Virus record (IMG/VR): IMGVR_UViG_3300035698_026482
Location: 1-64,000 of that record
Strand: one strand, 5' to 3'
Length of the DNA: 64,000 nucleotides
Source of the DNA: a virus
Both the position numbers and the translations under genes were made by a program. The first letter of the stretch is position 1, and each line of letters starts with the position of its first letter. Of this stretch, positions 1 to 64,000 are shown in pieces. The notes beneath the pieces are model-generated. The model saw nothing but the letters and a program-made list of their open reading frames with translations. It was not told the origin of the DNA and ran no database searches.

Positions 1-773
1 CCAACCGTGATAGAACCAGTCTGGCTTACACCGGCGGCGCCTTCATCGGTCCATAGACCGCCTCCACCTCCGCCAGATCCAGTTACGGCGTGAATTGTGA
101 CAGCACCGTTTGAGGCGCTGGTGATGCGTACATTGTCGCCAGCGACGAAAGCGGATGTGCCATCCACCAGGCGCGTATGTGAGCCAGAGAAGCCTAATGA
201 GGCAGATATAAAGCCATCGATGCCAGCGTCGCCGCCAACCGTGATAGATCCCGTTTGACTGACACCGGCGGCGCCTTCATCGGTCCACAAATTTGCATCG
301 CCAGTGTCGACAAAGACGCCAGTTACGGCATGGATTGTGACAGCGCCATTACTGGCGCTGGTGATACGCACATTGTCGCCCGCGACAAACGCAGACGTAC
401 CATCAATGAGGCGTGTAAGTGAACCAGAAAAGCCGAGCGAGGCAGATACAAAGCCGGCGATGCCCGCATCGCCACCGATCGTGATAGAACCCGTTTGACT
501 GACGCCTTGTGTGCCCTCATCAGTCCACAAGCTAGCATCGCCAGGATCAGTGCCTGTGACAGCATGAAATGTCACAGCCCCATTACTTTCGCTGGTAATG
601 CGTATATTATCGCCAGCAACGAATGCAGATGTGCCGTCGGCTAGGCGCGTGTGTGAACCGCTAAATCCAAGGCTTGCAGTGACTACACCTGAAATGTGAA
701 CAGACGCATCTGTTCCTACGACAGTGAATGCCTTGAAACCGAAGTCACTGTTATATTTGATGATAATCGCCAC
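1..773 (-). CDS. Repetitive virion protein, probably tail fibre-like (3' end cut by window edge)
   Basis: The frame is open from a GTG at 773 to the window edge, so the C-terminal part is missing. It encodes about three and a fraction copies of a roughly 80-residue repeat (about 240 bp). Each copy contains ASLGFSGS, then RL(A/I/V)DGTSAFVAGDN, then SNGAVT followed by HAVTG, then LWTDEG, then SQTGSIT and GGDAGI. One linker between repeats is a run of glycines. Such beta-rich tandem repeats are typical of phage fibre or virion decoration proteins, but the exact role is inferred. The GTG start was chosen because an AGGGTGG Shine-Dalgarno-like stretch precedes it and because the frame is closed by TAG just upstream. 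A competing ATG near 800 opens a different frame that stops after 20 codons. It lies just downstream of the last gene of array 3. Confidence 0.7.
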   Translation of the reverse strand, partial: MAIIIKYNSDFGFKAFTVVGTDASVHISGVVTASLGFSGSHTRLADGTSAFVAGDNIRITSESNGAVTFHAVTGTDPGDASLWTDEGTQGVSQTGSITIGGDAGIAGFVSASLGFSGSLTRLIDGTSAFVAGDNVRITSASNGAVTIHAVTGVFVDTGDANLWTDEGAAGVSQTGSITVGGDAGIDGFISASLGFSGSHTRLVDGTSAFVAGDNVRITSASNGAVTIHAVTGSGGGGGGLWTDEGAAGVSQTGSITV

Positions 774-839
774 GGACCACCCTAACTATTGTGGGCGGCG
801 CTGGCGGTGCCATTTGCTATTCTATTTTAAGTGCTATTC

Positions 840-1034
840 TTATATTTTTGCGCTGCTAAAGACGACGTTGCCGCTTGGGACAGTGAATTTATTAGTTGCC
901 TTAATCAACCAGAGACCTATATGAAAATCGATAGGGGCAGAAACATGAAATTTATATATGTCTGCGATGTGGACGTTGCTGCGTATGAACCACAGCGTAG
1001 ACATATATCGTTTCGGATGTTGAGATTGCTTCAT
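840..1034 (-). CDS. Array 3 tail-motif small protein A3-9 (last of array)
   Basis: A 64-residue protein ending VVFSSAKI, with motif codons TTT AGC AGC GCA AAA ATA before TAA. It starts two bases after the stop of A3-8. It is the final gene of the array and no Shine-Dalgarno follows its tag, which argues that the C-terminal peptide itself is conserved. An internal KFHVSAPIDFH resembles the tag, so the gene may be a fusion of two units. Function unknown. Confidence 0.65.
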   Translation of the reverse strand: MKQSQHPKRYMSTLWFIRSNVHIADIYKFHVSAPIDFHIGLWLIKATNKFTVPSGNVVFSSAKI

Positions 1035-1035
1035 G

Positions 1036-1221
1036 TCATATACTCATGGTATTCGATGAACCAATAGCCGCACTAGAAAAGTGTAGTTGCGCGCCCTGAG
1101 CTCGCCTAGACGCAATAATCCACTTCGCGAAAGTAGCGGTATCATCAGCGATGCTCAGTACGTCCCCGGCGTACTTGCCTAGGCGCCCCATCAACCACAT
1201 GTCATTATAAACAGTCATCAT
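1036..1221 (-). CDS. Array 3 tail-motif small protein A3-8
   Basis: A 61-residue protein starting MMTVYNDMWLM and ending LHFSSAAIGSSNTMSI. The N-terminal Y-x-x-x-W pattern is shared with A3-3, A3-4 and A3-6, the tag with the whole array. The body between is unlike its neighbours. The start was chosen as the ATG pair just downstream of the A3-7 stop; no clear ribosome site is visible, so coupling is likely. Function unknown. Confidence 0.6.
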   Translation of the reverse strand: MMTVYNDMWLMGRLGKYAGDVLSIADDTATFAKWIIASRRAQGAQLHFSSAAIGSSNTMSI

Positions 1222-1243
1222 GTTCCCATTGTTTATCGACAGG

Positions 1244-1414
1244 TCACTTCGCCCTATTTTTAATGACGGCGCTGACAAAAATAAGCTTCATATGTCCTTC
1301 GATGTGATATCGATGAAGCAACCATCTTACCATTGAATATGCGGAATCGGCATCACAAAATAGAATTCTTGTTTCTGCGCAGATCCATGTAGTATTATAG
1401 CGGATGCGGTGCAT
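1244..1414 (-). CDS. Array 3 tail-motif small protein A3-7
   Basis: A 56-residue protein starting MHRIRYNTTWICAET and ending LIFVSAVIKNRAK, i.e. the F-V-S-A-V-I variant of the array 3 tag. It begins shortly after the A3-6 stop. A longer frame upstream overlaps A3-6 and is probably not used. Contains an N-terminal T-T-W like the T-Q-W of other members. Function unknown. Confidence 0.6.
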   Translation of the reverse strand: MHRIRYNTTWICAETRILFCDADSAYSMVRWLLHRYHIEGHMKLIFVSAVIKNRAK

Positions 1415-1419
1415 TTTTA

Positions 1420-1605
1420 TTAAGGCAATAATGTTGCAAGCGAACAGGATGAAAAGCAACATAACTGTGGATCAACGGACGTTGAATAACTTATGAAGAA
1501 TGCAATTGTTGTAGCATCATCGCTACATGTTATTAGTTTGCAATAATCTGAACTACAGTTTTGTTGTGATGCATTAAACCACATAACGCTATTATAAATT
1601 GTCAT
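1420..1605 (-). CDS. Array 3 tail-motif small protein A3-6
   Basis: A 61-residue protein starting MTIYNSVMWF and ending CCFSSCSLATLLP, so the fourth tag position is Cys instead of Ala. Its ATG overlaps the stop of A3-5 (ATGA), a translational coupling signature. The body has several Cys residues with no obvious zinc motif. Function unknown. Confidence 0.6.
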   Translation of the reverse strand: MTIYNSVMWFNASQQNCSSDYCKLITCSDDATTIAFFISYSTSVDPQLCCFSSCSLATLLP

Positions 1606-1757
1606 ATTGACGAACGTCTTCGTAACGGACAGGACGAAAAATAGTACCGATAGCTGTTCTTTACGCCCGGTCTCTTCAAAAACTTTACAAGGGTGTGAGA
1701 ATCATCGTAATCGTATATTATCCCAACGCCTTTATTGACGTTCGTATAAAGCCACAT
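1602..1757 (-). CDS. Array 3 tail-motif small protein A3-5 (51 aa)
   Basis: A 51-residue reading frame starting MWLYTNVNKGVG and ending RYYFSSCPLRRRSSI. Supported by its exact fit between A3-4 (stop at 1762) and A3-6 (ATGA overlap at 1602-1605) and by the tag F-S-S-C-P-L. It contains an acidic YDYDDS stretch. Function unknown. Confidence 0.6.
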   Translation of the reverse strand: MWLYTNVNKGVGIIYDYDDSHTLVKFLKRPGVKNSYRYYFSSCPLRRRSSI

Positions 1758-1761
1758 GATA

Positions 1762-1953
1762 TTATCGTAAGATGTCATAACATATTACTATTGCTGGTAC
1801 GACAGCCGACACAAAGTAATAAGAACAATCATGAGGGCCTGCCAATTGTTTCGGTGTACTATGATCATTGCGAACGTAAGGCCATGCCGGGGCCGGCCCA
1901 CTGTAATTGTAATACTCATTATCAATGAACCATTGAGTTTTGTACATGACCAT
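1762..1953 (-). CDS. Array 3 tail-motif small protein A3-4
   Basis: About 63 residues, starting MVMYKTQWFID and carrying SYYFVSAVV near the end, followed by a longer tail than usual (PAIVICYDILR). The YKTQWF start is almost identical to that of A3-3, so these two are paralogues with diverged bodies. The start could also be the ATG at 1947. Function unknown. Confidence 0.6.
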   Translation of the reverse strand: MVMYKTQWFIDNEYYNYSGPAPAWPYVRNDHSTPKQLAGPHDCSYYFVSAVVPAIVICYDILR

Positions 1954-1957
1954 AATG

Positions 1958-2113
1958 CTAGAGTTTTGCAGAAATAAATGCATAAAGAGACGATGTAAAC
2001 CCAAGCCATTCAGCCATCTCGCAAGGCAAGTCTTCATCATATATTATAATACATTTATCGGGTTCTTGCGAATCATAGACTCGATGTGCGAACCATTGCG
2101 TTTTGTACTTCAT
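1958..2113 (-). CDS. Array 3 tail-motif small protein A3-3
   Basis: A 51-residue protein starting MKYKTQWFAHRVY and ending LYAFISAKL, the F-I-S-A-K-L form of the tag, which bridges to F-I-S-R-K-I in array 2. Its ATG overlaps the TGA of A3-2. No Shine-Dalgarno is seen, so translation is probably coupled. Function unknown. Confidence 0.65.
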   Translation of the reverse strand: MKYKTQWFAHRVYDSQEPDKCIIIYDEDLPCEMAEWLGFTSSLYAFISAKL

Positions 2114-2283
2114 TGACTTACAATTGTTGCAGACACGAACCATGGCCTACGTTGACCTGTGAGTTGATATGCGTATGTTACCATGACAGCAGCCTCTACG
2201 TTAATTGTCCAGCTGCTGGACGAGCGATGCACGTCGGGCGGAAAGCTAGGTGGGCGAAGGTATTGAATGCGATACGTTTTCAT
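2110..2283 (-). CDS. Array 3 tail-motif small protein A3-2 (57 aa)
   Basis: A 57-residue frame starting MKTYRIQYLRPPSF and ending RPWFVSATIVSQ. It fits tightly: the start follows the A3-1 stop by two bases and its TGA overlaps the A3-3 ATG. The tag is F-V-S-A-T-I. Function unknown. Confidence 0.65.
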   Translation of the reverse strand: MKTYRIQYLRPPSFPPDVHRSSSSWTINVEAAVMVTYAYQLTGQRRPWFVSATIVSQ

Positions 2284-2285
2284 GT

Positions 2286-2489
2286 TCAACGCTGCGTGAT
2301 CTGATGTATTGGCGCTGAAGAGAATTCAAGATGTGTCGATGAGCCTGTCCTGTAACTGCAGCTCACATAGTAATATAGTAACAGTGAACTTTTACCTGGC
2401 CAAACGTTAGTGGCCCATGTTTTCTTTGCCATACGTTCGTTCCCAGGGCACGAAGACAAAATATCATATATGTGAATATCTCTATTCAT
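2286..2489 (-). CDS. Array 3 tail-motif small protein A3-1 (first of array)
   Basis: A 67-residue protein starting MNRDIHIYDILSSC and ending LEFSSAPIHQITQR. Its ATG lies inside the last codons of the upstream homing endonuclease gene (stop at 2482). The N-terminal hydrophobic run with aspartate resembles array 1 and 2 members, the tag array 3. Function unknown. Confidence 0.6.
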   Translation of the reverse strand: MNRDIHIYDILSSCPGNERMAKKTWATNVWPGKSSLLLYYYVSCSYRTGSSTHLEFSSAPIHQITQR

Positions 2490-3525
2490 ACACGCCTGCT
2501 TTGAGCTCGCCGATGAAGTGAACACCGGGTGTGGGATTCGAGATGATGTCGTAGAGTTTACCCACGCATTCGCCCCTGAATCTACCGCGCTGCAGCCATT
2601 GATCGTATGAAATGCGAATTAGGCAATACCCTAACCGTGGTAATGTCACGTTTAGTTCATGATCTTTTAATTGATTCTTTTCTAGCTTTTGATTTTTGAA
2701 TATGGCTTTAAAATGATGTTGGCCGTCATATTCAATAACAATTTTTAATTGTTCGCTACAAATGTCAAAATAGCGACGTTGTGAACTGACTGATTTAAAC
2801 GATGCATGCTTTTTTCGCACATTAAGCCGAAAATCAGCCGCATCAATTAGCGCATTAACTAAACGATGCAATTCAATTTGAGGTTTTGATGTATGCACAC
2901 CCGTTTTCTGCATTGCATCAATGCATTTAGCAAATTCTTCTGGATTCTCTTCACGCCAACGCTTAAGATTCGTCGACCGTTGAGCTTGAATTTCTGGCCG
3001 CATTGATGTAATTTTTGCGACCCTAGAACTACGTTGGCGCGCTGTATCAGTTTGGTTAAGTTCACCTAACAATTTGGATCGGCGATCTCGTTCGTCGGGA
3101 TTCGACATAATCGCATCAGATACTGTCTGACCCATCTTTACGCGATATTCTGTTAAATCATCGCCATTTGCTTTGGCTCGATTAATCCAGTCGCTATTAT
3201 ATTTGTTTTGTTCGCTGTATCGCTCTGTAGTTGCAGCACACTTTATTGGACCATAGGCTTCAATATACTCATCTTTTGCAAGTCCATGTTCACGTTTAAC
3301 ATGCGCTGTCAGGCTTTTTGCGGCGAGATTACAAATTGCGCAGCGCACAAAATCAACGCCTTCAATGCGTCCCTTGAACTTGCATTTCGGTTCATGCGTC
3401 CTTAGCGCGCCTAGGACGTTGTATTGCTTTCCGCAATGCTGACAACATCCAGGTCTTGACGGACGATCTTCCTGATCGGAAGCATTTGTCCGCATGTCGT
3501 TCTGAACTTGTGATTCGGTGTGCAT
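2482..3525 (-). CDS. Homing endonuclease HEG-A (zinc finger plus Vsr/PD-(D/E)XK-like nuclease)
   Basis: A 347-residue protein. The N-terminus has paired zinc-binding motifs (CQHC near residue 29 with a later H and C; CAIC near 61 with HVKREH), as in other intein-associated homing endonucleases here. The C-terminal part has a nuclease core, FDICSEQLKIVIEYDGQHHF, with the E-x-D-G-x-x-H pattern of very-short-patch-repair-like folds. It begins about 115 bp inside the dnaE piece 4 frame and follows the N-half of a split intein. It would be expected to cut an intein-free dnaE allele and promote spread. The start may instead be the ATG at 3495. Downstream it runs into array 3, not into the remainder of dnaE. 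Confidence 0.7.
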   Translation of the reverse strand: MHTESQVQNDMRTNASDQEDRPSRPGCCQHCGKQYNVLGALRTHEPKCKFKGRIEGVDFVRCAICNLAAKSLTAHVKREHGLAKDEYIEAYGPIKCAATTERYSEQNKYNSDWINRAKANGDDLTEYRVKMGQTVSDAIMSNPDERDRRSKLLGELNQTDTARQRSSRVAKITSMRPEIQAQRSTNLKRWREENPEEFAKCIDAMQKTGVHTSKPQIELHRLVNALIDAADFRLNVRKKHASFKSVSSQRRYFDICSEQLKIVIEYDGQHHFKAIFKNQKLEKNQLKDHELNVTLPRLGYCLIRISYDQWLQRGRFRGECVGKLYDIISNPTPGVHFIGELKAGVYE

Positions 3526-3734
3526 TCTATCGTGCTCCCATCGTCGAAGGTGTATTTGATAACCTCGAGTGTGCCATGGTCATGTAATGCCTTGACCTCA
3601 ACAAAGATATCTTTGCCTGTTGTTTCATCTCGTGACCGAACATATTCACCGGCATTCATATCAATTATACTACGGGTTGCAACGTATGTACCACTAGAGT
3701 CATATGTATTTATACGCGCAGAAGCCGTGACCGA
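3411..3734 (-). other. Split intein N-half, dnaE site FNR/SH
   Basis: About 107 residues after YGFNR. It would begin with Ser (SVTASARI), has block B CTPNHKF, and ends at a stop codon. No partner C-half is visible in the window. Confidence 0.7.
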
Positions 3735-4103
3735 CCGATTGAAGCCGTAGCCACTAAAAAACTGCATCTTATCCCAGAGCTCTTCGACCTGATGATCTGT
3801 AAGCCCCATTTCCATTGCGCCCTTCTTAAATTCAGCCTTGATTCGAAAGCCTTCTGCGGCCTTTTTAGAGTTAACGTCAGTACCAATCGATTTCTTCACG
3901 AGAATACTGCGAAGTCTATCGCAATCGTCCCAACTAAGCCCAAACTCCTTTCCGATAAGCATAAAACTTTCCTGGAAGCAGTTGTGAACAACAATGTCGT
4001 TTGCAATGAAATTCGAATTATTTTTAATTGTTAAATCGTAAACACGTTGTGGCGCTTTCAATTTTTTGATTGATGAAAGTCGTAATGTCTTTGTTTTTTG
4101 CAT
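3411..4103 (-). CDS. dnaE: DNA polymerase III alpha, piece 4 (split-intein C-half, extein, split-intein N-half)
   Basis: 230 residues with three parts. Residues 1-41 are an intein C-half with block F (VYDLTIKNNSNFIAND) and block G ending VVHN, followed by Cys+1. Residues 42-123 are polymerase extein (CFQESFMLIGKEFG, then LRSILVKK and SGYGFNR), matching the PolIII alpha region that carries the QE and YGFN(K/R)SH motifs. From Ser124 a new intein N-half begins, with block B CTPNHKF, and runs to the stop. The product must be trans-spliced at both ends to give continuous polymerase. The ORF starts inside the end of HEG-B, with a GGAA about nine bases before ATG. The matching C-half of the second split intein is not in this window. 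Confidence 0.8.
   Translation of the reverse strand: MQKTKTLRLSSIKKLKAPQRVYDLTIKNNSNFIANDIVVHNCFQESFMLIGKEFGLSWDDCDRLRSILVKKSIGTDVNSKKAAEGFRIKAEFKKGAMEMGLTDHQVEELWDKMQFFSGYGFNRSVTASARINTYDSSGTYVATRSIIDMNAGEYVRSRDETTGKDIFVEVKALHDHGTLEVIKYTFDDGSTIECTPNHKFRTTCGQMLPIRKIVRQDLDVVSIAESNTTS
3981..4103 (-). other. Split intein C-half, dnaE site GHM/CFQE
   Basis: 41 residues with intein blocks F and G, terminal His-Asn, and +1 Cys. Pairs with the N-half at 4956-5246. Confidence 0.85.
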
Positions 4104-4959
4104 ATGTTTTAAGTTCCGTTAAGAAGTGCTGCGATTCAGAATGCCAAACTCTTATAATATTGAATCCGCAATTTATTGCATGTGTCGTGTATCGCCTATC
4201 AATGTGATATTGTGCTTTCATGCGAGGAGATAATGCGTATAATTTCGGGTTGCCGTGCCAATAGTCTCCATCGAACTCAATAATCAAATTAAACTCAGGT
4301 ATAAAAATATCGTATTGGTGTCCACACGCATCGATCATATACCCTTGCTTGACTGTAAAATCAGTAAACTTCTCTAGAGCTCCGACAAATTCACATTCTG
4401 CAATAGAAACGCTCTCTTGTTTTTTCCTGGTCGCAGCGGCTGCTTTCGCAATTTGGCTATATTCTTCACGCTTTTTAGTATTGCAATGAATTCGCGTTTT
4501 GTGAACCTTGAGTCCTCGGGCGCTATATGTTTTTTTTGTATCGCATAGCTCGCATACCGTGCGAGGCTTATTATTATCAGTCGATGAGCAGTACGACTTA
4601 TGGGCTTTAAGCGATGTGTTTTTCGAAAAAACCTGTTGGCATTTACCACATTTGAACTCGCCAAATTTTACAACATTTTTGTACTGCTTCGATTCATTTT
4701 GATTTGCTATCCATGCGTCTGTTAATTTCCTGCCTGCGTACCTGGCACTGAGGCCCTTATCTCTACATTCGTATGAGCAATATTTTGCGCTTTCGCGACC
4801 CGCTTTAAATTGCTCATTACAAACGGGGCAATTAAAATCATTTTTCTTTTTTGTTTGATTTATGCCTCGTAATTTAGCTCCGCAGGCGGTCGAGCACGTT
4901 TTATTTCTGCGCGATGAAAATAGGCTGTTACAAATTGGGCAATGCTCTTGGAGTATCAT
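4024..4959 (-). CDS. Homing endonuclease HEG-B (multi zinc finger, Vsr-like nuclease)
   Basis: 311 residues. Four zinc-binding modules are visible in the first 170 residues: CPIC with later C..C, CPVC with YCSYEC, CGKC with H..C, and CELC with H...H. The C-terminal nuclease has YDIFIPEFNLIIEFDGDYWH, the E-F-D-G-x-x-W-H pattern of the Vsr-like EDxHD group known from phage fractured genes. It sits between the N- and C-halves of the split intein at dnaE GHM/CFQE. Its ATG overlaps the upstream stop (ATGA) and its 3' end overlaps dnaE piece 4 by about 80 bp. Likely role: homing into intein-less dnaE. Confidence 0.8.
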   Translation of the reverse strand: MILQEHCPICNSLFSSRRNKTCSTACGAKLRGINQTKKKNDFNCPVCNEQFKAGRESAKYCSYECRDKGLSARYAGRKLTDAWIANQNESKQYKNVVKFGEFKCGKCQQVFSKNTSLKAHKSYCSSTDNNKPRTVCELCDTKKTYSARGLKVHKTRIHCNTKKREEYSQIAKAAAATRKKQESVSIAECEFVGALEKFTDFTVKQGYMIDACGHQYDIFIPEFNLIIEFDGDYWHGNPKLYALSPRMKAQYHIDRRYTTHAINCGFNIIRVWHSESQHFLTELKTYAKNKDITTFINQKIESATTCLRFNN

Positions 4960-5246
4960 GTGCCGATAAGTATATGTTCGGTTGTTAATGCCCTAGCCTC
5001 AATCCACCCAATGGTAGTGAGAATAGGATGATCTTCTGTGCATTTCAATGTGCGACCATCATCAAAGCACAATTCAATTACATTTTTTAGTCCATTATCA
5101 TGCCATCCAATAATCGTATCACATTCGAACGAGCTTAATTCTGTGTTATAAGATAAAACTTCGTAAGGCTTTCTTGACTCAACCAGATCGCTAATTTTCT
5201 TTTTTTCCCCAGATGCAAGTGTCACAAAAGTATCACCAGTGATACA
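4956..5246 (-). other. Split intein N-half, dnaE site GHM/CFQE
   Basis: 96 residues with Cys1, block A (CITGDTFVTLASG) and block B (CTEDHPILTT). Partner C-half at 3981-4103, with HEG-B between. Confidence 0.85.
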
Positions 5247-5615
5247 CATATGTCCATACGTGTCACCAAGCACCTTTTCGATTGCCGGGTGAATATACTC
5301 TAGCTTTTCGCCGGCCTCAACTCTTTCCTTATCAGTGACGTAGGCCTTGTCAACGCCTGCGCTTAGCGGTCCTGGACGATAAATCGAAGATAGAGCAGCA
5401 AGATCGACAATCGAGCGAGGCTTAGCTTTTTGCATGAGATTTTGCATGCCTCTCTCTGTCGCCTGAAACACTGCGGCCCATTTACCATCATGAAAGACGT
5501 TTTCATACACACGCTGATCATTAAGATCGCAAGATTCGGCGTCTAGATTTTCATTGAACCACGCCTTGATATCCGTAAACTCAGGCACAATCTTTTTTGT
5601 AATCTTGGGCTTCAT
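4956..5615 (-). CDS. dnaE: DNA polymerase III alpha, piece 3 (extein plus split-intein N-half)
   Basis: 219 residues. Residues about 10-123 are polymerase extein: VYENVFHDGKWAAVFQATERG and SSIYRPGPLSAGV are the conserved FQ and YRPGP motifs of PolIII alpha. Cys124 begins an intein N-half (CITGDTFVTLASG, block B CTEDHPILTT) that runs to the stop. The N-terminus (MKPKITKKIVPEF) has no intein C-half, so the junction with piece 2 is a plain fracture or a degenerate site. The start is the ATG 10 bases after the HEG-C stop; no strong ribosome site is visible. Confidence 0.75.
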   Translation of the reverse strand: MKPKITKKIVPEFTDIKAWFNENLDAESCDLNDQRVYENVFHDGKWAAVFQATERGMQNLMQKAKPRSIVDLAALSSIYRPGPLSAGVDKAYVTDKERVEAGEKLEYIHPAIEKVLGDTYGHMCITGDTFVTLASGEKKKISDLVESRKPYEVLSYNTELSSFECDTIIGWHDNGLKNVIELCFDDGRTLKCTEDHPILTTIGWIEARALTTEHILIGT

Positions 5616-5624
5616 ATATCTATT

Positions 5625-7247
5625 TTACATCTGGTTGTCATAAATGTACGCCAGATTATGCATTCCCCATATCTTAACAACACCATTGACTTCGGCAACC
5701 TGTGCTTCTGTTAACCCACCCGGTTTATCTGCACGATATTTGAATCGATTAAATCGTTGTGAAAAGTCTGTCCACCAAAATCGAAGTTGCGGTCTTAAAT
5801 CGACCTTCGCGAATCCTGATTTCTCGTATCCAATGCCAGATCCGCCTAGACGTGTGTCAACATACGTTATAAGTGATCCGTGTGATTTGCAGCGTGATAA
5901 AAGCTTGCTCATGCCGCCGACGACCTGCGTGTTAAGTTGAAATGCTATTCTGGCGACTTCTGTGTAGTTTTTCCACTTTTTGTGAAATGGTCTTCTCAAT
6001 GTGGCGGCGCCAACGAGCTGGTCTTCGCAATATAGTCCATATGCATGTGAACAAGGTGTAGATCCGCCTATATGTGTTTCATTCAAAAATGCATGAGCGA
6101 GCTTATTTTCGATCTTTTTTATTGTGCAATGACGAGCGTAAATTCGTTTAGAATTTCCTAAGCGATGCGCGATCATCGATTTAATGATGGGTTGCTTAAA
6201 TTTCCATTCATCTTCGAAAATCTGAAATAGGCTCACATGCTTTTCTTTGCATGCTTTCCATTTTTGAATGTGAGCGTCTTGGTCAATTCGCAATTCATTA
6301 TGCCAATAAAGTCCATGACATTCAATTGCAAACTGTTTTGATTCGACCCATATATCAAGTTCTTTGGGCGATATAACTGTTCGATCATCAAGCACGGCGT
6401 TGTGCGTCAAGCAAACGTAATCATAAACGTCTCGTTGCCATTTACTGCTTGGTGTACATTTCGGACATGCATCGTCAGTGAATAATGCAGATAATGCTCG
6501 CTTCATTTGTGCATTGCAATTACGACATTTGATGTCAACACGCTGTGTTACACAGTTATATTGACGAACTATTTCATTGCTGTCAAACTCGAATAGTTCG
6601 TATGCTGATGCTAAACGCTCTAGGATAACGCCTTCATTCAGCTTTCTTTTTTCGCTTATTTTTTGTTTGATCTCATCAGCATTTTTGCCATGCGTCCAAT
6701 GAGATCCAGATAAAAGCGTCTTACTAATTGCTTTGCCCAATGTTACAAGGCCATCATGTGTACTTTTATCATGACCAGCATGCCATTGTGTTCTTTTACC
6801 GCTAGCGAATTTTTGCTTCATCGATATTGAGCGTTTAATTGCTGCAAGGGCAATATTTTCATGCGTTTCCTTTGTGCGTCCAGCGTTCCAATGACCACCG
6901 CGTTCAACAATATTCTTTTTTATCGCTTTTGATATTTTTGCGACGCTGACATTGTTATCTTTTGTAAGCCCCGCATTCCACGCTGGCTTATAATTTTTCT
7001 TACGTGAAATAGCGGCTTTTTCTGCGCCCCATATTTTTGAACAAGGCAGACAATATGGCTGGTAGCCCTTTTGCAACGTTACAAATTTAGTGGCTGTCTT
7101 ACATTTGCCGCATGAGCCCATATCGGGAAATAACGCATCATAAACATTTTGTGATGTTAGACCATGTGCTCGAGAAGCGTGAATCCGCAATGAATTGTAT
7201 GATTTACAATTCTTTCCACAGTCCGGGCACTTCAACAATGTCGTCAT
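5625..7247 (-). CDS. Homing endonuclease HEG-C (EDxHD / Vsr-like family)
   Basis: 540 residues. The N-terminus has zinc motifs (CPDCGKNC and CGKC..CLPC). Residues about 90-200 hold repeated NAG(L/R)TK-type DNA-binding motifs. A Vsr-like nuclease follows, with ELDIWVESKQFAIECHGLYWHNE and LFQIFEDEW. A C-terminal region resembling HEG-D, -F and -G follows (RFWWTDFSQR, then ADKPGGLTEAQVAEVNGVVKIWG). It starts inside the last 44 bp of dnaE piece 2 and ends 10 bases before piece 3. It therefore splits the polymerase gene at a place where no clear intein pair is present. Confidence 0.8.
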   Translation of the reverse strand: MTTLLKCPDCGKNCKSYNSLRIHASRAHGLTSQNVYDALFPDMGSCGKCKTATKFVTLQKGYQPYCLPCSKIWGAEKAAISRKKNYKPAWNAGLTKDNNVSVAKISKAIKKNIVERGGHWNAGRTKETHENIALAAIKRSISMKQKFASGKRTQWHAGHDKSTHDGLVTLGKAISKTLLSGSHWTHGKNADEIKQKISEKRKLNEGVILERLASAYELFEFDSNEIVRQYNCVTQRVDIKCRNCNAQMKRALSALFTDDACPKCTPSSKWQRDVYDYVCLTHNAVLDDRTVISPKELDIWVESKQFAIECHGLYWHNELRIDQDAHIQKWKACKEKHVSLFQIFEDEWKFKQPIIKSMIAHRLGNSKRIYARHCTIKKIENKLAHAFLNETHIGGSTPCSHAYGLYCEDQLVGAATLRRPFHKKWKNYTEVARIAFQLNTQVVGGMSKLLSRCKSHGSLITYVDTRLGGSGIGYEKSGFAKVDLRPQLRFWWTDFSQRFNRFKYRADKPGGLTEAQVAEVNGVVKIWGMHNLAYIYDNQM

Positions 7248-8007
7248 TTTCAGTTAGCTCCTTCACAGACTTTGTAGTGCCATCAGATAGATTCACCACT
7301 GAATTACCTAACAGGTTGAATGTTTGTTCGCCTAGTTTAATTTCAAACATGTCGCCTTCCTTTTTCCATTTGCGTCTAAGAATCAGGTCGATTGCACGAT
7401 CAATTACGCGTAATGTCTTAAGACCCAAAAGGTCGAATTTGATCCAACCAAATTTCTCAAGGTGCCTATAGTGCAGCCCCTCTGTCCAGGGAGTTTGAAT
7501 CTCGCCGCGAATTTTAATAACAGGCATTCTTGCTTGAATGTTCTCCGATACAATAACACCACCTGCATGACGACCGATCGCCTTATTTTGCTTGAACAGA
7601 ACCTTGATGTGTTCACCAACTTGCGGATACTTTTCGATATATTCTCGGAAGCCCTTTGAATGCGCCATGGCATCATCAAAGCGTAGCACGAAAACGTTCT
7701 TGTCATCGCCCTTCTTTTGCGTTGCCCGCATGACCTCACGCTCAACACCCTTGGTCGCTTGGTTCGTCTCGGAGAAATCAATGCCATAAAACTTTGAAAT
7801 ATCCTTTACCAGCGACTTCAGTTGTAGTGTATTATAGTTAGAAATCGGCACAACGTTTTCAGTGCCAAATTTATCACGAAGCAAGTGCTTTAATTTGTCA
7901 TTATCGGCAACATCGGAATTATGCGATGCTATTGACAACCCTTGTTTCAAAAAAGAATGACGAATCATATGAGTATTATACATCACGATAACTTCATTTG
8001 TCAACAT
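7204..8007 (-). CDS. dnaE: DNA polymerase III alpha, piece 2
   Basis: 267 residues as drawn. Up to residue 30 is an intein C-terminal segment (FLKQGLSIASHN), then Ser+1. The extein carries SDVADNDKLKHLL, then VVPISNYNTLQLKSLVKD, GRHAGGVIVSE and KFDLLGLKTLRVIDRA, all PolIII alpha motifs. The last 35 residues (NLLGNSVVNLSDGTTKSV and on) resemble intein block A with Asn where Cys1 would be, and are cut short by the stop inside HEG-C. A consensus sigma-70 promoter lies over the first codons, so the real start may be ATG 7968 (MIRHSFLKQG), leaving only 17 intein residues. Confidence 0.75.
   Translation of the reverse strand: MLTNEVIVMYNTHMIRHSFLKQGLSIASHNSDVADNDKLKHLLRDKFGTENVVPISNYNTLQLKSLVKDISKFYGIDFSETNQATKGVEREVMRATQKKGDDKNVFVLRFDDAMAHSKGFREYIEKYPQVGEHIKVLFKQNKAIGRHAGGVIVSENIQARMPVIKIRGEIQTPWTEGLHYRHLEKFGWIKFDLLGLKTLRVIDRAIDLILRRKWKKEGDMFEIKLGEQTFNLLGNSVVNLSDGTTKSVKELTENDDIVEVPGLWKEL
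7918..8007 (-). other. Short split intein C-segment, dnaE site PDID/SDVADN
   Basis: At most 30 residues ending ASHN, then Ser+1. It holds only block G; block F is in the N-half at 9573-10019. If the promoter-proximal ATG is used it is 17 residues. Confidence 0.65.
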
Positions 8008-9576
8008 TGCGATTATAGCTCGGCGTCAGCACGAGGATTTGCGCAACATAATAAGAAAAAGCATAATATCGAAAGTGAATCATTGTTTTGCAATGTATAT
8101 GAAACACACGCCCAATTACACAAATGCGCCGGATGCAATGCCCAATCGAAATTTGTCGGTTTTACGCATGGATACGAGCAGATTTGTGGGAAGTGCAAAA
8201 GAAAAAAAGCTTTCGAAAAATTGACGCCGTGGAACAAGGGTTTAACAAAATCAACTAGTGGAAAGGTTAAAAAAGCTGCGGCGTCAATGCGTAAGCATTA
8301 CGATAAAAATAAGCACTGGTCGAAGGGTCTAAAAAAAGAAACATCAAGCATTATTGCATCGCGAAGTCATGCTGTATCGAAATCATTAAAAAAATATTAT
8401 GATGAGAACGAACATTGGTCAACGGGACTAACAAAACATACGCATACAGGGATTGCAAAGAGAAGCATTACAAACGCCGCCGTGCAAAAAGGGAAAAAGT
8501 TTTCCAAAGCGCATAAGCTTAAGCTTTCTAATGCGAAAATACTAAGCGAAAAAATTGTCGACTATCGGTTGCATGAGCATGGATTCAATCGATTAGCAGC
8601 GTATGAACATTCGCAAAAGAAGTTGCTTGTCGAGTGCATCAAATGCGAAACGCAATTTGAAAAAACATACGGCAACATTATAAACAGCGGTGGACGATGC
8701 ACAATATGTGACCCAGCATATCAAAACCAATCGTCGAAATGGCAAACAGAAATCTACGATTTCATTATTTCACAGTTCTCGGGTGATGTTATTTTAAACG
8801 ATCGTACATTATTGGGCGGTTATGAATTGGACATTTTTATCCCTTCGCTTAATTTCGCCATTGAATGTCATGGAATATATTGGCATAGCGAAGCAGCGGG
8901 AAGGTTTGATAAAAACTATCATCAAATGAAGTATCAACTTGCTCGTGAACATGGCGTTGAATTATTTCAAATTTATGAGGACGAATGGACTCAAAAAAGT
9001 GAACTTATTAAGGCGATGATTCTGCATCGACTAGGTCATAGCACGCATGTATATGCAAGAAAGCTTAATTTGCAAATCGATACGCCAAACAAAAAAGACG
9101 TTGATGATTTTATTAACAGCAATCATCTAGATGGCTCAACACGATGTCGTCATAGAATTGTACTCAGTGATGCTAATGATGAAATCTTCGGGGCCTTGAC
9201 GTTACGAAAAATCAGCTGGGGCAAATTTAAGGGTGAATTTGAAATTGCGCGCATGTGTTTCAAGCGCGGAACCAAGGTCATTGGCGGAAGCGCGCGCTTG
9301 ATCGCACACGCCAAACATCTACTTCCTGGGGACAAACTTATAACGTATGCTGATAATCGCCTTGGCGGACGGCATCATTGCTATAAAAGTAATGGCTTCG
9401 TATATTCACATTCGACGACGCCTCGATGGTGGTGGACAAATCTTACTGATCGGATGGATCGATTTCATGTTCGTGCAGATAAGGCACGTGGGCTATCAGA
9501 AAATGAAAACGCCGCATTACACGGCGTTGTCAGGATTTATGGATGTAGCAACGAATGTTACATTTATAATCCTTAG
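7957..9576 (+). CDS. Homing endonuclease HEG-D (EDxHD / Vsr-like), antisense to dnaE
   Basis: About 539 residues. N-terminal zinc finger (CQHCDYS...H) and a second CAGC..CGKC pair, then repeated NKGLTK / SKGLKKET / STGLTKHT motifs. A Vsr-like nuclease follows (ELDIFIPSLNFAIECHGIYWH, then LFQIYEDEW), then the C-terminal domain shared with HEG-C (RWWWTNLTDRMDRF, ADKARGLSENENAALHGVVRIYG). It is one of two plus-strand genes in the window. It fills the gap between dnaE pieces 1 and 2: its stop overlaps the end of piece 1 and its start overlaps the 5' end of piece 2. Possible starts are ATG 7957 or 7969. Confidence 0.8.
   Translation: MTNHMSIIHHDNFICQHCDYSSASARGFAQHNKKKHNIESESLFCNVYETHAQLHKCAGCNAQSKFVGFTHGYEQICGKCKRKKAFEKLTPWNKGLTKSTSGKVKKAAASMRKHYDKNKHWSKGLKKETSSIIASRSHAVSKSLKKYYDENEHWSTGLTKHTHTGIAKRSITNAAVQKGKKFSKAHKLKLSNAKILSEKIVDYRLHEHGFNRLAAYEHSQKKLLVECIKCETQFEKTYGNIINSGGRCTICDPAYQNQSSKWQTEIYDFIISQFSGDVILNDRTLLGGYELDIFIPSLNFAIECHGIYWHSEAAGRFDKNYHQMKYQLAREHGVELFQIYEDEWTQKSELIKAMILHRLGHSTHVYARKLNLQIDTPNKKDVDDFINSNHLDGSTRCRHRIVLSDANDEIFGALTLRKISWGKFKGEFEIARMCFKRGTKVIGGSARLIAHAKHLLPGDKLITYADNRLGGRHHCYKSNGFVYSHSTTPRWWWTNLTDRMDRFHVRADKARGLSENENAALHGVVRIYGCSNECYIYNP
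7976..8004 (-). promoter_or_regulatory. Consensus sigma-70 promoter before dnaE piece 2
   Basis: On the minus strand TTGACA (8004-7999) and TATAAT (7980-7975) are separated by exactly 18 bases. It lies inside the short gap between the two split-intein halves, overlapping the 5' end of the antisense HEG-D. It would let dnaE pieces 2-4 and their endonucleases be transcribed separately from piece 1. Confidence 0.7.
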
Positions 9577-10019
9577 TTTTTCATATACCCAAGCGTATGT
9601 TCAATCGTGTTTGAATCATCGTATTCAATTACATCGAATGGTACAACGTTGAATGTATGTGATCCCTCAACTGAGATGTCGACAAATTCTGTTTCTGTAT
9701 CTAGTGTGTCGACGGACACAACTCTTGCATTACCCTGCATTGATTTTAAATCAATGCCTGCTGCCAGATCTTTCGCAAAAACAACATTATTATCGATATC
9801 TAAAAAACGATGCTTTTCAACGCAAGCAATGCCTCCAAGACATCCATTAAGCTCAATTGTAATCAGTAGCGGCACATCGGTTTTATTTTCCCTAAGCTGA
9901 ACATGCGTAACGCATCTGGGAGTACCATCGGCGTCAAGCACCTCATCACCCTTACCAATGTCACCGATCGGGCTGTATGACCCGTCAGCCATCACAACCA
10001 TATGGTTACTTGCAATACA
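9573..10019 (-). other. Long split intein N-segment, dnaE site PDID/SDVADN
   Basis: 148 residues with Cys1 (CIASNHMVVMADGS), a block B-like CVEKHRFL and a block F-like VDISVEGSHTFNVV, then 22 residues and a stop. Block G is encoded separately at 7918-8007. Confidence 0.75.
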
Positions 10020-11894
10020 ATCAATATCGGGATATGACGAACGTGCCAGAGAGATAAACCTAGCGAACAACAAATTGTACTTAATAGGATCTACATGTGT
10101 GATGTATAACACGTAACACAATAGTGATCCTGCCGCGGAATTATGAACTGCTTTTCCTTCAATGTTATAAGTGTGTGAAGGCTCAACACATAAGTCAATA
10201 ACCTTGCCTTGATAAGGCCTAATTGTTCTTTTTATTAGTTTGCTATCATCGTGTTTGGCGACGCCAACAACATCATCTAAATCTGTTAGATTTTGTGCCT
10301 CGACCCATCCTCGATTTGACGTTAAAAATTCATGATCAAGTGTACACGTAATTGTTTTACCATCATCGAATTCAAGATCAATTACATCCTCATTGATATC
10401 ATAAGTAAAAACATCAGTGACTTGTCCGATATTGTCATATGCATCAATGACGTCTTCGCCTATTGTAATTGTATCAAGGCGTTTAGGTCCATCAGACGTA
10501 AGCACATTTGATTCAGGAACAAAACACCCTCTACCGGGGCCCACCAGCATATTTTCGTTGGCAAGCTCCATGATTGACTTCATTGTCAAAAAGTAGAGCG
10601 AGAAGTTCTTTTGCTTAATAACCTCAAGTTCTTCCTCTATGCGAGCAACATATTCCGGCTTATCTGCCAGTCCGCGTTTGGTCAGTCCCTCATACGCTGC
10701 GCTTGTAAGTGCTTCATGTTCGCCTTGACCCTTTGGAACAACATACGATGGAAGCTTCACAGAGACGTTTGGACTCGTGTCACCAATCATATCATGGGCA
10801 ATATCATAAGTGCGCTCGATTGCATCAGCAACCAGCTGATCGTCGTAAAAGCTAAGCGACATCTTAGCATTGCGCCCCCTAAGCATGCGCTTTCCGTCCT
10901 TATACGCACCCCACATCTGCTCTGCATTTTTTGGATATAGCTCGCACTCAAGCTCGTCGATAGACTGGGGCAATGCTCCAGGTTCAAATTTATCTTTGCT
11001 TACCCATCCCAGCTTTTTATACATCTCACGATCCTTCCACAGATGTGGTCCAGGATAATGCGAGTCTGCAGTTGCAATGAGCGGCAATTGCGTTCTTTTG
11101 GCTAACTCAATCAAGTGCATGTTGACGAGGTGTTGCGGGCCTAACTTATTGAACTGTAGCTCAAGAAAGAAGTTCTCGCGACCGACTGCGTGCACAATAC
11201 TATCAGTCGTATTCGCCAGATCACGCTGGATTGCTTCAAATGTCTTTTGATCACCTACGCCAGGAACCATTTGATCCCATGTCAAATGCTGGTGGTGTCG
11301 CATTACGTCGTAACTTAGCGGACCTGCCAAACATGCAGAATTTACCACCAGACCCTCTGAGTGTAACTTTAGCAGCTTATAGTCAATTCTTGGGAATCTG
11401 TAGAACCCGTCGCTGTAGCTTTTTGAGACCAATGCGAAAAGATTTTCTAATCCCTTTTGTGACTTGGCAACAACAACAAGATGATGACGACGTCGAACAG
11501 GATCATACCACTTCGTCTGTTTTGATTCTTCCTCATTTTCGATAACGCTGCCGGCATCGTCGTCTGATACCTCTACGAGTCCTCGCTTGTTTTTTGCTTT
11601 TCGTTCGCGGGAAGCGTCATATTCGATTTTCCACTGCGTCAAGTCAGGATGAACATAAAACTCTACTCCTGGTATGAATTTAAACGCGCGGCCGAGCTTA
11701 TCCAATTCCCATTGATGGGATTGCGCATGTGAATATGAATTCATATGGCCGTGATCAGTTATGGCCATTGCGTTCATGCCATTTTCTAAAGCAAAATCAA
11801 AATGCTCTTTGGGATATCCAAGGCCATCATAGGTGCTAAAACCGGAATGTCCATGAAGTCCGACAAATCGTTTTGGCGGTCTTACAATGGACAC
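9573..11894 (-). CDS. dnaE: DNA polymerase III alpha, piece 1 (PHP domain, mini-intein, split-intein N-half)
   Basis: 773 residues. It starts with a PHP domain (LHGHSGFSTYDG, AITDHGHM), then the polymerase palm approach with GPGRG at 452-456. Residues 457-585 are a contiguous mini-intein, then SAAGSLLCYVLYITHVDPI and SYPDID. Cys626 begins a second intein N-segment that includes block F and runs to the stop. GTG start at 11894 with a strong AGAAGGAGG about eight bases upstream. The role is a replicative DNA polymerase that needs trans-splicing to join pieces 1 and 2. It is transcribed after array 1 and the HTH gene. Confidence 0.85.
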   Translation of the reverse strand: MSIVRPPKRFVGLHGHSGFSTYDGLGYPKEHFDFALENGMNAMAITDHGHMNSYSHAQSHQWELDKLGRAFKFIPGVEFYVHPDLTQWKIEYDASRERKAKNKRGLVEVSDDDAGSVIENEEESKQTKWYDPVRRRHHLVVVAKSQKGLENLFALVSKSYSDGFYRFPRIDYKLLKLHSEGLVVNSACLAGPLSYDVMRHHQHLTWDQMVPGVGDQKTFEAIQRDLANTTDSIVHAVGRENFFLELQFNKLGPQHLVNMHLIELAKRTQLPLIATADSHYPGPHLWKDREMYKKLGWVSKDKFEPGALPQSIDELECELYPKNAEQMWGAYKDGKRMLRGRNAKMSLSFYDDQLVADAIERTYDIAHDMIGDTSPNVSVKLPSYVVPKGQGEHEALTSAAYEGLTKRGLADKPEYVARIEEELEVIKQKNFSLYFLTMKSIMELANENMLVGPGRGCFVPESNVLTSDGPKRLDTITIGEDVIDAYDNIGQVTDVFTYDINEDVIDLEFDDGKTITCTLDHEFLTSNRGWVEAQNLTDLDDVVGVAKHDDSKLIKRTIRPYQGKVIDLCVEPSHTYNIEGKAVHNSAAGSLLCYVLYITHVDPIKYNLLFARFISLARSSYPDIDCIASNHMVVMADGSYSPIGDIGKGDEVLDADGTPRCVTHVQLRENKTDVPLLITIELNGCLGGIACVEKHRFLDIDNNVVFAKDLAAGIDLKSMQGNARVVSVDTLDTETEFVDISVEGSHTFNVVPFDVIEYDDSNTIEHTLGYMKN
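10140..10526 (-). other. Contiguous mini-intein, dnaE site GPGRG/SAAGS
   Basis: 129 residues with Cys1, block B (CTLDHEFLTS), block F (VIDLCVEPSHTYNIEG), terminal VHN and Ser+1. No endonuclease domain. Position matches a known dnaE insertion point in the catalytic palm. Confidence 0.9.
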
Positions 11895-11930
11895 TCTGGC
11901 GCCTCCTTCTTTTTGCTTAATTTGTTCATA

Positions 11931-12227
11931 TTAGTTCAATTTGCCTTGTTGAAATGCATTAACCCACGCGTAAATTGTCGGGGCATGGCAGCCAAATTCT
12001 TTTGCTAGCGTCGTTGCCGATTCACCAGCGAGTTTTCGTGTAGCCGCAACGACTTTCATATCATTCGTAAATTTTCGTTTTTGTTTAGACCTAGGAACAA
12101 GATCTGCGACCCACTTATGAACTACGGTCGGATTAACGTTTAAAATTTCGCCAACCTTATATGTGCTGTGATGCAGCTCATATAATATTCTCGCTGCTTT
12201 TTTGGTTCGGGCAGTATGACGCCTCAT
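11931..12227 (-). CDS. Double helix-turn-helix protein (IS3 OrfA/transposase-like)
   Basis: 98 residues with two HTH units: about residues 10-42 (ARILYELHHSTYKVGEIL then NPTVVHKWVADL) and about 53-95 (FTNDMKVVAATRKLAGES then LAKEFGCHAPTIYAWVNAF). The second fits the OrfA-type transposase HTH pattern. No catalytic partner is nearby. Its ATG overlaps the stop of the last array 1 gene (ATGA), so it is the terminal cistron of array 1 and could be a DNA-binding regulator of it. The exact family is uncertain. Confidence 0.7.
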   Translation of the reverse strand: MRRHTARTKKAARILYELHHSTYKVGEILNVNPTVVHKWVADLVPRSKQKRKFTNDMKVVAATRKLAGESATTLAKEFGCHAPTIYAWVNAFQQGKLN

Positions 12228-12409
12228 AATGTCTTATTATACATCACCCTTCGTGAGGAGAACACGCTTTTATTGCGAATCCTTTTTTTGTCTCCGTAAA
12301 GATCACGAGTCCAGCGACGCCAAGACCGGGCAAATTCATATGTCCACGCGGAAGAAAACCCGTACAGCCTGTGCTCTTGCAAAAAATTGTCTGCGGGCAG
12401 GATCCTCAT
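12224..12409 (-). CDS. Array 1 FSSR-tail small protein A1-17
   Basis: 61 residues starting MRILPADNFLQEH. The tag is VFSSRRV, followed by MYNKTL. It overlaps the upstream stop (ATGA at 12406-12409) and the HTH gene downstream. An internal GFSSAWTYEF echoes the array 3 form of the tag. Function unknown. Confidence 0.7.
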   Translation of the reverse strand: MRILPADNFLQEHRLYGFSSAWTYEFARSWRRWTRDLYGDKKRIRNKSVFSSRRVMYNKTL

Positions 12410-12601
12410 CTGCTTATCCTACGTGAGGAGAACACATGGCTTGTACCCTCGTGGGTTGGATCACCGTAATAATCATTCGTCTTCCAGGCCCATACAAGTT
12501 GACGATCGGGGGGGGAGGTAGCCTCGACGGTGGTTTACTGCCCTGCTGCTATCAATATAAAGGATAAGGTCGCCTAGGAACCATTTCATTGCACGTGTCA
12601 T
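12406..12601 (-). CDS. Array 1 FSSR-tail protein A1-16, frame interrupted at a C8 tract
   Basis: The ATG at 12601 (MTRAMKWFLGDLILYID) opens a frame that ends at 12473 without the tag. In the frame one base away, after eight consecutive C (G on the plus strand, 12508-12515), the sequence continues as DRQLVWAWKTNDYYGD and ends HVFSSRRISR with a stop at 12406 that is coupled to A1-17. With seven C the gene would be intact. Either slippage or phase variation, a recent mutation, or an assembly error. Confidence 0.6.
12508..12515. repeat. Homopolymer of eight G (C8 on the coding strand)
   Basis: The tract lies inside A1-16 exactly where its reading frame must change to reach the FSSR tag. Confidence 0.85.
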
Positions 12602-12762
12602 GCGCTCACCTTTCGTGAAGACCATTGATTGACTTGATGGGCCGGGGTCGAGCCCATTGTTTTCATCGTCGTGCTCATCCAATAACGTTGCGCTTGATTA
12701 CCCATATAGTTTAAGAGATACATGTCATCACATCGCCATGGCAATTTTTCAACAACCCACAT
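12598..12762 (-). CDS. Array 1 FSSR-tail small protein A1-15
   Basis: 54 residues starting MWVVEKLPWRCDDMYLLNYM and ending NQWSSRKVSA, with Trp in place of the motif Phe. Clear paralogue of A1-13 (shared DDMYLL, MGN, QRYWM, KTMGSTPAH). Its start overlaps the upstream TAA (TAATG), with AAGGTG from the preceding tag as ribosome site. Function unknown. Confidence 0.75.
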   Translation of the reverse strand: MWVVEKLPWRCDDMYLLNYMGNQAQRYWMSTTMKTMGSTPAHQVNQWSSRKVSA

Positions 12763-12968
12763 TAGCTGCTCACCTTGCGTGATGAGAACATCATGCTGGC
12801 GTAGCTGCAGATCCATGAATAGGGTGAACAAAATGACTCACGCGACCAACCAAGATCCTCTGGGGACGAGCTCGGCTCATCATTTTTTGTGCACCAAGTA
12901 TATGCTTGCGGCTTGAAAAAATCGTCACGAAGCAACTGATCGTATCCGTTCAGCCAAGTTGTTTTCAT
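12762..12968 (-). CDS. Array 1 FSSR-tail small protein A1-14
   Basis: 68 residues starting MKTTWLNGYDQLLRDDFF and ending MMFSSRKVSS. The codons TTC TCA TCA CGC AAG GTG encode FSSRKV and at the same time give the AAGGTG ribosome site for A1-15. Overlaps both neighbours by one to four bases. Function unknown. Confidence 0.75.
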   Translation of the reverse strand: MKTTWLNGYDQLLRDDFFKPQAYTWCTKNDEPSSSPEDLGWSRESFCSPYSWICSYASMMFSSRKVSS

Positions 12969-13129
12969 ACATTTACCTTGCGTGAAGACCATTGATAGGC
13001 CCGATGGGCCGGGGTCGAGCCCATTGTTTTCAGCACGTTGCTCATCCAATAACGTTGTATTTCATTGCCCATATTACGCAAAAGATACATGTCATCAGGT
13101 CGCCTCGGAAATCCCACAACGGCCCACAT
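12965..13129 (-). CDS. Array 1 FSSR-tail small protein A1-13
   Basis: 54 residues starting MWAVVGFPRRPDDMYLLRNM and ending YQWSSRKVNV. Paralogue of A1-15; RPDDMY is also found in A2-13 of the second array, linking the arrays. TAATG start overlap with A1-12. Function unknown. Confidence 0.75.
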   Translation of the reverse strand: MWAVVGFPRRPDDMYLLRNMGNEIQRYWMSNVLKTMGSTPAHRAYQWSSRKVNV

Positions 13130-13416
13130 TAGTTGGCCACCTTCCGCGATGAGAATATTGAAATACAAAAGGCGCCGCCCGGCATGCCTCTATCAACGCA
13201 ATAAGGCATGCCGCCGCCGGCGTGTTTGGATGAGGCTGTTTCATATTTTGATGCCTTGCATGTATATCTTAAATTCGTGATTATGTAAGAACCGCCCATG
13301 CGATTCTCATGATACTGGAAATATGAATCGTCTACTGCAATGCATGCATATAGATCAGGCCAATGAACATACGGCCAATGTTTTATTTGCCTTGGCGCTG
13401 GATTTACGACCTTCAT
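13129..13416 (-). CDS. Array 1 FSSR-tail small protein A1-12
   Basis: 95 residues, the longest of the array, starting MKVVNPAPRQIKHWPYVHWP and ending SIFSSRKVAN. The WPY...D segment resembles A1-11. ATG overlaps the A1-11 stop. Function unknown. Confidence 0.75.
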   Translation of the reverse strand: MKVVNPAPRQIKHWPYVHWPDLYACIAVDDSYFQYHENRMGGSYIITNLRYTCKASKYETASSKHAGGGMPYCVDRGMPGGAFCISIFSSRKVAN

Positions 13417-13637
13417 CTATTCACCCTGCGGCTTGAAAATATAAGCGCCTCTATATGCCCATCATGTAGTGGCGCCGTGTATGTGCATTTATCGTTAAAC
13501 TGCCATCCGCATTGCTTTGCAGTCTGTGTTTTATTATCGAAGTCCCATATACACGCTTGCTGACTTGACAGATGAATTGGTATGTCTAGTGAATAGGGCC
13601 ACCCGCGCAAGAGAATATCACCCGATAACAGTTTCAT
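13413..13637 (-). CDS. Array 1 FSSR-tail small protein A1-11
   Basis: 74 residues starting MKLLSGDILLRGWPYSLD and ending LIFSSRRVNR. The motif uses TTT TCA AGC CGC AGG GTG, i.e. an AGC serine instead of TCN. Shows the N-terminal GD-hydrophobic signature of the family. ATGA coupling to A1-10. Function unknown. Confidence 0.75.
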   Translation of the reverse strand: MKLLSGDILLRGWPYSLDIPIHLSSQQACIWDFDNKTQTAKQCGWQFNDKCTYTAPLHDGHIEALIFSSRRVNR

Positions 13638-13837
13638 GTGCTCACCTTCCTGGACGAGAAGATAAGATATTTGTGATACTGTAATCTGTACGCTGCTGCT
13701 TTCGTCGAAGCCGCTTTTGCCTGGGTGGGACTCATTTTTCCTACATCAATATAGTATGCGCGGCGACGGCGGCGGCTGTATATCCACTTGTCATATTGCC
13801 ATTTTTCAATTAGCGCATCCTGAATTTTGTATTTCAT
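13634..13837 (-). CDS. Array 1 FSSR-tail small protein A1-10
   Basis: 67 residues starting MKYKIQDALIEKWQYDKW, with an SRRRRR run and an Ala-rich helix-like segment, ending LIFSSRKVST. Motif codons TTC TCG TCC AGG AAG GTG. Start chosen by overlap with the A1-9 stop; a longer frame upstream overlaps A1-9. Function unknown. Confidence 0.75.
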   Translation of the reverse strand: MKYKIQDALIEKWQYDKWIYSRRRRRAYYIDVGKMSPTQAKAASTKAAAYRLQYHKYLIFSSRKVST

Positions 13838-13931
13838 ACATTCACCTTTCGTGAGGAGAAAATGATCATACGTCCATATGGATGGTAATTCGTTGCATCT
13901 AACGACCACGGCGGCAAAATATGATACATTT
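13833..13931. repeat. Copy 1 of a ~98-bp duplication in array 1
   Basis: Nearly identical to 13976-14074. Covers the 3' half of A1-9 including the FSSR tag. Confidence 0.85.
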
Positions 13932-13980
13932 TATCTGTACTTGTTGGCCAGAATTGATGATCTCCCGCGAGCATATTCAT
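13834..13980 (-). CDS. Array 1 FSSR-tail small protein A1-9 (48 aa)
   Basis: 48 residues starting MNMLAGDHQFWPTSTDK and ending MIIFSSRKVNV. The C-terminal two thirds (MYHIL.P.SLDATNYHPYGR onward) is nearly identical to A1-8, from a recent tandem duplication. The AAAGGTG of the tag sits just before the next ATG. Function unknown. Confidence 0.7.
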   Translation of the reverse strand: MNMLAGDHQFWPTSTDKMYHILPPWSLDATNYHPYGRMIIFSSRKVNV

Positions 13981-14074
13981 ACATTCACCTTTCGTGAGGA
14001 GAAAATGATCATACGTCCATATGGATGGTAATTCGTTGCATCTAACGAGCCCGGCGTCAAAATATGATACATTT
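13976..14074. repeat. Copy 2 of a ~98-bp duplication in array 1
   Basis: Nearly identical to 13833-13931. Covers the 3' half of A1-8. Offset between copies is 143 bp. Confidence 0.85.
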
Positions 14075-14117
14075 CAAACATTTTCAATACCATGTGATCG
14101 TCTAGCTTGAGTTTCAT
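13977..14117 (-). CDS. Array 1 FSSR-tail small protein A1-8 (46 aa)
   Basis: 46 residues starting MKLKLDDHMVLKMFEMYHIL and ending MIIFSSRKVNV. Same C-terminal segment as A1-9 with a different N-terminus, showing that N-terminal parts can be exchanged. ATGA overlap with the A1-7 stop. Function unknown. Confidence 0.7.
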   Translation of the reverse strand: MKLKLDDHMVLKMFEMYHILTPGSLDATNYHPYGRMIIFSSRKVNV

Positions 14118-14335
14118 ATTGTCACCTTGCGTGAAGAAAATGCCCAGGCAATAGTTTCCCCTGCGAAGTCGTTATCATGATTAAGATACGTGGTCTCGTA
14201 AGCAACATGTTCCTCGCCGCGCGAAAGCTTATAGCCTATGCGACGACCGTGCTGCCCGGTCTGACCGTGCATGACAACTGCCTCTACGCGGATTGAATTA
14301 AAAACAACAGCTAAGTCATCGTGATATGCAATCAT
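14114..14335 (-). CDS. Array 1 FSSR-tail small protein A1-7
   Basis: 73 residues starting MIAYHDDLAVVFNSIRVEA and ending WAFSSRKVTI. The MIAY.DD start is shared with A2-6 in array 2, so the two arrays hold orthologous or paralogous pairs. Starts within the A1-6 stop region. Function unknown. Confidence 0.75.
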   Translation of the reverse strand: MIAYHDDLAVVFNSIRVEAVVMHGQTGQHGRRIGYKLSRGEEHVAYETTYLNHDNDFAGETIAWAFSSRKVTI

Positions 14336-14550
14336 CGTGCTACACGCCTTGAAGAAAATGCAGTAATATGCTGATCAGTAACACCCCATCTAATCAGATT
14401 CTTAGTTATGACTAAAGGTAACGACGATGTTTTGGCGCCCGATTTAAATTCTGTAGGATGCTGCCCAAAAAATGCGATTTTTGAATCAGCAATATGAAGT
14501 CTTAAGAAGAAATCACCTTCATGCCAGCGAAATTTAATTTGAGGAACCAT
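14332..14550 (-). CDS. Array 1 FSSR-tail small protein A1-6
   Basis: 72 residues starting MVPQIKFRWHEGDFFLRLH and ending TAFSSRRVAR (TTT TCT TCA AGG CGT GTA). Shows the GD-F-F-L signature near the N-terminus. Overlaps the end of A1-5. Function unknown. Confidence 0.75.
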   Translation of the reverse strand: MVPQIKFRWHEGDFFLRLHIADSKIAFFGQHPTEFKSGAKTSSLPLVITKNLIRWGVTDQHITAFSSRRVAR

Positions 14551-14800
14551 TACCTAGCGATCTGCTTGAAAATACAAGCACTTCATCGATGCTCGGACAG
14601 CCGAATGTCGTGAAATCATTTTGCGGGGACCAAGTGCAATAATTGCACCAGCGCCAGCCGCGTGATTCGGGTGTCACGTAACGATCGCCCATATCAAGCC
14701 ATAATGACGCCGCGCCATACCAGCGTGATTCAAGCGCTTCGGGATTATCGTGTATGTTGCCCTGTATGAGCATGTCGTTGAGCATAATTTTCATCTCCAT
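14534..14800 (-). CDS. Array 1 FSSR-tail small protein A1-5
   Basis: 88 residues starting MEMKIMLNDMLIQGN and ending LVFSSRSLGNGSSN. Motif codons TTT TCA AGC AGA TCG CTA differ at most positions from the commonest form, yet the peptide is kept. Trp- and Cys-containing body (WRWCNYCTW). Function unknown. Confidence 0.75.
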   Translation of the reverse strand: MEMKIMLNDMLIQGNIHDNPEALESRWYGAASLWLDMGDRYVTPESRGWRWCNYCTWSPQNDFTTFGCPSIDEVLVFSSRSLGNGSSN

Positions 14801-14801
14801 A

Positions 14802-14957
14802 CTAAGCGCGCACCTTCCTTGAGGAAAATGTAATGTTGTTTTCTGAATACTTTGAGCCTATCCAGAAAATTGTCGCCATGTGATGTGTCGACGATCCAGG
14901 TGGCGCTGCCCAATGCGTTGGATGCTGTATATACGAATCCTTGTGATTAACGAGCAC
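14802..14957 (-). CDS. Array 1 FSSR-tail small protein A1-4
   Basis: 51 residues from a GTG at 14957 (VLVNHKDSYIQHPTHW), ending ITFSSRKVRA. GTG was chosen because GAGGAG, which encodes RR of the A1-3 tag, lies five bases upstream. An ATG at 14996 would lengthen it by 13 residues inside A1-3. Function unknown. Confidence 0.65.
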   Translation of the reverse strand: MLVNHKDSYIQHPTHWAAPPGSSTHHMATIFWIGSKYSENNITFSSRKVRA

Positions 14958-15180
14958 GTAATCTCCTCGAGCTAAATGCGAAATTGAAATCGTCAAGGCT
15001 TAAGCAACATCTCCATTCGGCAGTCGCACATTGACTCCAGCCATTGCTTACAGGTGTACTTGGCGTCAACCATTGACAAGGTGTTGCTTCCACGTCGGTC
15101 CATTTATTTGGATAATAATGTAGATTATACATTAGAATATTATCTCCCAAGGCAATAAACGAGACATATCGGCGCTTCAT
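14947..15180 (-). CDS. Array 1 FSSR-tail small protein A1-3
   Basis: 77 residues starting MKRRYVSFIALGDNILMYN and ending FAFSSRRLRAR. Motif codons TTT AGC TCG AGG AGA TTA, fully different from the array majority. Its ATG overlaps the A1-2 stop (ATGA). GD-N-I-L signature near the N-terminus. Function unknown. Confidence 0.75.
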   Translation of the reverse strand: MKRRYVSFIALGDNILMYNLHYYPNKWTDVEATPCQWLTPSTPVSNGWSQCATAEWRCCLSLDDFNFAFSSRRLRAR

Positions 15181-15317
15181 CGTGCCACCGACCTCGATGA
15201 AAATTGCCAACAAACATATTCGCTAAAATAAAAAAGCTCTTTGTCATCGTATTTGTGTCCGTATACGATTATGCCTCGAGAAGGACGATTCAAGGCGTCA
15301 AGATGATCACCTCGCAT
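15177..15317 (-). CDS. Array 1 FSSR-tail small protein A1-2 (46 aa)
   Basis: A short frame starting MRGDHLDALNRPSRG and ending WQFSSRSVAR (TTT TCA TCG AGG TCG GTG). It is supported by the tag, by the ATGA overlap with A1-3 and by the R-G-D start typical of the family. A GTG at 15341 could lengthen it by eight residues. Function unknown. Confidence 0.65.
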   Translation of the reverse strand: MRGDHLDALNRPSRGIIVYGHKYDDKELFYFSEYVCWQFSSRSVAR

Positions 15318-15344
15318 ACTTGTGGTGTAACATCGTTTCACATC

Positions 15345-15385
15345 ATCAGTCGCTATCGCATGATCAGTCGCCTATCGCATGATCA
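15345..15385. repeat. Short tandem direct repeat (18-19 bp, two copies)
   Basis: Two copies of atcagtcgc(c)tatcgcatg between A1-1 and A1-2, possibly a protein-binding site or slippage product. Confidence 0.7.
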
Positions 15386-15398
15386 TTTTGATATACAA

Positions 15399-15590
15399 TC
15401 ATCCTGTGATTTTCCGTGAGCTAAAAATAATAGAATCACCAATAAAAGCATTGGTATAATGCCGCATGGGGGTGTAGTAAATCGCTACGATCTCGCCGGT
15501 ACGATGAAAACACATATCAACGGTATCATCAGCGTTAACGCGCCGCATAGCAACGTTAACATCAATTGCAGCGCGCCATAACATGTTCAT
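15399..15590 (-). CDS. Array 1 FSSR-tail small protein A1-1 (first of array)
   Basis: 63 residues starting MNMLWRAAIDVNVAMRR and ending IIFSSRKITG (TTT AGC TCA CGG AAA ATC). It is the first gene of array 1, 40 bp after the nucleotidyltransferase stop. A TATGAT about ten bases before ATG may be a -10 element. Function unknown. Confidence 0.7.
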   Translation of the reverse strand: MNMLWRAAIDVNVAMRRVNADDTVDMCFHRTGEIVAIYYTPMRHYTNAFIGDSIIFSSRKITG

Positions 15591-15629
15591 ATTGTATCAT
15601 ATGCTGACACAGATATACACGTTCAGCGA

Positions 15630-16829
15630 TTATTGATTAAGCCAGAGACCTGCGTTTTTTAACGCATTAATCGTTGTGGGTTCTTTTGTGTAAACCGTGT
15701 CTAAGTCAGCAACACCATACCCGGGACACCCCGAATCGCGCGGTTGGTGATCTTCTGTTTCGTCAGCACCGATTTTGGAAACATCTGCGCGCTTATCAGA
15801 ATAGTGTTTCCATACTGCTTTTGCTTGACCTGAGATTATTTCGCGGTCAGGCATCAAGCCATCGCCCTGTAATGTTGCCCATTCCATCGCCACGTCATAA
15901 ATGAATGGTCCCCATCCCTTAACCGCTGACGCCTCAGCGACGACCCACGCGTCACATTCCTTTGACCACCATATTTTGATCTCGGCAATAGAAGTATCAT
16001 CATTACCTAGCACGAATTCTATGCTTGATGGACGTTTATTGGTCGAGTCGGTCCACCATGTAACATAGAAGCCTTGCTCGATATCATTTATGCTGCGTGC
16101 AGCTTCCACTAGCTCTCGTGCGGGAGATTCGAGTGTAAGCTCTTTTTCTTTTTTGGCATGCGCCGCATCGTACAGCTTCTTAATATACCCATTACGCCGA
16201 AGGGCTTTAAAGGCCAGATTCTCAACAGAAAATTCGCCCGCTGAGTCTAGACCTGCTTGTCGCATTTTCTTGACCTTTTGTTTGGCCACATCAAAGCATG
16301 TATCGCTACAGTCGGGATCATCGAGTGCATAGTCAATCATATTCATCAATGACTCTGCTTTATCATTGATTGATTTTTCATCAATCGTGTGTAATTTACG
16401 TTCAGGACGTATAAGCCATTTATCACGTGAGACATCGTACACACCTGTTGAATGGTGTGGTTCGCTTACGTCTTGGGCGTAAAGTTCGACCTCATATCCC
16501 TTGGCGGTTACTTCAAATTGATCATTCCAGATTGTCTTTTTTGCATTCATCAAATTTCGTACAAGCTCAACGTTGTTTGATACTGCTGCGAAATCTAACA
16601 AAATATGAAGATCAATATCGCTATATTCGCTCCAGTTAAAATTCGCCAATGAACCAGTAAAAATAACACCCACGATTGGGATATCAATTTCTAGGAAGTC
16701 GACAAATTCCTGCGCGATATCAAGCAACGTTGCTCGAACTACCGGATCCAAGCGCATGCCTCGCCAAACGTCAGGACTTAGTTCATCTTTAATTTTGAAG
16801 CTGTCTAAATCAACTGCGCGTGACATCAT
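15630..16829 (-). CDS. DNA polymerase beta-like nucleotidyltransferase
   Basis: 399 residues. The N-terminal domain has the nucleotidyltransferase signature GS (59-60) followed by DID (71-73) within FTGSLANFNW and SEYSDIDLHIL, i.e. the G-S...D-x-D metal site. A helical region follows, then a C-terminal domain with GYGVADLD near the end. Members of this superfamily transfer nucleotides to proteins, RNA or small molecules; the substrate here cannot be told. It lies between array 1 and the small gene at 16841. Start could also be ATG 16826. Confidence 0.7.
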   Translation of the reverse strand: MMSRAVDLDSFKIKDELSPDVWRGMRLDPVVRATLLDIAQEFVDFLEIDIPIVGVIFTGSLANFNWSEYSDIDLHILLDFAAVSNNVELVRNLMNAKKTIWNDQFEVTAKGYEVELYAQDVSEPHHSTGVYDVSRDKWLIRPERKLHTIDEKSINDKAESLMNMIDYALDDPDCSDTCFDVAKQKVKKMRQAGLDSAGEFSVENLAFKALRRNGYIKKLYDAAHAKKEKELTLESPARELVEAARSINDIEQGFYVTWWTDSTNKRPSSIEFVLGNDDTSIAEIKIWWSKECDAWVVAEASAVKGWGPFIYDVAMEWATLQGDGLMPDREIISGQAKAVWKHYSDKRADVSKIGADETEDHQPRDSGCPGYGVADLDTVYTKEPTTINALKNAGLWLNQ

Positions 16830-16840
16830 TACGTCTATTC

Positions 16841-17212
16841 TTATCGGTAAAATGTTTCTAGAAGAACATTATGGATTAATTGACGCACCTTAACTTCTGC
16901 GAGTTGTTGCTCGACGCGCTGACTAAGATATTTCACTTGGTCGTCACTAAATGCTGCATCACCGCCTTGGCCGATAAGGCCAATTGCGGTAAGTAATAGC
17001 GCCCTCAACATGCTTCCCGGAACGCTATGTGTGCGGGAAGCATCTGCCGCCAATGATGGCAAGTTTCGAGCGATAGACCCTGGATCACCCACCCATTTCA
17101 TTTTTGCAATACGAGCAATATGTTTTGCCGCCTTATCGACTTGTGGGTTGGCCTTCGGTTTCGATGGCTCTTTGCGCTTAAGCTTGTTTGGGTCAAATGC
17201 ACTGGGACGCAT
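16841..17212 (-). CDS. Hypothetical protein
   Basis: 123 residues, basic proline-rich N-terminus (MRPSAFDPNKLKRKEPSKPK) and a helical C-terminus (DDQVKYLSQRVEQQLAEVKV). A GTAGGGAT ribosome site lies just before ATG. No family recognised. Sits between the orphan FSSR gene and the nucleotidyltransferase. Confidence 0.65.
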   Translation of the reverse strand: MRPSAFDPNKLKRKEPSKPKANPQVDKAAKHIARIAKMKWVGDPGSIARNLPSLAADASRTHSVPGSMLRALLLTAIGLIGQGGDAAFSDDQVKYLSQRVEQQLAEVKVRQLIHNVLLETFYR

Positions 17213-17228
17213 ATCCCTACATATATCG

Positions 17229-17363
17229 CTATACTAGACGACGTGAGCTAAAACAAAAAACTTCCGGCGAATATCTAATATGCACATCAGAAAATAAACC
17301 GCCAGCTTGCCAATAGCTACAGTTACCACGGTTAATCAGATAATCGTACTTAGTAATCCTCAT
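17229..17363 (-). CDS. Orphan FSSR-tail small protein (44 aa)
   Basis: A 44-residue frame starting MRITKYDYLINRGNCSYW and ending FCFSSRRLV (TTT AGC TCA CGT CGT CTA). It overlaps the last codons of the NTP pyrophosphatase gene and is the only gene in the 130-bp gap before 17212. It is a single family member outside the arrays. Function unknown. Confidence 0.65.
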   Translation of the reverse strand: MRITKYDYLINRGNCSYWQAGGLFSDVHIRYSPEVFCFSSRRLV

Positions 17364-17799
17364 CTAGGCGCTTATGATTCTTTTCGTTTTTATTCATATA
17401 CGCCGTAATAAGTTCTTCGGGTTGAATACCCACGAAAATCAGCAATTCAAAGGTGTAATGTAACGAGTCGGCGACTTCTTCTAAAAAGGCGGCCTTATCA
17501 AACTCAGGAACGTCAGTATTGCGATGAGGCTTCCAGTTTTTAAAATGCTGAATTGATTCGAACATTTCTTCGACTGATTTTAAGCCAGCTTCGCGACAAG
17601 CTTGTTGATCGCGCTTTGAGCTAATGTCAACCGGCCAGTCGGGCATATAGTATCCCTTTACCGCTGCGCGCGATTTATATCGCTTCATTAGCGCTTCTTG
17701 TAAGGCAAACACGTCACGAAGATCTGTTGTCTGTTGCCTCACCTCTTCTATATCGCTTTCAGCAAGTGCTATTGGTAATGGTGGAGGTGTTCCGCCCAT
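17350..17799 (-). CDS. All-alpha NTP pyrophosphatase (MazG/dCTPase-like)
   Basis: 149 residues from ATG 17799. The core EEVADSLHYTFELLIFVGI fits the E-x-x-D metal-binding helix of the all-alpha NTP pyrophosphohydrolase superfamily, which hydrolyses dNTPs such as dCTP or dUTP to monophosphates. The upstream ORF extension overlaps the previous gene and is unlikely. Neighbours are thymidylate kinase and the RNR, so a nucleotide-pool role fits. Exact substrate unknown. Confidence 0.65.
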   Translation of the reverse strand: MGGTPPPLPIALAESDIEEVRQQTTDLRDVFALQEALMKRYKSRAAVKGYYMPDWPVDISSKRDQQACREAGLKSVEEMFESIQHFKNWKPHRNTDVPEFDKAAFLEEVADSLHYTFELLIFVGIQPEELITAYMNKNEKNHKRLDEDY

Positions 17800-17800
17800 T

Positions 17801-18127
17801 TTATGCCTTTTTCGAATGCTCGATAATTTCGCCAAATTCAGCACTAGCAGTTGCAGCCCCCTTTTTGGCATCTTTCTCTGCGGCTTCTGCGCGATCTACA
17901 AGGTCATTACAAAATTGCTCAACGCCCCGGGCCGACTTATCAGTAATGAACAAGTATCCATCGTCTTTTTCTTCAAATTGCAACATTCGCATAAGATCAA
18001 GAATATCTGTTCCTGTCATAATTGCTGCATTTACAATTTGCATAAATCCCGCAATTGACGGATCGCTAAGGCGAAATTCTTTGGGTTCAGCTGGTGTTGG
18101 ATTATTTGTTGCTTGATCTTGTGTCAT
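17801..18127 (-). CDS. Hypothetical protein
   Basis: 108 residues, Ala/Glu-rich C-terminus. Contains GTDILDLMRMLQFEE and a predicted helical tail (RAEAAEKDAKKGAATASAEF). Stop is next to the start of the pyrophosphatase gene. No family recognised. Confidence 0.65.
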   Translation of the reverse strand: MTQDQATNNPTPAEPKEFRLSDPSIAGFMQIVNAAIMTGTDILDLMRMLQFEEKDDGYLFITDKSARGVEQFCNDLVDRAEAAEKDAKKGAATASAEFGEIIEHSKKA

Positions 18128-18129
18128 GT

Positions 18130-18822
18130 TTATTCTCCGCGCTTGCCTGCATGCTTAATTTTCCATTTTTGCATGTCGATGACGTTATCATAGAGTGTGG
18201 GTGTAAAATCTGTTATGATATCCCAAACTGTGGCGTGCACAGCTTCCATTGTATCACTTGCGTCGACAATGTAAACGCGCTCGCCTTTTGGGCGTGAGCG
18301 CGCCCACTCATCGTATGCATTTCTCACTGCAAGTTGAAATTCATTGTCTTTTTCATAATCATCCAAATCGGTTTTTGGAAATGGGGGACCATCAAGAATA
18401 ATGGTGATATCTGGTTCTGCAACGAGATCCAGTTCGCAGTTAAGCTCTTCGGCCGACAACCCCGACGCTCGACCGTATGCATATGATGATGCATTCCAAC
18501 GATCAAATACAAGCGCGTCATATTTTGTAAGAAAAACGGGTAAATAACGTTCTTGATAAATCAATCGATTTGCAATTTGTAATCCCTGAAACGTCGACGG
18601 GTATTTTTTCGCTCTGCCATCACGTAACATTTCATAGATTCGTGTATGTGTATGTTCATCGCGAATCGGCGTTTCAATGTATGCCGATTCTTCCCATCCC
18701 ACCTGTCCTGATAACGCCTGCGTTAGCAATTTCACTTGTGTCTGTTTGCCAACGCGATCAGGACCTTCTATTGCGATCGTTAAATGACATTTTGGATTGT
18801 CGATTAAGTCTTTAATCTTCAT
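18130..18822 (-). CDS. tmk: Thymidylate (dTMP) kinase
   Basis: 230 residues. P-loop IEGPDRVGKQTQ at about residues 18-29, a DRW motif (VFDRWNASSYAYG) near residue 105 and a later D-rich LID region. These match dTMP kinases, which phosphorylate dTMP to dTDP. It lies among nucleotide genes (pyrophosphatase, RNR) and would supply dTTP for phage DNA synthesis. Confidence 0.85.
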   Translation of the reverse strand: MKIKDLIDNPKCHLTIAIEGPDRVGKQTQVKLLTQALSGQVGWEESAYIETPIRDEHTHTRIYEMLRDGRAKKYPSTFQGLQIANRLIYQERYLPVFLTKYDALVFDRWNASSYAYGRASGLSAEELNCELDLVAEPDITIILDGPPFPKTDLDDYEKDNEFQLAVRNAYDEWARSRPKGERVYIVDASDTMEAVHATVWDIITDFTPTLYDNVIDMQKWKIKHAGKRGE

Positions 18823-18848
18823 GTGTTATTATGCTATCCCTGGATCGT

Positions 18849-19091
18849 CTAGGTTGTCTCGTGAGGGACCTTATTACGTGCTGTGGCATATCCATCGGCA
18901 TACCACCCCTCACCCTTCAAGACGAACGTCGTGCTTCTGGAGAATTGCTTCTCTGGGGAGTTTAACCCACAAGCAGGGCACGTCACATCTGCATATAGGG
19001 ATGCAGGATCAACCTTGACTTTAGCAAGGACCAATTCTTCAAATTCGTGGGCGCACGATTCAGAGACGCATTTAAAATTATAGAGAGGCAC
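18849..19091 (-). CDS. FmdB-like zinc ribbon protein
   Basis: 80 residues starting MPLYNFKCVSESCAHEFEEL, with CPACG near residue 39 and a FSRSTTFVLKGEGWYADGY tail. The C...C and CxxC pair with the F-E-E start is typical of small FmdB-type zinc ribbon proteins whose role is unclear, often regulatory. Confidence 0.75.
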   Translation of the reverse strand: MPLYNFKCVSESCAHEFEELVLAKVKVDPASLYADVTCPACGLNSPEKQFSRSTTFVLKGEGWYADGYATARNKVPHETT

Positions 19092-19126
19092 AAGTTAAAT
19101 GTACTCGATACCAGCCCATTTGTTCA

Positions 19127-19336
19127 CTAAGGCAATCCCGTAATCTCTACAATATCGCCGTGCTTTTTAAACACGTCAACAAGTGAATACGGCATTCTCA
19201 CATAATATGCTGCCTTCGTTTCCTTAACGATATTAACGTCGCAGGTCTTGTTGCTTAACGCGCGAATGTATCTACCCACACACTTAAATGCCTCGTCGAA
19301 TTCGTCCTCTCGAACGGTAATCTTATAGTGATTCAT
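19127..19336 (-). CDS. Hypothetical protein
   Basis: 69 residues from ATG 19336 (MNHYKITVREDEFDEAF), overlapping the RNR stop (ATGA). Contains a C-x-x-x-x-R-Y-I-R-A segment; no family recognised. Probably co-translated with the reductase. Confidence 0.65.
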   Translation of the reverse strand: MNHYKITVREDEFDEAFKCVGRYIRALSNKTCDVNIVKETKAAYYVRMPYSLVDVFKKHGDIVEITGLP

Positions 19337-20310
19337 CCACATACCTCTGCCCCACAATTGACACACATTTCACATCCACCAATATATTGAACTGTATCTT
19401 TTTGGCCACAAGAAACGCAAATATTGCTTGTTTCCGCACCGTCAGGGATGAATTTCTTAAGCGTGCGAGCCATGACGCTAGCGAAGCTTGACATATCAGC
19501 CTCTTTATCTTTTCTAAGCTGTTCAACGACGTATTGGGCCGGGGTGCCATGTCGTAGCATTGTTGAAAGCAGACGTGTGGCAAGACTATAGTTCGGGTTG
19601 TCGAATTGCCTTACAATATCCTTGATCTTCGTGGGATCATCCTTATCACCGTAAATCAAATCATATTTGCCGCCGTGCTTAAATGATCGCTTGGCAATAA
19701 TTGCTTTCTTAATCTTGCTCGGAATCTCCACGTTCTCAGAAAGGCCGCCAAATACCTCGTATGCACGCCCATCAAGAATACCGACAAACACTGTCCACTC
19801 TTCGCCCTTAATCGATGTTCTGTGAACTTCGCACTGGAGCTCTGCCGGGCGGCGAGGTGCATGATGGTCAGTGAAAATCAGCTCTTCAGTTTCATCCTTA
19901 ACGATGACGCCCGATCTGCATCCGTCTCTATAAATGGTAATACCTTTGCACCCGGTTTCCCACCCCATCATGTAAAGATCCTTGACAACGTCTACTGAAA
20001 TATCTTTTGGCAAGTTTGTTGTGTTATGACAAACTGCACTATTAGCAATATAATTGTGATGCTCTGGCACAGAGAAATCATAAGTCTGTTTTAGGCCGAG
20101 GCTTTTAACTGTCTCAACAATCATATGATCTTTTGCTAATTCCATGTTCGCAAACAGCGGGTATCTAGCCCAGGACGCCAGCGCATATATGTCTGGATTA
20201 ATGACGTTTTCTCTTATGTTTTCTTTTTCGATATTCGACAAAAATGCAATAGCATTTTCTTTTGATGATCTTGGGCCAATTGGAAGTCGTCCTTTTAGTA
20301 GATAATTCAT
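19333..20310 (-). CDS. nrdJ: Class II ribonucleotide reductase, C-terminal piece with split-intein C-half
   Basis: 325 residues from ATG 20310, which has a strong AGGAGG ribosome site. Residues 1-96 are an intein C-half with block F (TYDFSVPEHHNYIANS) and terminal VCHN. The extein starts TTNLPKDISVDVV, which follows AISN of piece 1 (the SIS.T.NLP motif of NrdJ), and includes GCKGITIYRDGCR and a C-terminal zinc ribbon-like CVSC...CVNCGAEVCG. Trans-splicing is required for full reductase. The class II (B12) assignment rests on motifs and length. Confidence 0.85.
   Translation of the reverse strand: MNYLLKGRLPIGPRSSKENAIAFLSNIEKENIRENVINPDIYALASWARYPLFANMELAKDHMIVETVKSLGLKQTYDFSVPEHHNYIANSAVCHNTTNLPKDISVDVVKDLYMMGWETGCKGITIYRDGCRSGVIVKDETEELIFTDHHAPRRPAELQCEVHRTSIKGEEWTVFVGILDGRAYEVFGGLSENVEIPSKIKKAIIAKRSFKHGGKYDLIYGDKDDPTKIKDIVRQFDNPNYSLATRLLSTMLRHGTPAQYVVEQLRKDKEADMSSFASVMARTLKKFIPDGAETSNICVSCGQKDTVQYIGGCEMCVNCGAEVCG
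20023..20310 (-). other. Split intein C-half, nrdJ site AISN/TTNLP
   Basis: 96 residues, longer than a minimal C-half (about 35-45). The extra N-terminal part may be a remnant of an endonuclease or linker domain. Ends VCHN, Thr+1. Confidence 0.8.
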
Positions 20311-20311
20311 T

Positions 20312-21316
20312 TTAATTTCCTCCTGCAATCAATTTCTTGATGTGCTTTACATTTAATTCATTCTCTGTGATTATTACAAATTGGTCGCCAAGGAGTGCAC
20401 GGGCGGCGACGAATTTATCTTGATTAACGACATCGGTGACTTTAAAGGCAGGCTTTATTTCTACGATAATTCTATCGGTACCGATCAATAATTCAAAATC
20501 AGGATAATAGTGTCGCTGTTGAGCCACATCGGACCTGAAGTATTTTATGCGATCGGGCGACGACACGAACTCCAGATTCGTCTCGCCTATTAGGTGATCA
20601 CATATTTCACAGAAATTTATTTCCCAAGAAGATCGACAAAAAAGTTTTTGATCAATGTTTTTGAAGATATACCACTCTTTTTCGGTTCCAAGATACCCAT
20701 TTTGATGGTTTAACATAGAACCCTTAAATCGAATAGAAAGATACTCGGAATATGCTTTTTCGACATCATCAGGGCTAGAGTATTCAAACTCTTGTGGTAG
20801 ATGGGCGCGCTTCCACTTAAGCACGTCTTTGTTGCCAAAGCCGATATCAGAATAATAATTGACAACTAACGTCTGTGTGACTTTATCGATGGGCACATCG
20901 TAGTAGTTGCTTATTTTTAATTTCATTCTTCTTTCATATTCAGCTTGAATGTTTTTGTGTTTTGAATGAATTCCTTTCTTGACTTTTTTGCCATGATCAT
21001 GTGAGCGCATGTTATGTCTTGCATATTCTAATAATTCCTGTGCAGTCCCAGTCTCGCCCATGTTTTTGGACCAGTTTATCATGCCCGCCTGTGCCCTATC
21101 AGAAAACGTTGTGCCCTTGGCATCCATAGATTTCTTCCATTTGGAATAAGCTTTTTTTGTAAAGCCAGATCTTATTTTAGAATAACAAGATTTAAGATCA
21201 TCAATTGGCCACAAGTCTAAATCCTCTCTGGACTTGTGGCTGTTATTGACTATCGTCGTTTTCATGGTTTTAATAAACCGATCAGAATAATTTTTCATAT
21301 CAAGCTCTTTTGCCAT
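20312..21316 (-). CDS. Homing endonuclease HEG-E (PD-(D/E)XK-type)
   Basis: 334 residues. A helical, basic N-terminal region (HNMRSHDHGKKVKKGIHSK) likely binds DNA. The C-terminal part has YYPDFELLI then RIIVEIKPAF, the P-D...E-x-K nuclease core. It lies between the two halves of the nrdJ split intein, the known place for fractured-gene endonucleases, and so probably homes into intein-free nrdJ. Unlike HEG-A to -D it has no zinc fingers, so it is a second nuclease lineage in the same role. Confidence 0.75.
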   Translation of the reverse strand: MAKELDMKNYSDRFIKTMKTTIVNNSHKSREDLDLWPIDDLKSCYSKIRSGFTKKAYSKWKKSMDAKGTTFSDRAQAGMINWSKNMGETGTAQELLEYARHNMRSHDHGKKVKKGIHSKHKNIQAEYERRMKLKISNYYDVPIDKVTQTLVVNYYSDIGFGNKDVLKWKRAHLPQEFEYSSPDDVEKAYSEYLSIRFKGSMLNHQNGYLGTEKEWYIFKNIDQKLFCRSSWEINFCEICDHLIGETNLEFVSSPDRIKYFRSDVAQQRHYYPDFELLIGTDRIIVEIKPAFKVTDVVNQDKFVAARALLGDQFVIITENELNVKHIKKLIAGGN

Positions 21317-21344
21317 GCTATGTCTAAATATAGCATGGCAAGAG

Positions 21345-21656
21345 TTATTTTATAACAACGTCACCTGACACAAGGTCGCCTGCGGTAATCCACACCTGTC
21401 TTTCATCAACAAAGCATGCAATAGGCTCATTCGGCGTGCACTTCAATTCTACGCCGTTAGAAAACTTAATCGATACAACTTCCTTGACGCCGTTATCATA
21501 TGTTTGATCTGGTTTAACAAAATCGCCTGACATTGTTTCTACTTTGGCTGTCCCGTTATAAGCCTGGAAGCCCTGCTGATGATTTTCAACATCAACAATT
21601 TCATCATAATACAGCAAGCCTTGATCAGTTGAAATCAGCGTATCTTTTGGAATACA
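21345..21656 (-). other. Split intein N-half, nrdJ site AISN/TTNLP
   Basis: 103 residues from Cys1 (CIPKDTLISTDQG). The block B equivalent reads CTPNEPIA, with Glu where the usual TxxH histidine stands. Confidence 0.8.
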
Positions 21657-24600
21657 ATTGCTGATCGCATGATCGACCCACTTTTGTGCAACTGACTGTA
21701 ATTTCACTTTTTGACGCCAGTCGATTTCCTGTGAAGTAGCGCCCCAATATGGACTCCCTTCTACACCGTCGTCTGATACGTGATCATTGGCCCATTTTTC
21801 AATATCGCCTTCGCTCCAGTTGTTTGCGTGCATCCATTTGATCACGCCTGGATGAATGACATTGAAATGTTGCCAGGTGTCGCCTGAATCATCAATGGAA
21901 TCAACGCGAACACCAGCATCCTCTGGATTGACTTTCTTTTTTCTAAGATACTTTAGGAAAATCGTTGGCTCGATGCCTGACGTTGTTTGACACAAAATTG
22001 ATACTGATCCACAGGGTGCGGTCGTCGTGTTCGCAATATTTCGCCGACCAAATTTATCCCATTTTGCCTGAACTGGTGCAGGCAATGCATCATATATCCG
22101 ATTAAGAAAAGGATGTTCAGTTTCAAGCGCGCGATCGCACACTGGGAACGCGCCACGTTCCTCAGCCATCGTAATGGACGATGTATAACTTGCAAGGGCA
22201 AGATTCTTGTATAGCTTTTCAACTAGCTTAATCGAATCATCAGAGCCATAAGTTAGATTCACCATCGCGATAGTGTCGCCAACGGCTGTTACGCCAAGAC
22301 CAGTCCGACGACCGTTTTCTGCCTGTAATCGAATCTTATTCCATAACTCAAGTTCTATGCGCTTAACATTATCAGGCTCAGGATCTGCTTTAATTTTTCC
22401 AAGAATTCCATCAATTTTTTCAAGCTCTAGCTCGACGAGATCGTCCATAAGGCGCTGGGCCTTCTGGGCGACTTCATTATATTTCTTCCATTGAAACTTT
22501 GCGTTCGGAGTGAATGCGTCTTTTACAAATGATGCTAGATTAATCACCATCAATCTACAAGAATCATTTGGGCTAAGAATAATCTCGCCGCAATTCCGCG
22601 AATTTATTAATGATATCATAGGCTTACCAAAATCGCTAAGTGATTCTGCGCCTATTATATAGAAGTTGTGAAAATCATCAACAGTCCCGTTGTAAACATC
22701 TTCAATACCATCATCTTCAATTGATATAATTCGGTGATTATGCGTTACTGCTGAAGTCTTGAGCTCGTCCCAGGAATTGAATCCAAATTTTGTACTTTTG
22801 CCTAGACGTCTAGCAATTTTTCGTTCCTTACATAGTGCGCCCCATTCTTTAAGCCGCGGTTCACGATCAAGTGAATGCTTAAGCTCGGTGTATACTTCAA
22901 GTTGTTGAAGCTTCTTACCTTCGGCTTTTGATTCCCACACACGATGAATACCTTCGATACGCTTTTCGTGAATCTTCTTATCGCTATTCACGTATTTCAA
23001 TGAACATGCATGTGAACAAAATCCGGTTTCACGATTATTAACATCTGCTTGAAATTGTGATTCGCAACATTCACATGTTTTTTCAACAAGGATATCTTTA
23101 CCATTAATTGTAAGCGGCAAATCGGTTTGCGTACGCCAAAATTCCATTCGAATGAGTGGGTCTTTTGAAGTTGATGCAACATTTCTACCAGTAACACCTG
23201 CGTGGCGTGCAGCATTAAAAAGAAAATGCGACATATCGGCACCTAGACTTTGTTTTCTAAAATCAACAAAGTACCGAGGCCACGATCGTCGTTGCGCTTC
23301 TGCGATATATTCATTTACTTGCGGAATATAATTTAACTCTTTTATCCACGATGACACCGCATCAAATAATTCATCATTTGTTATATCACAGCCATTGCCA
23401 TTCATTATGCCAGAGCTTGCCTCCGACAACTTTGTTTTATACGCTGCACAGCGAACGGGATCGGCAAGAACCTTGTGAATCGGGTTCTTTGCACCGAGCA
23501 TATCACGACGATGCAGATCATCATGATCAGCTTTTGTCATACATCGTAGATTATCGATAGCATTATTTTTTCCACTATAATCAATATGATGAATCACATT
23601 GCGCTTTGGAATTTCGCCATTAAAATGTTCGTATATAAGACGATGCTCGCTTTTTCCACGTCCTACTCTGTTCCATGAGCGCAGCCACCAATAGTCTTGT
23701 GCATTTTTACCTTTATTTTTGGTTATTTTCGCCTGGTGTTTAATTGCGACATGCATGCTGTCGCCAACTCGCAAGCTTGAAACTTCTTCATATTCGCCTC
23801 TTGCAGTGAGAAATTTGTGATTTTTGGTTGCGCGGAGTATGGTACCGTCATCCAACGTAATCTTAACAATTTCTGCGGCGTGCTTTGTTAGTCTAGGACG
23901 ACGCATTGTTCTGATCGCAATTTTGCCATCGCTATCAACACAATAAACTGGAACATCTGATCCTTCGCTCGCAAGTTGCTTAATCGTTACGGCCGTTCTA
24001 CCGTCTGCAACGGCTACAAGCGTATCACCAGTAATACATGGATTAGTCGACGTCGAACCATAGCCCGAGTGACTATATACGTCAGCCGGCGTCATCCTTG
24101 TACATGTATCCCAAAACAACACGCCCGGCTCGGCTGCTGCGTGCGCATGCTTAATGATGTCGTCCCAAAGGTCTTTTGCGCTGGTCCACTCTTCAACTTC
24201 TGGATTTTCTGTTTCGTCAACAGGCCAACGAAGCTGGACTTGTTCATCATTGCGAACAGCGTTCATGAACTCATCTGACATACGAATCGAAACATTCGCA
24301 CCAGTCACCTTATCACGATGCGCATATCCGCATTTCTGGCATTTCGTCTTTTGGTCTTTGATCCCAATAAACGTGCGAATCTGAGGATGATGGCAGGAAA
24401 CAGTGAGCATCAATGCTCCTCTGCGACCGCCCTGCGCTACTTCCCGACAAGAATTGCTAAAGCGCTCCATAAACACGCCGATCCCGTCTGTCGTTTGTGC
24501 CGAGTTCGCAGTTGGCAATCCACGAGGTCTAATATGAGAAATATCAAATCCTACGCCGCCTCGACGTTTCATAATTTGAACCTGCTCCTGATCAGTGAGC

Positions 24601-24947
24601 ATAATACCACCGTATGAATCATGGGGCGATTCAATGACAAAACAATTCGAAAGCGATTGATGCTTGAATTTATTGCCAATACCAGACATTGGACTACCTT
24701 GCGGGATTACATACTTGAATCCGTCTAGTAACTCAAAGATCTCCTGTTCACTCATCGGGTTTTTGAACTTTGCTTCAGCTCGCGCAAATTCACCCGCAAG
24801 ACGTCGATGCATTCCCTCTGGCGTTAACTCCAGATATCCGAAGCTATCGTCATGCAATGCGTATTTTGAGGCCCAGACATCAGCAGCCATATCGTCGCCG
24901 TCAAAGTAAGTTAACGATGCTTTGTATGCGTCATTTTTAGAATGCAT
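21345..24947 (-). CDS. nrdJ: Class II ribonucleotide reductase, N-terminal piece with HNH intein and split-intein N-half
   Basis: 1200 residues. Extein parts: 1-303 (LSNCFVIESPHDSYGGI, RRGGVGFDIS, GSTSTNP), 786-1097 (CGEIILSPNDSCRLMVIN, NTTTAPCGSVSILCQ, HAISN). Residues 304-785 are a full intein with HNH endonuclease inserted directly before the radical cysteine of NPCGEI. Cys1098 starts a split-intein N-half that runs to the stop. After both splicing steps the extein would be a usual-sized NrdJ that reduces ribonucleotides using adenosylcobalamin. Followed by HEG-E and piece 2. Confidence 0.9.
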   Translation of the reverse strand: MHSKNDAYKASLTYFDGDDMAADVWASKYALHDDSFGYLELTPEGMHRRLAGEFARAEAKFKNPMSEQEIFELLDGFKYVIPQGSPMSGIGNKFKHQSLSNCFVIESPHDSYGGIMLTDQEQVQIMKRRGGVGFDISHIRPRGLPTANSAQTTDGIGVFMERFSNSCREVAQGGRRGALMLTVSCHHPQIRTFIGIKDQKTKCQKCGYAHRDKVTGANVSIRMSDEFMNAVRNDEQVQLRWPVDETENPEVEEWTSAKDLWDDIIKHAHAAAEPGVLFWDTCTRMTPADVYSHSGYGSTSTNPCITGDTLVAVADGRTAVTIKQLASEGSDVPVYCVDSDGKIAIRTMRRPRLTKHAAEIVKITLDDGTILRATKNHKFLTARGEYEEVSSLRVGDSMHVAIKHQAKITKNKGKNAQDYWWLRSWNRVGRGKSEHRLIYEHFNGEIPKRNVIHHIDYSGKNNAIDNLRCMTKADHDDLHRRDMLGAKNPIHKVLADPVRCAAYKTKLSEASSGIMNGNGCDITNDELFDAVSSWIKELNYIPQVNEYIAEAQRRSWPRYFVDFRKQSLGADMSHFLFNAARHAGVTGRNVASTSKDPLIRMEFWRTQTDLPLTINGKDILVEKTCECCESQFQADVNNRETGFCSHACSLKYVNSDKKIHEKRIEGIHRVWESKAEGKKLQQLEVYTELKHSLDREPRLKEWGALCKERKIARRLGKSTKFGFNSWDELKTSAVTHNHRIISIEDDGIEDVYNGTVDDFHNFYIIGAESLSDFGKPMISLINSRNCGEIILSPNDSCRLMVINLASFVKDAFTPNAKFQWKKYNEVAQKAQRLMDDLVELELEKIDGILGKIKADPEPDNVKRIELELWNKIRLQAENGRRTGLGVTAVGDTIAMVNLTYGSDDSIKLVEKLYKNLALASYTSSITMAEERGAFPVCDRALETEHPFLNRIYDALPAPVQAKWDKFGRRNIANTTTAPCGSVSILCQTTSGIEPTIFLKYLRKKKVNPEDAGVRVDSIDDSGDTWQHFNVIHPGVIKWMHANNWSEGDIEKWANDHVSDDGVEGSPYWGATSQEIDWRQKVKLQSVAQKWVDHAISNCIPKDTLISTDQGLLYYDEIVDVENHQQGFQAYNGTAKVETMSGDFVKPDQTYDNGVKEVVSIKFSNGVELKCTPNEPIACFVDERQVWITAGDLVSGDVVIK
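22593..24038 (-). other. Full-length HNH intein in nrdJ at TNP/CGEI
   Basis: 482 residues. Block A CITGDTLVAVADG, block B RATKNHKFLTARG, HNH core (HRLIYEHFNGEIPKRNVIHH then DNLRCMTKADHDDLHRR), a CxxC pair, block F VYNGTVDDFHNFYI. It ends SLINSRN, with Arg instead of the usual penultimate His, then Cys+1, which is the reductase radical cysteine. Confidence 0.85.
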
Positions 24948-24965
24948 TATATCAGTGTCCTATTT

Positions 24966-26990
24966 CTACTCAGACGCTACCGGAGCTGAATCGACATTTT
25001 CTGTCTTTGGTAGCGGATTTGTTGGAATTGACTTATCCTTTCGGATTTGGCTCCACTTTTGTCGAAGTGTTTCCTTAAGTGAGCGTTCGTCGCTTTGTTG
25101 CGATTCAAGTAATGATAATGAATCGGCACCTTCGGTTACGCTAATCGTCGATGTTGCAGTATTAATTTTGGCAGGATAAACAATACCATCGCTTCCTGCT
25201 CTGTTTTTTGCAACAAAGAGGCGACCGAGGCCAGATGCTTTTTCTTCTGGCTTACGTGAAAGTGATAGAACAACATCGGCAACCATGGCCTTACCATATG
25301 CTTCCGACATATTTTCTAGGCCAACGACATCAGCGTTTGCTGAATCGCGATTGGCCTGAGAGGCTGTCCAAATCGGGAGATCAAATGTCATAGCCAAATT
25401 GCGGAGCTCTTCATAAATAAGCTTCAACTCGAATCTTGGCGCATCATATTTTCGAGTTGATCGCATAATATCGGCGTAATCAATTAAAAGAACATCAGGT
25501 TTAAGTCCTTGTAAAATACAACGTTCGATATGCGCCCGTAATGTTTGAATTGTCGCCGTCCCAGTTGGGTAACCCTTGACGATAAGCTTTCCAAGCTTCA
25601 TTTCGTCTTCCATCCGCATAACTTCGTCTTTATATTCTGGAATTCTATTACTTTCAATTCCCGTAAGATGCGAATCGTAACGTAAACCAATCGATGTTTC
25701 ACTTAGCTCCATCGTATAATGGATCACGTTTTTTCTTGCTAACAACGCTTCTGCGCCGAAATGCACCAACGCGTGTGAGTTATGCGAAAGAATACCATTC
25801 GAAAGATACGAATGCACATTAGCAACCTGTAGGTCGCAGAGGCGTTCGGGAGGCTTATCAAGCTTTTTAAGTTCGACGATAATTTGTGGACCGTCTTTTG
25901 TTCGAATTTGATCGTGAATTTCAAGCTTTTCGACATAGCGCCAGCCAGGCAGCTGATCGCTTTCGGGTGCACATTCATCTACGTAGACAAGATGTTTATC
26001 AGCACAATCAAGCGAAGTCGAATGAGTGGCGACACGGAGCAAGATTTCTGGCTTAGTCCATCGAATGGCTTCAATTTTATGCCATGCTGGTCCATCATCT
26101 AGAGTTTTAACACGAATATTCAACGTTCTGATATCTCGAACAGTATCACCATCTTGATCCAGATCTGTTGATGTACTCAGGCACCCAAGGTTGGTGAAAA
26201 GCTCACCCATTTGCACTTTTCTTTCAACTGTATTGCGGGCCTCGACGATATGACCCTGTTGGGTTGAAAAATCATCCCATGGATCATACGCTGTTCCGCC
26301 AATGACAATTTGATCATATTGAATGTCGATATAGGTCGTATTCCTCGAACATTTTCCGACGCCAGTGTTGGCAACAACAACGCCCAGTTCACCACGGCCC
26401 AGACCGCCTCGAAGAATTCTTGGGCCATCAATTTCAGGAATTCCCGTTGGCACAGGATGACGTTCGTTTTCGACAAATCGTGCTGCACGATCCGCTGTGA
26501 AATCATGCCCAATACTCTCGCAACAGCCCTTATTGACTGCTCTATTCAGATCATCAACGATCTGATCGTAGTTTGCATCTTCGACTCGATCAACAATACG
26601 TTCGAGCGACTCTTTGATTTCTTGCTTACGACAAAAATCAAGCGTCTTCTCTTTTACGTACGGTAGATCATTTACATTTGGGTTTGAGCGGACCGAAGTT
26701 AGATAGCCGACGACTTGATTTTTGAGAATTTCATCATTATCTTCCTTTAGACTTTCCCGAATTAGCGTAATCAAATTCTCAAATGATGGGAAGCATTTAT
26801 AGCGGTTGTAATAGTCAAAATAGTGTTGCGCAAGATATTGAAGATATCTAAATTCGAAATACTCAACTCGCATTACCTCTTGAACTTGTGATGCCCAACG
26901 GTGATCGACGATTAAAGCTTGTACAATTTTCTCTTGAAATGATTTGCCGTAGCCTGAGAATGTGATAGGTGCTTCTGTACGCTTTTCCAT
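24966..26990 (-). CDS. dnaB: Replicative DNA helicase (DnaB / T4 gp41-like) with P-loop intein
   Basis: 674 residues with an AGGAATAA ribosome site before ATG. N-terminal helical domain, then RecA-like core. The Walker A loop TGVGK is interrupted after Lys213 by a 191-residue intein and resumes with SHALVHFG. Further motifs: VLLIDYADIM (Walker B), a conserved TASQANR (sensor/Q loop). It unwinds DNA at the fork. Neighbours are the RNR genes and the 5' nuclease. Confidence 0.9.
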   Translation of the reverse strand: MEKRTEAPITFSGYGKSFQEKIVQALIVDHRWASQVQEVMRVEYFEFRYLQYLAQHYFDYYNRYKCFPSFENLITLIRESLKEDNDEILKNQVVGYLTSVRSNPNVNDLPYVKEKTLDFCRKQEIKESLERIVDRVEDANYDQIVDDLNRAVNKGCCESIGHDFTADRAARFVENERHPVPTGIPEIDGPRILRGGLGRGELGVVVANTGVGKCSRNTTYIDIQYDQIVIGGTAYDPWDDFSTQQGHIVEARNTVERKVQMGELFTNLGCLSTSTDLDQDGDTVRDIRTLNIRVKTLDDGPAWHKIEAIRWTKPEILLRVATHSTSLDCADKHLVYVDECAPESDQLPGWRYVEKLEIHDQIRTKDGPQIIVELKKLDKPPERLCDLQVANVHSYLSNGILSHNSHALVHFGAEALLARKNVIHYTMELSETSIGLRYDSHLTGIESNRIPEYKDEVMRMEDEMKLGKLIVKGYPTGTATIQTLRAHIERCILQGLKPDVLLIDYADIMRSTRKYDAPRFELKLIYEELRNLAMTFDLPIWTASQANRDSANADVVGLENMSEAYGKAMVADVVLSLSRKPEEKASGLGRLFVAKNRAGSDGIVYPAKINTATSTISVTEGADSLSLLESQQSDERSLKETLRQKWSQIRKDKSIPTNPLPKTENVDSAPVASE
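25779..26351 (-). other. Intein in the DnaB P-loop (TGVGK/SHAL)
   Basis: 191 residues, Cys1 (CSRNTTYID) to LSHN, Ser+1. Block B-like DCADKHLVYV and block F DLQVANVHSYLSNG. No endonuclease motif seen; the middle is longer than minimal. Confidence 0.85.
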
Positions 26991-26996
26991 TTATTC

Positions 26997-27947
26997 CTAT
27001 ATCGAGCACATTGTGTAAAAGAAGGAATCGACGTTAAAATCGCCGAGGCCTAATCCTACGAGCTCTCTAATCAAGTTAATCTTATTCTTAACCGGCTCAA
27101 AAGTATCGAGTGCGAAGTCAGCCTTACGCATTTGTTCTGGTGCCAGCATAGAGTTGTTTAATTCGATCAAGCGCATATTTCGCTTGATCATCTCTTTGGA
27201 TTCTAGAATGGTTTTAAATGCTTTAACTTTTGATGATTCAGAAAGTGTTTTGCATTCAGTCATTAGTGAATCTATATCAAAATCATCATTGCTTGCCATC
27301 GCCGGAAAGCGCTTTGCAATTGTTTTGAATCCTACGCCTTTAACACCAGGAATGTTGTCAGAGGAGTCTCCGCATAACGCCTTTGCTAAAGAAAAGTTGT
27401 TTGGCGAAATGCTAAACTCCTTTACAACGTCTTCACTTGAAACGAATATCTTTTTGCCTGGGCGAAATATTCTTGTCTTGTCATTTAGCAGCTGATAATA
27501 GTCTTTATCAGATGAAACGATTATTTTCTCTTCGTCCTTAAATCTGCCTCTGCAATAATATGCGATAATATCATCAGCTTCGCATTCACCAACATAAATT
27601 TGATTTACTGGCACATGCTTTAAGCAACGCGTAATAGCCTTAATCTGATCATCCCTATTTTCATTGCTATCTGGAATATCTTCACCATAAAATCGATTCA
27701 TTCTTGCAGGCTTGCGTCCAGCCTTATAATCTGGATAAATTTGCTTACGACGAAGTGAACCACCGCCTTCCCAGACAACGATAAGCTTTTTCGCATTTGT
27801 CATCTCAACAAGACTTTTTATCGTATACATAAATCCCACAAATCCTCCCATATGCACGCCAGTTGACGACATTGCAGGATGTGCACAGTAATGGCGAGTA
27901 AAAAGATTCATCGAATCGATTATTAAAATAGGTCTTTCAGTCTTCAT
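26997..27947 (-). CDS. 5'-3' exonuclease / flap endonuclease (FEN family)
   Basis: 316 residues. ILIIDSMNLFTRHY at the N-terminus, YPDYKAGRK, GECEADDIIAYY, VSSDKDYYQLL and the helix-hairpin region GDSSDNIPGVKGVGFKTIAKRF are the metal sites and H2TH of the PolI-type 5' nuclease / T4 RNase H family. Likely removes RNA primers or flaps during replication. Ends 7 bp before the helicase gene. Confidence 0.85.
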   Translation of the reverse strand: MKTERPILIIDSMNLFTRHYCAHPAMSSTGVHMGGFVGFMYTIKSLVEMTNAKKLIVVWEGGGSLRRKQIYPDYKAGRKPARMNRFYGEDIPDSNENRDDQIKAITRCLKHVPVNQIYVGECEADDIIAYYCRGRFKDEEKIIVSSDKDYYQLLNDKTRIFRPGKKIFVSSEDVVKEFSISPNNFSLAKALCGDSSDNIPGVKGVGFKTIAKRFPAMASNDDFDIDSLMTECKTLSESSKVKAFKTILESKEMIKRNMRLIELNNSMLAPEQMRKADFALDTFEPVKNKINLIRELVGLGLGDFNVDSFFYTMCSI

Positions 27948-27955
27948 TTATCGCC

Positions 27956-28156
27956 TCAAATGCCAGGCCAAAGCTTGCCATAGCGTTTCATGCCAGCCTT
28001 CGTCAGTTCATCGAAAAGTTTTCTATTTGATTTCGGTGCAGGCAGATGCATATCACAAGCGTAGAGGCATGCCTCTAGCCAGCCTTGTGCCTCTGTGGCC
28101 ACGCGGGCGGTATCGACGAGCTGGTCAGCTTTCGATTTAAATCGTGGACCGCCCAT
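27956..28156 (-). CDS. Hypothetical small protein
   Basis: 66 residues, MGGPRFKSKADQLVDTAR start, contains GWLEACLYACDMHLPAPK. No family recognised. Follows closely on 28160-28363. Confidence 0.6.
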   Translation of the reverse strand: MGGPRFKSKADQLVDTARVATEAQGWLEACLYACDMHLPAPKSNRKLFDELTKAGMKRYGKLWPGI

Positions 28157-28159
28157 TAG

Positions 28160-28363
28160 TTAATCTGTTCCATATTCGTTTTGGTTGACATCAGAATTTT
28201 CGTACAGACGAGCAGCCGGCTCTTCGGCATAATCAGCTAAATGAGAAGATGTATAAACCGGTTCATCAGTAACAGCCGTACTCTCATTTATGATGCCAAC
28301 AACTTCGCCTGTTGGCAGCGAATCACGCATTAGTAGATACAGAAATGTTTTTAGTTTACTCAC
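28160..28363 (-). CDS. Hypothetical small protein
   Basis: 67 residues, MSKLKTFLYLLMRDSLPTGE start, an acidic tail rich in E, N and D. No family recognised. In a run of closely spaced small genes between dUTPase and the 5' nuclease. Confidence 0.6.
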   Translation of the reverse strand: MSKLKTFLYLLMRDSLPTGEVVGIINESTAVTDEPVYTSSHLADYAEEPAARLYENSDVNQNEYGTD

Positions 28364-28380
28364 TTAATTCTCCTAGAAGC

Positions 28381-28548
28381 TCAGTATTCATCTTCGTCAC
28401 CATCGTCCTCTGGCGGTGGTATCAGCTCTGGGCACGACATGCACGCAATCCAACCAGCGCCCCACGGAATTAGTGAATCCAGGCCGCACTCTGGACAATT
28501 CACGTCACGACGGCGTGGCTGTATTTCATCCTGAACTTCTGCCGTCAT
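28381..28548 (-). CDS. Small zinc ribbon protein (55 aa)
   Basis: 55 residues, MTAEVQDEIQPRRRDVN start, then CPECG...C and a second CMSC about 20 residues later, forming a C2-C2 ribbon, and an acidic tail (DDGDEDEY). Start overlaps the end of the upstream gene by 23 bp. Role unknown. Confidence 0.65.
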   Translation of the reverse strand: MTAEVQDEIQPRRRDVNCPECGLDSLIPWGAGWIACMSCPELIPPPEDDGDEDEY

Positions 28549-28675
28549 CTTCTTCATAATCCTTCACGTTTTGTAATATTAATTCAGCGAAGCGGCGTTG
28601 CCACTCGGGCCATGAAGCCACCCACTTTTCAATATCTAGTTTACGCGCCTGAAGAGCCGAATCCTTTTTCACCAC
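28526..28675 (-). CDS. Hypothetical small protein (GTG start)
   Basis: 49 residues from GTG 28675 (VVKKDSALQARKLDIEKW), with GAGGAA about eight bases upstream. Contains ASWPEWQRRFAELILQN. It overlaps the last 35 bp of the dUTPase gene. Longer upstream starts would overlap dUTPase further. Confidence 0.6.
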   Translation of the reverse strand: MVKKDSALQARKLDIEKWVASWPEWQRRFAELILQNVKDYEEDDGRSSG

Positions 28676-29120
28676 GTGTTGATTCCTCTGTTGTTTCTGA
28701 CCATACAAATCCCACGTCATTATCAAATTTCGACTTTGCGATAACAGGATACCACACAATTTGTGCTATACGATCGCCTGGTGTCGCTGTGAACGTTCGC
28801 AGCGTAGAGTTATATAGCACTACACCAATTTCGCCTCTGTATCCTGGGTCAATAATGCCGCCCACAGGCCAAATACCCTCAAGCGCAAGCCCTGATCGCC
28901 CTTCAATTTTAAGCAAAGATCGCAGGTTGGCTATCTTAAAGTCACCTTGCATTGTGTATACGCCCGGGTCTGTGGCTAGCTGTATTCCTGTTTTTACTAC
29001 AGCCGTCATTCCGGCGCCAATTTCAGTCAGTTCAGACGCATAAAGATCAAACCCAACGTCATCAAGCGCCTGTGTCGGCAATATTGCCTGGTCACTAATT
29101 TTCTTGACTGATATCTTCAT
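28641..29120 (-). CDS. dut: dUTP diphosphatase (dUTPase)
   Basis: 159 residues with the trimeric dUTPase motifs: DDVGFDLYAS, GRSGLALEG, GGIIDPGYRGEIGV, GDRIAQIV and the C-terminal TRGEKGFGSSG. Converts dUTP to dUMP, keeping uracil out of DNA and feeding dTMP synthesis. ATGA overlap with the gene at 29117-29281. Confidence 0.95.
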   Translation of the reverse strand: MKISVKKISDQAILPTQALDDVGFDLYASELTEIGAGMTAVVKTGIQLATDPGVYTMQGDFKIANLRSLLKIEGRSGLALEGIWPVGGIIDPGYRGEIGVVLYNSTLRTFTATPGDRIAQIVWYPVIAKSKFDNDVGFVWSETTEESTRGEKGFGSSGA

Positions 29121-29281
29121 TTTGTTTCTATAATTCGATTAGAGAAAACAGTGCTAGAATCATCGTAAAATTTATGAGGGTGTGCTCGTCTTGGGTCTAG
29201 CGCAAGATCATAGTCTGTTTTAAATGGCATTGGCTTTTCCCAAAATTCGCCATTTATAATTGCTGCATCATTTAAATTCAT
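29117..29281 (-). CDS. Small protein with a degenerate FSSR-like tail (54 aa)
   Basis: 54 residues, MNLNDAAIINGEFWEKPM start, ending TVFSNRIIETK. The end resembles DVFSSRKIITKAE and DVFSSRRIYERE of array 2, so it may be a divergent orphan of that family. ATGA overlap with dUTPase. Confidence 0.5.
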   Translation of the reverse strand: MNLNDAAIINGEFWEKPMPFKTDYDLALDPRRAHPHKFYDDSSTVFSNRIIETK

Positions 29282-29295
29282 TTGTAGCATTTCGT

Positions 29296-30483
29296 TTATA
29301 CCGCCTCTTCACCGATTTGTGCCGCTTTGGCAGCATCTGATTCCAAAAGCTCTTCTGCGTCCATCTCCGATTCAAGCGTTGGGACAACGAACTCCTTAAT
29401 GAATGCCTTATCGAGAAGTTCATCGATATATGGGCGCCACGTTGAGTTTTGTAACACTTGCTCAAATTCATGCTTGTAGAATTTCTTTTGATGAAGCTCT
29501 TTCCCGTCTGGGGAGGTTACCATGAACTCTTTCCATGTGCCGTTGCCACCGCATCGCACCTTCGTTCCGTCCTTAAGCGTAATTTCACCAACTCGATTGA
29601 TATGTGCAAGCAGATATTCATGCTCCTTAATACCAACGCCAAAATGAATTTCAAATTCGGCTTTGCGTCGAGGGGCCGCCACTTTATTTTTCATTGTTGT
29701 GGCAATGACCTTGATACCGATGACGTCCTTTGCGTCATCGCCTGTACCCTTAATTTGTGATCCACTTGTTAGCTTAATTCTAACTGAGGCATGGAACGGA
29801 ATTGCTTTGCCGCCCGGTGTTGTGTCGGGATCGCCGTACAACACGCCAATGGCCGTCTTCATTTGATTCAAGCATACGAGTGTGATATCCTGGTGCCCGA
29901 GCGTCGCGGTTATCTTGCGAAAGCCCTTCGCAAGCGTTCTTGCCTGTAGACCGATAGTTTCCTTGTCATATTCACCTAGCAATTCAGCCTTAGGCGAACA
30001 TGCAGCAACTGAATCCCAGACAATAACGATTGGAATATCTTTGCTCATTTCCTTGGCCCGTGAAATTGCTCGTTCCATAATCATAAAAACGTTTTCAGTG
30101 CACGTTTCTTCAACATAAACAAAGCGCTTTGCAACGTCGACGCCAAGCTGCGCTAGCAAATCTACATTTGTTGCGTTTTCAGAGTCAATATAGATAACCA
30201 TACCGCCCATTGCTTGTGTATTACGTGTAATCTGCAGCGCAAGGTGCGATTTCCCGATTGCTGGTGGCCCGTAAATTTCGATAATGCGACCTTCTGGAAC
30301 GCCTCCATGGCGTCTATTCGAAATTAGATAATCAAGTGCAATTGATCCGGTAGGAATCCACCGCTTGACAATTGTTGGGGCATCTAAATCTGTTGCCAGA
30401 TTATATGCAATGCGTTCGCCTGCTTCTTTATTAAGGGACTTGATTAGATCCGCTGTGAAATCATCTTCTTTTTTCTTTGACAC
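29296..30483 (-). CDS. uvsX: RecA/UvsX recombinase
   Basis: About 395 residues from GTG 30483 (VSKKKEDDFTADLI), chosen because GGAG lies five bases upstream. Walker A (GPPAIGKSH), Walker B-like VIVWDSVAACSPKAE, L1/L2 region GDPDTTPGGKAIPF. Catalyses strand exchange for recombination-dependent replication and repair. The C-terminus is acidic (MDAEELLESDAAKAAQ). Lies downstream of the ssDNA-binding gene behind a strong hairpin. Confidence 0.9.
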   Translation of the reverse strand: MSKKKEDDFTADLIKSLNKEAGERIAYNLATDLDAPTIVKRWIPTGSIALDYLISNRRHGGVPEGRIIEIYGPPAIGKSHLALQITRNTQAMGGMVIYIDSENATNVDLLAQLGVDVAKRFVYVEETCTENVFMIMERAISRAKEMSKDIPIVIVWDSVAACSPKAELLGEYDKETIGLQARTLAKGFRKITATLGHQDITLVCLNQMKTAIGVLYGDPDTTPGGKAIPFHASVRIKLTSGSQIKGTGDDAKDVIGIKVIATTMKNKVAAPRRKAEFEIHFGVGIKEHEYLLAHINRVGEITLKDGTKVRCGGNGTWKEFMVTSPDGKELHQKKFYKHEFEQVLQNSTWRPYIDELLDKAFIKEFVVPTLESEMDAEELLESDAAKAAQIGEEAV

Positions 30484-30523
30484 TTTATCTCCGTATTTTT
30501 TGCACTTCTCAAGTACCGAAACA

Positions 30524-30551
30524 GGTCGAGGGCACACTTATGCCCTCGACC
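30524..30551 (-). terminator. Strong hairpin between ssDNA-binding gene and recA
   Basis: A 10-bp perfect stem (GGTCGAGGGC / GCCCTCGACC) with an 8-base loop, but without a clear U tract. It could be an attenuator or RNA processing/stability element rather than a full terminator. Confidence 0.6.
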
Positions 30552-30562
30552 GTTAAGCATGT

Positions 30563-31369
30563 TTAGCCGTTTAAGAGGCTATCGAACTCATCTTCCAATG
30601 ATGCAGTTTTTGGTGCCGCTGCACCGCCAGCTGCCTGCTCACGTGAGGGCGTTGAGCCTCCACGTGTTACTGCGCGTCCGCTTGGACCGCCATCTACGAA
30701 GCTGTCTAGCGCACCCGATAACTTATCATATGAGCAAATTGGGTAGATCTCATTAAGATCGGGAACGCCGCCAAGAATGGCCTTCAATGTATCTGCATCA
30801 TCTGATAGCGGTGTTTTTGTGGGCTTGCACGTTGCGCTCACATCCCTAATAATCGTACCGTCAGGAAACTTCTTGCCTGAATCGGTGATCTTAACAGTGA
30901 GATCCCTACCTTCTTCGATGTTTGTGATATCGCCCCAGTCAGTATCAACAAGATATCCGAGCAGTTGCTTGTACACGCTTTGGCCAATTGACCAAATTTT
31001 AACTTCGGTGTTGTTGTCACCGTCTCGTATAATAACAGGCACGAATGCCCGCATTTTTGGTCGAAGCTTCTTTGCCAAGGCAAGATTATCTTCGGTTCGA
31101 TCTGCAAAAAGCAGATCGCGTAATTCGCGAACAGGATCCGGTGATCCTAGCGAAGGTGCAACCATTCTTCCGCCGAGTCCGTAATAGAACCAGCGCTCCA
31201 TAAATGGGCGTTCAGGTGCATCAACATCCTCGGGCCAAGGTACAATTCGTACGGTATAGGTTCCATAATCGGGTTTCCAAAGGTGTGATGGGAAATTACC
31301 ACCCTTACCTTTACCCTGGTTGTTCATTTTATCAAGTTTCGCCTTAAGCGCTGCAACGTCAATAGCCAT
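30563..31369 (-). CDS. Single-stranded DNA-binding protein (T4 gp32-like)
   Basis: 268 residues. N-terminal LKAKLDKMNNQGKGKGG, core FPSHLWKPDYGTYTVRIVPW and RPFMERWFYYGL, and an acidic tail (SLEDEFDSLLNG), the layout of gp32-type proteins. It coats ssDNA at the fork and interacts with replication partners through the acidic tail. The leader carries repeated A-rich GGAAAAA ribosome-site-like sequences. Confidence 0.75.
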   Translation of the reverse strand: MAIDVAALKAKLDKMNNQGKGKGGNFPSHLWKPDYGTYTVRIVPWPEDVDAPERPFMERWFYYGLGGRMVAPSLGSPDPVRELRDLLFADRTEDNLALAKKLRPKMRAFVPVIIRDGDNNTEVKIWSIGQSVYKQLLGYLVDTDWGDITNIEEGRDLTVKITDSGKKFPDGTIIRDVSATCKPTKTPLSDDADTLKAILGGVPDLNEIYPICSYDKLSGALDSFVDGGPSGRAVTRGGSTPSREQAAGGAAAPKTASLEDEFDSLLNG

Positions 31370-31430
31370 TATATTTTCCTTTTTCCTTTTTCCTTTTGTT
31401 TTCGACTTTTATTGGTGGTTAATCCCACCT
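31370..31430 (-). promoter_or_regulatory. A-rich triple Shine-Dalgarno leader of the ssDNA-binding gene
   Basis: Minus strand: three GGAAAA(A) repeats directly upstream of the ATG, an A-rich unstructured stretch, and a short GGTGG/CCACC hairpin further upstream. The layout resembles the autogenous operator of T4 gene 32 (inference). Confidence 0.5.
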
Positions 31431-31506
31431 CCATGAGTGCTCGTCGTTGCACCCTAGAATTCCATACCTGTATACCTTAAGCCACAGGCTCGCCTTTGTT
31501 CATATC

Positions 31507-32109
31507 TCAGTCGATATAAGTGCCGCCGCCGAATGACTCGGCATTGCGGATATTTCTCTTTTTGTTGCGCTTTTTGGCTCCGCGCTTATCTGCCTTGGAC
31601 GGATGCGTAGGACCAGTTCCGATGGGTGTAATAACCCCTCTAATGTTTCCAGCTTCAACGCCGGCTCCAGCGCCAGCGGAAACGGCATTCATCTCATAAA
31701 GAGCCTGTCTAATGAATGCTCGAAGAGCTTTTTCTTGACCGTCCCTCATGTTTTCTAAATATAGACGGCCATACCTTTCCGCCCCCATCGACTTGCCCTC
31801 ACGTGATCTCACGGGAGAAAAAGACTCTGCTTGGTGAAATCTTTCAACATCATATCGCGGTGTGTTCCATTCATCCCAATCGGCAATATCGCCGGATTCA
31901 TCTTCACCAGATAATTCATTTGACCATTCATCTTTATTGATCTCGTCGCCGTATGTCTGTGACATAATTGCATCGGCAACTGACCATTTTGCAGTTTGAG
32001 GCTGTCCAGATTGACCGGCCATTGGCACTGGCTGCATCGGGGTGCCTTGGTTCGTACGCGGCGCCGAAAATGCACCCACGCCTAATCCTCTTCCTGATCT
32101 ATACGCCAT
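31507..32109 (-). CDS. Hypothetical protein
   Basis: 200 residues. Gly/Pro-rich N-terminus (MAYRSGRGLGVGAFSAPR), an acidic DEWSNELSGEDESGDIADWDE region (low complexity), a helical FIRQALYEMNAVSAGAGAG segment and a basic RGAKKRNKKRNIR tail. Possibly structural. No family recognised. The 137 bp downstream, to the ssDNA-binding gene start, hold only that gene's leader. Confidence 0.6.
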   Translation of the reverse strand: MAYRSGRGLGVGAFSAPRTNQGTPMQPVPMAGQSGQPQTAKWSVADAIMSQTYGDEINKDEWSNELSGEDESGDIADWDEWNTPRYDVERFHQAESFSPVRSREGKSMGAERYGRLYLENMRDGQEKALRAFIRQALYEMNAVSAGAGAGVEAGNIRGVITPIGTGPTHPSKADKRGAKKRNKKRNIRNAESFGGGTYID

Positions 32110-32115
32110 TATCTT

Positions 32116-32817
32116 CTAACTATCTTCGACGCTGTTATACAATATGTCGGCATGCGTGAATGTTGGATGTTTCGGCCGAGTTGAAAATTCGCCACACGCA
32201 CATTCAAGTGCCTGCGCGGTCACACGCATTCTATGACCCTGATCATAGGTGAATCTTGTCGCATATGATAGATCAGCGGGGTACATTATGTTGTCAATAT
32301 CATCAGAGTGCCCTAATCCAAGGGCATGTCCTGTTTCATGTGCCAATAGCTCGCCGGAGTCTATTGAAACTGATAGCATTATGCGATTGCACCAATCATT
32401 GTTTGCAGACGAAAAGAAGCCACCATATTTTGAGTCATCATCAAAGTCGCCAATTTTCTCAACGATAAAAAGGTGCAGACTGCAAACGCTATTATGTTCT
32501 TCGCCTAGCATTAGAAATTCACCGAGCTGGGCGCCGACATCAACGGCTTGATAAAAATCTTCATGCACCACAATTGAATCAATAAACAAACTGATTCCGT
32601 GTTCGCCAAGATATTGATTTGCAGCAGCAAAGGTTGAATCAAGTGATCGCCTTTCAATTGTTCGATCGACAACGTGAACAACGACGGGAATATCAAAGGC
32701 TGAATGATTATCTAATTCTGCTTCAAGGGCCGCATTTATTTTTCCTGTAATAAACACGCCGCAGAAAATGAATACGAAAAAACAGGCGACAACGATAGTC
32801 CAGCCTATAATCCCCAT
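32116..32817 (-). CDS. Membrane-anchored metzincin-type metalloprotease
   Basis: 233 residues from ATG 32817. An N-terminal hydrophobic segment (GIIGWTIVVACFFVFIFCG) is a signal anchor. The zinc site is HETGHALGLGH, followed by NIMYP, which supplies the Met-turn, as in metzincins. Active in the periplasm or membrane if exported. Could act in lysis or on host envelope proteins. The upstream frame extension lies inside a terminator hairpin and is not used. Confidence 0.8.
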   Translation of the reverse strand: MGIIGWTIVVACFFVFIFCGVFITGKINAALEAELDNHSAFDIPVVVHVVDRTIERRSLDSTFAAANQYLGEHGISLFIDSIVVHEDFYQAVDVGAQLGEFLMLGEEHNSVCSLHLFIVEKIGDFDDDSKYGGFFSSANNDWCNRIMLSVSIDSGELLAHETGHALGLGHSDDIDNIMYPADLSYATRFTYDQGHRMRVTAQALECACGEFSTRPKHPTFTHADILYNSVEDS

Positions 32818-32842
32818 ATGACTAAATACACCACAGATATAA

Positions 32843-32876
32843 AACAGCGGGTGCCAAATTAAGGGCACCCGCTGTT
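32843..32876 (-). terminator. Rho-independent terminator
   Basis: Minus strand stem of 13 bp (AACAGCGGGTGCC / GGCACCCGCTGTT) with a 7-8 base loop, followed by TTTTATATC. Separates the lipoprotein gene from the protease gene. Confidence 0.85.
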
Positions 32877-32890
32877 AAATTTAAGCCAAA

Positions 32891-33262
32891 TTAAAGTGTT
32901 TCGTCGCTAGATTCATCTGTGCCGTCAAGCTCAGATTTGGCGCTAAAAACAGCAGCGCGTTCTTCGACGGCCTTTTCAAAGCCCGCTATCAGATCTGTGC
33001 ATTTCTCTTGCATGTCTTCAAATTCATGAATTGAACCATCAATCATGCCTCTAAATTTGCCATCACCAACGTAAATAGCGAGACCCTGGGATTGAATCTC
33101 ACCCACTGCGGCGCACCAAAGCAGCGACTGTGACTCTAGACGAGCCACTTCAGCCTGCAAATCAGTGACCTGGGATTCCAGTTCTGCTTGATGCGCGCAT
33201 CCTCCTGTCAACAGCGCTGCAGATAAACATGCGGCAACCAAAAAATTATTGTTCTTCTTCAT
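32891..33262 (-). CDS. Lipoprotein, possible outer-membrane spanin
   Basis: 123 residues with signal peptide and lipobox (LLTGGC, Cys22), then a coiled coil (LESQVTDLQAEVARLESQ). Its 5' end overlaps the 3' end of the small membrane gene 33246-33416, as in two-component spanin pairs. Role inferred. Confidence 0.65.
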   Translation of the reverse strand: MKKNNNFLVAACLSAALLTGGCAHQAELESQVTDLQAEVARLESQSLLWCAAVGEIQSQGLAIYVGDGKFRGMIDGSIHEFEDMQEKCTDLIAGFEKAVEERAAVFSAKSELDGTDESSDETL

Positions 33263-33416
33263 TTATATCCTCTGTGTCCTTTATATCGAGTGATGTCAAT
33301 TTACTACGACGTGAGTGTTTGATTATCCATGTTACGGCACCTGCGCAAAATATGGCAGCAAACAGTATCAGCGTCAATGATGCAAGAAACATGTTCCAAA
33401 ATTCTAGGTCAGCCAT
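33246..33416 (-). CDS. Small single-span membrane protein (56 aa), possible inner-membrane spanin partner
   Basis: 56 residues, MADLEFWNMFLASLTL start with one transmembrane segment (LTLILFAAIFCAGAVTW) and a charged acidic tail. TAATG overlap with the HD gene upstream and an overlapping frame with the downstream lipoprotein. Shorter than usual inner-membrane spanins. Confidence 0.6.
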   Translation of the reverse strand: MADLEFWNMFLASLTLILFAAIFCAGAVTWIIKHSRRSKLTSLDIKDTEDINEEEQ

Positions 33417-34036
33417 TAATATTCCATATCTTTTTCCATCTCGCAGGCAAGACGATCAGCCATATGAATTAAAATCGCAAGTTTTGGTTCCTTCATTCCA
33501 TATGCCTTGTTTTCTTGTGCATACGGGCCGTCATTGAGGCGAATGCCTAGATACTCTTCTTCAGTCGCCTTAATACCGTAGTGAATAAGAATATTCATCG
33601 TATGATCAACATTTGTCATGTATTGAATATTCTCGTTCGTCTTATAAAATTGTCCTAGCTTTTCGCGATGCCAATCAGATTCTTGCGTAATGTAATAGTC
33701 GGCACCGTTCGGACCAGGTTGACCCACTTTGCCGAAATCGTGAAAAATTGCCGCAAAAATAACGCTTTCATTTGACAACCCATCAAAAACATCGAATGTG
33801 TTTCGTAGCGTTAACGCATTTTTGCATACTCGTAACGTATGATCAACAAGCCCACCAGGATATGCCGCATGAAAATCTTTTCGTGATGATGCAGGTGCAG
33901 TTGCAATGCGAACGCCCATTTCATCGAGCATCACCTTAATTGCAGGTGATCGATCGCCAAGACGACTACATAAATCTTCCAGCTTGCTAAAGTTTGTAGT
34001 AATCTGCTCCTGTGTAAGATAATCATTGTCGCTCAT
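33416..34036 (-). CDS. HD-domain phosphohydrolase
   Basis: 206 residues from ATG 34036. GGLVDHTLRVCKNA and IFAAIFHDFGKVG give the H...HD metal site, with a later H (VDHTMNILIHYG). HD enzymes hydrolyse nucleotides or cyclic nucleotides; substrate unknown. Could recycle dNTPs or act on signalling nucleotides. Confidence 0.75.
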   Translation of the reverse strand: MSDNDYLTQEQITTNFSKLEDLCSRLGDRSPAIKVMLDEMGVRIATAPASSRKDFHAAYPGGLVDHTLRVCKNALTLRNTFDVFDGLSNESVIFAAIFHDFGKVGQPGPNGADYYITQESDWHREKLGQFYKTNENIQYMTNVDHTMNILIHYGIKATEEEYLGIRLNDGPYAQENKAYGMKEPKLAILIHMADRLACEMEKDMEY

Positions 34037-34076
34037 ATTATTTTTCCCAAGCAAGCATTACGTCTTATAGCTTAAA

Positions 34077-34733
34077 TTAAAGTACCTTACGGTTTTTAGA
34101 TTGTTTAGACGTAGCAGATGAAATATTACTTGGGACGAAATCTATGTTGACATCAACGCTAATTTCAAACGTCGGAACATACGTGTGCTGAACCAAATTA
34201 TGGGTCTTCATATCCTGGGCCGTAAGATACCACTCAGCGTGGCCTTTTTCATGAATTAGCTTCAAAAAATAATCGTCGTTATGACCGCAGTTTGCTGCCA
34301 TCATTTTAAACACCTTCTTATTAAGCATATCGGCGTGTTCAGCAGAGGCCTTGAGTTCTTCAACCTTACCTCGAGCATGAGATGAAACATCATGAATCAT
34401 CATTACCGAATCTGGATCTGCAAACCGTAGACCTTCTGCGCCAAATGTTGCAAGAATAGATCCACAAGACATCGCCTTACCTTCAATGATTGTTGCGACG
34501 GGAAGTTCGGCGTGCTTAATAGCCGAAATCATTGTTAATAAGGCGTGAACAGATCCTCCAAATGAGTCAATAACAACGGGAATTACTTTCTGTCCTGTGT
34601 TATGCGCAGTTGAAATTTCTGCTTGAAATAATTTTGCAGACTCAGTAGTAAAATCGTTTACACGGACGACGACTGGCGGGGCTGAGAATTCAAGCTTATG
34701 AATGAGATGCGAAATGTTTTGTTTGATTTTCAT
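34077..34733 (-). CDS. ClpP-like serine protease
   Basis: 218 residues. The ClpP fold signatures include FGGSVHALLTM, the nucleophile MSCGS (AMSCGSILATFGAEG) and MMIHDVSS with the catalytic His. A basic C-terminal tail follows (SKQSKNRKVL). In phages such proteases may mature capsids; here it lies next to DNA polymerase and structural genes. Host degradation is an alternative. ATGA-type overlap with the polymerase gene. Confidence 0.8.
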   Translation of the reverse strand: MKIKQNISHLIHKLEFSAPPVVVRVNDFTTESAKLFQAEISTAHNTGQKVIPVVIDSFGGSVHALLTMISAIKHAELPVATIIEGKAMSCGSILATFGAEGLRFADPDSVMMIHDVSSHARGKVEELKASAEHADMLNKKVFKMMAANCGHNDDYFLKLIHEKGHAEWYLTAQDMKTHNLVQHTYVPTFEISVDVNIDFVPSNISSATSKQSKNRKVL

Positions 34734-35938
34734 ACGTCGTCTCTAAGGTTTGTTGTATTAATCGGAAACTCAATATCGAAATTGTCAATCCCTGATCCCG
34801 CAGCCTCCATTAGTGGAACATACATCTTCTCGTCAGGATGTACATCAAGGATTAGCGCATCGTGCAACACAAAAAGAGGTTTCGTCTGGAGATCTTCTTT
34901 TTTAATATAGTCTACAATTTTGGTGAATCCCAAAAGAGCTACATCGACACCAGATGATTGCATGTACGAGTTATAAAGAATATGATCGACGTTTAGGCTT
35001 TCGACGCGACGCCCGTAACAATTGCGTATAAACCCATCATTTTCTTCATGTTCAGATCTCAACTTGTTCGTGAAGCCTGTCACATCAAAATGGTCACGAA
35101 GGCGATCAACTAGCCAATCTGCAGATCCGGGTTCAACGTGCTCGCTTAGCATTTTTGCGCCGCCACCGTAAATCGTTGCAAGTACAGCAAGTTTAGCAAT
35201 TTGACGAGGTACATCGCCCAGTACATGCGTTCCTATATCTGTATAAATGTCAGAAGCTGGCTTAAGACCTGCTTCATATGCAGCTATTCTTGCCTCAAGC
35301 GACATATAATCAAGCATGAGGATTTCACCATGTTCCCATCTTGATTGAATTACTTGACGATGGTCTTTTCGCAACGTTAAAATATTGGGTCCCTCGGATA
35401 CAACAAGACGACCCGTACGGGTACCGAGCTGATTATATTTGATTTGCTTGGCATATCCATCATCTAATGGACAAAACGATTTCAATGCTTCGGTGTTTCT
35501 ACTGGCAATATCAACATATTTCCACCATTTACCTTCATCGATTTTTGCCCTTACCAGAGATCCCAGGAGACGTTGTGAGGGCTCAAAGACAGAGACATAG
35601 TAACCTATATCATTACCGCTTAAAGCCCTCTTGACGTCACCAATGAGCTCGTGCAGTAGCTCACGATAGCGATCACCAGGGATAACGCGCCACCACGGTA
35701 CGTCTGCAGGCAATGCACCCAACACAGACATCGCTTTTATGTGAGGCTCATCAGGAAAAGTTGAATCAAGTCCAGATAAGCTCAGCAGCGAATCAATGCT
35801 TTTTGCGTATTCAGGACCAGCCCCAAGGATCCACGCGCCATCATCTGGAATTTTTGCCGATCGAAGCTTGCCTGTATCTAAATCCGCGACAACGTATTGT
35901 GGCGCGCCGACGGCTTGAGGCGATAGCCAAACTTCCAT
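34730..35938 (-). CDS. Family A DNA polymerase domain without exonuclease
   Basis: About 402 residues. Polymerase A motifs: GTRTGRLVVSEGPN, motif A LDYMSLEAR, motif B RQIAKLAVLATIYGGG, motif C LFVLHDALILD. No 3'-5' or 5'-3' exonuclease domain is present, and it is short for the family. It could be a repair or primer-filling polymerase beside the intein-laden DnaE. Start at 35938 (MEVWLSPQ); an ATG at 35953 is also possible. Confidence 0.75.
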   Translation of the reverse strand: MEVWLSPQAVGAPQYVVADLDTGKLRSAKIPDDGAWILGAGPEYAKSIDSLLSLSGLDSTFPDEPHIKAMSVLGALPADVPWWRVIPGDRYRELLHELIGDVKRALSGNDIGYYVSVFEPSQRLLGSLVRAKIDEGKWWKYVDIASRNTEALKSFCPLDDGYAKQIKYNQLGTRTGRLVVSEGPNILTLRKDHRQVIQSRWEHGEILMLDYMSLEARIAAYEAGLKPASDIYTDIGTHVLGDVPRQIAKLAVLATIYGGGAKMLSEHVEPGSADWLVDRLRDHFDVTGFTNKLRSEHEENDGFIRNCYGRRVESLNVDHILYNSYMQSSGVDVALLGFTKIVDYIKKEDLQTKPLFVLHDALILDVHPDEKMYVPLMEAAGSGIDNFDIEFPINTTNLRDDV

Positions 35939-35970
35939 TCTCAAATGGTACAAAACATGTAGAACGTTTT

Positions 35971-38943
35971 TTAGCTTTTCATTAGTTCTGCCAATTCGGC
36001 GAGAGCGGCCTCAGTTCTATTGACTGAAGATTCATAGCGGCCGTATCCTTGAAGCGGTGTCATTTGAAACGCAGATTTGAACGCGCCTGGCTCAAGTGTA
36101 TGTTGCAGCGACGTTATTGCATACAAATTATCTAAATCGGTGCCTGTTTGCGCATCGACGAAGAACTGTTGTGTAAATGCCAAAAGAGGACAGCCCATTG
36201 TTGTTACACTCAGCTCTGCCGGCACTGTCTTTAGCGGTACACCACCTCGACCAGACCCTTCTGGTGTAATAGATCCCGCGCGGTCTGTTCGAAGCATGTT
36301 GACAGTAGACAATGCTGGGTTTTGCATTGACTGTAATCCTAGCTGCTCGACGGCAGTGTTTTGTGCGCCGTAAATAATATTTGGAGCTGTTGAGCGCACA
36401 AAATCCTTTACCGCCCGAGGGCCGCCAACAAGGCGATAATGTGTATAACGAGGGCCTTCTGGATCATTATCCGATGCTTCTGTTCCTGGCACACCTTCAA
36501 GTATACCAGTTGCAACGCCTGCCTTCACGTAAACGTTAGCCCTTAGCTGTTGCATACCCATATCTTTTTTGTCAACGCTATCTGTGAAACTAATCGCGCT
36601 TAAATCAGAATCTCTTGACGCCGCCAGCATTTGACCTTGTGTTTCATACGCCGTAGCAGCCTTGTCAAATACATGAATACGCAAAATTGTTTTTTCATCT
36701 GCAGTATGAAGATTTTGGTTTATTGATGCATCTAGCACACGGGCAGGCAGTGTTTCCATGTGGAGATCAATTTGAGGCATCTTAAAAACGCCATCTGATA
36801 CACCCATCTTGATTAACTTTTGTTCTGAATCAGTAGCCGCTCTTGCGTCTTTATCTTTGCCACGATACTTCGATGAATTTGGGCTAACTTTGCCCTCTTT
36901 ATCTTTTTTATAGATCGTCGACATACCATAGCTTATTGCAGCCATATTGTCAAGAAATGTTTGTGTGATGAAATTCATAAATTCACCAACTGCGATGCCT
37001 GCGCCACGACGCTCCATAACAAACGTGTCAAATTCTCTTCTTAATTCATCTTTGCGAATCAAAAATCCAGCAACAGACGTATTGCGAGCTGCGCCTGCTG
37101 ACGCATTTAGCGGATAGAATAATATCTGAATATCGTCGAACCTGAGCGTGTTCGCAAGCGGCGCACCCACAAATGCCATGATAACTTTGCCTAGCGAAAC
37201 ATATTCAGACTGCTCGTCTAAAATCGTCGAATACTCGCCGACGGTAAGATTTGATACGCTCTCAAAAAAATATGGATCAACTAGCGCGCCAAAATCAGGG
37301 TTCTCAATTGATTGAAATTTTTTGTTTATGACACCAGCAATCGAAGTGCGTAGTCGTTTAACAGCACTGCCTTCACCGGATTTTCCGCTACCGTATAAAT
37401 CCTTAAGCGTGGTCGACAATTCATCTGCATCATTTGATCCAAGACTTTCAAGGCGCTTAATCGTTGACGCAAGTTGCCGGCGTAATTTGGGATCTAAATC
37501 TGGACTGCCGTTTGTTGATTGCGCAGAGTCTAATACCTGGCTGCCAAGCACGCTCTTTGTACCTGCAGATCCGCCGCCTTTTTTCGAAGTTAAAGAATCT
37601 CTAAGATCTGTGACTCGTTCTTGCAATTCTGCAATATGATCAGCTGCTCTTTGTGTTTCCATATCGCTACCAATCATTGTTGAGCGATATTCATTGATGC
37701 CCTTCATTGCAAGTTCAAGCGTTATCTGAACTGATCCATCGTCTTGCAAATTAAAACTAGAGTTGACAATACCGTACTTTTCCTTGACGCGCATCGCGTT
37801 TAATAATGCGCCCCACGGATTTTGTAAATAATCATGAGGACTTTGGCTTGACATCGGGTGATGCCATCCGTACTCAAGCAGAAACTCAGTTTTTCCGTAT
37901 AAATCCGGCTTAACAAAGTCGGCGACCTCATGCAAGCGCGATCGATCATGTACAGTTAATGTAACCTGCGCAGTTTTAAAACTCATGAAGCCCGTTGTTG
38001 CCGCGACGTTGATATTAACACGTTCTAGTGACATCAACGGACGAAACGGATCTAGAATATCAGTGGGACGCAGCGAAGGTGCATTTATCTCCTGGAAATT
38101 GCCCGACGGGCCAACTGGTGCCATTGTTTGTGGCGCAAGAAATAGCTCCATACCTGCCACACCAGTCGCATCATTTCCTTCGTCAATAGTATCGTTTCCC
38201 GCAGACGCCATACTATGATCGGGAGTATCACCATTTATGGTTGCAGAACCTAAAACGAATTTGAGTGAAGAAGGTGCGCTCAGACGACCGTCGGCGCTTA
38301 AGGCGGATCGGCCAGTTTGCATTGTTAATTCAACGTAGGGAACTGCCCTGGAAAACTCAATCGCTGGAATAGCATTCATAAACAGCGTTAGCGCGGCAAC
38401 GTTTTTTGTGCCCGGTGATATGCCAATCGGATGAACCATCAATGAAGAGAGACCCGGTGTCAGCCGCGTAGGTTCTTTCGCATTGATAAATTCATCTGAA
38501 ATGTTTAGCATTTCATTTACGGACTCGACGCTGCCTACTTGTAGTTCTTTATTCGCAATATCTTTTGATGAGTTAATAGCTATTACGCGAAGAAGATTTT
38601 CTTCTGCCTGCGTTTTTTCATCACCCTCAAGACCCGTCATCTGTTCTTCAATATGTCGAACAAGATCCCGCGTTGTATATGCACCTTTTATCGTATCAAG
38701 TACAGCACGCTTAACAATATCATGAATTGCTCCCACGCCAAGGGCATCTTTATTTGCTTGCGCAGTTATAGGATCCAGCGCATTTTCAGAGCTGTCGACA
38801 ACAGATGCAATTAAATCATCGGGTGTACCAAGACTAAAAAATGGCGCTAGTCCAGTTCCGCCTTCTTGTCCTGGATTACCGCCAACGATAATGTTTAGGA
38901 TTGATTCGCGTGAATTTAAATCACCTGATTTACCTGATCCCAT
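35971..38943 (-). CDS. Large virion structural protein (baseplate/tail)
   Basis: 990 residues. Regions with FLLEYGWHHPM, then YLQNPWGALLNAM, resemble large tail or baseplate proteins of T4-like giant phages. No enzymatic motif. Followed by a LysM-like baseplate protein and another 974-residue structural protein, so a baseplate role is likely but not proven. Confidence 0.6.
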   Translation of the reverse strand: MGSGKSGDLNSRESILNIIVGGNPGQEGGTGLAPFFSLGTPDDLIASVVDSSENALDPITAQANKDALGVGAIHDIVKRAVLDTIKGAYTTRDLVRHIEEQMTGLEGDEKTQAEENLLRVIAINSSKDIANKELQVGSVESVNEMLNISDEFINAKEPTRLTPGLSSLMVHPIGISPGTKNVAALTLFMNAIPAIEFSRAVPYVELTMQTGRSALSADGRLSAPSSLKFVLGSATINGDTPDHSMASAGNDTIDEGNDATGVAGMELFLAPQTMAPVGPSGNFQEINAPSLRPTDILDPFRPLMSLERVNINVAATTGFMSFKTAQVTLTVHDRSRLHEVADFVKPDLYGKTEFLLEYGWHHPMSSQSPHDYLQNPWGALLNAMRVKEKYGIVNSSFNLQDDGSVQITLELAMKGINEYRSTMIGSDMETQRAADHIAELQERVTDLRDSLTSKKGGGSAGTKSVLGSQVLDSAQSTNGSPDLDPKLRRQLASTIKRLESLGSNDADELSTTLKDLYGSGKSGEGSAVKRLRTSIAGVINKKFQSIENPDFGALVDPYFFESVSNLTVGEYSTILDEQSEYVSLGKVIMAFVGAPLANTLRFDDIQILFYPLNASAGAARNTSVAGFLIRKDELRREFDTFVMERRGAGIAVGEFMNFITQTFLDNMAAISYGMSTIYKKDKEGKVSPNSSKYRGKDKDARAATDSEQKLIKMGVSDGVFKMPQIDLHMETLPARVLDASINQNLHTADEKTILRIHVFDKAATAYETQGQMLAASRDSDLSAISFTDSVDKKDMGMQQLRANVYVKAGVATGILEGVPGTEASDNDPEGPRYTHYRLVGGPRAVKDFVRSTAPNIIYGAQNTAVEQLGLQSMQNPALSTVNMLRTDRAGSITPEGSGRGGVPLKTVPAELSVTTMGCPLLAFTQQFFVDAQTGTDLDNLYAITSLQHTLEPGAFKSAFQMTPLQGYGRYESSVNRTEAALAELAELMKS

Positions 38944-38946
38944 AAG

Positions 38947-39240
38947 CTATCCCATCACAAGCAGTACATCGTCAAGCAGCGGGATTCGCAAATATGTGCC
39001 GGGTGGTACTTGCGAGGCCCATCCAATATTACTAGCTGCAGCAATTACCCACCAATAGCGACCATCACCGTATTCATTACCAGCAATTGTATCCAGGCGT
39101 TCGAGCCCTGAAAGCGTTGTTTCTCGAAATTGAATTGTTCCAGAGGCGATGCCAGCCCTGATTGCTTTGATTGCGCTGGAAGTTCCAAAACGCTTTCCCA
39201 GCGCCAGTACTGGAGTCCGGGCATATCTGCTTACAGACAT
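38947..39240 (-). CDS. LysM-like baseplate protein (T4 gp53-like)
   Basis: 97 residues. LERLDTIAGNEYGDGRYWWV then PPGTYLRIPLL matches LysM-type baseplate or tail proteins such as gp53 and tail X. Binds other baseplate proteins or peptidoglycan. Sits between two large structural genes. Confidence 0.75.
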   Translation of the reverse strand: MSVSRYARTPVLALGKRFGTSSAIKAIRAGIASGTIQFRETTLSGLERLDTIAGNEYGDGRYWWVIAAASNIGWASQVPPGTYLRIPLLDDVLLVMG

Positions 39241-42165
39241 TTATATACCTCCATTATTGGAGCTTTTATTTTGGTGTTTATCCATAATGGCAGCAGCGTT
39301 TCCATTTACATCGTATACGTCTTCTGCAAATGTGTTCATAACCTGTCCTGTTGGGTAAACAGGCGCTCTATTAAAGCCGTTCGAGTCAAGTCCTGGCGGA
39401 ATATCGTGCACGACAGCAAACGAAATATCAACCCTACAAATTTGTGGCGCACGACTACCGTGTATTCCCGTTGACCATGATCCGTTTGCTGTTGCTTCGT
39501 TCCAATCAAAATTCATTGACGTTATAAATCCAGCCGTGCCTTTGCCTTGCACATTTTTAAACGAACGCACAATTGCATTTGACTGTCCACCGAAGTCGAA
39601 GAACTTTGTTTTATCGTCGCTTGAAGCGGGTGTGTCGGCGCGCTCAATCAGGTCCTTGGCTGTTAACCCCTCTAAATTCGCTGCAACCAGCTCTGCGGTG
39701 AGTTTCAACAAATCACCAGGAATCATCATGTGATATTTGTTTAATTCGTCGTCTGTTGTTACCGGCGATACAACATATAGTTTTGCATGTTCGCCAAGAA
39801 ATTCGCCGACGGTGTCCCTACTTTCTATTTTAACTCTTATTCCGCCCTTTCGAACAATAGCCTCTAATTTTCTTGCAGCTTTTGCGTCGTCAGACTTGCT
39901 TCCAAGGCCTGCAGACAAAACATCTTTTTTAGAAAAGCTTTTCGGGTTAACGGCCTGAAGGTATGCGAATTTACCCGTTTGCCAACCCAGGGTTTCAATT
40001 TCTTTTTTCTGCTTTTCCCACTCTTCGGCGATCTTAACAGTGTCAGGCGCCGGCGCCTTAGATGATAGAAAATCGTCCTCGTCAACGCCGAATAGGCGCG
40101 CTAGCGCAAGGTTCGAATAATTTGACTTAAACAAGTCGCCAAGTCGAAGTCTGCACAACGGTGATGCAGCGGGGATTTGCGAAAATGGTTGTCTAAATTT
40201 GCGACCGTTCGAATCAGTAACCAGACGTCCCTTTGTCCATTGCGGATATACAAGCGTAACAAGCTTATTGATTTTCACGTACATGTCATCAAAGTCTTCT
40301 TCGTTTGTCGCAACGACATGAAATGACAGACTAAATGTTCTTGCAGTGTTCACATACGTCATGATTGGGTCTACGCGACCATATGGTGACATCGTATTAT
40401 AGTTCGGCGCATAGCTTTCATTGACGCTGGCTATGAAAGCATGAAACGCTACAAACTCGTTTGTGCGAAGATCATGAAAGTAGAATGGCACGTATTCTGA
40501 ATCCAGTGCCGCTTCAATTGTCTCTGCATCCTCCTGAGAAAGTCTTGGCTTATTAAAAATTGACTTTTGTAGACCCTGTAAGTCAGGCCCCAACATCCGC
40601 TGGTGGGCGATGCCTAGGGTATTAATGCCCCTTCGCTTGCCAATATTAACGCCAGCAGTGAACATTGATCGTGGCATAATAAGCGCAGCCGGTGCTGAAC
40701 CCTGTCGCCATGCAAGCGCATTTTGGGCGGTTTGATCCCTACTTTTTCCTTGACGCGTTGTCGGATTCGTTGCTAAGGCATCAACAAGCGAACCGCGAGG
40801 CGCAATTTTTTTGCCATCGATCTTTTCAATGCCGCGCTCTTCCGCAGTCAATGCTCGATCACCAATTTGCGCAATGATATTAAGAAACGCGATGATCTTA
40901 GACGTTCTCAGGATGTCCACAAGACCCAGGACGGACTGTGCGCCGGCGACTATATTACCACCACTAATCTTCTTGAATGCATCCACGATGGACGTGATGA
41001 TTCGTGCGCCTGACTGGATTATCACTCGAACCATATTGGCATAAAAGCCAGGGCTTCTTGTTACCCTGCGAAAACTGGTGCCATCAAAGTCAAAAAAGAC
41101 CTTAAGCCCCGTCTTTGCAGCTTCGTTATAATCGCGATCGAGATGAATTATTCCAATATCAGTTAGTGAAATTAGGGCGCCCTTTTGATTATTGCTACGG
41201 CCATACTCGCCCATCGTTAATTTGTCGACCGATGATTTTACGGGTCGGCGGCCGGCGCGCGCTGCGCCGATCAATGAAAATATTCCCAAAAGCGCACGTG
41301 TTGCTAATTGCAATGCAATAATGAGAATTACTGCGAGGCCCGTCATGCCAAGCGGTAAAAAGCCGTCAAATGGCTCATTACAACTATTCATTTGACCAAA
41401 TGATGCATGTCCAGACCCGATAATATCACGAAGTCTTGAGCGACGGCCTCTAGCGCCAAGGCCAACACCCGGTGCGCCAGGCACATCTTCGGCATACATG
41501 CTGGTGCCATCTATTCGCCCGCCCAACTGTGCTTGTCCAGGAAGTAGTGATGCTAATGACACGCCAGGACTAGTCGGATCACCTTCAATAAATTCGCCCG
41601 TGGCCCTGAGCATGAGGGATAACCCGACCTTACGAAGCTCTTCGAACTGCGCGGGTGCACCCGGTTCCGACGTTCCAAATCCTCTGGGCATTACTGCAAA
41701 GGTGTCTGGAATTTTGCCATCCTTAAAGAAATGATTGCCTGGCGAAAAGCGGTTCGTTTTCAGAACGGCTGACGTGGCATTCACAATTGTCTCTGCAGTC
41801 GGATCATCTTCAGGTCTTGCGACGTCGACAATTGTCCCATTAGTGTCTGGCGAAGCACCCTTAATCGCAGACAATATGTCTAACGCTGTGACGTCTGTCG
41901 ACGTCGTTGTTTGTAGAATTTCTTGAAGTTTTGTGAACTCTGCAACGGATAAATTGCGATAAAACTCACCAAGCTCATGCTTTTCAATTTGTTCTTGTGT
42001 GGCGAATGTTTCATCGTCAAGATACTTGTTCCCTGTATCGACGTCTGTTTGTTGCTTTCGCAAAAAATCAGCTAACGTTTTCTTAACAGGTCTAATAAAA
42101 TCATCGCCATCCTTGACGTGACCTTCATTTCCTGTTTTGGTAAGCTCTGGAACAAGTTTTGGCAC
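39241..42165 (-). CDS. Large virion structural protein (baseplate)
   Basis: 974 residues. Contains a hydrophobic segment (GMTGLAVILIIALQLATRALLG) and a region TMSPYGRVDPIMTYVNTART, then NKLVTLVYPQW, seen in baseplate-associated proteins of large phages. No catalytic motif. Probably part of the hub or wedge complex; assignment is by context. Confidence 0.6.
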   Translation of the reverse strand: MPKLVPELTKTGNEGHVKDGDDFIRPVKKTLADFLRKQQTDVDTGNKYLDDETFATQEQIEKHELGEFYRNLSVAEFTKLQEILQTTTSTDVTALDILSAIKGASPDTNGTIVDVARPEDDPTAETIVNATSAVLKTNRFSPGNHFFKDGKIPDTFAVMPRGFGTSEPGAPAQFEELRKVGLSLMLRATGEFIEGDPTSPGVSLASLLPGQAQLGGRIDGTSMYAEDVPGAPGVGLGARGRRSRLRDIIGSGHASFGQMNSCNEPFDGFLPLGMTGLAVILIIALQLATRALLGIFSLIGAARAGRRPVKSSVDKLTMGEYGRSNNQKGALISLTDIGIIHLDRDYNEAAKTGLKVFFDFDGTSFRRVTRSPGFYANMVRVIIQSGARIITSIVDAFKKISGGNIVAGAQSVLGLVDILRTSKIIAFLNIIAQIGDRALTAEERGIEKIDGKKIAPRGSLVDALATNPTTRQGKSRDQTAQNALAWRQGSAPAALIMPRSMFTAGVNIGKRRGINTLGIAHQRMLGPDLQGLQKSIFNKPRLSQEDAETIEAALDSEYVPFYFHDLRTNEFVAFHAFIASVNESYAPNYNTMSPYGRVDPIMTYVNTARTFSLSFHVVATNEEDFDDMYVKINKLVTLVYPQWTKGRLVTDSNGRKFRQPFSQIPAASPLCRLRLGDLFKSNYSNLALARLFGVDEDDFLSSKAPAPDTVKIAEEWEKQKKEIETLGWQTGKFAYLQAVNPKSFSKKDVLSAGLGSKSDDAKAARKLEAIVRKGGIRVKIESRDTVGEFLGEHAKLYVVSPVTTDDELNKYHMMIPGDLLKLTAELVAANLEGLTAKDLIERADTPASSDDKTKFFDFGGQSNAIVRSFKNVQGKGTAGFITSMNFDWNEATANGSWSTGIHGSRAPQICRVDISFAVVHDIPPGLDSNGFNRAPVYPTGQVMNTFAEDVYDVNGNAAAIMDKHQNKSSNNGGI

Positions 42166-42174
42166 TATCTGTTA

Positions 42175-42453
42175 TTATCCCTTTTTGATTATATCTACGC
42201 GCTCGGGATCGCGCTCTGCCATCACACCTAGAAATGCTTCAATAAAATCTGGCTTTTCAATCATTTCCAAAATGGGCTCAATTGCACCAGACTGCATTCC
42301 TGTAACAAAATCAAGTGCAAGTGACTCAACTTTTTCGCGTTGATCTTCCGGAAGGGACGCACAAATCTGCTTGTACATCGGATCATTTTTTAGCATCTTA
42401 CGAAGATCACTAATGTCCAATTTTTCTAATTGCTTTTTAATTGCGGGATCCAT
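42175..42453 (-). CDS. Hypothetical structural-region protein
   Basis: 92 residues, helical, starting MDPAIKKQLEKLDISDLRK. Between tape measure and baseplate genes; possible chaperone. No family recognised. Confidence 0.6.
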   Translation of the reverse strand: MDPAIKKQLEKLDISDLRKMLKNDPMYKQICASLPEDQREKVESLALDFVTGMQSGAIEPILEMIEKPDFIEAFLGVMAERDPERVDIIKKG

Positions 42454-42468
42454 TTGTATTCCTATCTA

Positions 42469-45400
42469 TTATGGTCGTGCCTTAGGCGCGCCCTTTCCAC
42501 TAGATCCATCGATCTTAAACCAACGGCCCTTATGAATTTGTGCTGCAATATCCTCTGTGTCCATTTTAACGTCAAGCTTGATGTTAATATTGACTTTATC
42601 ATTGGTGATTGTAAACTTATCCTTGACGCCCATTGACTTTGCCAGCGCCTTAAGCTTAGGCTTGATGTCTACGGTTTGTATATTTGCCAATGATTTGTTA
42701 GTGATGTTGACTGATTCAACCATCGAACTAACAACGGTCGCAATACCTGTGTACTTGTCCTTCACCTTGTCCAGGATTTTATACACATTATCAACTGACA
42801 TTGAAGCATTTGACATGCTAGTAATTGCATCATCTCCGAACTTCGGTAACTCCATTATCGAAAATGCATCATTGATAATGATTAGGCGTCCGTTAACGCC
42901 TTCAATGCTCGCAACCGTTTCATCTGTAATCTGACCCGTGGTTTTACCAAAGTCTACAATTGTCGTGACAAATGATCCGTATGGTGCTAGCCAATCGTTG
43001 ATCACCTTAGCGTCAACTTGACCCCTAGCTAAGATCATTTTGCCGATCGTGTCAGTTGAGTTTCTTATGACCCTGAATAGGCCCTCAAGTTTGCCGAATG
43101 CCTCAGTCAGCGCTCCTGCATCCAGCGTCTTGGTTTCGGTAAGAATGCTATTGAGTGCCTTAGGCACCAATGCGAACCCGTTAATCGTGTCTGTCAACTT
43201 TTCGAACCCAACGACATCAGTCGTTTTAAACGCGTCCATAACAGTTTCCATATGCTTTTGAATTTTAAGTAATGCAGGCTTGAGCGTTGACTCGAATGTC
43301 GACTCCATCTCTTTAAGTTTTTCTGGATCGATAGCCGTAATTTCGTTAAGAAATCCTAGATCCTTAGGACCAACAGAATCCTTTACACCCTTCAACGTCG
43401 CATCATTTATTTCTGCTGTTATTTTGCCTACGCGCTCACCAATTATTTTAGGATCGATAAACGAACCACCCATTTCGGACTGCAGTTGCGCAGCGGCTTG
43501 CTTACGAAATTCTGCGCTTTTAGCGAGGGCATCGTCACCCCGGAGCTTTGAAAAATCTGTGCCGCTATCTTTTGCGAGCTTTGCAGCTCTAGCATTCATT
43601 AGATCATCTTGCTTGCGTTGCTGGCTTTGTAGCGCAATCTTTTCATCTTCAATCGCGATTGTTACGCCCTGCGCTCGTAGTTTATTAATTTCATTTAACG
43701 CGTTGATTTCGCCTGACTGCAATTTACCTGCCAGTTCGCGATTTGTGATTTTTGCAAACTGCTCTTCGTCGAGCGCCTTCATTCGCGCGTCGTGTTGTTG
43801 GGCAATTTCCTTATTAATCTTAGCTGTCTGACCAAAGAAAACGTCAAGCTTTTCAGCCATCCATCCTGAAATGTTGAAATATTTGTCGAGTAATAGACCT
43901 ATGCCTATTCCGCTGAGCGCAGCGGTTAAAATTCCGCCAATTAATGCAGCCCCCGTAGCGCCGACGGCAGCGGCACCGATACCGATGGCCGTCGTCGCAG
44001 CTTTTTTCAAGCCCGACACAAGTACAGACCCTAAGCGCTTAATCCAGCCAGGCTTAATGACGCCGCCATTCAGGCCTTCAGCTATACCTTTTGCGCCAGC
44101 GAGGCCAACGCTTTTCGTTGCATTAAATAATATTTTTGAGGCACCCTGCAGCGCTGATACTGATAGCCCTGCAATAATAGCTTTTGTTAGCCCAGCCAAT
44201 AAAATTTTCTCAGCGACCCATGGCCACCACTCGTTAAAGAAGGCTATCATTGGCGGCTTAATTTTTTCCCACGCAGTTTCAATCATGAGCATGAAAGCGC
44301 TGGTTAATTGCCCGATGACTGGGCCTGTAAATGCATCAATTATAGGTTGGAGGAATTCTTGTATTGGCCCAGCGGCATCAATTTTGGGTAATGCGCCATC
44401 CTTAATCCAGTTCGCTATGAACATGAACGTATCACGTAGACCCTCAAGTGCCATTTTCGCCATGCCGGCGATGATATTGACCATCGCCTTACCGAATGTC
44501 TTGAGACCATTTAGGAATTTTGAACCAGCGCCGGCCCTGGAATCGAAAAAATCGAAGAACTTCTCCTTTAATTTCGCCATTAGCGTTGGAAAAGAGTTGG
44601 CTGCATCATCTCCCCCAACATCTTTGAAGAATTGCTTGAAAATGCCTACGATACCTGATGTCAGTTCTTTGAACTTCTTGGTATCAAACATCTCGCGAAG
44701 GCCCTTAACCATATCGGCGACGCCAGGAAATGCCTCAACAAAGGTTCGTCCGAGCTCCATACCAGCGTGTCGTGTGATACGAAGGGCTTTTCTAATATCC
44801 CACATCAGTCCGCGGAAATCTTTCGACCATTTGACGCCGCGCTCAAATCCCTTGAAGAATTGGGTAAAGAAGCCACCTTGCATGCTACCGGTTTTAACAA
44901 GACGTTCAATTGAATCTGCAAGTTTACCCATGGCCTCTTGTTGAGTCATGGTCTTTTTCTGGTTATTGCCTTGCTGCTTCTCGATCTGGGACATGGACAT
45001 GCCCTGATTCTTCAACGAGAATGCCATTTTTGTTGCAGACTCATCAAGGCCGGTTTGCTGGGAAAGAAGCTTTAATTCTTGGCGTGAAAGCTTTTCTGCG
45101 TCAATGCCCGCCATCGCCATTGACTTGCGAAGCATATCAACGCGCTTCGTGGGATCCTGCTCACGCATCATCTCCATTGCATCAACATTTGCACCAAAGC
45201 TTTGGGCGAGCATTGCTGCACCACGCGCCGCGTCTTCAAAGTTATCATATGCGTCGATGACGCCGATGACATCCTTAATTTCAAGGCCCAACTTACGCAC
45301 GTATACTGACGCACGAGACATCTCGTGTGCAGTCATATTGCCAAAATGGGAAACATCCTCAGTCATCTCAGTAATGTCTCTCGCGATCACCTTGTGGCTC

Positions 45401-46338
45401 ATGCCAAACGCGTCGCCCATTCCTGTCGATGCAACTGTAATTTCATTAAGGACGTCGGTCATCGTACGCCCTTGTGCTTTGGCAGTGATGCCAATGGCCT
45501 TCATTTGATCTTCAGAAATGCCAAGACCTTTCTGATAAGCTATAATAGCCTCTGCATTTTGAACAAGCTCTTCACCAAATAGATGAAAGGTGTTACCCAT
45601 ACCCTTAGCAATATCATGAACAGCCGTTAAACGCTCGGCCCAGTTGCCAAGAACGCGATAAACGCTTAAGCCAGTTTCCGCAAGCTGACCGCCGACCTCT
45701 TGATACATTCCACGAATATTCTTCGAAATATCGTCTGAGAATGATCCGAAATCTTTTCTAATCGCTTCACGAGCCCTCTGGAATTCACCGCCGCCGGGCA
45801 TTGAGTTGGCCATGTCGACCAATCCGCCAAGCATTTTAAACGGCAATGATATAATAGATTTGCCGACCTCGAATAATGCGCCAGCTATTCCCATAATTGA
45901 ACTAACAGCAGCCTGCCCAATTCCAATAATTCCGCTAAATGCGCTGGTGATGCCTGATAATCCTGCGACTACCATCGTTGTAGCAGTTGGAAACTTATCT
46001 GCAAAAATACCAGACAGTTCATTAACCGTGCTCTTGAACCCCTTGGCAGGCATCTTACCTTTCGAAAGCTCGTCAGCCAATTTTTTCACAGAATCAGTAG
46101 CTGTTTTGGATTTATCGCCTAGACCACTTGATGCTTCTGCGGCGCCCTCAAGCGCCTTATTCATTTTACCGATATCAGAAACAATCTTATCTAACTCAAC
46201 CCCCTCATGCACGCCTTGAAGGGCCTGTGCAATAGAGAGCTGGTTTTTCAGATCGTTAGTGATTTTAGCTTGATTGCGTTGCTGTGATGCAATCGCCTTA
46301 TTTAATTCAAGCTGTATTTTAAGATTATCTACGGCCAC
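42469..46338 (-). CDS. Tail tape-measure protein
   Basis: 1289 residues, very long, mostly helical, with hydrophobic segments in the middle (for example AAAVGATGAALIGGILTAAL) and extended alpha-helical ends. Length would set tail length (about 190 nm by the usual rule, inference). Position among tail genes supports this. A long open frame exists on the opposite strand but is a shadow. Confidence 0.85.
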   Translation of the reverse strand: MAVDNLKIQLELNKAIASQQRNQAKITNDLKNQLSIAQALQGVHEGVELDKIVSDIGKMNKALEGAAEASSGLGDKSKTATDSVKKLADELSKGKMPAKGFKSTVNELSGIFADKFPTATTMVVAGLSGITSAFSGIIGIGQAAVSSIMGIAGALFEVGKSIISLPFKMLGGLVDMANSMPGGGEFQRAREAIRKDFGSFSDDISKNIRGMYQEVGGQLAETGLSVYRVLGNWAERLTAVHDIAKGMGNTFHLFGEELVQNAEAIIAYQKGLGISEDQMKAIGITAKAQGRTMTDVLNEITVASTGMGDAFGMSHKVIARDITEMTEDVSHFGNMTAHEMSRASVYVRKLGLEIKDVIGVIDAYDNFEDAARGAAMLAQSFGANVDAMEMMREQDPTKRVDMLRKSMAMAGIDAEKLSRQELKLLSQQTGLDESATKMAFSLKNQGMSMSQIEKQQGNNQKKTMTQQEAMGKLADSIERLVKTGSMQGGFFTQFFKGFERGVKWSKDFRGLMWDIRKALRITRHAGMELGRTFVEAFPGVADMVKGLREMFDTKKFKELTSGIVGIFKQFFKDVGGDDAANSFPTLMAKLKEKFFDFFDSRAGAGSKFLNGLKTFGKAMVNIIAGMAKMALEGLRDTFMFIANWIKDGALPKIDAAGPIQEFLQPIIDAFTGPVIGQLTSAFMLMIETAWEKIKPPMIAFFNEWWPWVAEKILLAGLTKAIIAGLSVSALQGASKILFNATKSVGLAGAKGIAEGLNGGVIKPGWIKRLGSVLVSGLKKAATTAIGIGAAAVGATGAALIGGILTAALSGIGIGLLLDKYFNISGWMAEKLDVFFGQTAKINKEIAQQHDARMKALDEEQFAKITNRELAGKLQSGEINALNEINKLRAQGVTIAIEDEKIALQSQQRKQDDLMNARAAKLAKDSGTDFSKLRGDDALAKSAEFRKQAAAQLQSEMGGSFIDPKIIGERVGKITAEINDATLKGVKDSVGPKDLGFLNEITAIDPEKLKEMESTFESTLKPALLKIQKHMETVMDAFKTTDVVGFEKLTDTINGFALVPKALNSILTETKTLDAGALTEAFGKLEGLFRVIRNSTDTIGKMILARGQVDAKVINDWLAPYGSFVTTIVDFGKTTGQITDETVASIEGVNGRLIIINDAFSIMELPKFGDDAITSMSNASMSVDNVYKILDKVKDKYTGIATVVSSMVESVNITNKSLANIQTVDIKPKLKALAKSMGVKDKFTITNDKVNINIKLDVKMDTEDIAAQIHKGRWFKIDGSSGKGAPKARP

Positions 46339-46393
46339 GTGAATGCGTCCTGGTTACGCTTTAATACGTATCAAACAAGTCGCACTCTCGGAA

Positions 46394-46693
46394 TTACATT
46401 GGCCACGGAATTCCGGTCATTGCTTCAAAGTCTTTCGCCGAAGCGTTTTTAAGACCAAGTTTTTGAATAACACTTTGCGCAGTAGCACCTTCACGCCCTA
46501 ATTCGTGCTGGAACTTCTTTGAAGCAACCATTGCCGTAGCAAGCTTTTCAATCTCTTCACGATTGCCACGAATTTTAAGCCGGGTCTTTTGACCAACAAG
46601 CCACGCCGCCACGCCTGCAATAAAAAGTTTGCCAGTTGTGGACAAACGGTAAAAATGCCTTTCGTCAAGGCGTGGTGCGTCTTCTTGTTTCAT
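46394..46693 (-). CDS. Hypothetical tail-region protein
   Basis: 99 residues with a predicted amphipathic or membrane-proximal segment (LFIAGVAAWLVGQKTRL) and a helical C-terminus. Upstream of the tape measure; may be a tail assembly chaperone. No family recognised. Confidence 0.55.
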   Translation of the reverse strand: MKQEDAPRLDERHFYRLSTTGKLFIAGVAAWLVGQKTRLKIRGNREEIEKLATAMVASKKFQHELGREGATAQSVIQKLGLKNASAKDFEAMTGIPWPM

Positions 46694-46710
46694 GCTACTA
46701 AATATACCGA

Positions 46711-46962
46711 TTATGTGAAGCGTCTTAAGCGAGCTGGTGCATGAGGTCGTTGACCTCTAAAGTTACGTTCTGATGGTGAATTATCATGCGTGCCCTTCGT
46801 ATACGCCTGTCCATCCTCACTATTTTCCGAGTGTTTTTGTATCTCTCTGTTAATTCGATTGATAAACCACCCGCGATGCTGTAGTGGTAACTTCCTCACA
46901 TCTTGGTGTGTAAAGCCAAGGTAATACATTAACAAAAATTCCTGTTCGAGTTGAACGTTCAC
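46711..46962 (-). CDS. Tail assembly protein, possible T4 gp51-like
   Basis: 83 residues. GFTHQDVRKLPLQHRGWFINRI is a pattern seen in small tail or baseplate-assembly proteins of T4-like phages. The C-terminus is basic. GTG start at 46962; ATG at 46929 with an AGGAA upstream is an alternative. Confidence 0.5.
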   Translation of the reverse strand: MNVQLEQEFLLMYYLGFTHQDVRKLPLQHRGWFINRINREIQKHSENSEDGQAYTKGTHDNSPSERNFRGQRPHAPARLRRFT

Positions 46963-46984
46963 AATATAGTCAGCACCATGCCCG

Positions 46985-47875
46985 TTATGCGTCAGGCCAA
47001 AAAAACGTGGTCCCGATAGGGACCTCTACCTCGTTTGTCTCTCCGCAGGCGCCACATGTAAAGTCAGCTTTCATGTCGATGCCTGGTTGATACTGTTCAA
47101 TGTGATTTCGCAAGACGCGTGAGTCGCGGACAGGCATATTATTGATGAACTTAGTAATATACATCCTGTCAGTTTTGCCGTCGACTGACACAATCAAGCG
47201 TGCCAACTGAGAGGTTATAATATTATCAACAGCGGTCTGCAACTTCTTTTTGCGTTGTTCTGCGTCACGCGACAGCTCTTCTTCATCTCGACCAGTAAGA
47301 AAGCGAAACTGGATTCTCTTCTTTGATACTGGTAGATCAAGTGAGAATAGATTTTCGCCAGGAGCTTCTGGCGTAAGTTCGAGCCATTTGATCGGTAGTT
47401 CATTCAAATCGAATTCGCTCGTCTCACGGTTGTTACAATCTGGACACCCAACTTCAATCGCGTACTCGGCGCCGTAACCTGTAATTCGAAGTGCCACCAT
47501 TAATGCGTTACGATCGGCAAGTAGAAGATCATTTGGATTGATTTTCTTATTGCTTAAGCATGATCGCAAAAGATGAGTAATAACAGTACCCTTTTTAATC
47601 AGGGCTCTTGACGTAAGGATATCTTCATCCTTGGCTGTCATTGCCCTAATTTCAAGACCTTCGCAGTTGTGCAAAAGGCTGTCGGCGCCGTATACAAAGC
47701 CTCTGGAGGGTAGTGGCACAACATCGATAGGAATCTCATATCCAAAATCATCGCCGCTGGGCGTGCCTGCATGCATTCCTGGGATGTTTGTTGGTGGTGT
47801 ATGTTGCTGCTCTTGTCCTGGGGGTGGTGTCCCGCCCTGGAAAACCTTATTAGCGCCGCGTGTATCACTAGTCAT
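46985..47875 (-). CDS. Baseplate hub protein (T4 gp26-like)
   Basis: 296 residues with two zinc knuckles (CPDC and CGACG) and a GRDEEELSRDAEQRKK region typical of the T4 baseplate family. Probably part of the hub on which the tail tube starts. Upstream of the tape-measure region, as in other T4-like genomes. Confidence 0.7.
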   Translation of the reverse strand: MTSDTRGANKVFQGGTPPPGQEQQHTPPTNIPGMHAGTPSGDDFGYEIPIDVVPLPSRGFVYGADSLLHNCEGLEIRAMTAKDEDILTSRALIKKGTVITHLLRSCLSNKKINPNDLLLADRNALMVALRITGYGAEYAIEVGCPDCNNRETSEFDLNELPIKWLELTPEAPGENLFSLDLPVSKKRIQFRFLTGRDEEELSRDAEQRKKKLQTAVDNIITSQLARLIVSVDGKTDRMYITKFINNMPVRDSRVLRNHIEQYQPGIDMKADFTCGACGETNEVEVPIGTTFFWPDA

Positions 47876-47979
47876 ATAATAGTTCCTTGAGTCGCCTCTC
47901 AGTAGATCCTACCAAAACAGGCGATACGCGTACATATAGCCTCATCTAAAACATGGACAAGACGCGTACAAATTCGAAA

Positions 47980-48678
47980 CTAGTTATTAGAATTAGGAAT
48001 ACGCTTTAGCGCAGTCGCAATTAGTTGCTTATGATTTTTGTCTTTGGTTTTTTCAACCTGCTGCTTAAAATAGTTTCTATTTTTATTAAACCAGCGTACA
48101 AATCGTTCATCGCCACGTAACGCGGTCTCAAGCCATTCAAGTTCGTCTTTTTTATCTTCTTTACTGAATTTCTTGCTTTTTCGATGGCGCTTGAATTGTT
48201 GCGCACCGCCTGCGATAAGAAGAAAGGGCAATGCAAGTATTGTCATCGATCCGTGAACAATGTTCTCTAGACCAGAATAAAGCTCTTCAGACGTATTAAT
48301 CCACTCTTCGCCAGCACGACTTGATTGACGCTCTTCCATATCATGTTTGATATGTTTAGAGATAGGCTCTAATTCATCCTGTAGCTCACCCATCAACATT
48401 TTTTGTAGATTTGCATCAGCCAAATCAATGTCGTGATCATTTGCATATGAAGCAAGTGATTGTTGCAGCTTTTTTAGTTTCTCACTCTTGACGAGCTTAA
48501 CAGCCTCTGCTGGATCCATCTTGAACGTTTGCTTGCAAATAGAAAGCAGTTGACCGATGATGCTATCCCATTCGTCAGATTTGACGATCTCTAAGGCATC
48601 TTCCTTAGATTCATTGATACGAAGACGAATTTCTTCGCGAATAATTTCGCGTGCTCTATGTTCAGTCAACTTTGTCAT
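47980..48678 (-). CDS. Virion protein with IIREE targeting motif
   Basis: 232 residues from ATG 48678 (MTKLTEHRAREIIREEIRL). The N-terminal T-E-H-R-A-R-E-I-I-R-E-E helix is the repeated motif of proteins at 57.4-62.3 kb. A hydrophobic stretch (MTILALPFLLIAGGAQQF) lies in the middle and the C-terminus is basic. Possibly packaged in the head; see findings. Confidence 0.6.
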   Translation of the reverse strand: MTKLTEHRAREIIREEIRLRINESKEDALEIVKSDEWDSIIGQLLSICKQTFKMDPAEAVKLVKSEKLKKLQQSLASYANDHDIDLADANLQKMLMGELQDELEPISKHIKHDMEERQSSRAGEEWINTSEELYSGLENIVHGSMTILALPFLLIAGGAQQFKRHRKSKKFSKEDKKDELEWLETALRGDERFVRWFNKNRNYFKQQVEKTKDKNHKQLIATALKRIPNSNN

Positions 48679-48925
48679 TCTTCTTTTCTTCCAATGCAAA
48701 ATGGGCCGCTGCAGACTTGCAATTACTAAACGCCATAAAAATGCGGCGTCGGGCCAATTTCAAATCATATTTCGTGTCGTCAGACGATTCACCAATAGCG
48801 TCGAGCTCTTGATTTGCACGAATTAGATGCTTGCACGCCTCTAAAAGGCGTATCCTCGGATCCACTTTTTTTGGCTCTTTGCGGCCAAAAATTAGATCCC
48901 AAAGTCTCGGTAAGGTTTTCCCAAT
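48662..48925 (-). CDS. Small protein, possible AUU start (or shorter GTG form)
   Basis: The coding frame continues upstream of a GTG at 48865 (VDPRIRLLEACKHLIRANQ). In it a strong GGAGGG lies seven bases before an ATT at 48925, giving GKTLPRLWDLIFGRKEPKK before the GTG residue. No ATG exists in frame. Either an AUU start or the GTG form is real. C-terminal half is helical. Confidence 0.5.
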   Translation of the reverse strand: MGKTLPRLWDLIFGRKEPKKVDPRIRLLEACKHLIRANQELDAIGESSDDTKYDLKLARRRIFMAFSNCKSAAAHFALEEKKNDKVD

Positions 48926-48942
48926 GTCGATACCCTCCCATG

Positions 48943-49692
48943 CTAAAAGCTAAGAATCCTTCTGTGAACGTCATAGAGAACTTCCTCAAGAGTGGTGCCC
49001 GGAATGCCTACACGATTCTTGTTTTCCTCAATCCACGTTCTAAGATTATTACGTTCGGGCTCACCCATTTCACGAAGGGTGATATTAATTGCCTCATTGT
49101 ATGTGGCGTAGCTTCCATCCCACATATGTGCTAGTTCATCAATTCTAGCGATTGTCTGATTCGAAACATTTGCATCCAAATCACCTGCCACCTCAAATCG
49201 TCGTTCTGCATACACGTCATAGTTTGGGTCTAGACCAGGTGTACCGCCAAAACCGACGCCTGAAAGCATGCCTACGGTGATATTTCCGCCGGCGCCGTAA
49301 TTCGGGTTTGTAATTTGCGTAATTTTGCCGCCGACGTGCTCTGTTAGGCGTGTAACGAGCCCCTTGGCAAAATCAGCGCGCTTCTTATTATAGACGCCGT
49401 CAATATCTTCAAAGACAATTTTTACGTTGCCATCCTTGGCGTTAATATAAAAATCAGCTTCAAAACCAGCTTCTGATAATACGTCGACGCAGACGCCACC
49501 GAAATCAGACAGTTCATTTTCTGTATGAACTCGCTTGGATTCTTTTAACAATGACCTTTTTGTTCGATCAGACGTTTCCGTCATAATCTTAGTGGCAGCC
49601 TCTGATCCATCGCCGCCTGATTCACCAATAGCCCAATCGAAAAGATGAACTGGTAGATCGCTGCTGGCGCTTTCGTTATATGAATTATTCAT
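48943..49692 (-). CDS. Hypothetical structural-region protein
   Basis: 249 residues. Mixed composition, with a DVNVSNQ-like Asn-rich middle (EVAGDLDANVSNQTIARI) and a helical C-terminus (NLRTWIEENKNRVGIPG). No family recognised. Ends next to the gene with the AUU start. Confidence 0.6.
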   Translation of the reverse strand: MNNSYNESASSDLPVHLFDWAIGESGGDGSEAATKIMTETSDRTKRSLLKESKRVHTENELSDFGGVCVDVLSEAGFEADFYINAKDGNVKIVFEDIDGVYNKKRADFAKGLVTRLTEHVGGKITQITNPNYGAGGNITVGMLSGVGFGGTPGLDPNYDVYAERRFEVAGDLDANVSNQTIARIDELAHMWDGSYATYNEAINITLREMGEPERNNLRTWIEENKNRVGIPGTTLEEVLYDVHRRILSF

Positions 49693-49741
49693 GAGGTCTC
49701 TCGTACCCCAGTAAGTATCAAGAAGAATCGTCTTTCTTCAG

Positions 49742-50689
49742 CTAGGGAACGTTGGGACTGGGCAGGTTATTGCACGCAGTATCAATAACCATTAACGCAT
49801 CTTCGAAAAACTGCTCATATGATGGTGCGCAGATGTCGCCGATAAACCCGTTTGTGAACATATTCGTGAACTGTGTAAGAATAGGCGCTTGTGCCATCCA
49901 CGTATTTTCACAGTCTGGCGAATCAGGTACACTGATTAACGACAAAATGACAACATTCTTTTCATCTTGTTCTAGATACAACATATGCTCAAACGAAATT
50001 GCGGCATTTTGCTGTGATGCAGCATCCTCATCGGTAATAATAACCACTACGAGTAATGCATCATCGCGATTAAAGCCTTCATTACATTGACCTGGTGAAT
50101 TTAAGAAGCCCTCTAGCGCTGCAATCGTTGCAGAAATAGGCTCTTCAAGACCACTGCCTGTGGCACCCACATTCGCTGCACATGTAAACGCAGAACTAAT
50201 ATCATCATCCTGCGTCATGTAATTATTACCTGCGACATATGGACCACATGTCGAGGTGCTTGTTGTTGTTACTAATGCACCAAGCTTTTGACATGGTCCA
50301 GGATTATCATCAAAATCGTCTGTGGTGACAACTCCAAGATGAATGCTTTCGAGTTCGACGATATAATTTTCAATCTGATTTGCAAATGCCGGAAATGACT
50401 CAATGAGCTTTTGTTGATTATCAAACATGGATCCAGAATTGTCGATCACAAAAAGAAAATCAACGTTCTTGCACGTTAATAGATTCCCGTCTGGATCAAC
50501 ATTCATGCCACCCGATCCATCGATATCAAGCTTGTCAGCAGGCGCATCGCCGCTTTCGCTTGCTTCGCTTCCAGACATAACATCTGGTTGTTTGCCAACG
50601 CTTAATGCAAATTCGGCATCGTTTGGATTACATGCAAGTGACAATGTAGCAATAATACCAAGCAACGCCGTTTTTAATTTTCTTATCAT
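49742..50689 (-). CDS. VWA-domain lipoprotein
   Basis: 315 residues. Signal peptide with lipobox ending ATLSLAC (Cys20), an acidic linker, then a von Willebrand factor A domain with MIDAS motif FVIDNSGSMF (D-x-S-G-S near residues 83-87) and later T/D positions (VVIITDEDAASQQ). Such lipoproteins are common in Myxococcota-type bacteria and bind proteins or metals on the cell surface. Its presence in a phage is unusual; host cell-surface modification or captured host gene are possibilities. Confidence 0.8.
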   Translation of the reverse strand: MIRKLKTALLGIIATLSLACNPNDAEFALSVGKQPDVMSGSEASESGDAPADKLDIDGSGGMNVDPDGNLLTCKNVDFLFVIDNSGSMFDNQQKLIESFPAFANQIENYIVELESIHLGVVTTDDFDDNPGPCQKLGALVTTTSTSTCGPYVAGNNYMTQDDDISSAFTCAANVGATGSGLEEPISATIAALEGFLNSPGQCNEGFNRDDALLVVVIITDEDAASQQNAAISFEHMLYLEQDEKNVVILSLISVPDSPDCENTWMAQAPILTQFTNMFTNGFIGDICAPSYEQFFEDALMVIDTACNNLPSPNVP

Positions 50690-50891
50690 AGCTATTTCCC
50701 GTGCCTGTATAATAACACTACACAGTTACGGTTCACAGTAAAATAAGTTTATCACATTTCAGCACCAGAGACTCCATATGTTCATGTGAACCATCGTGAT
50801 GCGGCGCGCATCATCTGCCATCGTCTACTGTTCGCTTTTTTTATAACGAATAGGAACGTACGTGGGCAACGTGTAGATGTTAGGGTAGGCT
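50690..50891. other. Intergenic region after array 2
   Basis: About 200 bp without a convincing gene; on the minus strand TTATTATAC upstream of the VWA gene may be a -10 element. Nothing else seen. Confidence 0.4.
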
Positions 50892-51077
50892 TTAAAGCTT
50901 ACGACTAGAAAATATCTGTTGACTTCCAAGTAACATACTTCGTAGTTTTTTATCATACCTGATATGGGGTGCAGCAAAATAGTCCGTGTATATAAGCTGA
51001 CCCTTTAATTTGTCAAGGAAGTAGCGAGAAAAATACATATCGTCTGGGCGAATATAGCTGCTAAATTGAGATGTCAT
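50892..51077 (-). CDS. Array 2 FSSR-tail small protein A2-13 (last of array)
   Basis: 61 residues starting MTSQFSSYIRPDDMYFSRY and ending QIFSSRKL with codons TTT TCT AGT CGT AAG CTT before TAA. It is last in the array and the next gene is 200 bp away, yet the tag is intact, which argues for selection on the peptide. RPDDMY is shared with A1-13. Function unknown. Confidence 0.7.
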   Translation of the reverse strand: MTSQFSSYIRPDDMYFSRYFLDKLKGQLIYTDYFAAPHIRYDKKLRSMLLGSQQIFSSRKL

Positions 51078-51078
51078 G

Positions 51079-51282
51079 TTATATTTTTCTGCTTGAAAAG
51101 CATGTTTCGCCGCTGTACCATGCATCGCCAAATGTTTCTCGCAAAAATTGACCTGGAAACATAACACGAAAATAGCAAAGGTTAAGCAGTGAACCAAACT
51201 CACCGCGCAAGGAACCGCTATGTTCATTAGAATAAATGTATAAATCGCCCGTAACAACAGGGATTTTGTTATGATTTATCAT
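51079..51282 (-). CDS. Array 2 FSSR-tail small protein A2-12
   Basis: 67 residues starting MINHNKIPVVTGDLYIYSN and ending TCFSSRKI (TTT TCA AGC AGA AAA ATA). GDLYIY matches NDLYIY in A2-5. Overlaps the end of A2-11 by 14 bp. Function unknown. Confidence 0.7.
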   Translation of the reverse strand: MINHNKIPVVTGDLYIYSNEHSGSLRGEFGSLLNLCYFRVMFPGQFLRETFGDAWYSGETCFSSRKI

Positions 51283-51541
51283 TTGGCGGACTGGTAAGCA
51301 TTTCAACTAATGCATAAACTGCTTCCTCATTATGTTTAATTAATTCTGTTCTAAGATCGATTTCTGCCCTAATAACATCTCGCGGCGGCTCAGCAGCGAT
51401 TTCATACTGATAAGCTTGTTCGTTCATGCGATGAATAATATGTCTAAGCTTGGCTGTACGAACTAGTTCCCACTCCCACGTTGCGCGACGCCCATGATGA
51501 CTAATATATTTCACCCACGTATATTTTTCTGTTTTTATCAT
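51269..51541 (-). CDS. Array 2 small protein A2-11 without the tag
   Basis: 90 residues starting MIKTEKYTWVKYISHHGRR and ending MLTSPPNDKS. It is in the array and coupled to its neighbours but lacks the FSSR tail and looks helical, unlike the others. Function unknown. Confidence 0.6.
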   Translation of the reverse strand: MIKTEKYTWVKYISHHGRRATWEWELVRTAKLRHIIHRMNEQAYQYEIAAEPPRDVIRAEIDLRTELIKHNEEAVYALVEMLTSPPNDKS

Positions 51542-51544
51542 TTG

Positions 51545-51712
51545 CTAAATCTTTCTTGAGATAAATCTGCGCCATAATGAATAGCCAACATCTGCATAGC
51601 TTAAAATCGTGTTCGGTGGGGCGGTTCTAAATTCAATCTCATGATGCTTCTGTTCATTATAAAACGGCAAGAAAAAGTAGAAATAATGATCTGCAGGCCT
51701 AATTTTCATCAT
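51545..51712 (-). CDS. Array 2 FSSR-tail small protein A2-10 (55 aa)
   Basis: 55 residues starting MMKIRPADHYFYFFLPFY and ending RRFISRKI. The variant F-I-S-R-K-I links the FSSR and FISA tags of the other arrays. Its ATG overlaps the A2-9 stop. Function unknown. Confidence 0.65.
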   Translation of the reverse strand: MMKIRPADHYFYFFLPFYNEQKHHEIEFRTAPPNTILSYADVGYSLWRRFISRKI

Positions 51713-51900
51713 GTGCGCCTTGAACTAAAAATCCATTTGCGCAACATCATTCCGTCAGATGCCAGGTTTTCACCATAACTCGCTCCCTGTGACATAATAT
51801 CGCCGAAATAAGCTTCATCACGCATGTATGAAACATGCATTCCGCTCGTCTGTATCCAATGTATCAAAAAGAAACATGCATCGTTTTTATATGGCCTCAT
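51709..51900 (-). CDS. Array 2 FSSR-tail small protein A2-9
   Basis: 63 residues starting MRPYKNDACFFLIHWIQTSG and ending WIFSSRRT (TTT AGT TCA AGG CGC ACA), with an AGT serine codon. Starts within the A2-8 stop. Function unknown. Confidence 0.7.
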   Translation of the reverse strand: MRPYKNDACFFLIHWIQTSGMHVSYMRDEAYFGDIMSQGASYGENLASDGMMLRKWIFSSRRT

Positions 51901-52106
51901 ATCGCTAGTTTTCTTGAGCTAAAAACGTACCCAACTGAGAAGAGGTCGTATTTGCAGGCGCCCGTATAGTAGTATGTTCGGTATCTTGCAATTACGTTAT
52001 CAAGTATATCTTGGTAAAAGATAGCGTCATCATAATCCATCCATTCTCTTAGCGACATGTTTCGTTTTGGATTGAGAAGCTGTTTGTATAATTCATTCGC
52101 GCTCAT
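51897..52106 (-). CDS. Array 2 FSSR-tail small protein A2-8
   Basis: 69 residues starting MSANELYKQLLNPKRNMSLR and ending YVFSSRKLAI (TTT AGC TCA AGA AAA CTA). Tyr/Asp-rich body. Its ATG lies inside the end of A2-7. Function unknown. Confidence 0.7.
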   Translation of the reverse strand: MSANELYKQLLNPKRNMSLREWMDYDDAIFYQDILDNVIARYRTYYYTGACKYDLFSVGYVFSSRKLAI

Positions 52107-52275
52107 AAATTCGTCTTGATGAAAACACGTCAGATGATATTAGCGTCGACAAATCAGCCCATTGGGTAACATTGCCAGCAGTCCACGTGCGGCGGATTCC
52201 GCCAATATAATCAATTCCCGCTGCAAGCATCACGAAATCGTTATGCTTAATCAATGTGTAATTCATTTGCATCAT
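52093..52275 (-). CDS. Array 2 FSSR-tail small protein A2-7
   Basis: 60 residues starting MMQMNYTLIKHNDFVMLAAG and ending DVFSSRRIYERE. ND-F-V-M signature near the N-terminus. ATGATG overlap with A2-6. Function unknown. Confidence 0.7.
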   Translation of the reverse strand: MMQMNYTLIKHNDFVMLAAGIDYIGGIRRTWTAGNVTQWADLSTLISSDVFSSRRIYERE

Positions 52276-52499
52276 CTATTCACCCTTCGTGATGAGAAAT
52301 AATATGCCACTAATTCATGATATCCCGTACGCAAGACAAAATTAGTACCGTATTTATATTCGTACAGTAGCGGCGCATCACCAAAAAAAGCAATCGCGTC
52401 ATCGTCGGATATCAATTTTTCGACACGACATTTTTCACAGCCACGAGTCATTATTCCTGACATTACATGGATTGAATAGTCATCCTTGTATGCAATCAT
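52272..52499 (-). CDS. Array 2 FSSR-tail small protein A2-6
   Basis: 75 residues starting MIAYKDDYSIHVMSGIMT and ending YYFSSRRVNR. The MIAY.DD start matches A1-7. ATG overlaps the A2-5 stop (TAATG). Function unknown. Confidence 0.75.
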   Translation of the reverse strand: MIAYKDDYSIHVMSGIMTRGCEKCRVEKLISDDDAIAFFGDAPLLYEYKYGTNFVLRTGYHELVAYYFSSRRVNR

Positions 52500-52702
52500 T
52501 ATTCGGCTTTTGTTATTATTTTTCGTGACGAGAAAACGTCAAGCATGTGCTCATACGTCCGTAGTCCGAACTTGCCTACGTAATCAGCCTGGAAATAATC
52601 GATAACTGTTCCGACAAAGTAATTGTCGGGATCTGTTACGTCAAGCTTTTCATTGCCATGAAAATAGATGTACAAATCATTAAGTTCTACGGGTACCCGC
52701 AT
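52499..52702 (-). CDS. Array 2 FSSR-tail small protein A2-5
   Basis: 67 residues from ATG 52702 (MRVPVELNDLYIYFHGNEK) ending DVFSSRKIITKAE. Here the tag codons CGA AAA ATA no longer form a good ribosome site for A2-6 although the peptide is kept. Overlaps the end of A2-4 by 23 bp. Function unknown. Confidence 0.7.
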   Translation of the reverse strand: MRVPVELNDLYIYFHGNEKLDVTDPDNYFVGTVIDYFQADYVGKFGLRTYEHMLDVFSSRKIITKAE

Positions 52703-52874
52703 TTGATACCCTTCGCGATGAGAAAACGTAGCAGTAATTGTTGTGTGCATAATGTGATGCGGATCTAGCGGATCTCGTGTATGTTATATGGGTGGTATAT
52801 ACGTTGCACACGTCAGCGAACTGTGGAGGGCTATACCGATACACACACGCTTTATCGCCAGTTCTGGAATTCAT
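52680..52874 (-). CDS. Array 2 FSSR-tail small protein A2-4
   Basis: 64 residues starting MNSRTGDKACVYRYSPPQFA, ending YVFSSRRVSNAGTRRT; the tail after the motif is longer than usual because A2-5 starts inside it. ATGA overlap with A2-3. Function unknown. Confidence 0.7.
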   Translation of the reverse strand: MNSRTGDKACVYRYSPPQFADVCNVYTTHITYTRSARSASHYAHNNYCYVFSSRRVSNAGTRRT

Positions 52875-53086
52875 GTTGTGCTAATCTTTCGTGACGAGAA
52901 AGTTTCAATGTGAAAACCCGAAGGCGTCCAGGCACTTAATTGTGGATTGCGTAAGGTCATCGAGTCCTTTGTTAACGGATAATATGAATACCTTGTCCTG
53001 CCGGGTCTTGATGGACATCGCCAGTAGACGATTATTCCATACGTCGGGGTAACCCTGAACACGTGATCAAGTGACGTTGACAGCAT
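52871..53086 (-). CDS. Array 2 FSSR-tail small protein A2-3
   Basis: 71 residues starting MLSTSLDHVFRVTPTYGI and ending ETFSSRKISTT (TTC TCG TCA CGA AAG ATT). ATG follows the A2-2 stop by two bases. Function unknown. Confidence 0.75.
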   Translation of the reverse strand: MLSTSLDHVFRVTPTYGIIVYWRCPSRPGRTRYSYYPLTKDSMTLRNPQLSAWTPSGFHIETFSSRKISTT

Positions 53087-53088
53087 TG

Positions 53089-53277
53089 TTATCTATTCGC
53101 TTTCCGTGATGAGAAAATATATTCGTCCGTGTACGAACGTTGAACGCTGCGGGACGTAGCATATGCGATATAAGCACCACCGTTCAGCGTGGTAGCAATT
53201 GAACGATCAAGTACACGGAAATTTGAATCTTCGCGTGACCAGGCTATAAAATAGTGATCGTCGAAAACTATAGGCAT
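53089..53277 (-). CDS. Array 2 FSSR-tail small protein A2-2
   Basis: 62 residues starting MPIVFDDHYFIAWSREDS and ending YIFSSRKANR. D-D-H-Y-F-I signature. Its ATG lies in the last codons of HEG-F. Function unknown. Confidence 0.75.
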   Translation of the reverse strand: MPIVFDDHYFIAWSREDSNFRVLDRSIATTLNGGAYIAYATSRSVQRSYTDEYIFSSRKANR

Positions 53278-54869
53278 GCATTCCCTTGTAATTCGAATCG
53301 TGCATTAGGACAGCCATAAATTTTAACAAGACCTCGAGCTGCGGCAACAGCCGCTTGCGACAATCCTTGTGTCTTATCTGCAGTAACGTATAATCGCGGA
53401 TATCTGTTTACAAAATCTGTCCACCAAAATCTAGAGCTTGTTAGACCGGTGTAGGTAAATCCAATATTACTATACCCGACACCTAAGCCTATTCGACGAT
53501 CTGCATAAGTCATAATAGATTTTGTATTATCGATATCGTTTCTTGCGTGCTTTAAAAGCTTTGACAATCCGCCGATAACGTATAGATTAAGTGACGTAGC
53601 ATATCGCGCTATTTCCAAGAAATTCTTTTTGTGCGTCTTTGAAATCGGTGTTCGTAACGAAAGCGCAGCAACAATTTCATTGTCATGAATTAAGGCATAT
53701 GCAGCCTTCGCGTTTCCAGTATCACCATCTAAGTGCGTCGAATTAAAAAATGTCTGGCGTTGGGCGCGCGTAAGTTTCTCGATTCGACATTTTCGTGCAT
53801 AAATTTTTGTGCAATCAACCTTTAGACGATTTCTGATCATCGATTTAACAATCTGTTGTTTGTCACGCCACTCGTCTTCAAAGATATGAAACAGGGGTAA
53901 GTCAATTGCTTCACACAACTGCGTTTTATCCCAATGCGCATCATTATTCGTTAATATTTCTTCAGAATGCCAATATAACCCATTAAATTCAATTGCTAAC
54001 GTATTCGGCACAAGTATATCGATTTCTTTAGGTGCTATTGTATTTCTATCGTTTAATATAGCGTCAGGCCTGAGGGCTTTTACGAAGTCATATACTTCCC
54101 TCTCTGATTTCCACTTTGGCATGCATGAAGGGCAATACTGGCGCCGAAGCATGTATTTGTATGTCCGCTCAAATGTTGTATCACATGTCGTGCATTTAAA
54201 TGTCGCTCGTGAATTCACGCCTGCGTATTCGTCAATTGACGAATATAATTCGAATCCTTTCATTTCAGCACATCGTTCAGCAACGACGTTTTTATCAAGC
54301 ATTTGCGACGCGCTTATTTTCGCTGCGCCAATGATCAGTCCGGGTGTATCGTCTTTTGTCTTATTACGATTCCACGGGACAGTTGTTCCATCAGCAAAAT
54401 TAGCCAGTTTTGTTTCTGACATTTGCTTTATTGATGCGCTCGTATCTTTTGTTAGTCCATTTTGCCATGGAACTAGTCTGCCTTCTGCGTATCCGCGCTG
54501 CAATGTCTCTGCAGTTTTCTTTGCGATGGCCCTAACTCTGCTATCTTGCTTTGTTAAACCCTTATTCCACGAGCCATGTATTTTACGATGCTTTGCCGAT
54601 GCTAGCGTCGCTGCTTTTCGAGCCTTGTCGCTGAATCCATTATGACCAACAACAAACTTTGAAAATGCACGATTATCATCTGTCCAGCGTTGTGCCAATG
54701 ATACAGTTTCGCCGCAGCCGCATGAACATGTGGGAACCTCACCATTATGCAACATATCTGCGAAAATTTTCGACCTAGATACATCGCGATGCGCTTTCGT
54801 GATATGACAGGCCATACCGCGCCGCGTTTTTACGATTGCGCAAATAGGGCACTTGTAATCGACTGGCAT
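53268..54869 (-). CDS. Homing endonuclease HEG-F (EDxHD / Vsr-like) inside array 2
   Basis: 533 residues. Zinc motifs at the N-terminus (CPICAIVKTRRGMACH, CSCGCGE), repeated NKGLTKQDS / QNGLTKDTS motifs, Vsr-like core (EIDILVPNTLAIEFNGLYWH, LFHIFEDEW) and the shared C-terminal domain (RFWWTDFVNRYP, ADKTQGLSQAAVAAARGLVKIYG). Free-standing: it is not next to an intein. It separates the first array 2 gene from the rest; its last codons overlap the A2-2 start. A TATAAT lies about ten bases before its ATG. Confidence 0.8.
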   Translation of the reverse strand: MPVDYKCPICAIVKTRRGMACHITKAHRDVSRSKIFADMLHNGEVPTCSCGCGETVSLAQRWTDDNRAFSKFVVGHNGFSDKARKAATLASAKHRKIHGSWNKGLTKQDSRVRAIAKKTAETLQRGYAEGRLVPWQNGLTKDTSASIKQMSETKLANFADGTTVPWNRNKTKDDTPGLIIGAAKISASQMLDKNVVAERCAEMKGFELYSSIDEYAGVNSRATFKCTTCDTTFERTYKYMLRRQYCPSCMPKWKSEREVYDFVKALRPDAILNDRNTIAPKEIDILVPNTLAIEFNGLYWHSEEILTNNDAHWDKTQLCEAIDLPLFHIFEDEWRDKQQIVKSMIRNRLKVDCTKIYARKCRIEKLTRAQRQTFFNSTHLDGDTGNAKAAYALIHDNEIVAALSLRTPISKTHKKNFLEIARYATSLNLYVIGGLSKLLKHARNDIDNTKSIMTYADRRIGLGVGYSNIGFTYTGLTSSRFWWTDFVNRYPRLYVTADKTQGLSQAAVAAARGLVKIYGCPNARFELQGNACL

Positions 54870-54917
54870 CTTACATATTATACATATGTTAGATCAATAT
54901 GTTTGGTCCAGCCTGCA

Positions 54918-55151
54918 CTATTGTTTAGCAATGCCGAGACGACGGGATGAGAAAACATCGTATTCCCAATATCCCAGTATGCCTCCCGATGTTGAATATT
55001 CATGCGCGGTTGGCCACGTATCAATGAAATGGTCAAGTGGGAGGGCCCAGTGGTTATAATTCGTTAATATTAACATCCTGGATTGTGCCCAATCAGATAA
55101 AGTCACGTCGTCGAGGGCACCAATATGCGTTGCATTCTGCTTTAGTATCAT
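54918..55151 (-). CDS. Array 2 FSSR-tail small protein A2-1 (first of array)
   Basis: 77 residues from ATG 55151 (MILKQNATHIGALDDVTL) ending DVFSSRRLGIAKQ. It follows directly after the terminator of the tail tube gene and is separated from the other array genes by HEG-F. An upstream frame extension covers the terminator and is unlikely. Function unknown. Confidence 0.7.
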   Translation of the reverse strand: MILKQNATHIGALDDVTLSDWAQSRMLILTNYNHWALPLDHFIDTWPTAHEYSTSGGILGYWEYDVFSSRRLGIAKQ

Positions 55152-55173
55152 AAGCGTTGGCGGGACAAAAGAA

Positions 55174-55205
55174 ATCCCCTTACACTGTATTACAGCGAAG
55201 GGGAT
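55174..55205 (-). terminator. Rho-independent terminator after tail tube gene
   Basis: Long stem (ATCCCCTT...AAGGGGAT with an inner CGCTGTA / TACAGTG pairing) followed by TTTCTTTTG on the minus strand. Confidence 0.85.
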
Positions 55206-55226
55206 AATGTTCAGTCTTGATACTGC

Positions 55227-55244
55227 AGCCACTTATAAGTGGCT
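55227..55244 (-). repeat. Perfect inverted repeat after tail tube gene
   Basis: AGCCACTTATAAGTGGCT, an 18-bp perfect palindrome just after the stop; no U tract. Possible transcript-stabilising hairpin or protein site. Confidence 0.6.
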
Positions 55245-55254
55245 GTTATTGTTA

Positions 55255-55743
55255 TTAGTACTGCTGGATGGCGTTGTCAAAGCGTAGGGTCAAGGCGATT
55301 TCACAGGCGTCTGGGGCGCTGTAGTCAAGGTCATTGAAGTTTGCGTCCGTGATGAACACACCTTTCAGATCCCATAGCTGCACAACAGTACCGATAGGGT
55401 CAAGCATCTTAATCTGGCAATCACGCTTGTAAAAATCGGCGTAGCCAGCGCGCCCCGAAACAGACTCATGGTGAACGCGAATCCACTCCATGACCTGTTG
55501 CGCGCCAGACGGTGCGATCGGATCATAAAGAGTAACCGACATTGGTTGAAACTCGTTCTTACCTGCAAGGTAACGAATGCTATTAAGCCAATCTATTTTC
55601 ACTTCGCCTTGAGCCATTTGCGGGCGCGCAGCTGTCTTCATAAGATATGCGTCAATACCTTCAATGTTAAAAAGCCATCGATGTTTGCGCAGTGGCTCAA
55701 ACCGATTGGGGATCATCGTTGCGACATCTAATGTTTCTGCCAT
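55255..55743 (-). CDS. Tail tube protein (T4 gp19-like)
   Basis: 162 residues from ATG 55743 (MAETLDVATMIPNRFEPLRK). NRFEPLRKHRWLFNIEG near the start and CEIALTLRFDNAIQQY at the end match T4-type tail tube subunits, which stack into the inner tube inside the sheath. Followed by a palindrome and a terminator, consistent with a highly expressed late gene. Separated from the sheath gene by HEG-G and eight small genes. Confidence 0.85.
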   Translation of the reverse strand: MAETLDVATMIPNRFEPLRKHRWLFNIEGIDAYLMKTAARPQMAQGEVKIDWLNSIRYLAGKNEFQPMSVTLYDPIAPSGAQQVMEWIRVHHESVSGRAGYADFYKRDCQIKMLDPIGTVVQLWDLKGVFITDANFNDLDYSAPDACEIALTLRFDNAIQQY

Positions 55744-55816
55744 GATGCATATAACTATTAAATCACCGCAACTCTCAAAGTACAATTTGTTGCATAAGCT
55801 ATATATTATAGTTAGT

Positions 55817-57442
55817 ATGCGCTCAAGTGGCACGAAAAATAATATAGCTGTTTGCCCGTTCTGCGAGTACTCATCAGGTCTATTATCGAAGTTCGAACAA
55901 CATTTATCTCGTGAACATGACACGTCATCAAAGGAATGTTGGGATCAACAAAACGGCGGGCCGGTCAAATGTGGATGTGGGTGTGACAAAGAAACAAAAT
56001 GGTTAAACTGGCACAAGGGATATTCAGAATCTTTTAAGGGTCACTGGAAGCGTGGCAAAACAAAAGAAAGTGATGCGCGTGTTGCTAGCGCCGCTGCGGG
56101 TATCAAAAAAGGCTTTGATGAAGGTAGGATTCCGTGGTCAAAGGGACTAACCAAGAAAACAGATGATCGTATTGCGAAAATGGCAAAGGCGACCAGCGAT
56201 GGTCTTAAGCGTGCATACGCAACAAAACGTCTAAAATCATGGTCAAAGGGTAAGTCTAGGGGCACACACCCCAGTCTGCAAAAAACCTCTACGACCCTAA
56301 GAAAAACATATGCAAATGGAGATCGTGTGCCTTGGGCAAAGGGTCTAACAAAAGATACAGACGATAGGATCGCAGCTCTCGCATCAAGAAACAGGCTTGA
56401 CATTGATAATATTAAGCAACGCATTGAGACGCCAGGTCTATATCAGCTATTAACAAAGCTTGATGATTATGAATCAACGTCAGACATTGTAGACATAATT
56501 TGTACAACGTGTAATTCGGTCGCGTCGAATAAAATTGGTGTGTTCATTCATGGAAATTCGCAACCAAATTGTCAAACGTGTGCACCAACAGGATCATCTA
56601 TTCCTGAACGTGAGCTAGCTGACTTTATCGAATTCGAATTGGGCGTGTCAATTTCTAGAAATGATCAGACCGTTATTAATCCCTACGAACTAGATGTGTA
56701 TGTGTCACAAAGTAACTTCGCCATTGAGTTCAACGGACTATATTGGCATAATTCAGCAAATAAACCAAGCAAAACGACGCATTCGCATAAGACAAAGCTT
56801 TGTAATCTTAGGGGAATAAAGCTGTTACACGTATTCGGTGATGAGTGGCGAGATCGTACAGAAATTGTTAAGTCTATTATTCGTGCAAAATTAGGTGCAG
56901 GCATGTCGCGCATCGACGCAAGAAAGTGTGTAATTCGCGATGTTATGTTACCCGAGCGTAGGGTGTTCTTTAACGATAATCATATTGACGGCGATACCAA
57001 TGCATCATTTGCGCTTGGTCTTTATCACGGTGATGTACTTGTACAATGTATTTCTATTCGCCGACCCATGCAACAAAAATATAGAACAGCGAAGCTACTT
57101 GAAAACGCCCGCAGTTGCTCTATACTGAACACATATGTTCGAGGGGGATTAAGCCGTTTAAGCAAAGTCGCATTGACTCGCGCCAAGGGTATGGGATACA
57201 GCGGACTTATGACCTATACCGACGAACGTCTAGGTAATGATATGGCGTATCAAAGTTCAGGATGGCAGTATACCGATAGAACTAACGATGTACGTTTCTG
57301 GTGGACAGACAATACACGTAGATATCAACGTATGCAATTTAAGGCTGATAAAAAAAGAGGCCTCTCTGAACGTCAAGTTGCAGAAGAGGCCGGTGTTGTG
57401 AAGATCTACGGTTGTTATAACAAGATCTATGTGATTAGATAA
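55817..57442 (+). CDS. Homing endonuclease HEG-G (EDxHD / Vsr-like)
   Basis: 541 residues from ATG 55817. N-terminal zinc finger (CPFCEYSSGLLSKFEQHLSREH) and CGCGC motif, repeated WSKGLTKKTDDRI / WAKGLTKDTDDRI motifs, Vsr-like core (ELDVYVSQSNFAIEFNGLYWH, LLHVFGDEW) and the shared C-terminal domain (RFWWTDNTRRYQ, ADKKRGLSERQVAEEAGVVKIYG). Free-standing, between tail tube and the small IIREE genes, in opposite orientation. A TATTAT lies upstream of the start. Confidence 0.8.
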   Translation: MRSSGTKNNIAVCPFCEYSSGLLSKFEQHLSREHDTSSKECWDQQNGGPVKCGCGCDKETKWLNWHKGYSESFKGHWKRGKTKESDARVASAAAGIKKGFDEGRIPWSKGLTKKTDDRIAKMAKATSDGLKRAYATKRLKSWSKGKSRGTHPSLQKTSTTLRKTYANGDRVPWAKGLTKDTDDRIAALASRNRLDIDNIKQRIETPGLYQLLTKLDDYESTSDIVDIICTTCNSVASNKIGVFIHGNSQPNCQTCAPTGSSIPERELADFIEFELGVSISRNDQTVINPYELDVYVSQSNFAIEFNGLYWHNSANKPSKTTHSHKTKLCNLRGIKLLHVFGDEWRDRTEIVKSIIRAKLGAGMSRIDARKCVIRDVMLPERRVFFNDNHIDGDTNASFALGLYHGDVLVQCISIRRPMQQKYRTAKLLENARSCSILNTYVRGGLSRLSKVALTRAKGMGYSGLMTYTDERLGNDMAYQSSGWQYTDRTNDVRFWWTDNTRRYQRMQFKADKKRGLSERQVAEEAGVVKIYGCYNKIYVIR

Positions 57443-57446
57443 CGTT

Positions 57447-57710
57447 TTATCCGATTAGCCATTGTCTTCCGTCCCAATGCAACGAAGGGTATCTTGGGTG
57501 GCGACCTTCGTAGCCAGTCTGTGTGATTATCCAATCATAAACATCGGGCTCTTCAGAGTCCCATCCCCGCATGTTAATCAGCTCGTTCCAAGCGCGTTTA
57601 TCGTGCTGAAGAATGTCGTAGTCATCTTCACGAGCGGTCGGCGGATCGTGAATCTCCTTAAGAAGCTCTTCGCGAATAATACGTCGTATTACTGATTTTT
57701 TGGTTCGCAT
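57447..57710 (-). CDS. Small IIREE-motif protein
   Basis: 87 residues starting MRTKKSVIRRIIREELLKEI, the same amphipathic helix as its neighbours, then an acidic middle (TAREDDYDILQHD) and a Trp-containing end (LHWDGRQWLIG). Putative head-targeting helix at the N-terminus. Convergent with HEG-G. Confidence 0.65.
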   Translation of the reverse strand: MRTKKSVIRRIIREELLKEIHDPPTAREDDYDILQHDKRAWNELINMRGWDSEEPDVYDWIITQTGYEGRHPRYPSLHWDGRQWLIG

Positions 57711-57714
57711 TTTC

Positions 57715-57924
57715 TTACTTCTCAGTTACAAGGCCACTTCTAACGCGAAGCAATGGATTACCCTTGACCCACCATTGAACAGCCTTAACATGATCTTCGC
57801 CTGGCTCGTCGCCCAACGCTGAAGTCAGCTTAGAAGCAACATCGTCAATTGAGTTACCGACCACACCAATCTTGCGACCATTGGCTTGTGTATCAAGCAA
57901 TTTATTTGCCGCTGCCGACGGCAC
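57715..57924 (-). CDS. Hypothetical small protein
   Basis: 69 residues starting MPSAAANKLLDTQANGRKIG. Overlaps the end of the upstream IIREE gene by 23 bp and lacks the motif. No family recognised. Confidence 0.55.
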   Translation of the reverse strand: MPSAAANKLLDTQANGRKIGVVGNSIDDVASKLTSALGDEPGEDHVKAVQWWVKGNPLLRVRSGLVTEK

Positions 57925-58276
57925 GTGAACCCATCTCTCTGATCAACTCTTCACGAACAATACTTCTAATGCGCGATTTTTTTAATTGTGTCTTTTTAGG
58001 GGTACGTTTACCGAGGCGTCGCCTACGTGATTCATTGAGATCATCAGCGTCTTCATCCTCATCTGCCTCATCACCTTCTTCAAATTCTTCGTACATTTCA
58101 TCAATTGCACGCTGCCTTTGTTCATCGGCACGATTATTGTGACGAGTGAGATCGCCTGCGACAATATCTTGGACTTCCTCGAGGTTGAACTCGATACCCA
58201 TAATTTCGTCACGGGATTCCTGCAAAAGCTTTCGAATAACCTTTCGAAACGGGACTGTAATTTCTTTTTTCTTCAT
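57902..58276 (-). CDS. Small IIREE-motif protein (motif at C-terminus)
   Basis: 124 residues. N-terminus MKKKEITVPFRKVIRKLLQE, acidic middle (EFEEGDEADEDEDADD), and C-terminal KKSRIRSIVREELIREMG, so the repeated helix is at the end here. Putative packaged protein. ATGA overlap with the upstream gene. Confidence 0.65.
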   Translation of the reverse strand: MKKKEITVPFRKVIRKLLQESRDEIMGIEFNLEEVQDIVAGDLTRHNNRADEQRQRAIDEMYEEFEEGDEADEDEDADDLNESRRRRLGKRTPKKTQLKKSRIRSIVREELIREMGSRAVGSGK

Positions 58277-58554
58277 GATAACGCTTCCATTATAGCGGTG
58301 GTCAGGGTTTCAGCTTGACGTTCTAGCCCCTTGTTAATTACATTAACCATTCTTGTTTGGGCTTCGGGCTCACGTTTGGCCCCATTATATGCATTGACAC
58401 AACGATGTGCAATATCAGCAACAAGCGCGTCAACGTCTAACGATCCCCATATCGCATTCGATATTGTTTGGACGTCGTCAGTCGAGAGTGTTTTGTTATA
58501 CACCTCTTTAAGTTCTTGCCGAATTGTGGCACGTAGTCGTTGCTCATCGATCAT
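58273..58554 (-). CDS. Small IIREE-motif protein
   Basis: 93 residues from ATG 58554 (MIDEQRLRATIRQELKEVYN), helical. ATGA overlap with the large acidic gene upstream. Putative packaged protein. Confidence 0.65.
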   Translation of the reverse strand: MIDEQRLRATIRQELKEVYNKTLSTDDVQTISNAIWGSLDVDALVADIAHRCVNAYNGAKREPEAQTRMVNVINKGLERQAETLTTAIMEALS

Positions 58555-59984
58555 GCAAATTCCCACTCGCCGTCGACAGACATTTCACCCACTTGAGGCC
58601 TGATCTTTAGACCAACATTTCCGTAGTTTTTTGCGGCCTTTACAATATCTTTAAATGCGTACGGGATTGCCTTAATATCTACTTCATCAAAAGGCTGCCC
58701 GTCAGGACGTCTAATGTTAACAGGCACCTGGACATACAGGTCATATTCAGTTCCTTCCATCCATTGATCAGGGGTGATCCATGGGCGGTTAGAAAGATCC
58801 TCCCCATGAGGTGCATCCTCAGGCTGCCAGCGATCGCGGCGCGATCGACCTGCCCAGATGTTGTCCATCATATACTCGCCCGTTTCGGGATCTTTGTCTG
58901 CAATCAATTCTAAAAGATCGACCTCATCATGGCGATAACCTTCGTGCACACGCTCCCACATATTTCCATCAGGTGACCACACGTCAGGTTCCGCATATTC
59001 GTCATAGTCATCCTCGAATCGAGGGTCGACATACAGATCTTCGTTATTTTCAATGGCTGCAATTGCATCGCCAACAGACATGCCTGCGTGAACCATTTCA
59101 ATTTCATCATCATCCGCATCTAGAATATAGATGTCGTTTTGAAGTTCGTCTGTTTCATTGTAGCCGCCAAGAAAGTTAATGGCATCATCATAAGACATTT
59201 CGTCTGGGTTATTAATGATGCCCTCGTGAACACGACCTTCTGTACGTCGATTGAATTTTAATTCACGTGGACGACCTCGTTGACCCATACTTGAGCCTCT
59301 AGGTAATTTTTCTGCTGGGTGAACTTCTGTGTCCCTAGGCAAACCCTTACTTCGTTTGTAATCCTGAAACTCGTATGTTTCTATATCTGCAAGGTGTTTT
59401 TCATCAGGATCTTCACGCTCAAATGCTGCGTCTTGGCTTGCGTATAGCTCATCCAGCGCTGCTTCAATTTCTTCGATTGGCGCGTCCTTATAATCATGCC
59501 AAATCCATGTAGGCTTAACGCCTTCCAATTCTTTGTATGTGTCAGAATAGATGCTAAGCAATTCGCTTCTGCGTTCATCATCTGATGGCACCTCTGTCGC
59601 GGGCGACATTTGCATTTCTTCAAGACCAGTTGTCTTGTTTGTCAATTTATCCGGCGTTTGATTGATTTCAACGTGACCTGATTCATTTAACGTCTGTTGT
59701 TGAAAATCCTTTGTCTCGTCGAGATATTCACCATCGACTAATTCTTGATGAACAACGCCTCTAATATTAGCGTCAGTTGAATCAAGCGACGCAGTATCCT
59801 GTCCACGACCAACGCTAAGCGTATCTGCAACAACGTTCAAAACAAAATCTATAACGGCAGCAGAATCGTCGCCCTGCGTTGCTTGTGGCATTACATCCCA
59901 CATCGCAAGCTCGTTTTGCTCCAGCCATTTAAGATATTTCTTTACAGCCCCGCGGACTGCACCTGCATCAACTTCTGTCTTCAA
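58551..59984 (-). CDS. Acidic hypothetical protein, possible head/scaffold role
   Basis: 477 residues, strongly acidic (many DDE and DEDE stretches), N-terminus MKTEVDAGAVRGAVKKYLKW. No family recognised. It lies in the middle of the IIREE gene cluster and ends overlapping the next gene. Confidence 0.55.
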   Translation of the reverse strand: MKTEVDAGAVRGAVKKYLKWLEQNELAMWDVMPQATQGDDSAAVIDFVLNVVADTLSVGRGQDTASLDSTDANIRGVVHQELVDGEYLDETKDFQQQTLNESGHVEINQTPDKLTNKTTGLEEMQMSPATEVPSDDERRSELLSIYSDTYKELEGVKPTWIWHDYKDAPIEEIEAALDELYASQDAAFEREDPDEKHLADIETYEFQDYKRSKGLPRDTEVHPAEKLPRGSSMGQRGRPRELKFNRRTEGRVHEGIINNPDEMSYDDAINFLGGYNETDELQNDIYILDADDDEIEMVHAGMSVGDAIAAIENNEDLYVDPRFEDDYDEYAEPDVWSPDGNMWERVHEGYRHDEVDLLELIADKDPETGEYMMDNIWAGRSRRDRWQPEDAPHGEDLSNRPWITPDQWMEGTEYDLYVQVPVNIRRPDGQPFDEVDIKAIPYAFKDIVKAAKNYGNVGLKIRPQVGEMSVDGEWEFA

Positions 59985-60697
59985 TTGATATGATCCCTTG
60001 CATATTCCACTTGTTTCATTAGATCACGAACTTTTTTAATCAGATCTTCAAGCATTTTATGCGATTGCTTAAAATTTACGTCCTGAGCTTCGAATTGCGC
60101 TGATCCCAGCTTAGTCTCAGCCTTGCCTAGTGATACCCAAACATTATCAAGCTGACCACGAATGGCATTATACTTGCTAATTCGCTGTTGTTTGAATTCT
60201 GCGTTGTCTTCGTCAAGCTCTTTTATCGTGCTTTCTTCGTCAGGCAAATCGTCATAACGAGTGTCCATACGCCCGGGTGTCTTAGACATTGCGTTACGTG
60301 ACGCAGCATACCCGCCTGACATCGTTTCTGTGACAGTGTTATTAGCGCGAAACTTTTTTAGGCTTGCCGCTGCTTCTTCGATAGGCTCGTCAACTTCGAA
60401 TTGTGCCTCGTAATCGCGATCATAATCTTCATCCTCTTTATCAAAGTCTGTAAGCATGTCGACATCGGGCTTTTCGCCTATAGGCAATTCATGAAATTCA
60501 TATGTTGCATCGCCATATGACAGCTCAGTATCATCAGCGTAACGATCTGCTTCATCTTCTGAATCAAACGGGCCAATGCCTTCTGCCGTGCCGTTATCAC
60601 TGATAAGAATTATCCACCATTGCATTCCTGCAATGCCTTCATGAAGCATGATTTCTTCACGAATTATTTGTTGAAGGCTTTTATTTGTAGCGTTCAT
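59981..60697 (-). CDS. IIREE-motif protein
   Basis: 238 residues starting MNATNKSLQQIIREEIMLHE. Acidic middle (FDKEDEDYDRDYEAQFEVDE) and a helical C-terminus. ATGA overlap upstream and downstream. Putative packaged or scaffold protein. Confidence 0.65.
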   Translation of the reverse strand: MNATNKSLQQIIREEIMLHEGIAGMQWWIILISDNGTAEGIGPFDSEDEADRYADDTELSYGDATYEFHELPIGEKPDVDMLTDFDKEDEDYDRDYEAQFEVDEPIEEAAASLKKFRANNTVTETMSGGYAASRNAMSKTPGRMDTRYDDLPDEESTIKELDEDNAEFKQQRISKYNAIRGQLDNVWVSLGKAETKLGSAQFEAQDVNFKQSHKMLEDLIKKVRDLMKQVEYARDHIN

Positions 60698-61143
60698 TTA
60701 AAGCTTCCTGCCTCTTTCCTCATGCCCATTCGATATAGGTTGGAACGAATTGCTTTTGTTTGCTTATCAGAAAGTGTTTTGCCGCGCATAACTTGATCAC
60801 GTACACTTTGAATAAAATCGTTTTCTTTTTCGGCCAATGCAAGATTTAAAATCTGTAATTGTGCTTGGTTAATGCTTGAAGCTGACTTAAGTCCACGTTC
60901 ACGATCATACTGTCCAGGCTTATCACGATATTGTCCACCGCCGCCGGATCGGGCCATATACGGTTTTGCACGTGAATATGTCAATGCTGCATCTTCAGGT
61001 GCATTACCTGTTGCGCGCCCAATATTACCTTCATCGTCCTTATACATCATTTGGCCTTTGCCATCACGATAAAAGTATACTTCCGATTCAGACAAAAGTT
61101 CTTCACGAATCATCTTGCGTAATTGTGATTCAGTGAGTCGCAT
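60694..61143 (-). CDS. IIREE-motif protein
   Basis: 149 residues starting MRLTESQLRKMIREELLSES, with a Gly/Arg-rich middle (ARSGGGGQYRDKPGQY) and helical C-terminus. Putative packaged protein. Confidence 0.65.
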   Translation of the reverse strand: MRLTESQLRKMIREELLSESEVYFYRDGKGQMMYKDDEGNIGRATGNAPEDAALTYSRAKPYMARSGGGGQYRDKPGQYDRERGLKSASSINQAQLQILNLALAEKENDFIQSVRDQVMRGKTLSDKQTKAIRSNLYRMGMRKEAGSFK

Positions 61144-61149
61144 TACAGT

Positions 61150-61488
61150 CTATCCGTAAAAGCCTTCGCCGTGGCCTTGGGGCATATCATCGCCGTCATC
61201 GGCGCCCCTACTATCAGCTAGATCAAGGTAAAACTCTTCAGCACCAGACATAATACCTCTCATCGAATCAGCGTCGCCAGACATTTCGTCGGCCATATAA
61301 TCGACGTACCATTTAATCATAAAATCAGGCCCATCAGATTGATATGCATCACTGGGCATTTCACCTGAGTCATATAGTTGCTGCAAGTTTTCCATATGCC
61401 AATTTTCATCTGGTGTACTTGCGCTACCGATTTCGCGAAGAAGCTCTTCCCGAATGATTTTACGAATTAATGTTTCTGTGAGTTTCAT
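61150..61488 (-). CDS. IIREE-motif protein
   Basis: 112 residues starting MKLTETLIRKIIREELLREI, then an acidic, Met-rich C-terminal half (MADEMSGDADSMRGIM). Putative packaged protein. Confidence 0.65.
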   Translation of the reverse strand: MKLTETLIRKIIREELLREIGSASTPDENWHMENLQQLYDSGEMPSDAYQSDGPDFMIKWYVDYMADEMSGDADSMRGIMSGAEEFYLDLADSRGADDGDDMPQGHGEGFYG

Positions 61489-61499
61489 AATAATCCCTT

Positions 61500-61976
61500 T
61501 TAGAAACTGGACTCAATCCAGTCTTCAACAGCGTCTTGTGCGACACGGTGGCCGGCTTCGTCGTCATCCATTAAATCAAGCGCACCTGAATCAATCATCA
61601 TATCAACGATTCGCGCAGGATTATCAAGTAACCCTTCATCTTCCAGATCATTTATAGTGAAATCCTCTCGATCAAGCCACAAAAATACCTGTTCGCCAAT
61701 TTGATCTGCGCTAGCACCAGATTCAGGCGCGCCCGAAGGCTCTGTAGCGTTGTCCATTTCACTTTGCATTGCTTCCAATGACGCGGCTAGGTCACCAAAT
61801 TTGCTTGCATATGGGTCACCACCTAAAAATGATACAGCGTCCCAGAGCTTATCGATTGCGTCAAGTAAACTTTCAGACGCAGCCACACGATCAGTACCAC
61901 CCTCAAGCGGTCCTTCAGAAATTTTTTCAAAAACCTCACGAAGAAGCCTTTGTTTTTGATGTTGTTGTAACTTCAT
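61500..61976 (-). CDS. IIREE-region protein
   Basis: 158 residues starting MKLQQHQKQRLLREVFEKIS, a related but weaker helix, with acidic C-terminal half (DEAGHRVAQDAVEDWIESSF). ATGA overlap with the next gene upstream. Confidence 0.6.
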   Translation of the reverse strand: MKLQQHQKQRLLREVFEKISEGPLEGGTDRVAASESLLDAIDKLWDAVSFLGGDPYASKFGDLAASLEAMQSEMDNATEPSGAPESGASADQIGEQVFLWLDREDFTINDLEDEGLLDNPARIVDMMIDSGALDLMDDDEAGHRVAQDAVEDWIESSF

Positions 61977-62278
61977 ACTGTTCCGCCCTTCATCTTAGTA
62001 GTAGTATACAAAGCCTGCGAAATTCTTGCAATGTCATCTGATAACTGTTGTATACGCTTTTTAACGTTGTATGGGATTCTATTCGCTAGCGGTTCGTGGC
62101 CAGCATTAAGCGTATGGCTTAAATCAACTGAAATCGTATCAAGCTCACCAGCTAACGCGAGAAGCTTATTACCAATATTTTCATAACCTTCCGTTAATGA
62201 CGGAACATTCCGTTCATGGACAGCTTCTGCAATCGTGCTTCTAATGATGCTACGCAATCTTTCTTTAGTAATCTTCAC
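61973..62278 (-). CDS. IIREE-motif protein (first of cluster)
   Basis: 101 residues starting MKITKERLRSIIRSTIAEA. Helical coiled-coil-like body (IQQLSDDIARISQALYTTT). First gene after the sheath terminator. Putative packaged protein. Confidence 0.65.
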   Translation of the reverse strand: MKITKERLRSIIRSTIAEAVHERNVPSLTEGYENIGNKLLALAGELDTISVDLSHTLNAGHEPLANRIPYNVKKRIQQLSDDIARISQALYTTTKMKGGTV

Positions 62279-62338
62279 GTTGTCTCCTAACGCCTTTTTA
62301 TGTTTACCCTATGTTTCCCAATTGGGTGGGACAAAAGC

Positions 62339-62367
62339 CCTCACGAAGTCATGTGAGATTCGTGAGG
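62339..62367 (-). terminator. Rho-independent terminator after tail sheath gene
   Basis: 9-bp stem CCTCACGAA / TTCGTGAGG with an 11-base loop, followed on the minus strand by GCTTTTGTC. Confidence 0.8.
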
Positions 62368-62376
62368 ACGTGTGAC

Positions 62377-64000
62377 CTAGCTTAATCCGCCCTGGTTGGT
62401 AATTACGAAATCGAGATCAATGAATTCTGCGACCTTCGTAGGCTTGAGGAAGATTTTTCCTCTAATCGTATTATTTTCAATGTCTGCTTGACTGGTTGTC
62501 GTTGCGTCGATAATCACGCGGAATCCGTCGAGACCCTGTTGTTCTTGAACGCGTTGCAGAATTGGGTTTACCAACGCAGAGAATCGACGAAGCGTTTCTT
62601 CACGATTTGGCTCGAATAGGATGCTATTTGAAACTGTGCGCACTTCACGGCGAATTTCAATAAGCAAGCGGCGAACATTGATTCGATCAAGTGAGCTTTG
62701 CGCACGCTTGAGCGTCTTTTGTCCCCATGTTACAATGCCTTCCGATCCTGGAAAGCTAACGATTGGGTTAATATCAACGTCATATAGATCGTCCATATTC
62801 GCACGTGAAAGCTTGACTGCTGTATCAACAGTAGTTTCAAGCACGCCACGTTTATAACCGGCAGGTGCAAACCATGGACGGGCCACGGAGTCGTTCAATG
62901 ACATGGCACCAAGTGCAACAACCGAAGGTGGTACACGGGTCTCTAGACCATTGAATGGATCGATCATTACAACGTCCGGGTAGTACGCGGCTGCAAAGCT
63001 CGAATCAAGTGCGCGAGCCGAGAAAGCATTTGCTGTATTACCAACAGATTGTGGCTGATCAGCCGAGCTCGTGACAACATTGTTGAGGGAATCTCTTTCC
63101 TCAATATCCATGATTGCCAATGCATCAAATCGTGTTTCTGTCGTATTGATCAATTGATCAGTGATGATTTCATGACGCATACCTGGGATTGCAAGAAGCT
63201 TAACATCAACTTCTGTCGTATTACCCATCAGATCAAGGGCCTTAGTATATGCCTTAACAGTTGGGCCTTCGTTCTGGCCGCGGGCAACATATGTCATCTC
63301 CTCATTAACGGCCTTGTCATTCATTGCGGTGGCGTCAGTATCAAAGATATTAACACCATCATATCCGCCTTGAAGAAAGAATGAGAACTTGACAACATTC
63401 TTAACTGCTAGCGAAGCAAGGTCTGTATCTGCTACAAGCGCCCTTGTTTTATTTGCTGCGTTGCTAACAATGCCACCTGCACGTTGATAAGTCCAATCCG
63501 CAAGATACTTTGTTGATGCGAGACCGTCTGTACCTGTAACAACCTGAATGTTTTCAAGCGAAAAGAGATTGTTGTTATACCTGTCTGCGTCGATAATTCC
63601 GTTTGCGGCTGTATCTAGTGCACCCTCGTTATCGCCAACAAGGAAATTCTGCCATGACGCTTGAAAGTCAGGATAGTATTGCGTGTATGTTCCAACTGTT
63701 GGTTCACTTCGCTTGCCAAGATTTGGTTCTGCTGTCGAAATTTGTGCCTCGAAATGTACGCCCCAATAGAAATCTTTATTGGAGTCTTTCTTTTGTCCCG
63801 TTCCAACCGCAATTGTACGTCTATACGGTACTGGAGGCTCTGCGATAGCGTTCAATACACCTGATGTTGCGGCAAGCGAATCTGCATCATTTGCAGACGT
63901 TGCAAGTGGTGCAGACCCAGATAGTGAAAGGTGGCGAGGGCCGCGAAATCCAATTGGAAGCGCGGTTGCATCAATTTCCTTATCATCGACTTCACTTGTA
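62377..64000 (-). CDS. Tail sheath protein (N-terminus outside window)
   Basis: The frame is open to the right window edge (541 visible residues). It contains ALPIGFRGPRHLSLSGSA, then a beta-rich N-terminal domain, KFSFFLQGGYDGVNIF, and a C-terminal domain ending GKIFLKPTKVAEFIDLDFVI, all typical of contractile sheath proteins. The subunit forms the contractile tail sheath around the gp19-like tube. Followed by a strong terminator. Confidence 0.85.
   Translation of the reverse strand, partial: TSEVDDKEIDATALPIGFRGPRHLSLSGSAPLATSANDADSLAATSGVLNAIAEPPVPYRRTIAVGTGQKKDSNKDFYWGVHFEAQISTAEPNLGKRSEPTVGTYTQYYPDFQASWQNFLVGDNEGALDTAANGIIDADRYNNNLFSLENIQVVTGTDGLASTKYLADWTYQRAGGIVSNAANKTRALVADTDLASLAVKNVVKFSFFLQGGYDGVNIFDTDATAMNDKAVNEEMTYVARGQNEGPTVKAYTKALDLMGNTTEVDVKLLAIPGMRHEIITDQLINTTETRFDALAIMDIEERDSLNNVVTSSADQPQSVGNTANAFSARALDSSFAAAYYPDVVMIDPFNGLETRVPPSVVALGAMSLNDSVARPWFAPAGYKRGVLETTVDTAVKLSRANMDDLYDVDINPIVSFPGSEGIVTWGQKTLKRAQSSLDRINVRRLLIEIRREVRTVSNSILFEPNREETLRRFSALVNPILQRVQEQQGLDGFRVIIDATTTSQADIENNTIRGKIFLKPTKVAEFIDLDFVITNQGGLS

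Follow-up and report, generated by a model that had tools for sequence, protein, structure and literature searches.

Three arrays of tiny phage genes whose proteins share two constant ends around a hypervariable middle

Results

Three arrays of tiny genes in the phage record

The DNA analyzed here, called the window, comprises positions 1 to 64,000 of an uncultured tailed phage record of 182,840 bp. The record holds a family of about 40 tiny back-to-back genes, three arrays of which lie in the window (Table 1); the proteins (44-95 aa) differ nearly throughout, and only their two ends are constant. The initial annotation had described these arrays, and its gene counts and coordinates (17; 12 plus one untagged; 9) proved correct. 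Three further copies, absent from that annotation, lie outside the arrays, one at 17.2 kb, within the window, and two elsewhere at 92.8 and 151 kb of the record. Arrays 1 and 3 lie to either side of the DNA polymerase gene rather than beside head genes, and array 2 is located between the tail tube gene and a gp26-like gene. A nucleotidyltransferase-like gene, for which no relatives were found, adjoins array 1. In two array 1 members, A1-2 and A1-16, a frame change breaks the gene, and the tail is still present in both.

Table 1. Arrays, member genes and associated features in the window
Feature	Position	Strand	Description
Array 1	15590-12224	minus	17 tails: 15 FSSR, 2 WSSR
Array 2	55151-50892		12 tagged genes (including FSSRKA, FSSRRT, FISRKI), 1 untagged (51541-51269)
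Array 3	2489-840		9 genes, variant tail F-[SVI]-S-[AC]-x-h
S17	17229..17363	-	single copy, 44 aa, YDYLI ... FSSRRLV
A1-1	15399..15590	-	63 aa, tail FSSRKITG; first gene of array 1
A1-2	15177..15402	-	frame-disrupted; start MIVYQNDHA.., tail FSSRSVAR in another frame
A1-3	14947..15180	-	77 aa, GDNILM ... FSSRRLRAR
A1-4	14802..14996	-	64 aa, GDYVLV ... FSSRKVRA; TTG start assumed
A1-5	14534..14800	-	88 aa, NDMLI ... FSSRSLGNGSSN
A1-6	14332..14550	-	72 aa, GDFFL ... FSSRRVAR
A1-7	14114..14335	-	73 aa, MIAYHDD ... FSSRKVTI
A1-8	13977..14117	-	46 aa
A1-9	13834..13980	-	48 aa, tail FSSRKVNV
A1-10	13634..13837	-	67 aa, tail FSSRKVST
A1-11	13413..13637	-	74 aa, GDILL ... FSSRRVNR; modeled first with AlphaFold
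A1-12	13129..13416	-	95 aa, tail FSSRKVAN
A1-13	12965..13129	-	54 aa, PDDMYLL ... WSSRKVNV; duplicate of A1-15
A1-14	12762..12968	-	68 aa, tail FSSRKVSS
A1-15	12598..12762	-	54 aa, CDDMYLL ... WSSRKVSA; duplicate of A1-13
A1-16	12406..12601	-	frame-disrupted; start MTRAMKWFLGDLILYID.., tail FSSRRISR in another frame
A1-17	12224..12409	-	61 aa, tail FSSRRVMYNKTL; last gene of array 1
A2-1	54918..55151	-	77 aa, tail FSSRRLGIAKQ; directly downstream of tail tube gene
Putative Vsr/zinc-finger-type homing endonuclease-like gene	53268..54869	-	inserted within array 2; named from sequence features
A2-2	53089..53277	-	62 aa, DDHYF ... FSSRKANR; modeled second with AlphaFold
A2-3	52871..53086	-	71 aa, tail FSSRKISTT
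A2-4	52680..52874	-	64 aa, tail FSSRRVSNAGTRRT
A2-5	52499..52702	-	67 aa, NDLYIY ... FSSRKIITKAE
A2-6	52272..52499	-	75 aa, MIAYKDD ... FSSRRVNR
A2-7	52093..52275	-	60 aa, NDFVM ... FSSRRIYERE
A2-8	51897..52106	-	69 aa, tail FSSRKLAI
A2-9	51709..51900	-	63 aa, tail FSSRRT
A2-10	51545..51712	-	55 aa, tail FISRKI
A2-11	51269..51541	-	90 aa, untagged gene within array 2
A2-12	51079..51282	-	67 aa, GDLYIY ... FSSRKI
A2-13	50892..51077	-	61 aa, PDDMYF ... FSSRKL; last gene of array 2
A3-1	2286..2489	-	67 aa, tail FSSAPIHQITQR
A3-2	2110..2283	-	57 aa, tail FVSATIVSQ
A3-3	1958..2113	-	51 aa, YKTQWF ... FISAKL
A3-4	1762..1953	-	63 aa, YKTQWF ... FVSAVV
A3-5	1602..1778	-	58 aa, YDNIMWL ... FSSCPL
A3-6	1420..1605	-	61 aa, YNSVMWF ... 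FSSCSL
A3-7	1244..1414	-	56 aa, tail FVSAVI
A3-8	1036..1221	-	61 aa, YNDMWLM ... FSSAAI
A3-9	840..1004	-	54 aa, tail FSSAKI

Both ends are conserved in the proteins

In array 1, 17 open frames end in an in-frame tail of the FSSR[KR]h type, and in array 2, 12 do. Under a strict definition ([FW]SSRx[VIL] at most 16 codons from the stop, with an open frame no shorter than 40 codons), array 1 retained 17 and array 2 retained 9; dinucleotide shuffles averaged 0.002 and 0.000 (maxima 1 and 0), and none was found on the plus strand. The shared tail reported initially is thus far beyond chance. FSSR lies near the C-terminus of 26 open reading frames of the window, and among the other loci compared, no near-C-terminal 4-mer occurred in more than five frames of any locus. 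The tails draw on every one of the six Ser and six Arg codons. Upstream of the tail, its own frame stays open for 72.8 codons on average, versus 12.9 and 19.3 in the other frames; since codons vary freely and only the tail frame is open, the tail is conserved at the protein level. The motif stands near the stop codon in all members, followed by 0-8 further residues.

A second constant end, [IL]xx[GDN]Dxhh, is found near the start. By a simple rule it is present in 24 of 30 members (shuffle mean 9.8, maximum 19 in 2000 shuffles) and not clear in the other six, so the N-terminal D-hydrophobic motif of the initial annotation is real as well. Hydrophobic residues occupy position D-4 in 20 of 26 members and D+2 and D+3 in 24 of 26 each; likewise, the residue preceding the tail F is hydrophobic in 24 of 28 and the last motif position in 27 of 28. 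Both ends therefore carry strand-like hydrophobic patterns, which place the tail in strand-like sequence and not in a free linker.

Variable middles, duplication and gene overlap

The middles vary in length and sequence (31-68 residues from D to F) and are rich in three residues. Tyr accounts for 7.8% (large genes 3.0%, random translation 4.2%), Trp for 3.3% (1.2% and 1.5%) and Asp for 6.7% (random translation 3.3%); with this composition the middles may resemble binding surfaces. The two WSSR-tailed genes of array 1, A1-13 and A1-15, are recent tandem duplicates with a pN/pS of 0.49 over 54 codons, a signal of purifying selection that comes from this one pair, as the second pair has too few changes; no relatives of the duplicated pair were found. 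A1-8 and A1-9 are nearly identical in their 3' parts and unrelated in their 5' parts. A diversity-generating retroelement was considered and rejected, because the record, possibly an incomplete one, has no reverse transcriptase (PF00078) match. The majority of gene junctions overlap, typically by 4 bases, and in array 1 the K-V codons of the tail (AAGGTG or AGGGTG) sit at the expected Shine-Dalgarno position of the next gene. The T4 late promoter TATAAATA was not enriched in the window, and hence no timing is proposed.

No relatives in databases, and low-confidence models

Searches of Pfam, PHROGs, NCBIfam, PADLOC, PDB, phage records and IMG/VR found no relative. The 28 aligned members gave no convincing profile match in the first five of these; a lone Portal_T4 match (E 0.0072) and one Cas7b match (E 0.034) were judged to be chance. 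Fourteen members joined as a query against 50,697 phage records gave one match at E 10. Degenerate tail patterns in IMG/VR and GTDB genomes returned single chance matches, such as the C-terminus of a sigma-factor-looking Nitrospinota gene, and never an array. There was no tail excess in 17 large related records, and about 2.67 Mb of other loci held eight scattered tails, all in loci picked by the tail pattern itself. No conserved 7-column block emerged when the members were aligned. The literature searched likewise yielded no paper describing such a family, in agreement with the initial statement that no such described family was known. From these data, the arrays appear to be genuine protein-coding genes of no known family.

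AlphaFold models of A1-11 and A2-2 were beta-rich, with strands at the D motif and the tail, at low confidence (pLDDT 50 and 51). Fold searches with these two weak models gave no significant match; MAX effectors were among the non-significant ones (E 3.2 and above).

Discussion

Codon use, frame openness and the D motif support a family at the protein level, constant at both ends and hypervariable in between, as first proposed. The reading that we favor, with a probability of about 0.5, is that the arrays encode a single type of small beta-rich domain, in which the edge strands are constant and the loops hypervariable, and that the proteins are made from coupled operons as a set that binds host targets. 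Each gene would specify one such domain, with the [IL]xx[GDN]Dxhh start and the (I/V)FSSR[KR](V/I/L) end as its constant framework; these edge segments are probably neighboring strands held together through contacts that involve, for example, the conserved D and R, leaving the Tyr/Trp/Asp-rich stretch between them free to vary. New members could arise by tandem duplication and block exchange, followed by divergence. Because neighboring genes share a few bases and, in array 1, the codons of the tail would double as the next gene's ribosome site, each array is probably made as one set, most likely of proteins that bind different host molecules and inhibit host functions or defense. The initial proposal of a shared fold with a constant last strand is accordingly retained as the favored one, on the strand-like ends and the strands in both models (pLDDT ~50). 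The invariance of S-S-R exceeds what most edge strands need and would suit a recognized signal.

The main rival, which we consider possible although unlikely, is that the tail serves as an address at the C-terminus, equivalent to the capsid targeting sequence of T4, by which otherwise unrelated small proteins would be directed to the prohead and then ejected into the next host. T4 internal proteins (PMC9026906) are laid out in this way, their bodies being unrelated and only a short end constant, and the phage has a head maturation protease (PHROG 207, E 2.3e-48) and a T4-like major head protein. The array 2 locus lends this option circumstantial support: at the same site, relatives (L050, L061, L053 and others) carry arrays with the N-terminal tag MKITKRQLRRIIKEE, which resembles a capsid targeting sequence and contains IxE like T4-type prohead cleavage sites, and this phage's own IIREE-tagged genes adjoin array 2. 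However, the members share no N-terminal pre-sequence, with any [IL]xE in residues 6-27 in only 4 of 39; a fold is suggested by the D motif at the opposite end and by the strand-like surroundings of the tail; and the setting of arrays 1 and 3 beside the DNA polymerase gene is not that of head genes. The pre-sequence of the phage's capsid protein reads GLLKNLSSRKRSTMARLLEN, and SSR occurs there in none of 78 relatives, but this SSRKR match was noticed post hoc, and SSR[KR] is found in four non-array proteins of the genome. It is improbable, though conceivable, that about 40 hypervariable mini-proteins are delivered into the host with FSSRKV docking to the head core via the surface of SSRKR in the capsid pre-sequence; if true, this would parallel the T4 internal proteins on a large scale and with the signal at the C-terminus.

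A second alternative concerns fold and ancestry, and is compatible with the small-binder reading. Marine relatives hold another class of arrays, weakly SH3/KOW-like, whose proteins have the same layout in being constant at both ends (GDLV ... LEV), a likeness that also counts in favor of the small-binder reading. The FSSR family could be a very diverged lineage of these proteins encoded near dnaE in marine phages. Size, operon style, type of neighborhood, a start of GD plus hydrophobics and a conserved end are shared, and the GDLV family weakly matches KOW/SH3-type chains (NusG, L21, L26, Spt5), none significantly. Against this, profile-profile comparison (hhalign) gave a probability of 0.13-0.5%, the GDLV profile matched no array member at E<=10, and the tail score of GDLV proteins was no better than that of controls (P=0.97), so that we regard such descent as rather doubtful.

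It is quite improbable that the tail is a turnover or localization signal, such as a protease recognition end, on otherwise unrelated small proteins: its basic-hydrophobic character, strict S-S-R and constant position near the stop codon would suit one, but the 0-8 residues beyond the motif are unlike a strict C-terminal degron, and its context is strand-like. Finally, a DNA or RNA element (a ribosome site, promoter or recombination site) could account for the shared sequence, with incidental frames. This possibility, on which the initial annotation would have fallen, draws on the ribosome-site position of the array 1 K-V codons and is rejected as extremely improbable, given that Ser TCN/AGY and all Arg codons interchange, that frames are open in the tail frame only, that tails are kept where no gene follows (A2-13 has none directly after it) and that no Rfam family matches in 12000-17500.

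Phage genomes contain thousands of tiny genes without relatives. The arrays described here indicate that apparent orphans can belong to one hypervariable family missed by similarity searches, and that shared ends within arrays provide a search rule usable on any phage genome; applied to related phages, this rule revealed two other array classes. Should the proteins prove to be binders, the arrays would amount to a natural library of mini-proteins that inhibit host functions; a tail that acts as an address would be a new delivery signal.

Several known systems resemble these arrays in part. The MAX effectors of the rice blast fungus offer a parallel in concept, a single small beta fold shared by proteins that have little similarity in sequence, but this analogy carries no claim of membership, as they are fungal and the match was non-significant. 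The GDLV arrays (L176, L191, L182, L181, L168) are alike in their overlapping genes for 55-75 aa proteins near dnaE and in a GD-hydrophobic start with a conserved end, but profile comparison detects no sequence relation to the FSSR family. The MKITKRQLRRIIKEE-tagged arrays (L050, L061, L053, L044, L041, L084) are also tandem small genes at the same site as array 2, but have a shared N-terminal tag, conventional-looking bodies and no FSSR tail. T4 IPI, IPII and IPIII are likewise small and fast-changing, share only a short terminal segment and come, as here, from a T4-like phage with a head maturation protease. Their tag, however, is N-terminal and cleaved, whereas the constant segment in this phage is C-terminal with no cleavage motif, and in place of a few members there are about 40, with a second constant end.

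Tail-bearing arrays

On sequence grounds the phage, whose linear and perhaps incomplete record spans 182,840 bp (the window covers bases 1-64000), is a T4-like myovirus; its tail sheath is similar to those of myophages, its tail tube is ~70% identical to those of many environmental-sample phages, and it encodes a T4-like major head protein and a head maturation protease. The initial annotation had claimed three arrays of tiny genes sharing a C-terminal tail (FSSR[KR]h-type), and this was borne out, as strict tails numbered 17 in array 1 and 9 in array 2, where shuffled sequences averaged 0.002 and 0.000. The recurrence is more than chance. As a C-terminal 4-mer, FSSR recurs in 26 ORFs of the window, and in the related and control loci no such 4-mer occurred in more than 5 ORFs. 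A further 8 strict tails were found in ~2.67 Mb of other loci, all 8 in loci retrieved with the same pattern; records very close to the phage may be absent from the searches. For several members, notably A1-4 in array 1 (TTG), the start codon was chosen, and a frame change disrupts two members.

Arrays, neighbouring genes and comparison loci
Feature	Position	Strand	Remarks
Array 1	15590-12224	minus	17 gene positions
Array 2	55151-50892	minus	12 tagged genes, one untagged
Array 3	2489-840	minus	9 genes, variant tail
Single copies outside arrays	17363-17229; near 92.8 and 151 kb
DNA polymerase III alpha (dnaE)	11894-3411	minus	at least five pieces
Ribonucleotide reductase region	24947-19333
Repeat protein	1-700	minus	adjoins array 3
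Lipoprotein-like gene	49742-50689	minus	adjoins array 2
IIREE-type genes	61488, 61143, 60697, 57710		adjoin array 2
Major capsid protein (phage record, L001)	C1:75312-77210
MKITKRQLRRIIKEE-tagged arrays, tail tube to gp26-like gene	L050:10464-14525; L061:3024-6143; L053:6044-7685		relatives
GDLV arrays	L176:16252-19911; L191:11027-13223; also L182, L181, L168		downstream of dnaE

Among the neighbouring genes, dnaE is fractured by parts of inteins and by stand-alone genes for Vsr-type endonucleases, and a search of the phage record did not recover its C-terminal part (~290 aa of the L176 homologue). The ribonucleotide reductase region looks similarly interrupted. The near-identical-repeat protein (GLWTDEGAAGVSQTGSITVGGDAGI...SASNGAVTIHAVTG) extends past the contig start, and the lipoprotein-like gene, which has a von Willebrand A-like stretch, gave no match in a PHROG search.

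Constant ends and variable middles

The N-terminal (G/N/D)D motif with hydrophobic or aromatic residues, also proposed earlier, held up under a simple rule in 24 of 30 members of the array 1 and 2 type (shuffle mean, 9.8). In 26 members anchored by hand, a hydrophobic residue lies four positions before the Asp in 20, and two and three positions after it in 24 each; the anchors were picked by eye, so P values at these positions are descriptive. Likewise, 24 of 28 members have a hydrophobic residue just before the tail Phe, a position taken by Ile, Val, Ala, Thr, Cys or the like, and the distance from Asp to Phe ranges from 31 to 68. Array 3 members are built likewise, from a Y..MW-like start to an F-x-S-[AC]-x-h end. 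The middles are enriched in Tyr, Trp and Asp (Asp relative to random translation, not to the large genes of the phage) and depleted in Glu. The hypervariable middle and constant ends of the initial annotation stand, and its common fold is favoured. The constant ends look more like a domain framework than a floppy tag, but two AlphaFold models of members reached pLDDT of only 50 and 51 and neither gave a significant structural match.

A1-8 and A1-9 have a common 31-residue 3' part (94% identity) and unrelated 5' parts, and A1-13 and A1-15 are tandem duplicates (pN/pS 0.49) followed by unlike genes. In both pairs the common stretch is bounded by the conserved tail and by the start of the following gene. 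From these two cases we infer that whole blocks may be exchanged at tail boundaries.

Function of the arrays

The best-supported reading, to which we assign a probability of about 0.5, is a hypervariable small-domain family. Each protein would be a small domain with constant edge strands and a hypervariable remainder, and the arrays would be coupled operons, each producing a set of small proteins that bind host targets.

A compatible but rather doubtful proposal is that the tail is an address for cargo delivery, with which the layout of the array proteins and the position of array 2 are consistent. In most relatives a gp26-like gene lies within a few hundred bases after the tail tube gene; in the phage the two are separated by 7.4 kb that includes array 2. 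The tube gene flank in six relatives (L050, L061, L053, L041, L044 and L084) holds genes with a MKITKRQLRRIIKEE start, shown for the first three to lie within the tube-to-gp26 gap. These tagged genes mark the site as one for accessory, perhaps packaged, proteins, so that the cargo reading of the FSSR arrays stays viable. The capsid protein pre-sequence contains LSSRKRS, noticed after the fact, where 78 relatives are mostly LDGxRRE-like and lack SSRKR; however, SSR[KR] also occurs in four non-array proteins of the phage.

A conserved RNA element with random frames, named at the outset as the refuting alternative, is ruled out by synonymous codon use and by openness in the tail frame (a mean of 73 codons open upstream, compared with 13 and 19 for the two alternative frames). 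Synonyms interchange freely at the six tail codons, with all six codons of Ser (TCN or AGY) and of Arg (CGN or AGR) in use, and the last array 2 copy retains its tail without a directly following gene. Codon bias at the array 1 K-V pair arises because AAGGTG lies where the Shine-Dalgarno sequence of the following gene falls; this does not account for FSS. The tail is conserved as protein, not as nucleic acid.

Comparison with known systems

FSSRKVE[EK] ends single ECF sigma factor-like Nitrospinota genes in three loci (L276, L277, L278), which we judge a coincidence. The N-terminal tags of the relatives and of the phage's IIREE-type genes include IxE, as in T4-type prohead cleavage; they resemble capsid targeting sequences (PMC9026906) and may act as such. 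Five marine phages carry tandem arrays near dnaE encoding many small proteins of 55-75 aa from overlapping genes, with a GDLV start, an LEV-type end and hypervariable middles. Their profile matches KOW/SH3-type chains weakly, none significantly. Comparison of the GDLV and FSSR families detected no relationship, but in layout the two are alike.

Follow-up and report, generated by a model that had tools for sequence, protein, structure and literature searches.

Purifying selection on a C-terminal FSSR[KR][VIL] motif in a tandemly arrayed, hypervariable family of phage mini-proteins

About 33 tiny genes of a large tailed bacteriophage (a myophage; IMG/VR record IMGVR_UViG_3300035698_026482, 182.8 kb) form one paralogous family, in which purifying selection at the protein level has maintained three features, namely an Asp close to the N-terminus, a Tyr/Trp in mid-chain and FSSR[KR][VIL] at the C-terminal end; elsewhere the sequences have become almost unrecognisable as relatives. 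The family consists of three lone copies and two tandem arrays; the arrays expanded through local, tandem duplication of units, and their genes are packed in a way that suits coupled translation. The units encode proteins of 44–95 aa, all those of both arrays lie on the minus strand, and at most junctions between units the start and stop codons overlap by 4 or 1 nt. With the codon usage of the genome as the standard, the proposed reading frame scores best in 27 of 29 units. Phage genomes contain many tiny genes without known function, whose origin can rarely be seen within one genome; here a single genome holds some 33 related copies at stages between duplication and almost complete divergence, which illustrates that small phage ORFs unrelated by ordinary searches can form one family. 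The residues held by selection are what the units share, and the remainder is what differs. Positions given below refer to the window (the whole stretch of DNA analysed, positions 1–64,000 of the record) unless the record is named.

Array 1 (12224–15590), the only one covered by the interval quoted in an earlier sequence-only reading, is surrounded by replication and nucleotide genes, with no structural genes. It begins with A1-1 (15399–15590, 63 aa, tail FSSRKITG), A1-2 (15177–15317, 46 aa, start uncertain, FSSRSVAR), A1-3 (14947–15180, 77 aa, FSSRRLRAR, spelled TTT AGC TCG AGG), A1-4 (14802–14957, 51 aa from an uncertain GTG start, FSSRKVRA), A1-5 (14534–14800, 88 aa, FSSRSLGNGSSN), A1-6 (14332–14550, 72 aa, FSSRRVAR) and A1-7 (14114–14335, 73 aa, FSSRKVTI). 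A1-8 (13977–14117, 46 aa, FSSRKVNV) is a recent tandem duplicate of the 3' part of A1-9 (13834–13980, 48 aa, FSSRKVNV), and is followed, beyond A1-9, by A1-10 (13634–13837, 67 aa, FSSRKVST), A1-11 (13413–13637, 74 aa, FSSRRVNR), A1-12 (13129–13416, 95 aa, FSSRKVAN), A1-13 (12965–13129, 54 aa, WSSRKVNV), A1-14 (12762–12968, 68 aa, FSSRKVSS) and A1-15 (12598–12762, 54 aa, WSSRKVSA), a duplicate of A1-13. A1-16 (12406–12601) is a broken unit, whose N-terminal half (MTRAMKWFLGD...) and FSSR half are in different frames, with the switch at a run of eight G residues (12508–12515); the switch may be a real frameshift or an error of the assembly. The last unit, A1-17 (12224–12409, 61 aa, FSSRRVMYNKTL), shares an ATGA overlap with a minus-strand gene for a helix-turn-helix protein of 98 aa (11931–12227, HTH_23, 8e-10), possibly a cotranscribed regulator. 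On the other side, a search of viral contigs with the neighbouring gene at 15630–16829 found no relative. The lone unit A3 (17229–17363, minus strand, 44 aa, FSSRRLV) lies in the window as well; the other two lone copies are at 92781–93071 and 151088–151306 of the record.

Array 2 (50892–55151) lies inside the sheath-tube-hub cluster, among tail structural genes, a location that suits a virion role as well. Its first unit, A2-0 (54918–55151, 77 aa, FSSRRLGIAKQ), directly follows the tail tube gene and is separated from A2-1 (53089–53277, 62 aa, FSSRKANR) by a homing endonuclease gene on the same strand (53268–54869, phrog_3339, 2.7e-71), which interrupts the array and is no member of the family. 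The array continues with A2-2 (52871–53086, 71 aa, FSSRKISTT), A2-3 (52680–52874, 64 aa, FSSRRVSNAGTRRT), A2-4 (52499–52702, 67 aa, FSSRKIITKAE), A2-5 (52272–52499, 75 aa, FSSRRVNR), A2-6 (52093–52275, 60 aa, FSSRRIYERE), A2-7 (51897–52106, 69 aa, FSSRKLAI), A2-8 (51709–51900, 63 aa, FSSRRT), A2-9 (51545–51709, 54 aa, FISRKI, with one Ser changed) and A2-10 (51079–51282, 67 aa, FSSRKI), and ends with A2-11 (50892–51077, 61 aa, FSSRKL).

The motif [FW][SI]SR is present in 32 tails of the record, the deviants being WSSR in the duplicate pair A1-13/A1-15 and FISR in A2-9. Array 1 has it in each of its 17 consecutive units and array 2 in 12 of its 13 small ORFs, hence its conservation is no artefact of searching for FSSR. 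Among 1,981 stop-to-stop ORFs of at least 40 aa in the record, FSSR is the commonest C-terminal tetrapeptide (29 ORFs, all on the minus strand and none on the plus strand); the independent runner-up is the low-complexity SSSS (10 ORFs). The motif extends beyond the version given in the sequence-only reading, with K/R at position 5 (29/32) and V/I/L at position 6 (30/32), and lies 2–10 residues from the C-terminus, the residues beyond it varying in number and kind. Both Phe codons, all six Ser codons and all six Arg codons are used (Phe: 17 TTT, 13 TTC; Ser1: 24 TCN, 7 AGY; Ser2: 26 TCN, 6 AGY; Arg: 19 CGN, 13 AGR). Codon choice agrees with genome usage for Phe and Ser1 (p = 0.34 and 0.18), with a slight deviation for Arg (p = 0.045) and an excess of TCA for Ser2 (p = 0.013). 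The 30 tails in the window have 26 distinct 12-nt encodings, which differ pairwise by 4.30 of 12 nt on average, compared with 4.61 for random synonymous encodings.

It had been claimed from the sequence alone that the tail is conserved as a peptide and not only as DNA, on the basis of seven differently spelled codon strings. All seven were found exactly, on the minus strand, with the first base of the Phe codon at 14003/13860, 13660, 13439, 14976 and 14572 in array 1 and at 51729 and 50912 in array 2, and the claim is borne out by comparison of the paralogs within this one genome: over the four motif codons the pairwise third-position identity is 0.36 and the amino-acid identity 0.95, against a value near 0.13 (about 0.12–0.16) expected for the latter from neutral simulation at the same divergence. 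Synonymous change in the tail has nearly reached saturation. Since nearly every possible spelling occurs in the DNA and the amino acids are nearly constant, selection acts on the peptide itself. The pN/pS ratio is 0.06 at the Phe and 0.10 at the Arg of the motif, and 0.73–0.94 over the eight preceding codons, where amino-acid identity is 4–16%. We rejected the plain per-codon dN/dS as a test of the tail, as it is biased at serine: switches between TCN and AGY are scored as amino-acid changes by the Nei-Gojobori method, which therefore understates the constraint (pN/pS 0.5–0.6 at serine positions whose amino-acid identity is 94% and 100%).

The tail, FSSR[KR][VIL], is one end of a wider signature that also includes the Asp towards the N-terminus, which is invariant, and the mid-chain Tyr/Trp. 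In the alignment of 31 members (mean column identity 13%) Asp, Phe, Ser, Ser and Arg are invariant or nearly so. The body between the Asp and the tail is hypervariable. Tyr makes up 7.9% of it and Trp 3.2%, compared with 2.9% and 1.2%, respectively, in long proteins and with 4.2% and 1.5% in random codons; this richness in Tyr and Trp could reflect another constraint. Two AlphaFold2 models, one of them of A2-4, are all-beta, and both place a strand directly behind the Asp and another across FSSR. These models are weak (pLDDT 67 and 52, pTM 0.45 and 0.26) and fold searches with them gave no match at E <= 0.001, so the picture of a constant frame with a variable surface is a guess from the pattern.

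By sequence comparison the family appears to match nothing described. No significant profile match to the units was obtained in Pfam, PHROGs, NCBIfam or PDB sequences; the best scores, for single members only, were 0.0072 in Pfam (Portal_T4) and 0.015 in PHROGs (portal protein), and NCBIfam and PDB gave no match at all. No credible relative emerged when the family profile was run against 49 records of related viruses and phages, which had been reached via the sheath, tube, helicase and polymerase genes (as a positive control, the profile made 29 matches on its own record). The junction, sought as an exact DNA pattern in viral contigs, gave no match, and a search of genome contigs with the sheath gene found no relative. 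TBLASTN searches of phages with two units returned noise; the best-looking match, in Escherichia phage EC3a, was discarded as antisense to annotated genes. A search of the relatives for other common C-terminal tetrapeptides found only the HREDGPA family of G001, a relative of 322 kb. This family resembles ours in having at least ~14 paralogs in one phage with a common C-terminus (KSLNYILSNLKK), but its members are full-length homologs made up of one repeat and have neither FSSR nor the Asp/FSSR layout.

We tentatively favour, at somewhat less than even odds, the interpretation that the units form a set of small beta-sheet proteins directed against host or defence proteins, each combining a constant Asp/FSSR frame with a variable middle that binds the target; this function is suggested by the pattern of conservation and the predicted strands. 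Each unit would fold as a single small beta-sheet domain, whose frame would be made of two strands, one following the Asp and the other, the last, bearing FSSR, and the Tyr/Trp-rich segment between them would be the diversified part that binds the target. The phage would deploy the set as small effectors, kept diverse by an arms race, and FSSR would be there for the shared fold or for a shared partner rather than for the individual target. If so, the units would constitute a ready-made library of binders. No RVT_1 match indicative of a diversity-generating retroelement was found in the 182.8 kb record, which may be incomplete. The host takeover module of SPO1 is likewise a cluster of small phage genes, with mostly unknown targets, and expression of several of these genes slows the growth of the host; as described (PMC6873191), it is not presented as a hypervariable paralogous family with a common C-terminal motif.

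The strongest competing explanation, which we consider less probable than a repertoire of effectors, is that FSSR[KR][VIL] is an address tag that takes differing small cargo to one place (head, tail, protease or host compartment). It would account for a constant tail on variable bodies, for the position of the motif 2–10 residues from the end and for the insertion of array 2 in the sheath-tube-hub cluster. Moreover, at the same tube-hub site the relatives L181 and L195 carry another array of small proteins, variable except for a common N-terminal tag, MKITKRQLRRIIKEE..., and such N-tagged proteins are present in this phage too, adjoining array 2 at 57447–62278; their tag is at the opposite end and helical-looking, and their bodies are unrelated to the FSSR units. 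The T4 internal proteins (IPI, IPII, IPIII) are likewise small and have a short constant stretch at one end: packaging of IPIII needs only its first 10 residues, and IPI inhibits a host restriction system (PMC9026906). Those are, however, few proteins with an N-terminal, proteolytically removed capsid targeting sequence, whereas the FSSR units number ~33 and have a C-terminal motif in a predicted strand together with a conserved Asp. A constant N-terminal targeting peptide of the T4 type is absent from the units, whose N-termini differ and have in common only the Asp at a variable distance. A detachable tag would not require the conservation of the Asp and the mid-chain Tyr/Trp, and the tail is predicted to form a beta strand. 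The location of array 1 among replication and nucleotide genes and the variable residues after the motif also argue against a tag. The more specific version, a C-terminal sorting signal that routes hypervariable cargo to a single destination, e.g. into the virion, to be injected into the next host, seems doubtful to us. To our knowledge no other phage has a C-terminal sorting signal of this kind, and an FSSR address tag would be a new way of sorting phage cargo.

It is very unlikely that the units are precursor peptides (RiPPs), with the Tyr/Trp-rich part as the modified core and the FSSR tail as the recognition (follower) sequence. A variable Tyr/Trp-rich part next to a constant end would fit, but the conserved Asp and the predicted sheet point to a folded protein. 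A search of the record for maturation enzymes of the radical SAM class found none.

Retention of the tail as nucleic acid, be it as a Shine-Dalgarno or hairpin element at the gene junctions or as a site of recombination there, is more improbable still and largely refuted by the codon diversity (every Ser codon and every Arg codon occurs, and there are 26 distinct 12-mers among 30). The K-V codons of array 1 (AAG GTG A) do resemble a Shine-Dalgarno sequence of the next unit, several junctions contain TCAC...GTGA and Ser2 shows its excess of TCA; a DNA/RNA constraint exists and overlaps the tail only partly. It does not explain FSSR, because the motif is also kept in lone or last units without a following unit (L007, L010 and the units at 17229, 50892 and 54918). 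We rejected a Shine-Dalgarno hairpin as the reason for the tail, as too many units have none, and likewise integron-like gene cassettes, as there is no conserved DNA recombination site and the unit ends are conserved as a peptide in all synonymous codons.

Equally improbable, and refuted for most pairs, is the idea that the tails are alike merely through recent duplication or gene conversion homogenising the units, given bodies that are unrecognisable and tail synonymous sites that are almost as different as random encodings. Likeness at the DNA level is nevertheless higher between neighbours, the tail codons being more alike than when the order of the units is shuffled (array 2, p < 1e-4; array 1, p = 0.047), and A1-8/A1-9 and A1-13/A1-15 are clear duplicates, the latter pair with a dN/dS of 0.41.

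The virus record to which the window belongs is 182,840 bases long and encodes a contractile-tail phage, with tail sheath, tube, baseplate hub, ribonucleotide reductase, a DnaB-like helicase and polymerase III alpha with an intein. Its minus strand carries array 1 (12224–15590), in which 17 small ORFs in a row end in FSSR or WSSR, and array 2 (50892–55151), a second run with 12 motif-ended ORFs, one of them ending in FISR, interrupted by a gene for a homing endonuclease and by a single ordinary small gene. Another three copies stand alone in other parts of the record, outside both arrays. The distance between the tube and hub genes is usually ~0.2 kb in 128 related loci but 7.4 kb in this phage, where array 2 and other genes occupy the gap. 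Three related homing endonucleases are found at 7942–9576 (+), 53268–54869 (-), which lies inside array 2, and 55664–57442 (+), between sheath and tube; the sheath-tube gap of some relatives holds genes of similar size. Inteins are present at 9573–11894 (-), in the polymerase III alpha gene, and 21345–24947 (-), in the ribonucleotide reductase gene, and a 240-base tandem repeat occupies the window edge (1–659).

Of the 1,981 ORFs in the whole record that reach 40 codons or more, 29 terminate in FSSR, all on one strand; the next independent C-terminal tetrapeptide, SSSS, ends 10. The tails were gathered by a motif search, hence the count of consecutive motif units is the stronger statement: the motif is present in 17/17 consecutive units of array 1 and in 12/13 small ORFs of array 2. 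Codon usage marks the units as genuine genes: their own frame scores best in 27 of 29 cases.

The sequence-only reading held that the tails of the small ORFs in 12224–15590 are conserved as amino acids despite differing codons. It was right: every codon string it quoted is correct, and codon spread, third-position divergence and comparison with the flanks all support the claim. Across the four motif positions, every possible codon for Phe (two), Ser (six) and Arg (six) occurs; the choice for Phe and the first Ser is as predicted from genome usage, while the second Ser leans to TCA and Arg departs slightly. Two tails of this genome differ on average at 4.30 of their 12 bases, versus 4.61 for random synonymous spellings, and third positions match in 36% of pairs. 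Amino-acid identity of the motif is 95%, as against 12–16% in a neutral star simulation at equal divergence and only 4–16% in the preceding codons. Standard dN/dS is misleading for the tail, as switching between TCN and AGY serine codons leads through other amino acids: it gives 0.5–0.6 at the two serine positions, although their identity is 94% and 100%.

The signature extends further, with K/R at position 5 (29/32) and V/I/L at position 6 (30/32). Spelled AAG GTG A, as in array 1, these two positions resemble a Shine-Dalgarno site that would serve the next unit, but array 2 keeps the residues under other spellings. Alignment of the members reveals an Asp close to the N-terminus and a mid-chain Tyr or Trp, at a mean column identity of 13%; the unit bodies are rich in Tyr and Trp compared with both the long proteins of the phage and random codons. 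Protein-level constraint acts on Asp, Tyr/Trp and FSSR[KR][VIL], with divergence elsewhere.

Tail codons are more alike between neighbours than in shuffled orders (array 2, p < 1e-4; array 1, p = 0.047), two pairs of units (A1-8/A1-9 and A1-13/A1-15) are evidently recent duplicates, and unit junctions mostly overlap by 4 or 1 bases. The arrays therefore grow by local tandem duplication in a coupled gene packing, the copies then diverging except at the shared residues. Unit A1-16 is split, its reading frame changing at a G8 run (12508–12515), possibly through an assembly error, pseudogene formation or phase variation. A helix-turn-helix protein (11931–12227, -) overlaps the last array 1 unit by ATGA and is a possible regulator of this array. 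A 19-base direct repeat (2.4 copies, 15341–15385) lies just upstream of A1-2.

No fitting family was found in Pfam, PHROG, NCBIfam or PDB, and none of 49 related virus and phage records yielded a credible member in profile searches of the kind that recovers 29 in the phage's own record. Within these collections the family occurs in this phage alone; the searches may have missed near-identical genomes, which leaves its uniqueness unproven. AlphaFold2 models of two members are all-beta, with low confidence, and in both a strand follows the Asp directly and another runs through FSSR; a fold search with the better model returned no match.

We conclude that these hypervariable phage mini-proteins with constant ends make up a new family, so far specific to one lineage, whose function we infer from sequence. 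Clusters of small, fast-evolving phage genes are already known; the constant-end layout is a new form of them. Our tentative proposal, which we hold at somewhat less than even, is that the Asp and FSSR strands would form a constant two-strand frame in each unit, that the aromatic-rich variable part would bind targets, and that the set would be a repertoire aimed at host or defence proteins. The main rival, which we rate as less likely, is that FSSR is a C-terminal address tag. The conserved Asp and Tyr/Trp favour a fold over a detachable tag, while remaining compatible with one. The rival gains weight from relatives in which the same site is taken by another array, whose variable proteins share a constant tag at the N-terminus; N-tagged proteins of that sort also occur in this phage (57447–62278). 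T4 offers a precedent for the packaging of end-tagged internal proteins, one of which inhibits restriction (PMC9026906).

About eight proteins encoded at 57447–62278 (-) and 47980–48699 (-), located between sheath and tube, have unrelated bodies and in common an amphipathic N-terminus (e.g. MRLTESQLRKMIREEL, MKLTETLIRKIIREEL) that resembles a capsid targeting tag. Arrays of 8–10 small proteins beginning with MKITKRQLRRIIKEE occur in the relatives L181 (10506–14525), L195 (3063–6140) and L214; those of L181 and L195 sit between tube and hub, the site of array 2 here. In the 322 kb relative G001 (L222–L231), HREDGPA-repeat paralogs, about 14 or more in number, have the C-terminus KSLNYILSNLKK in common.
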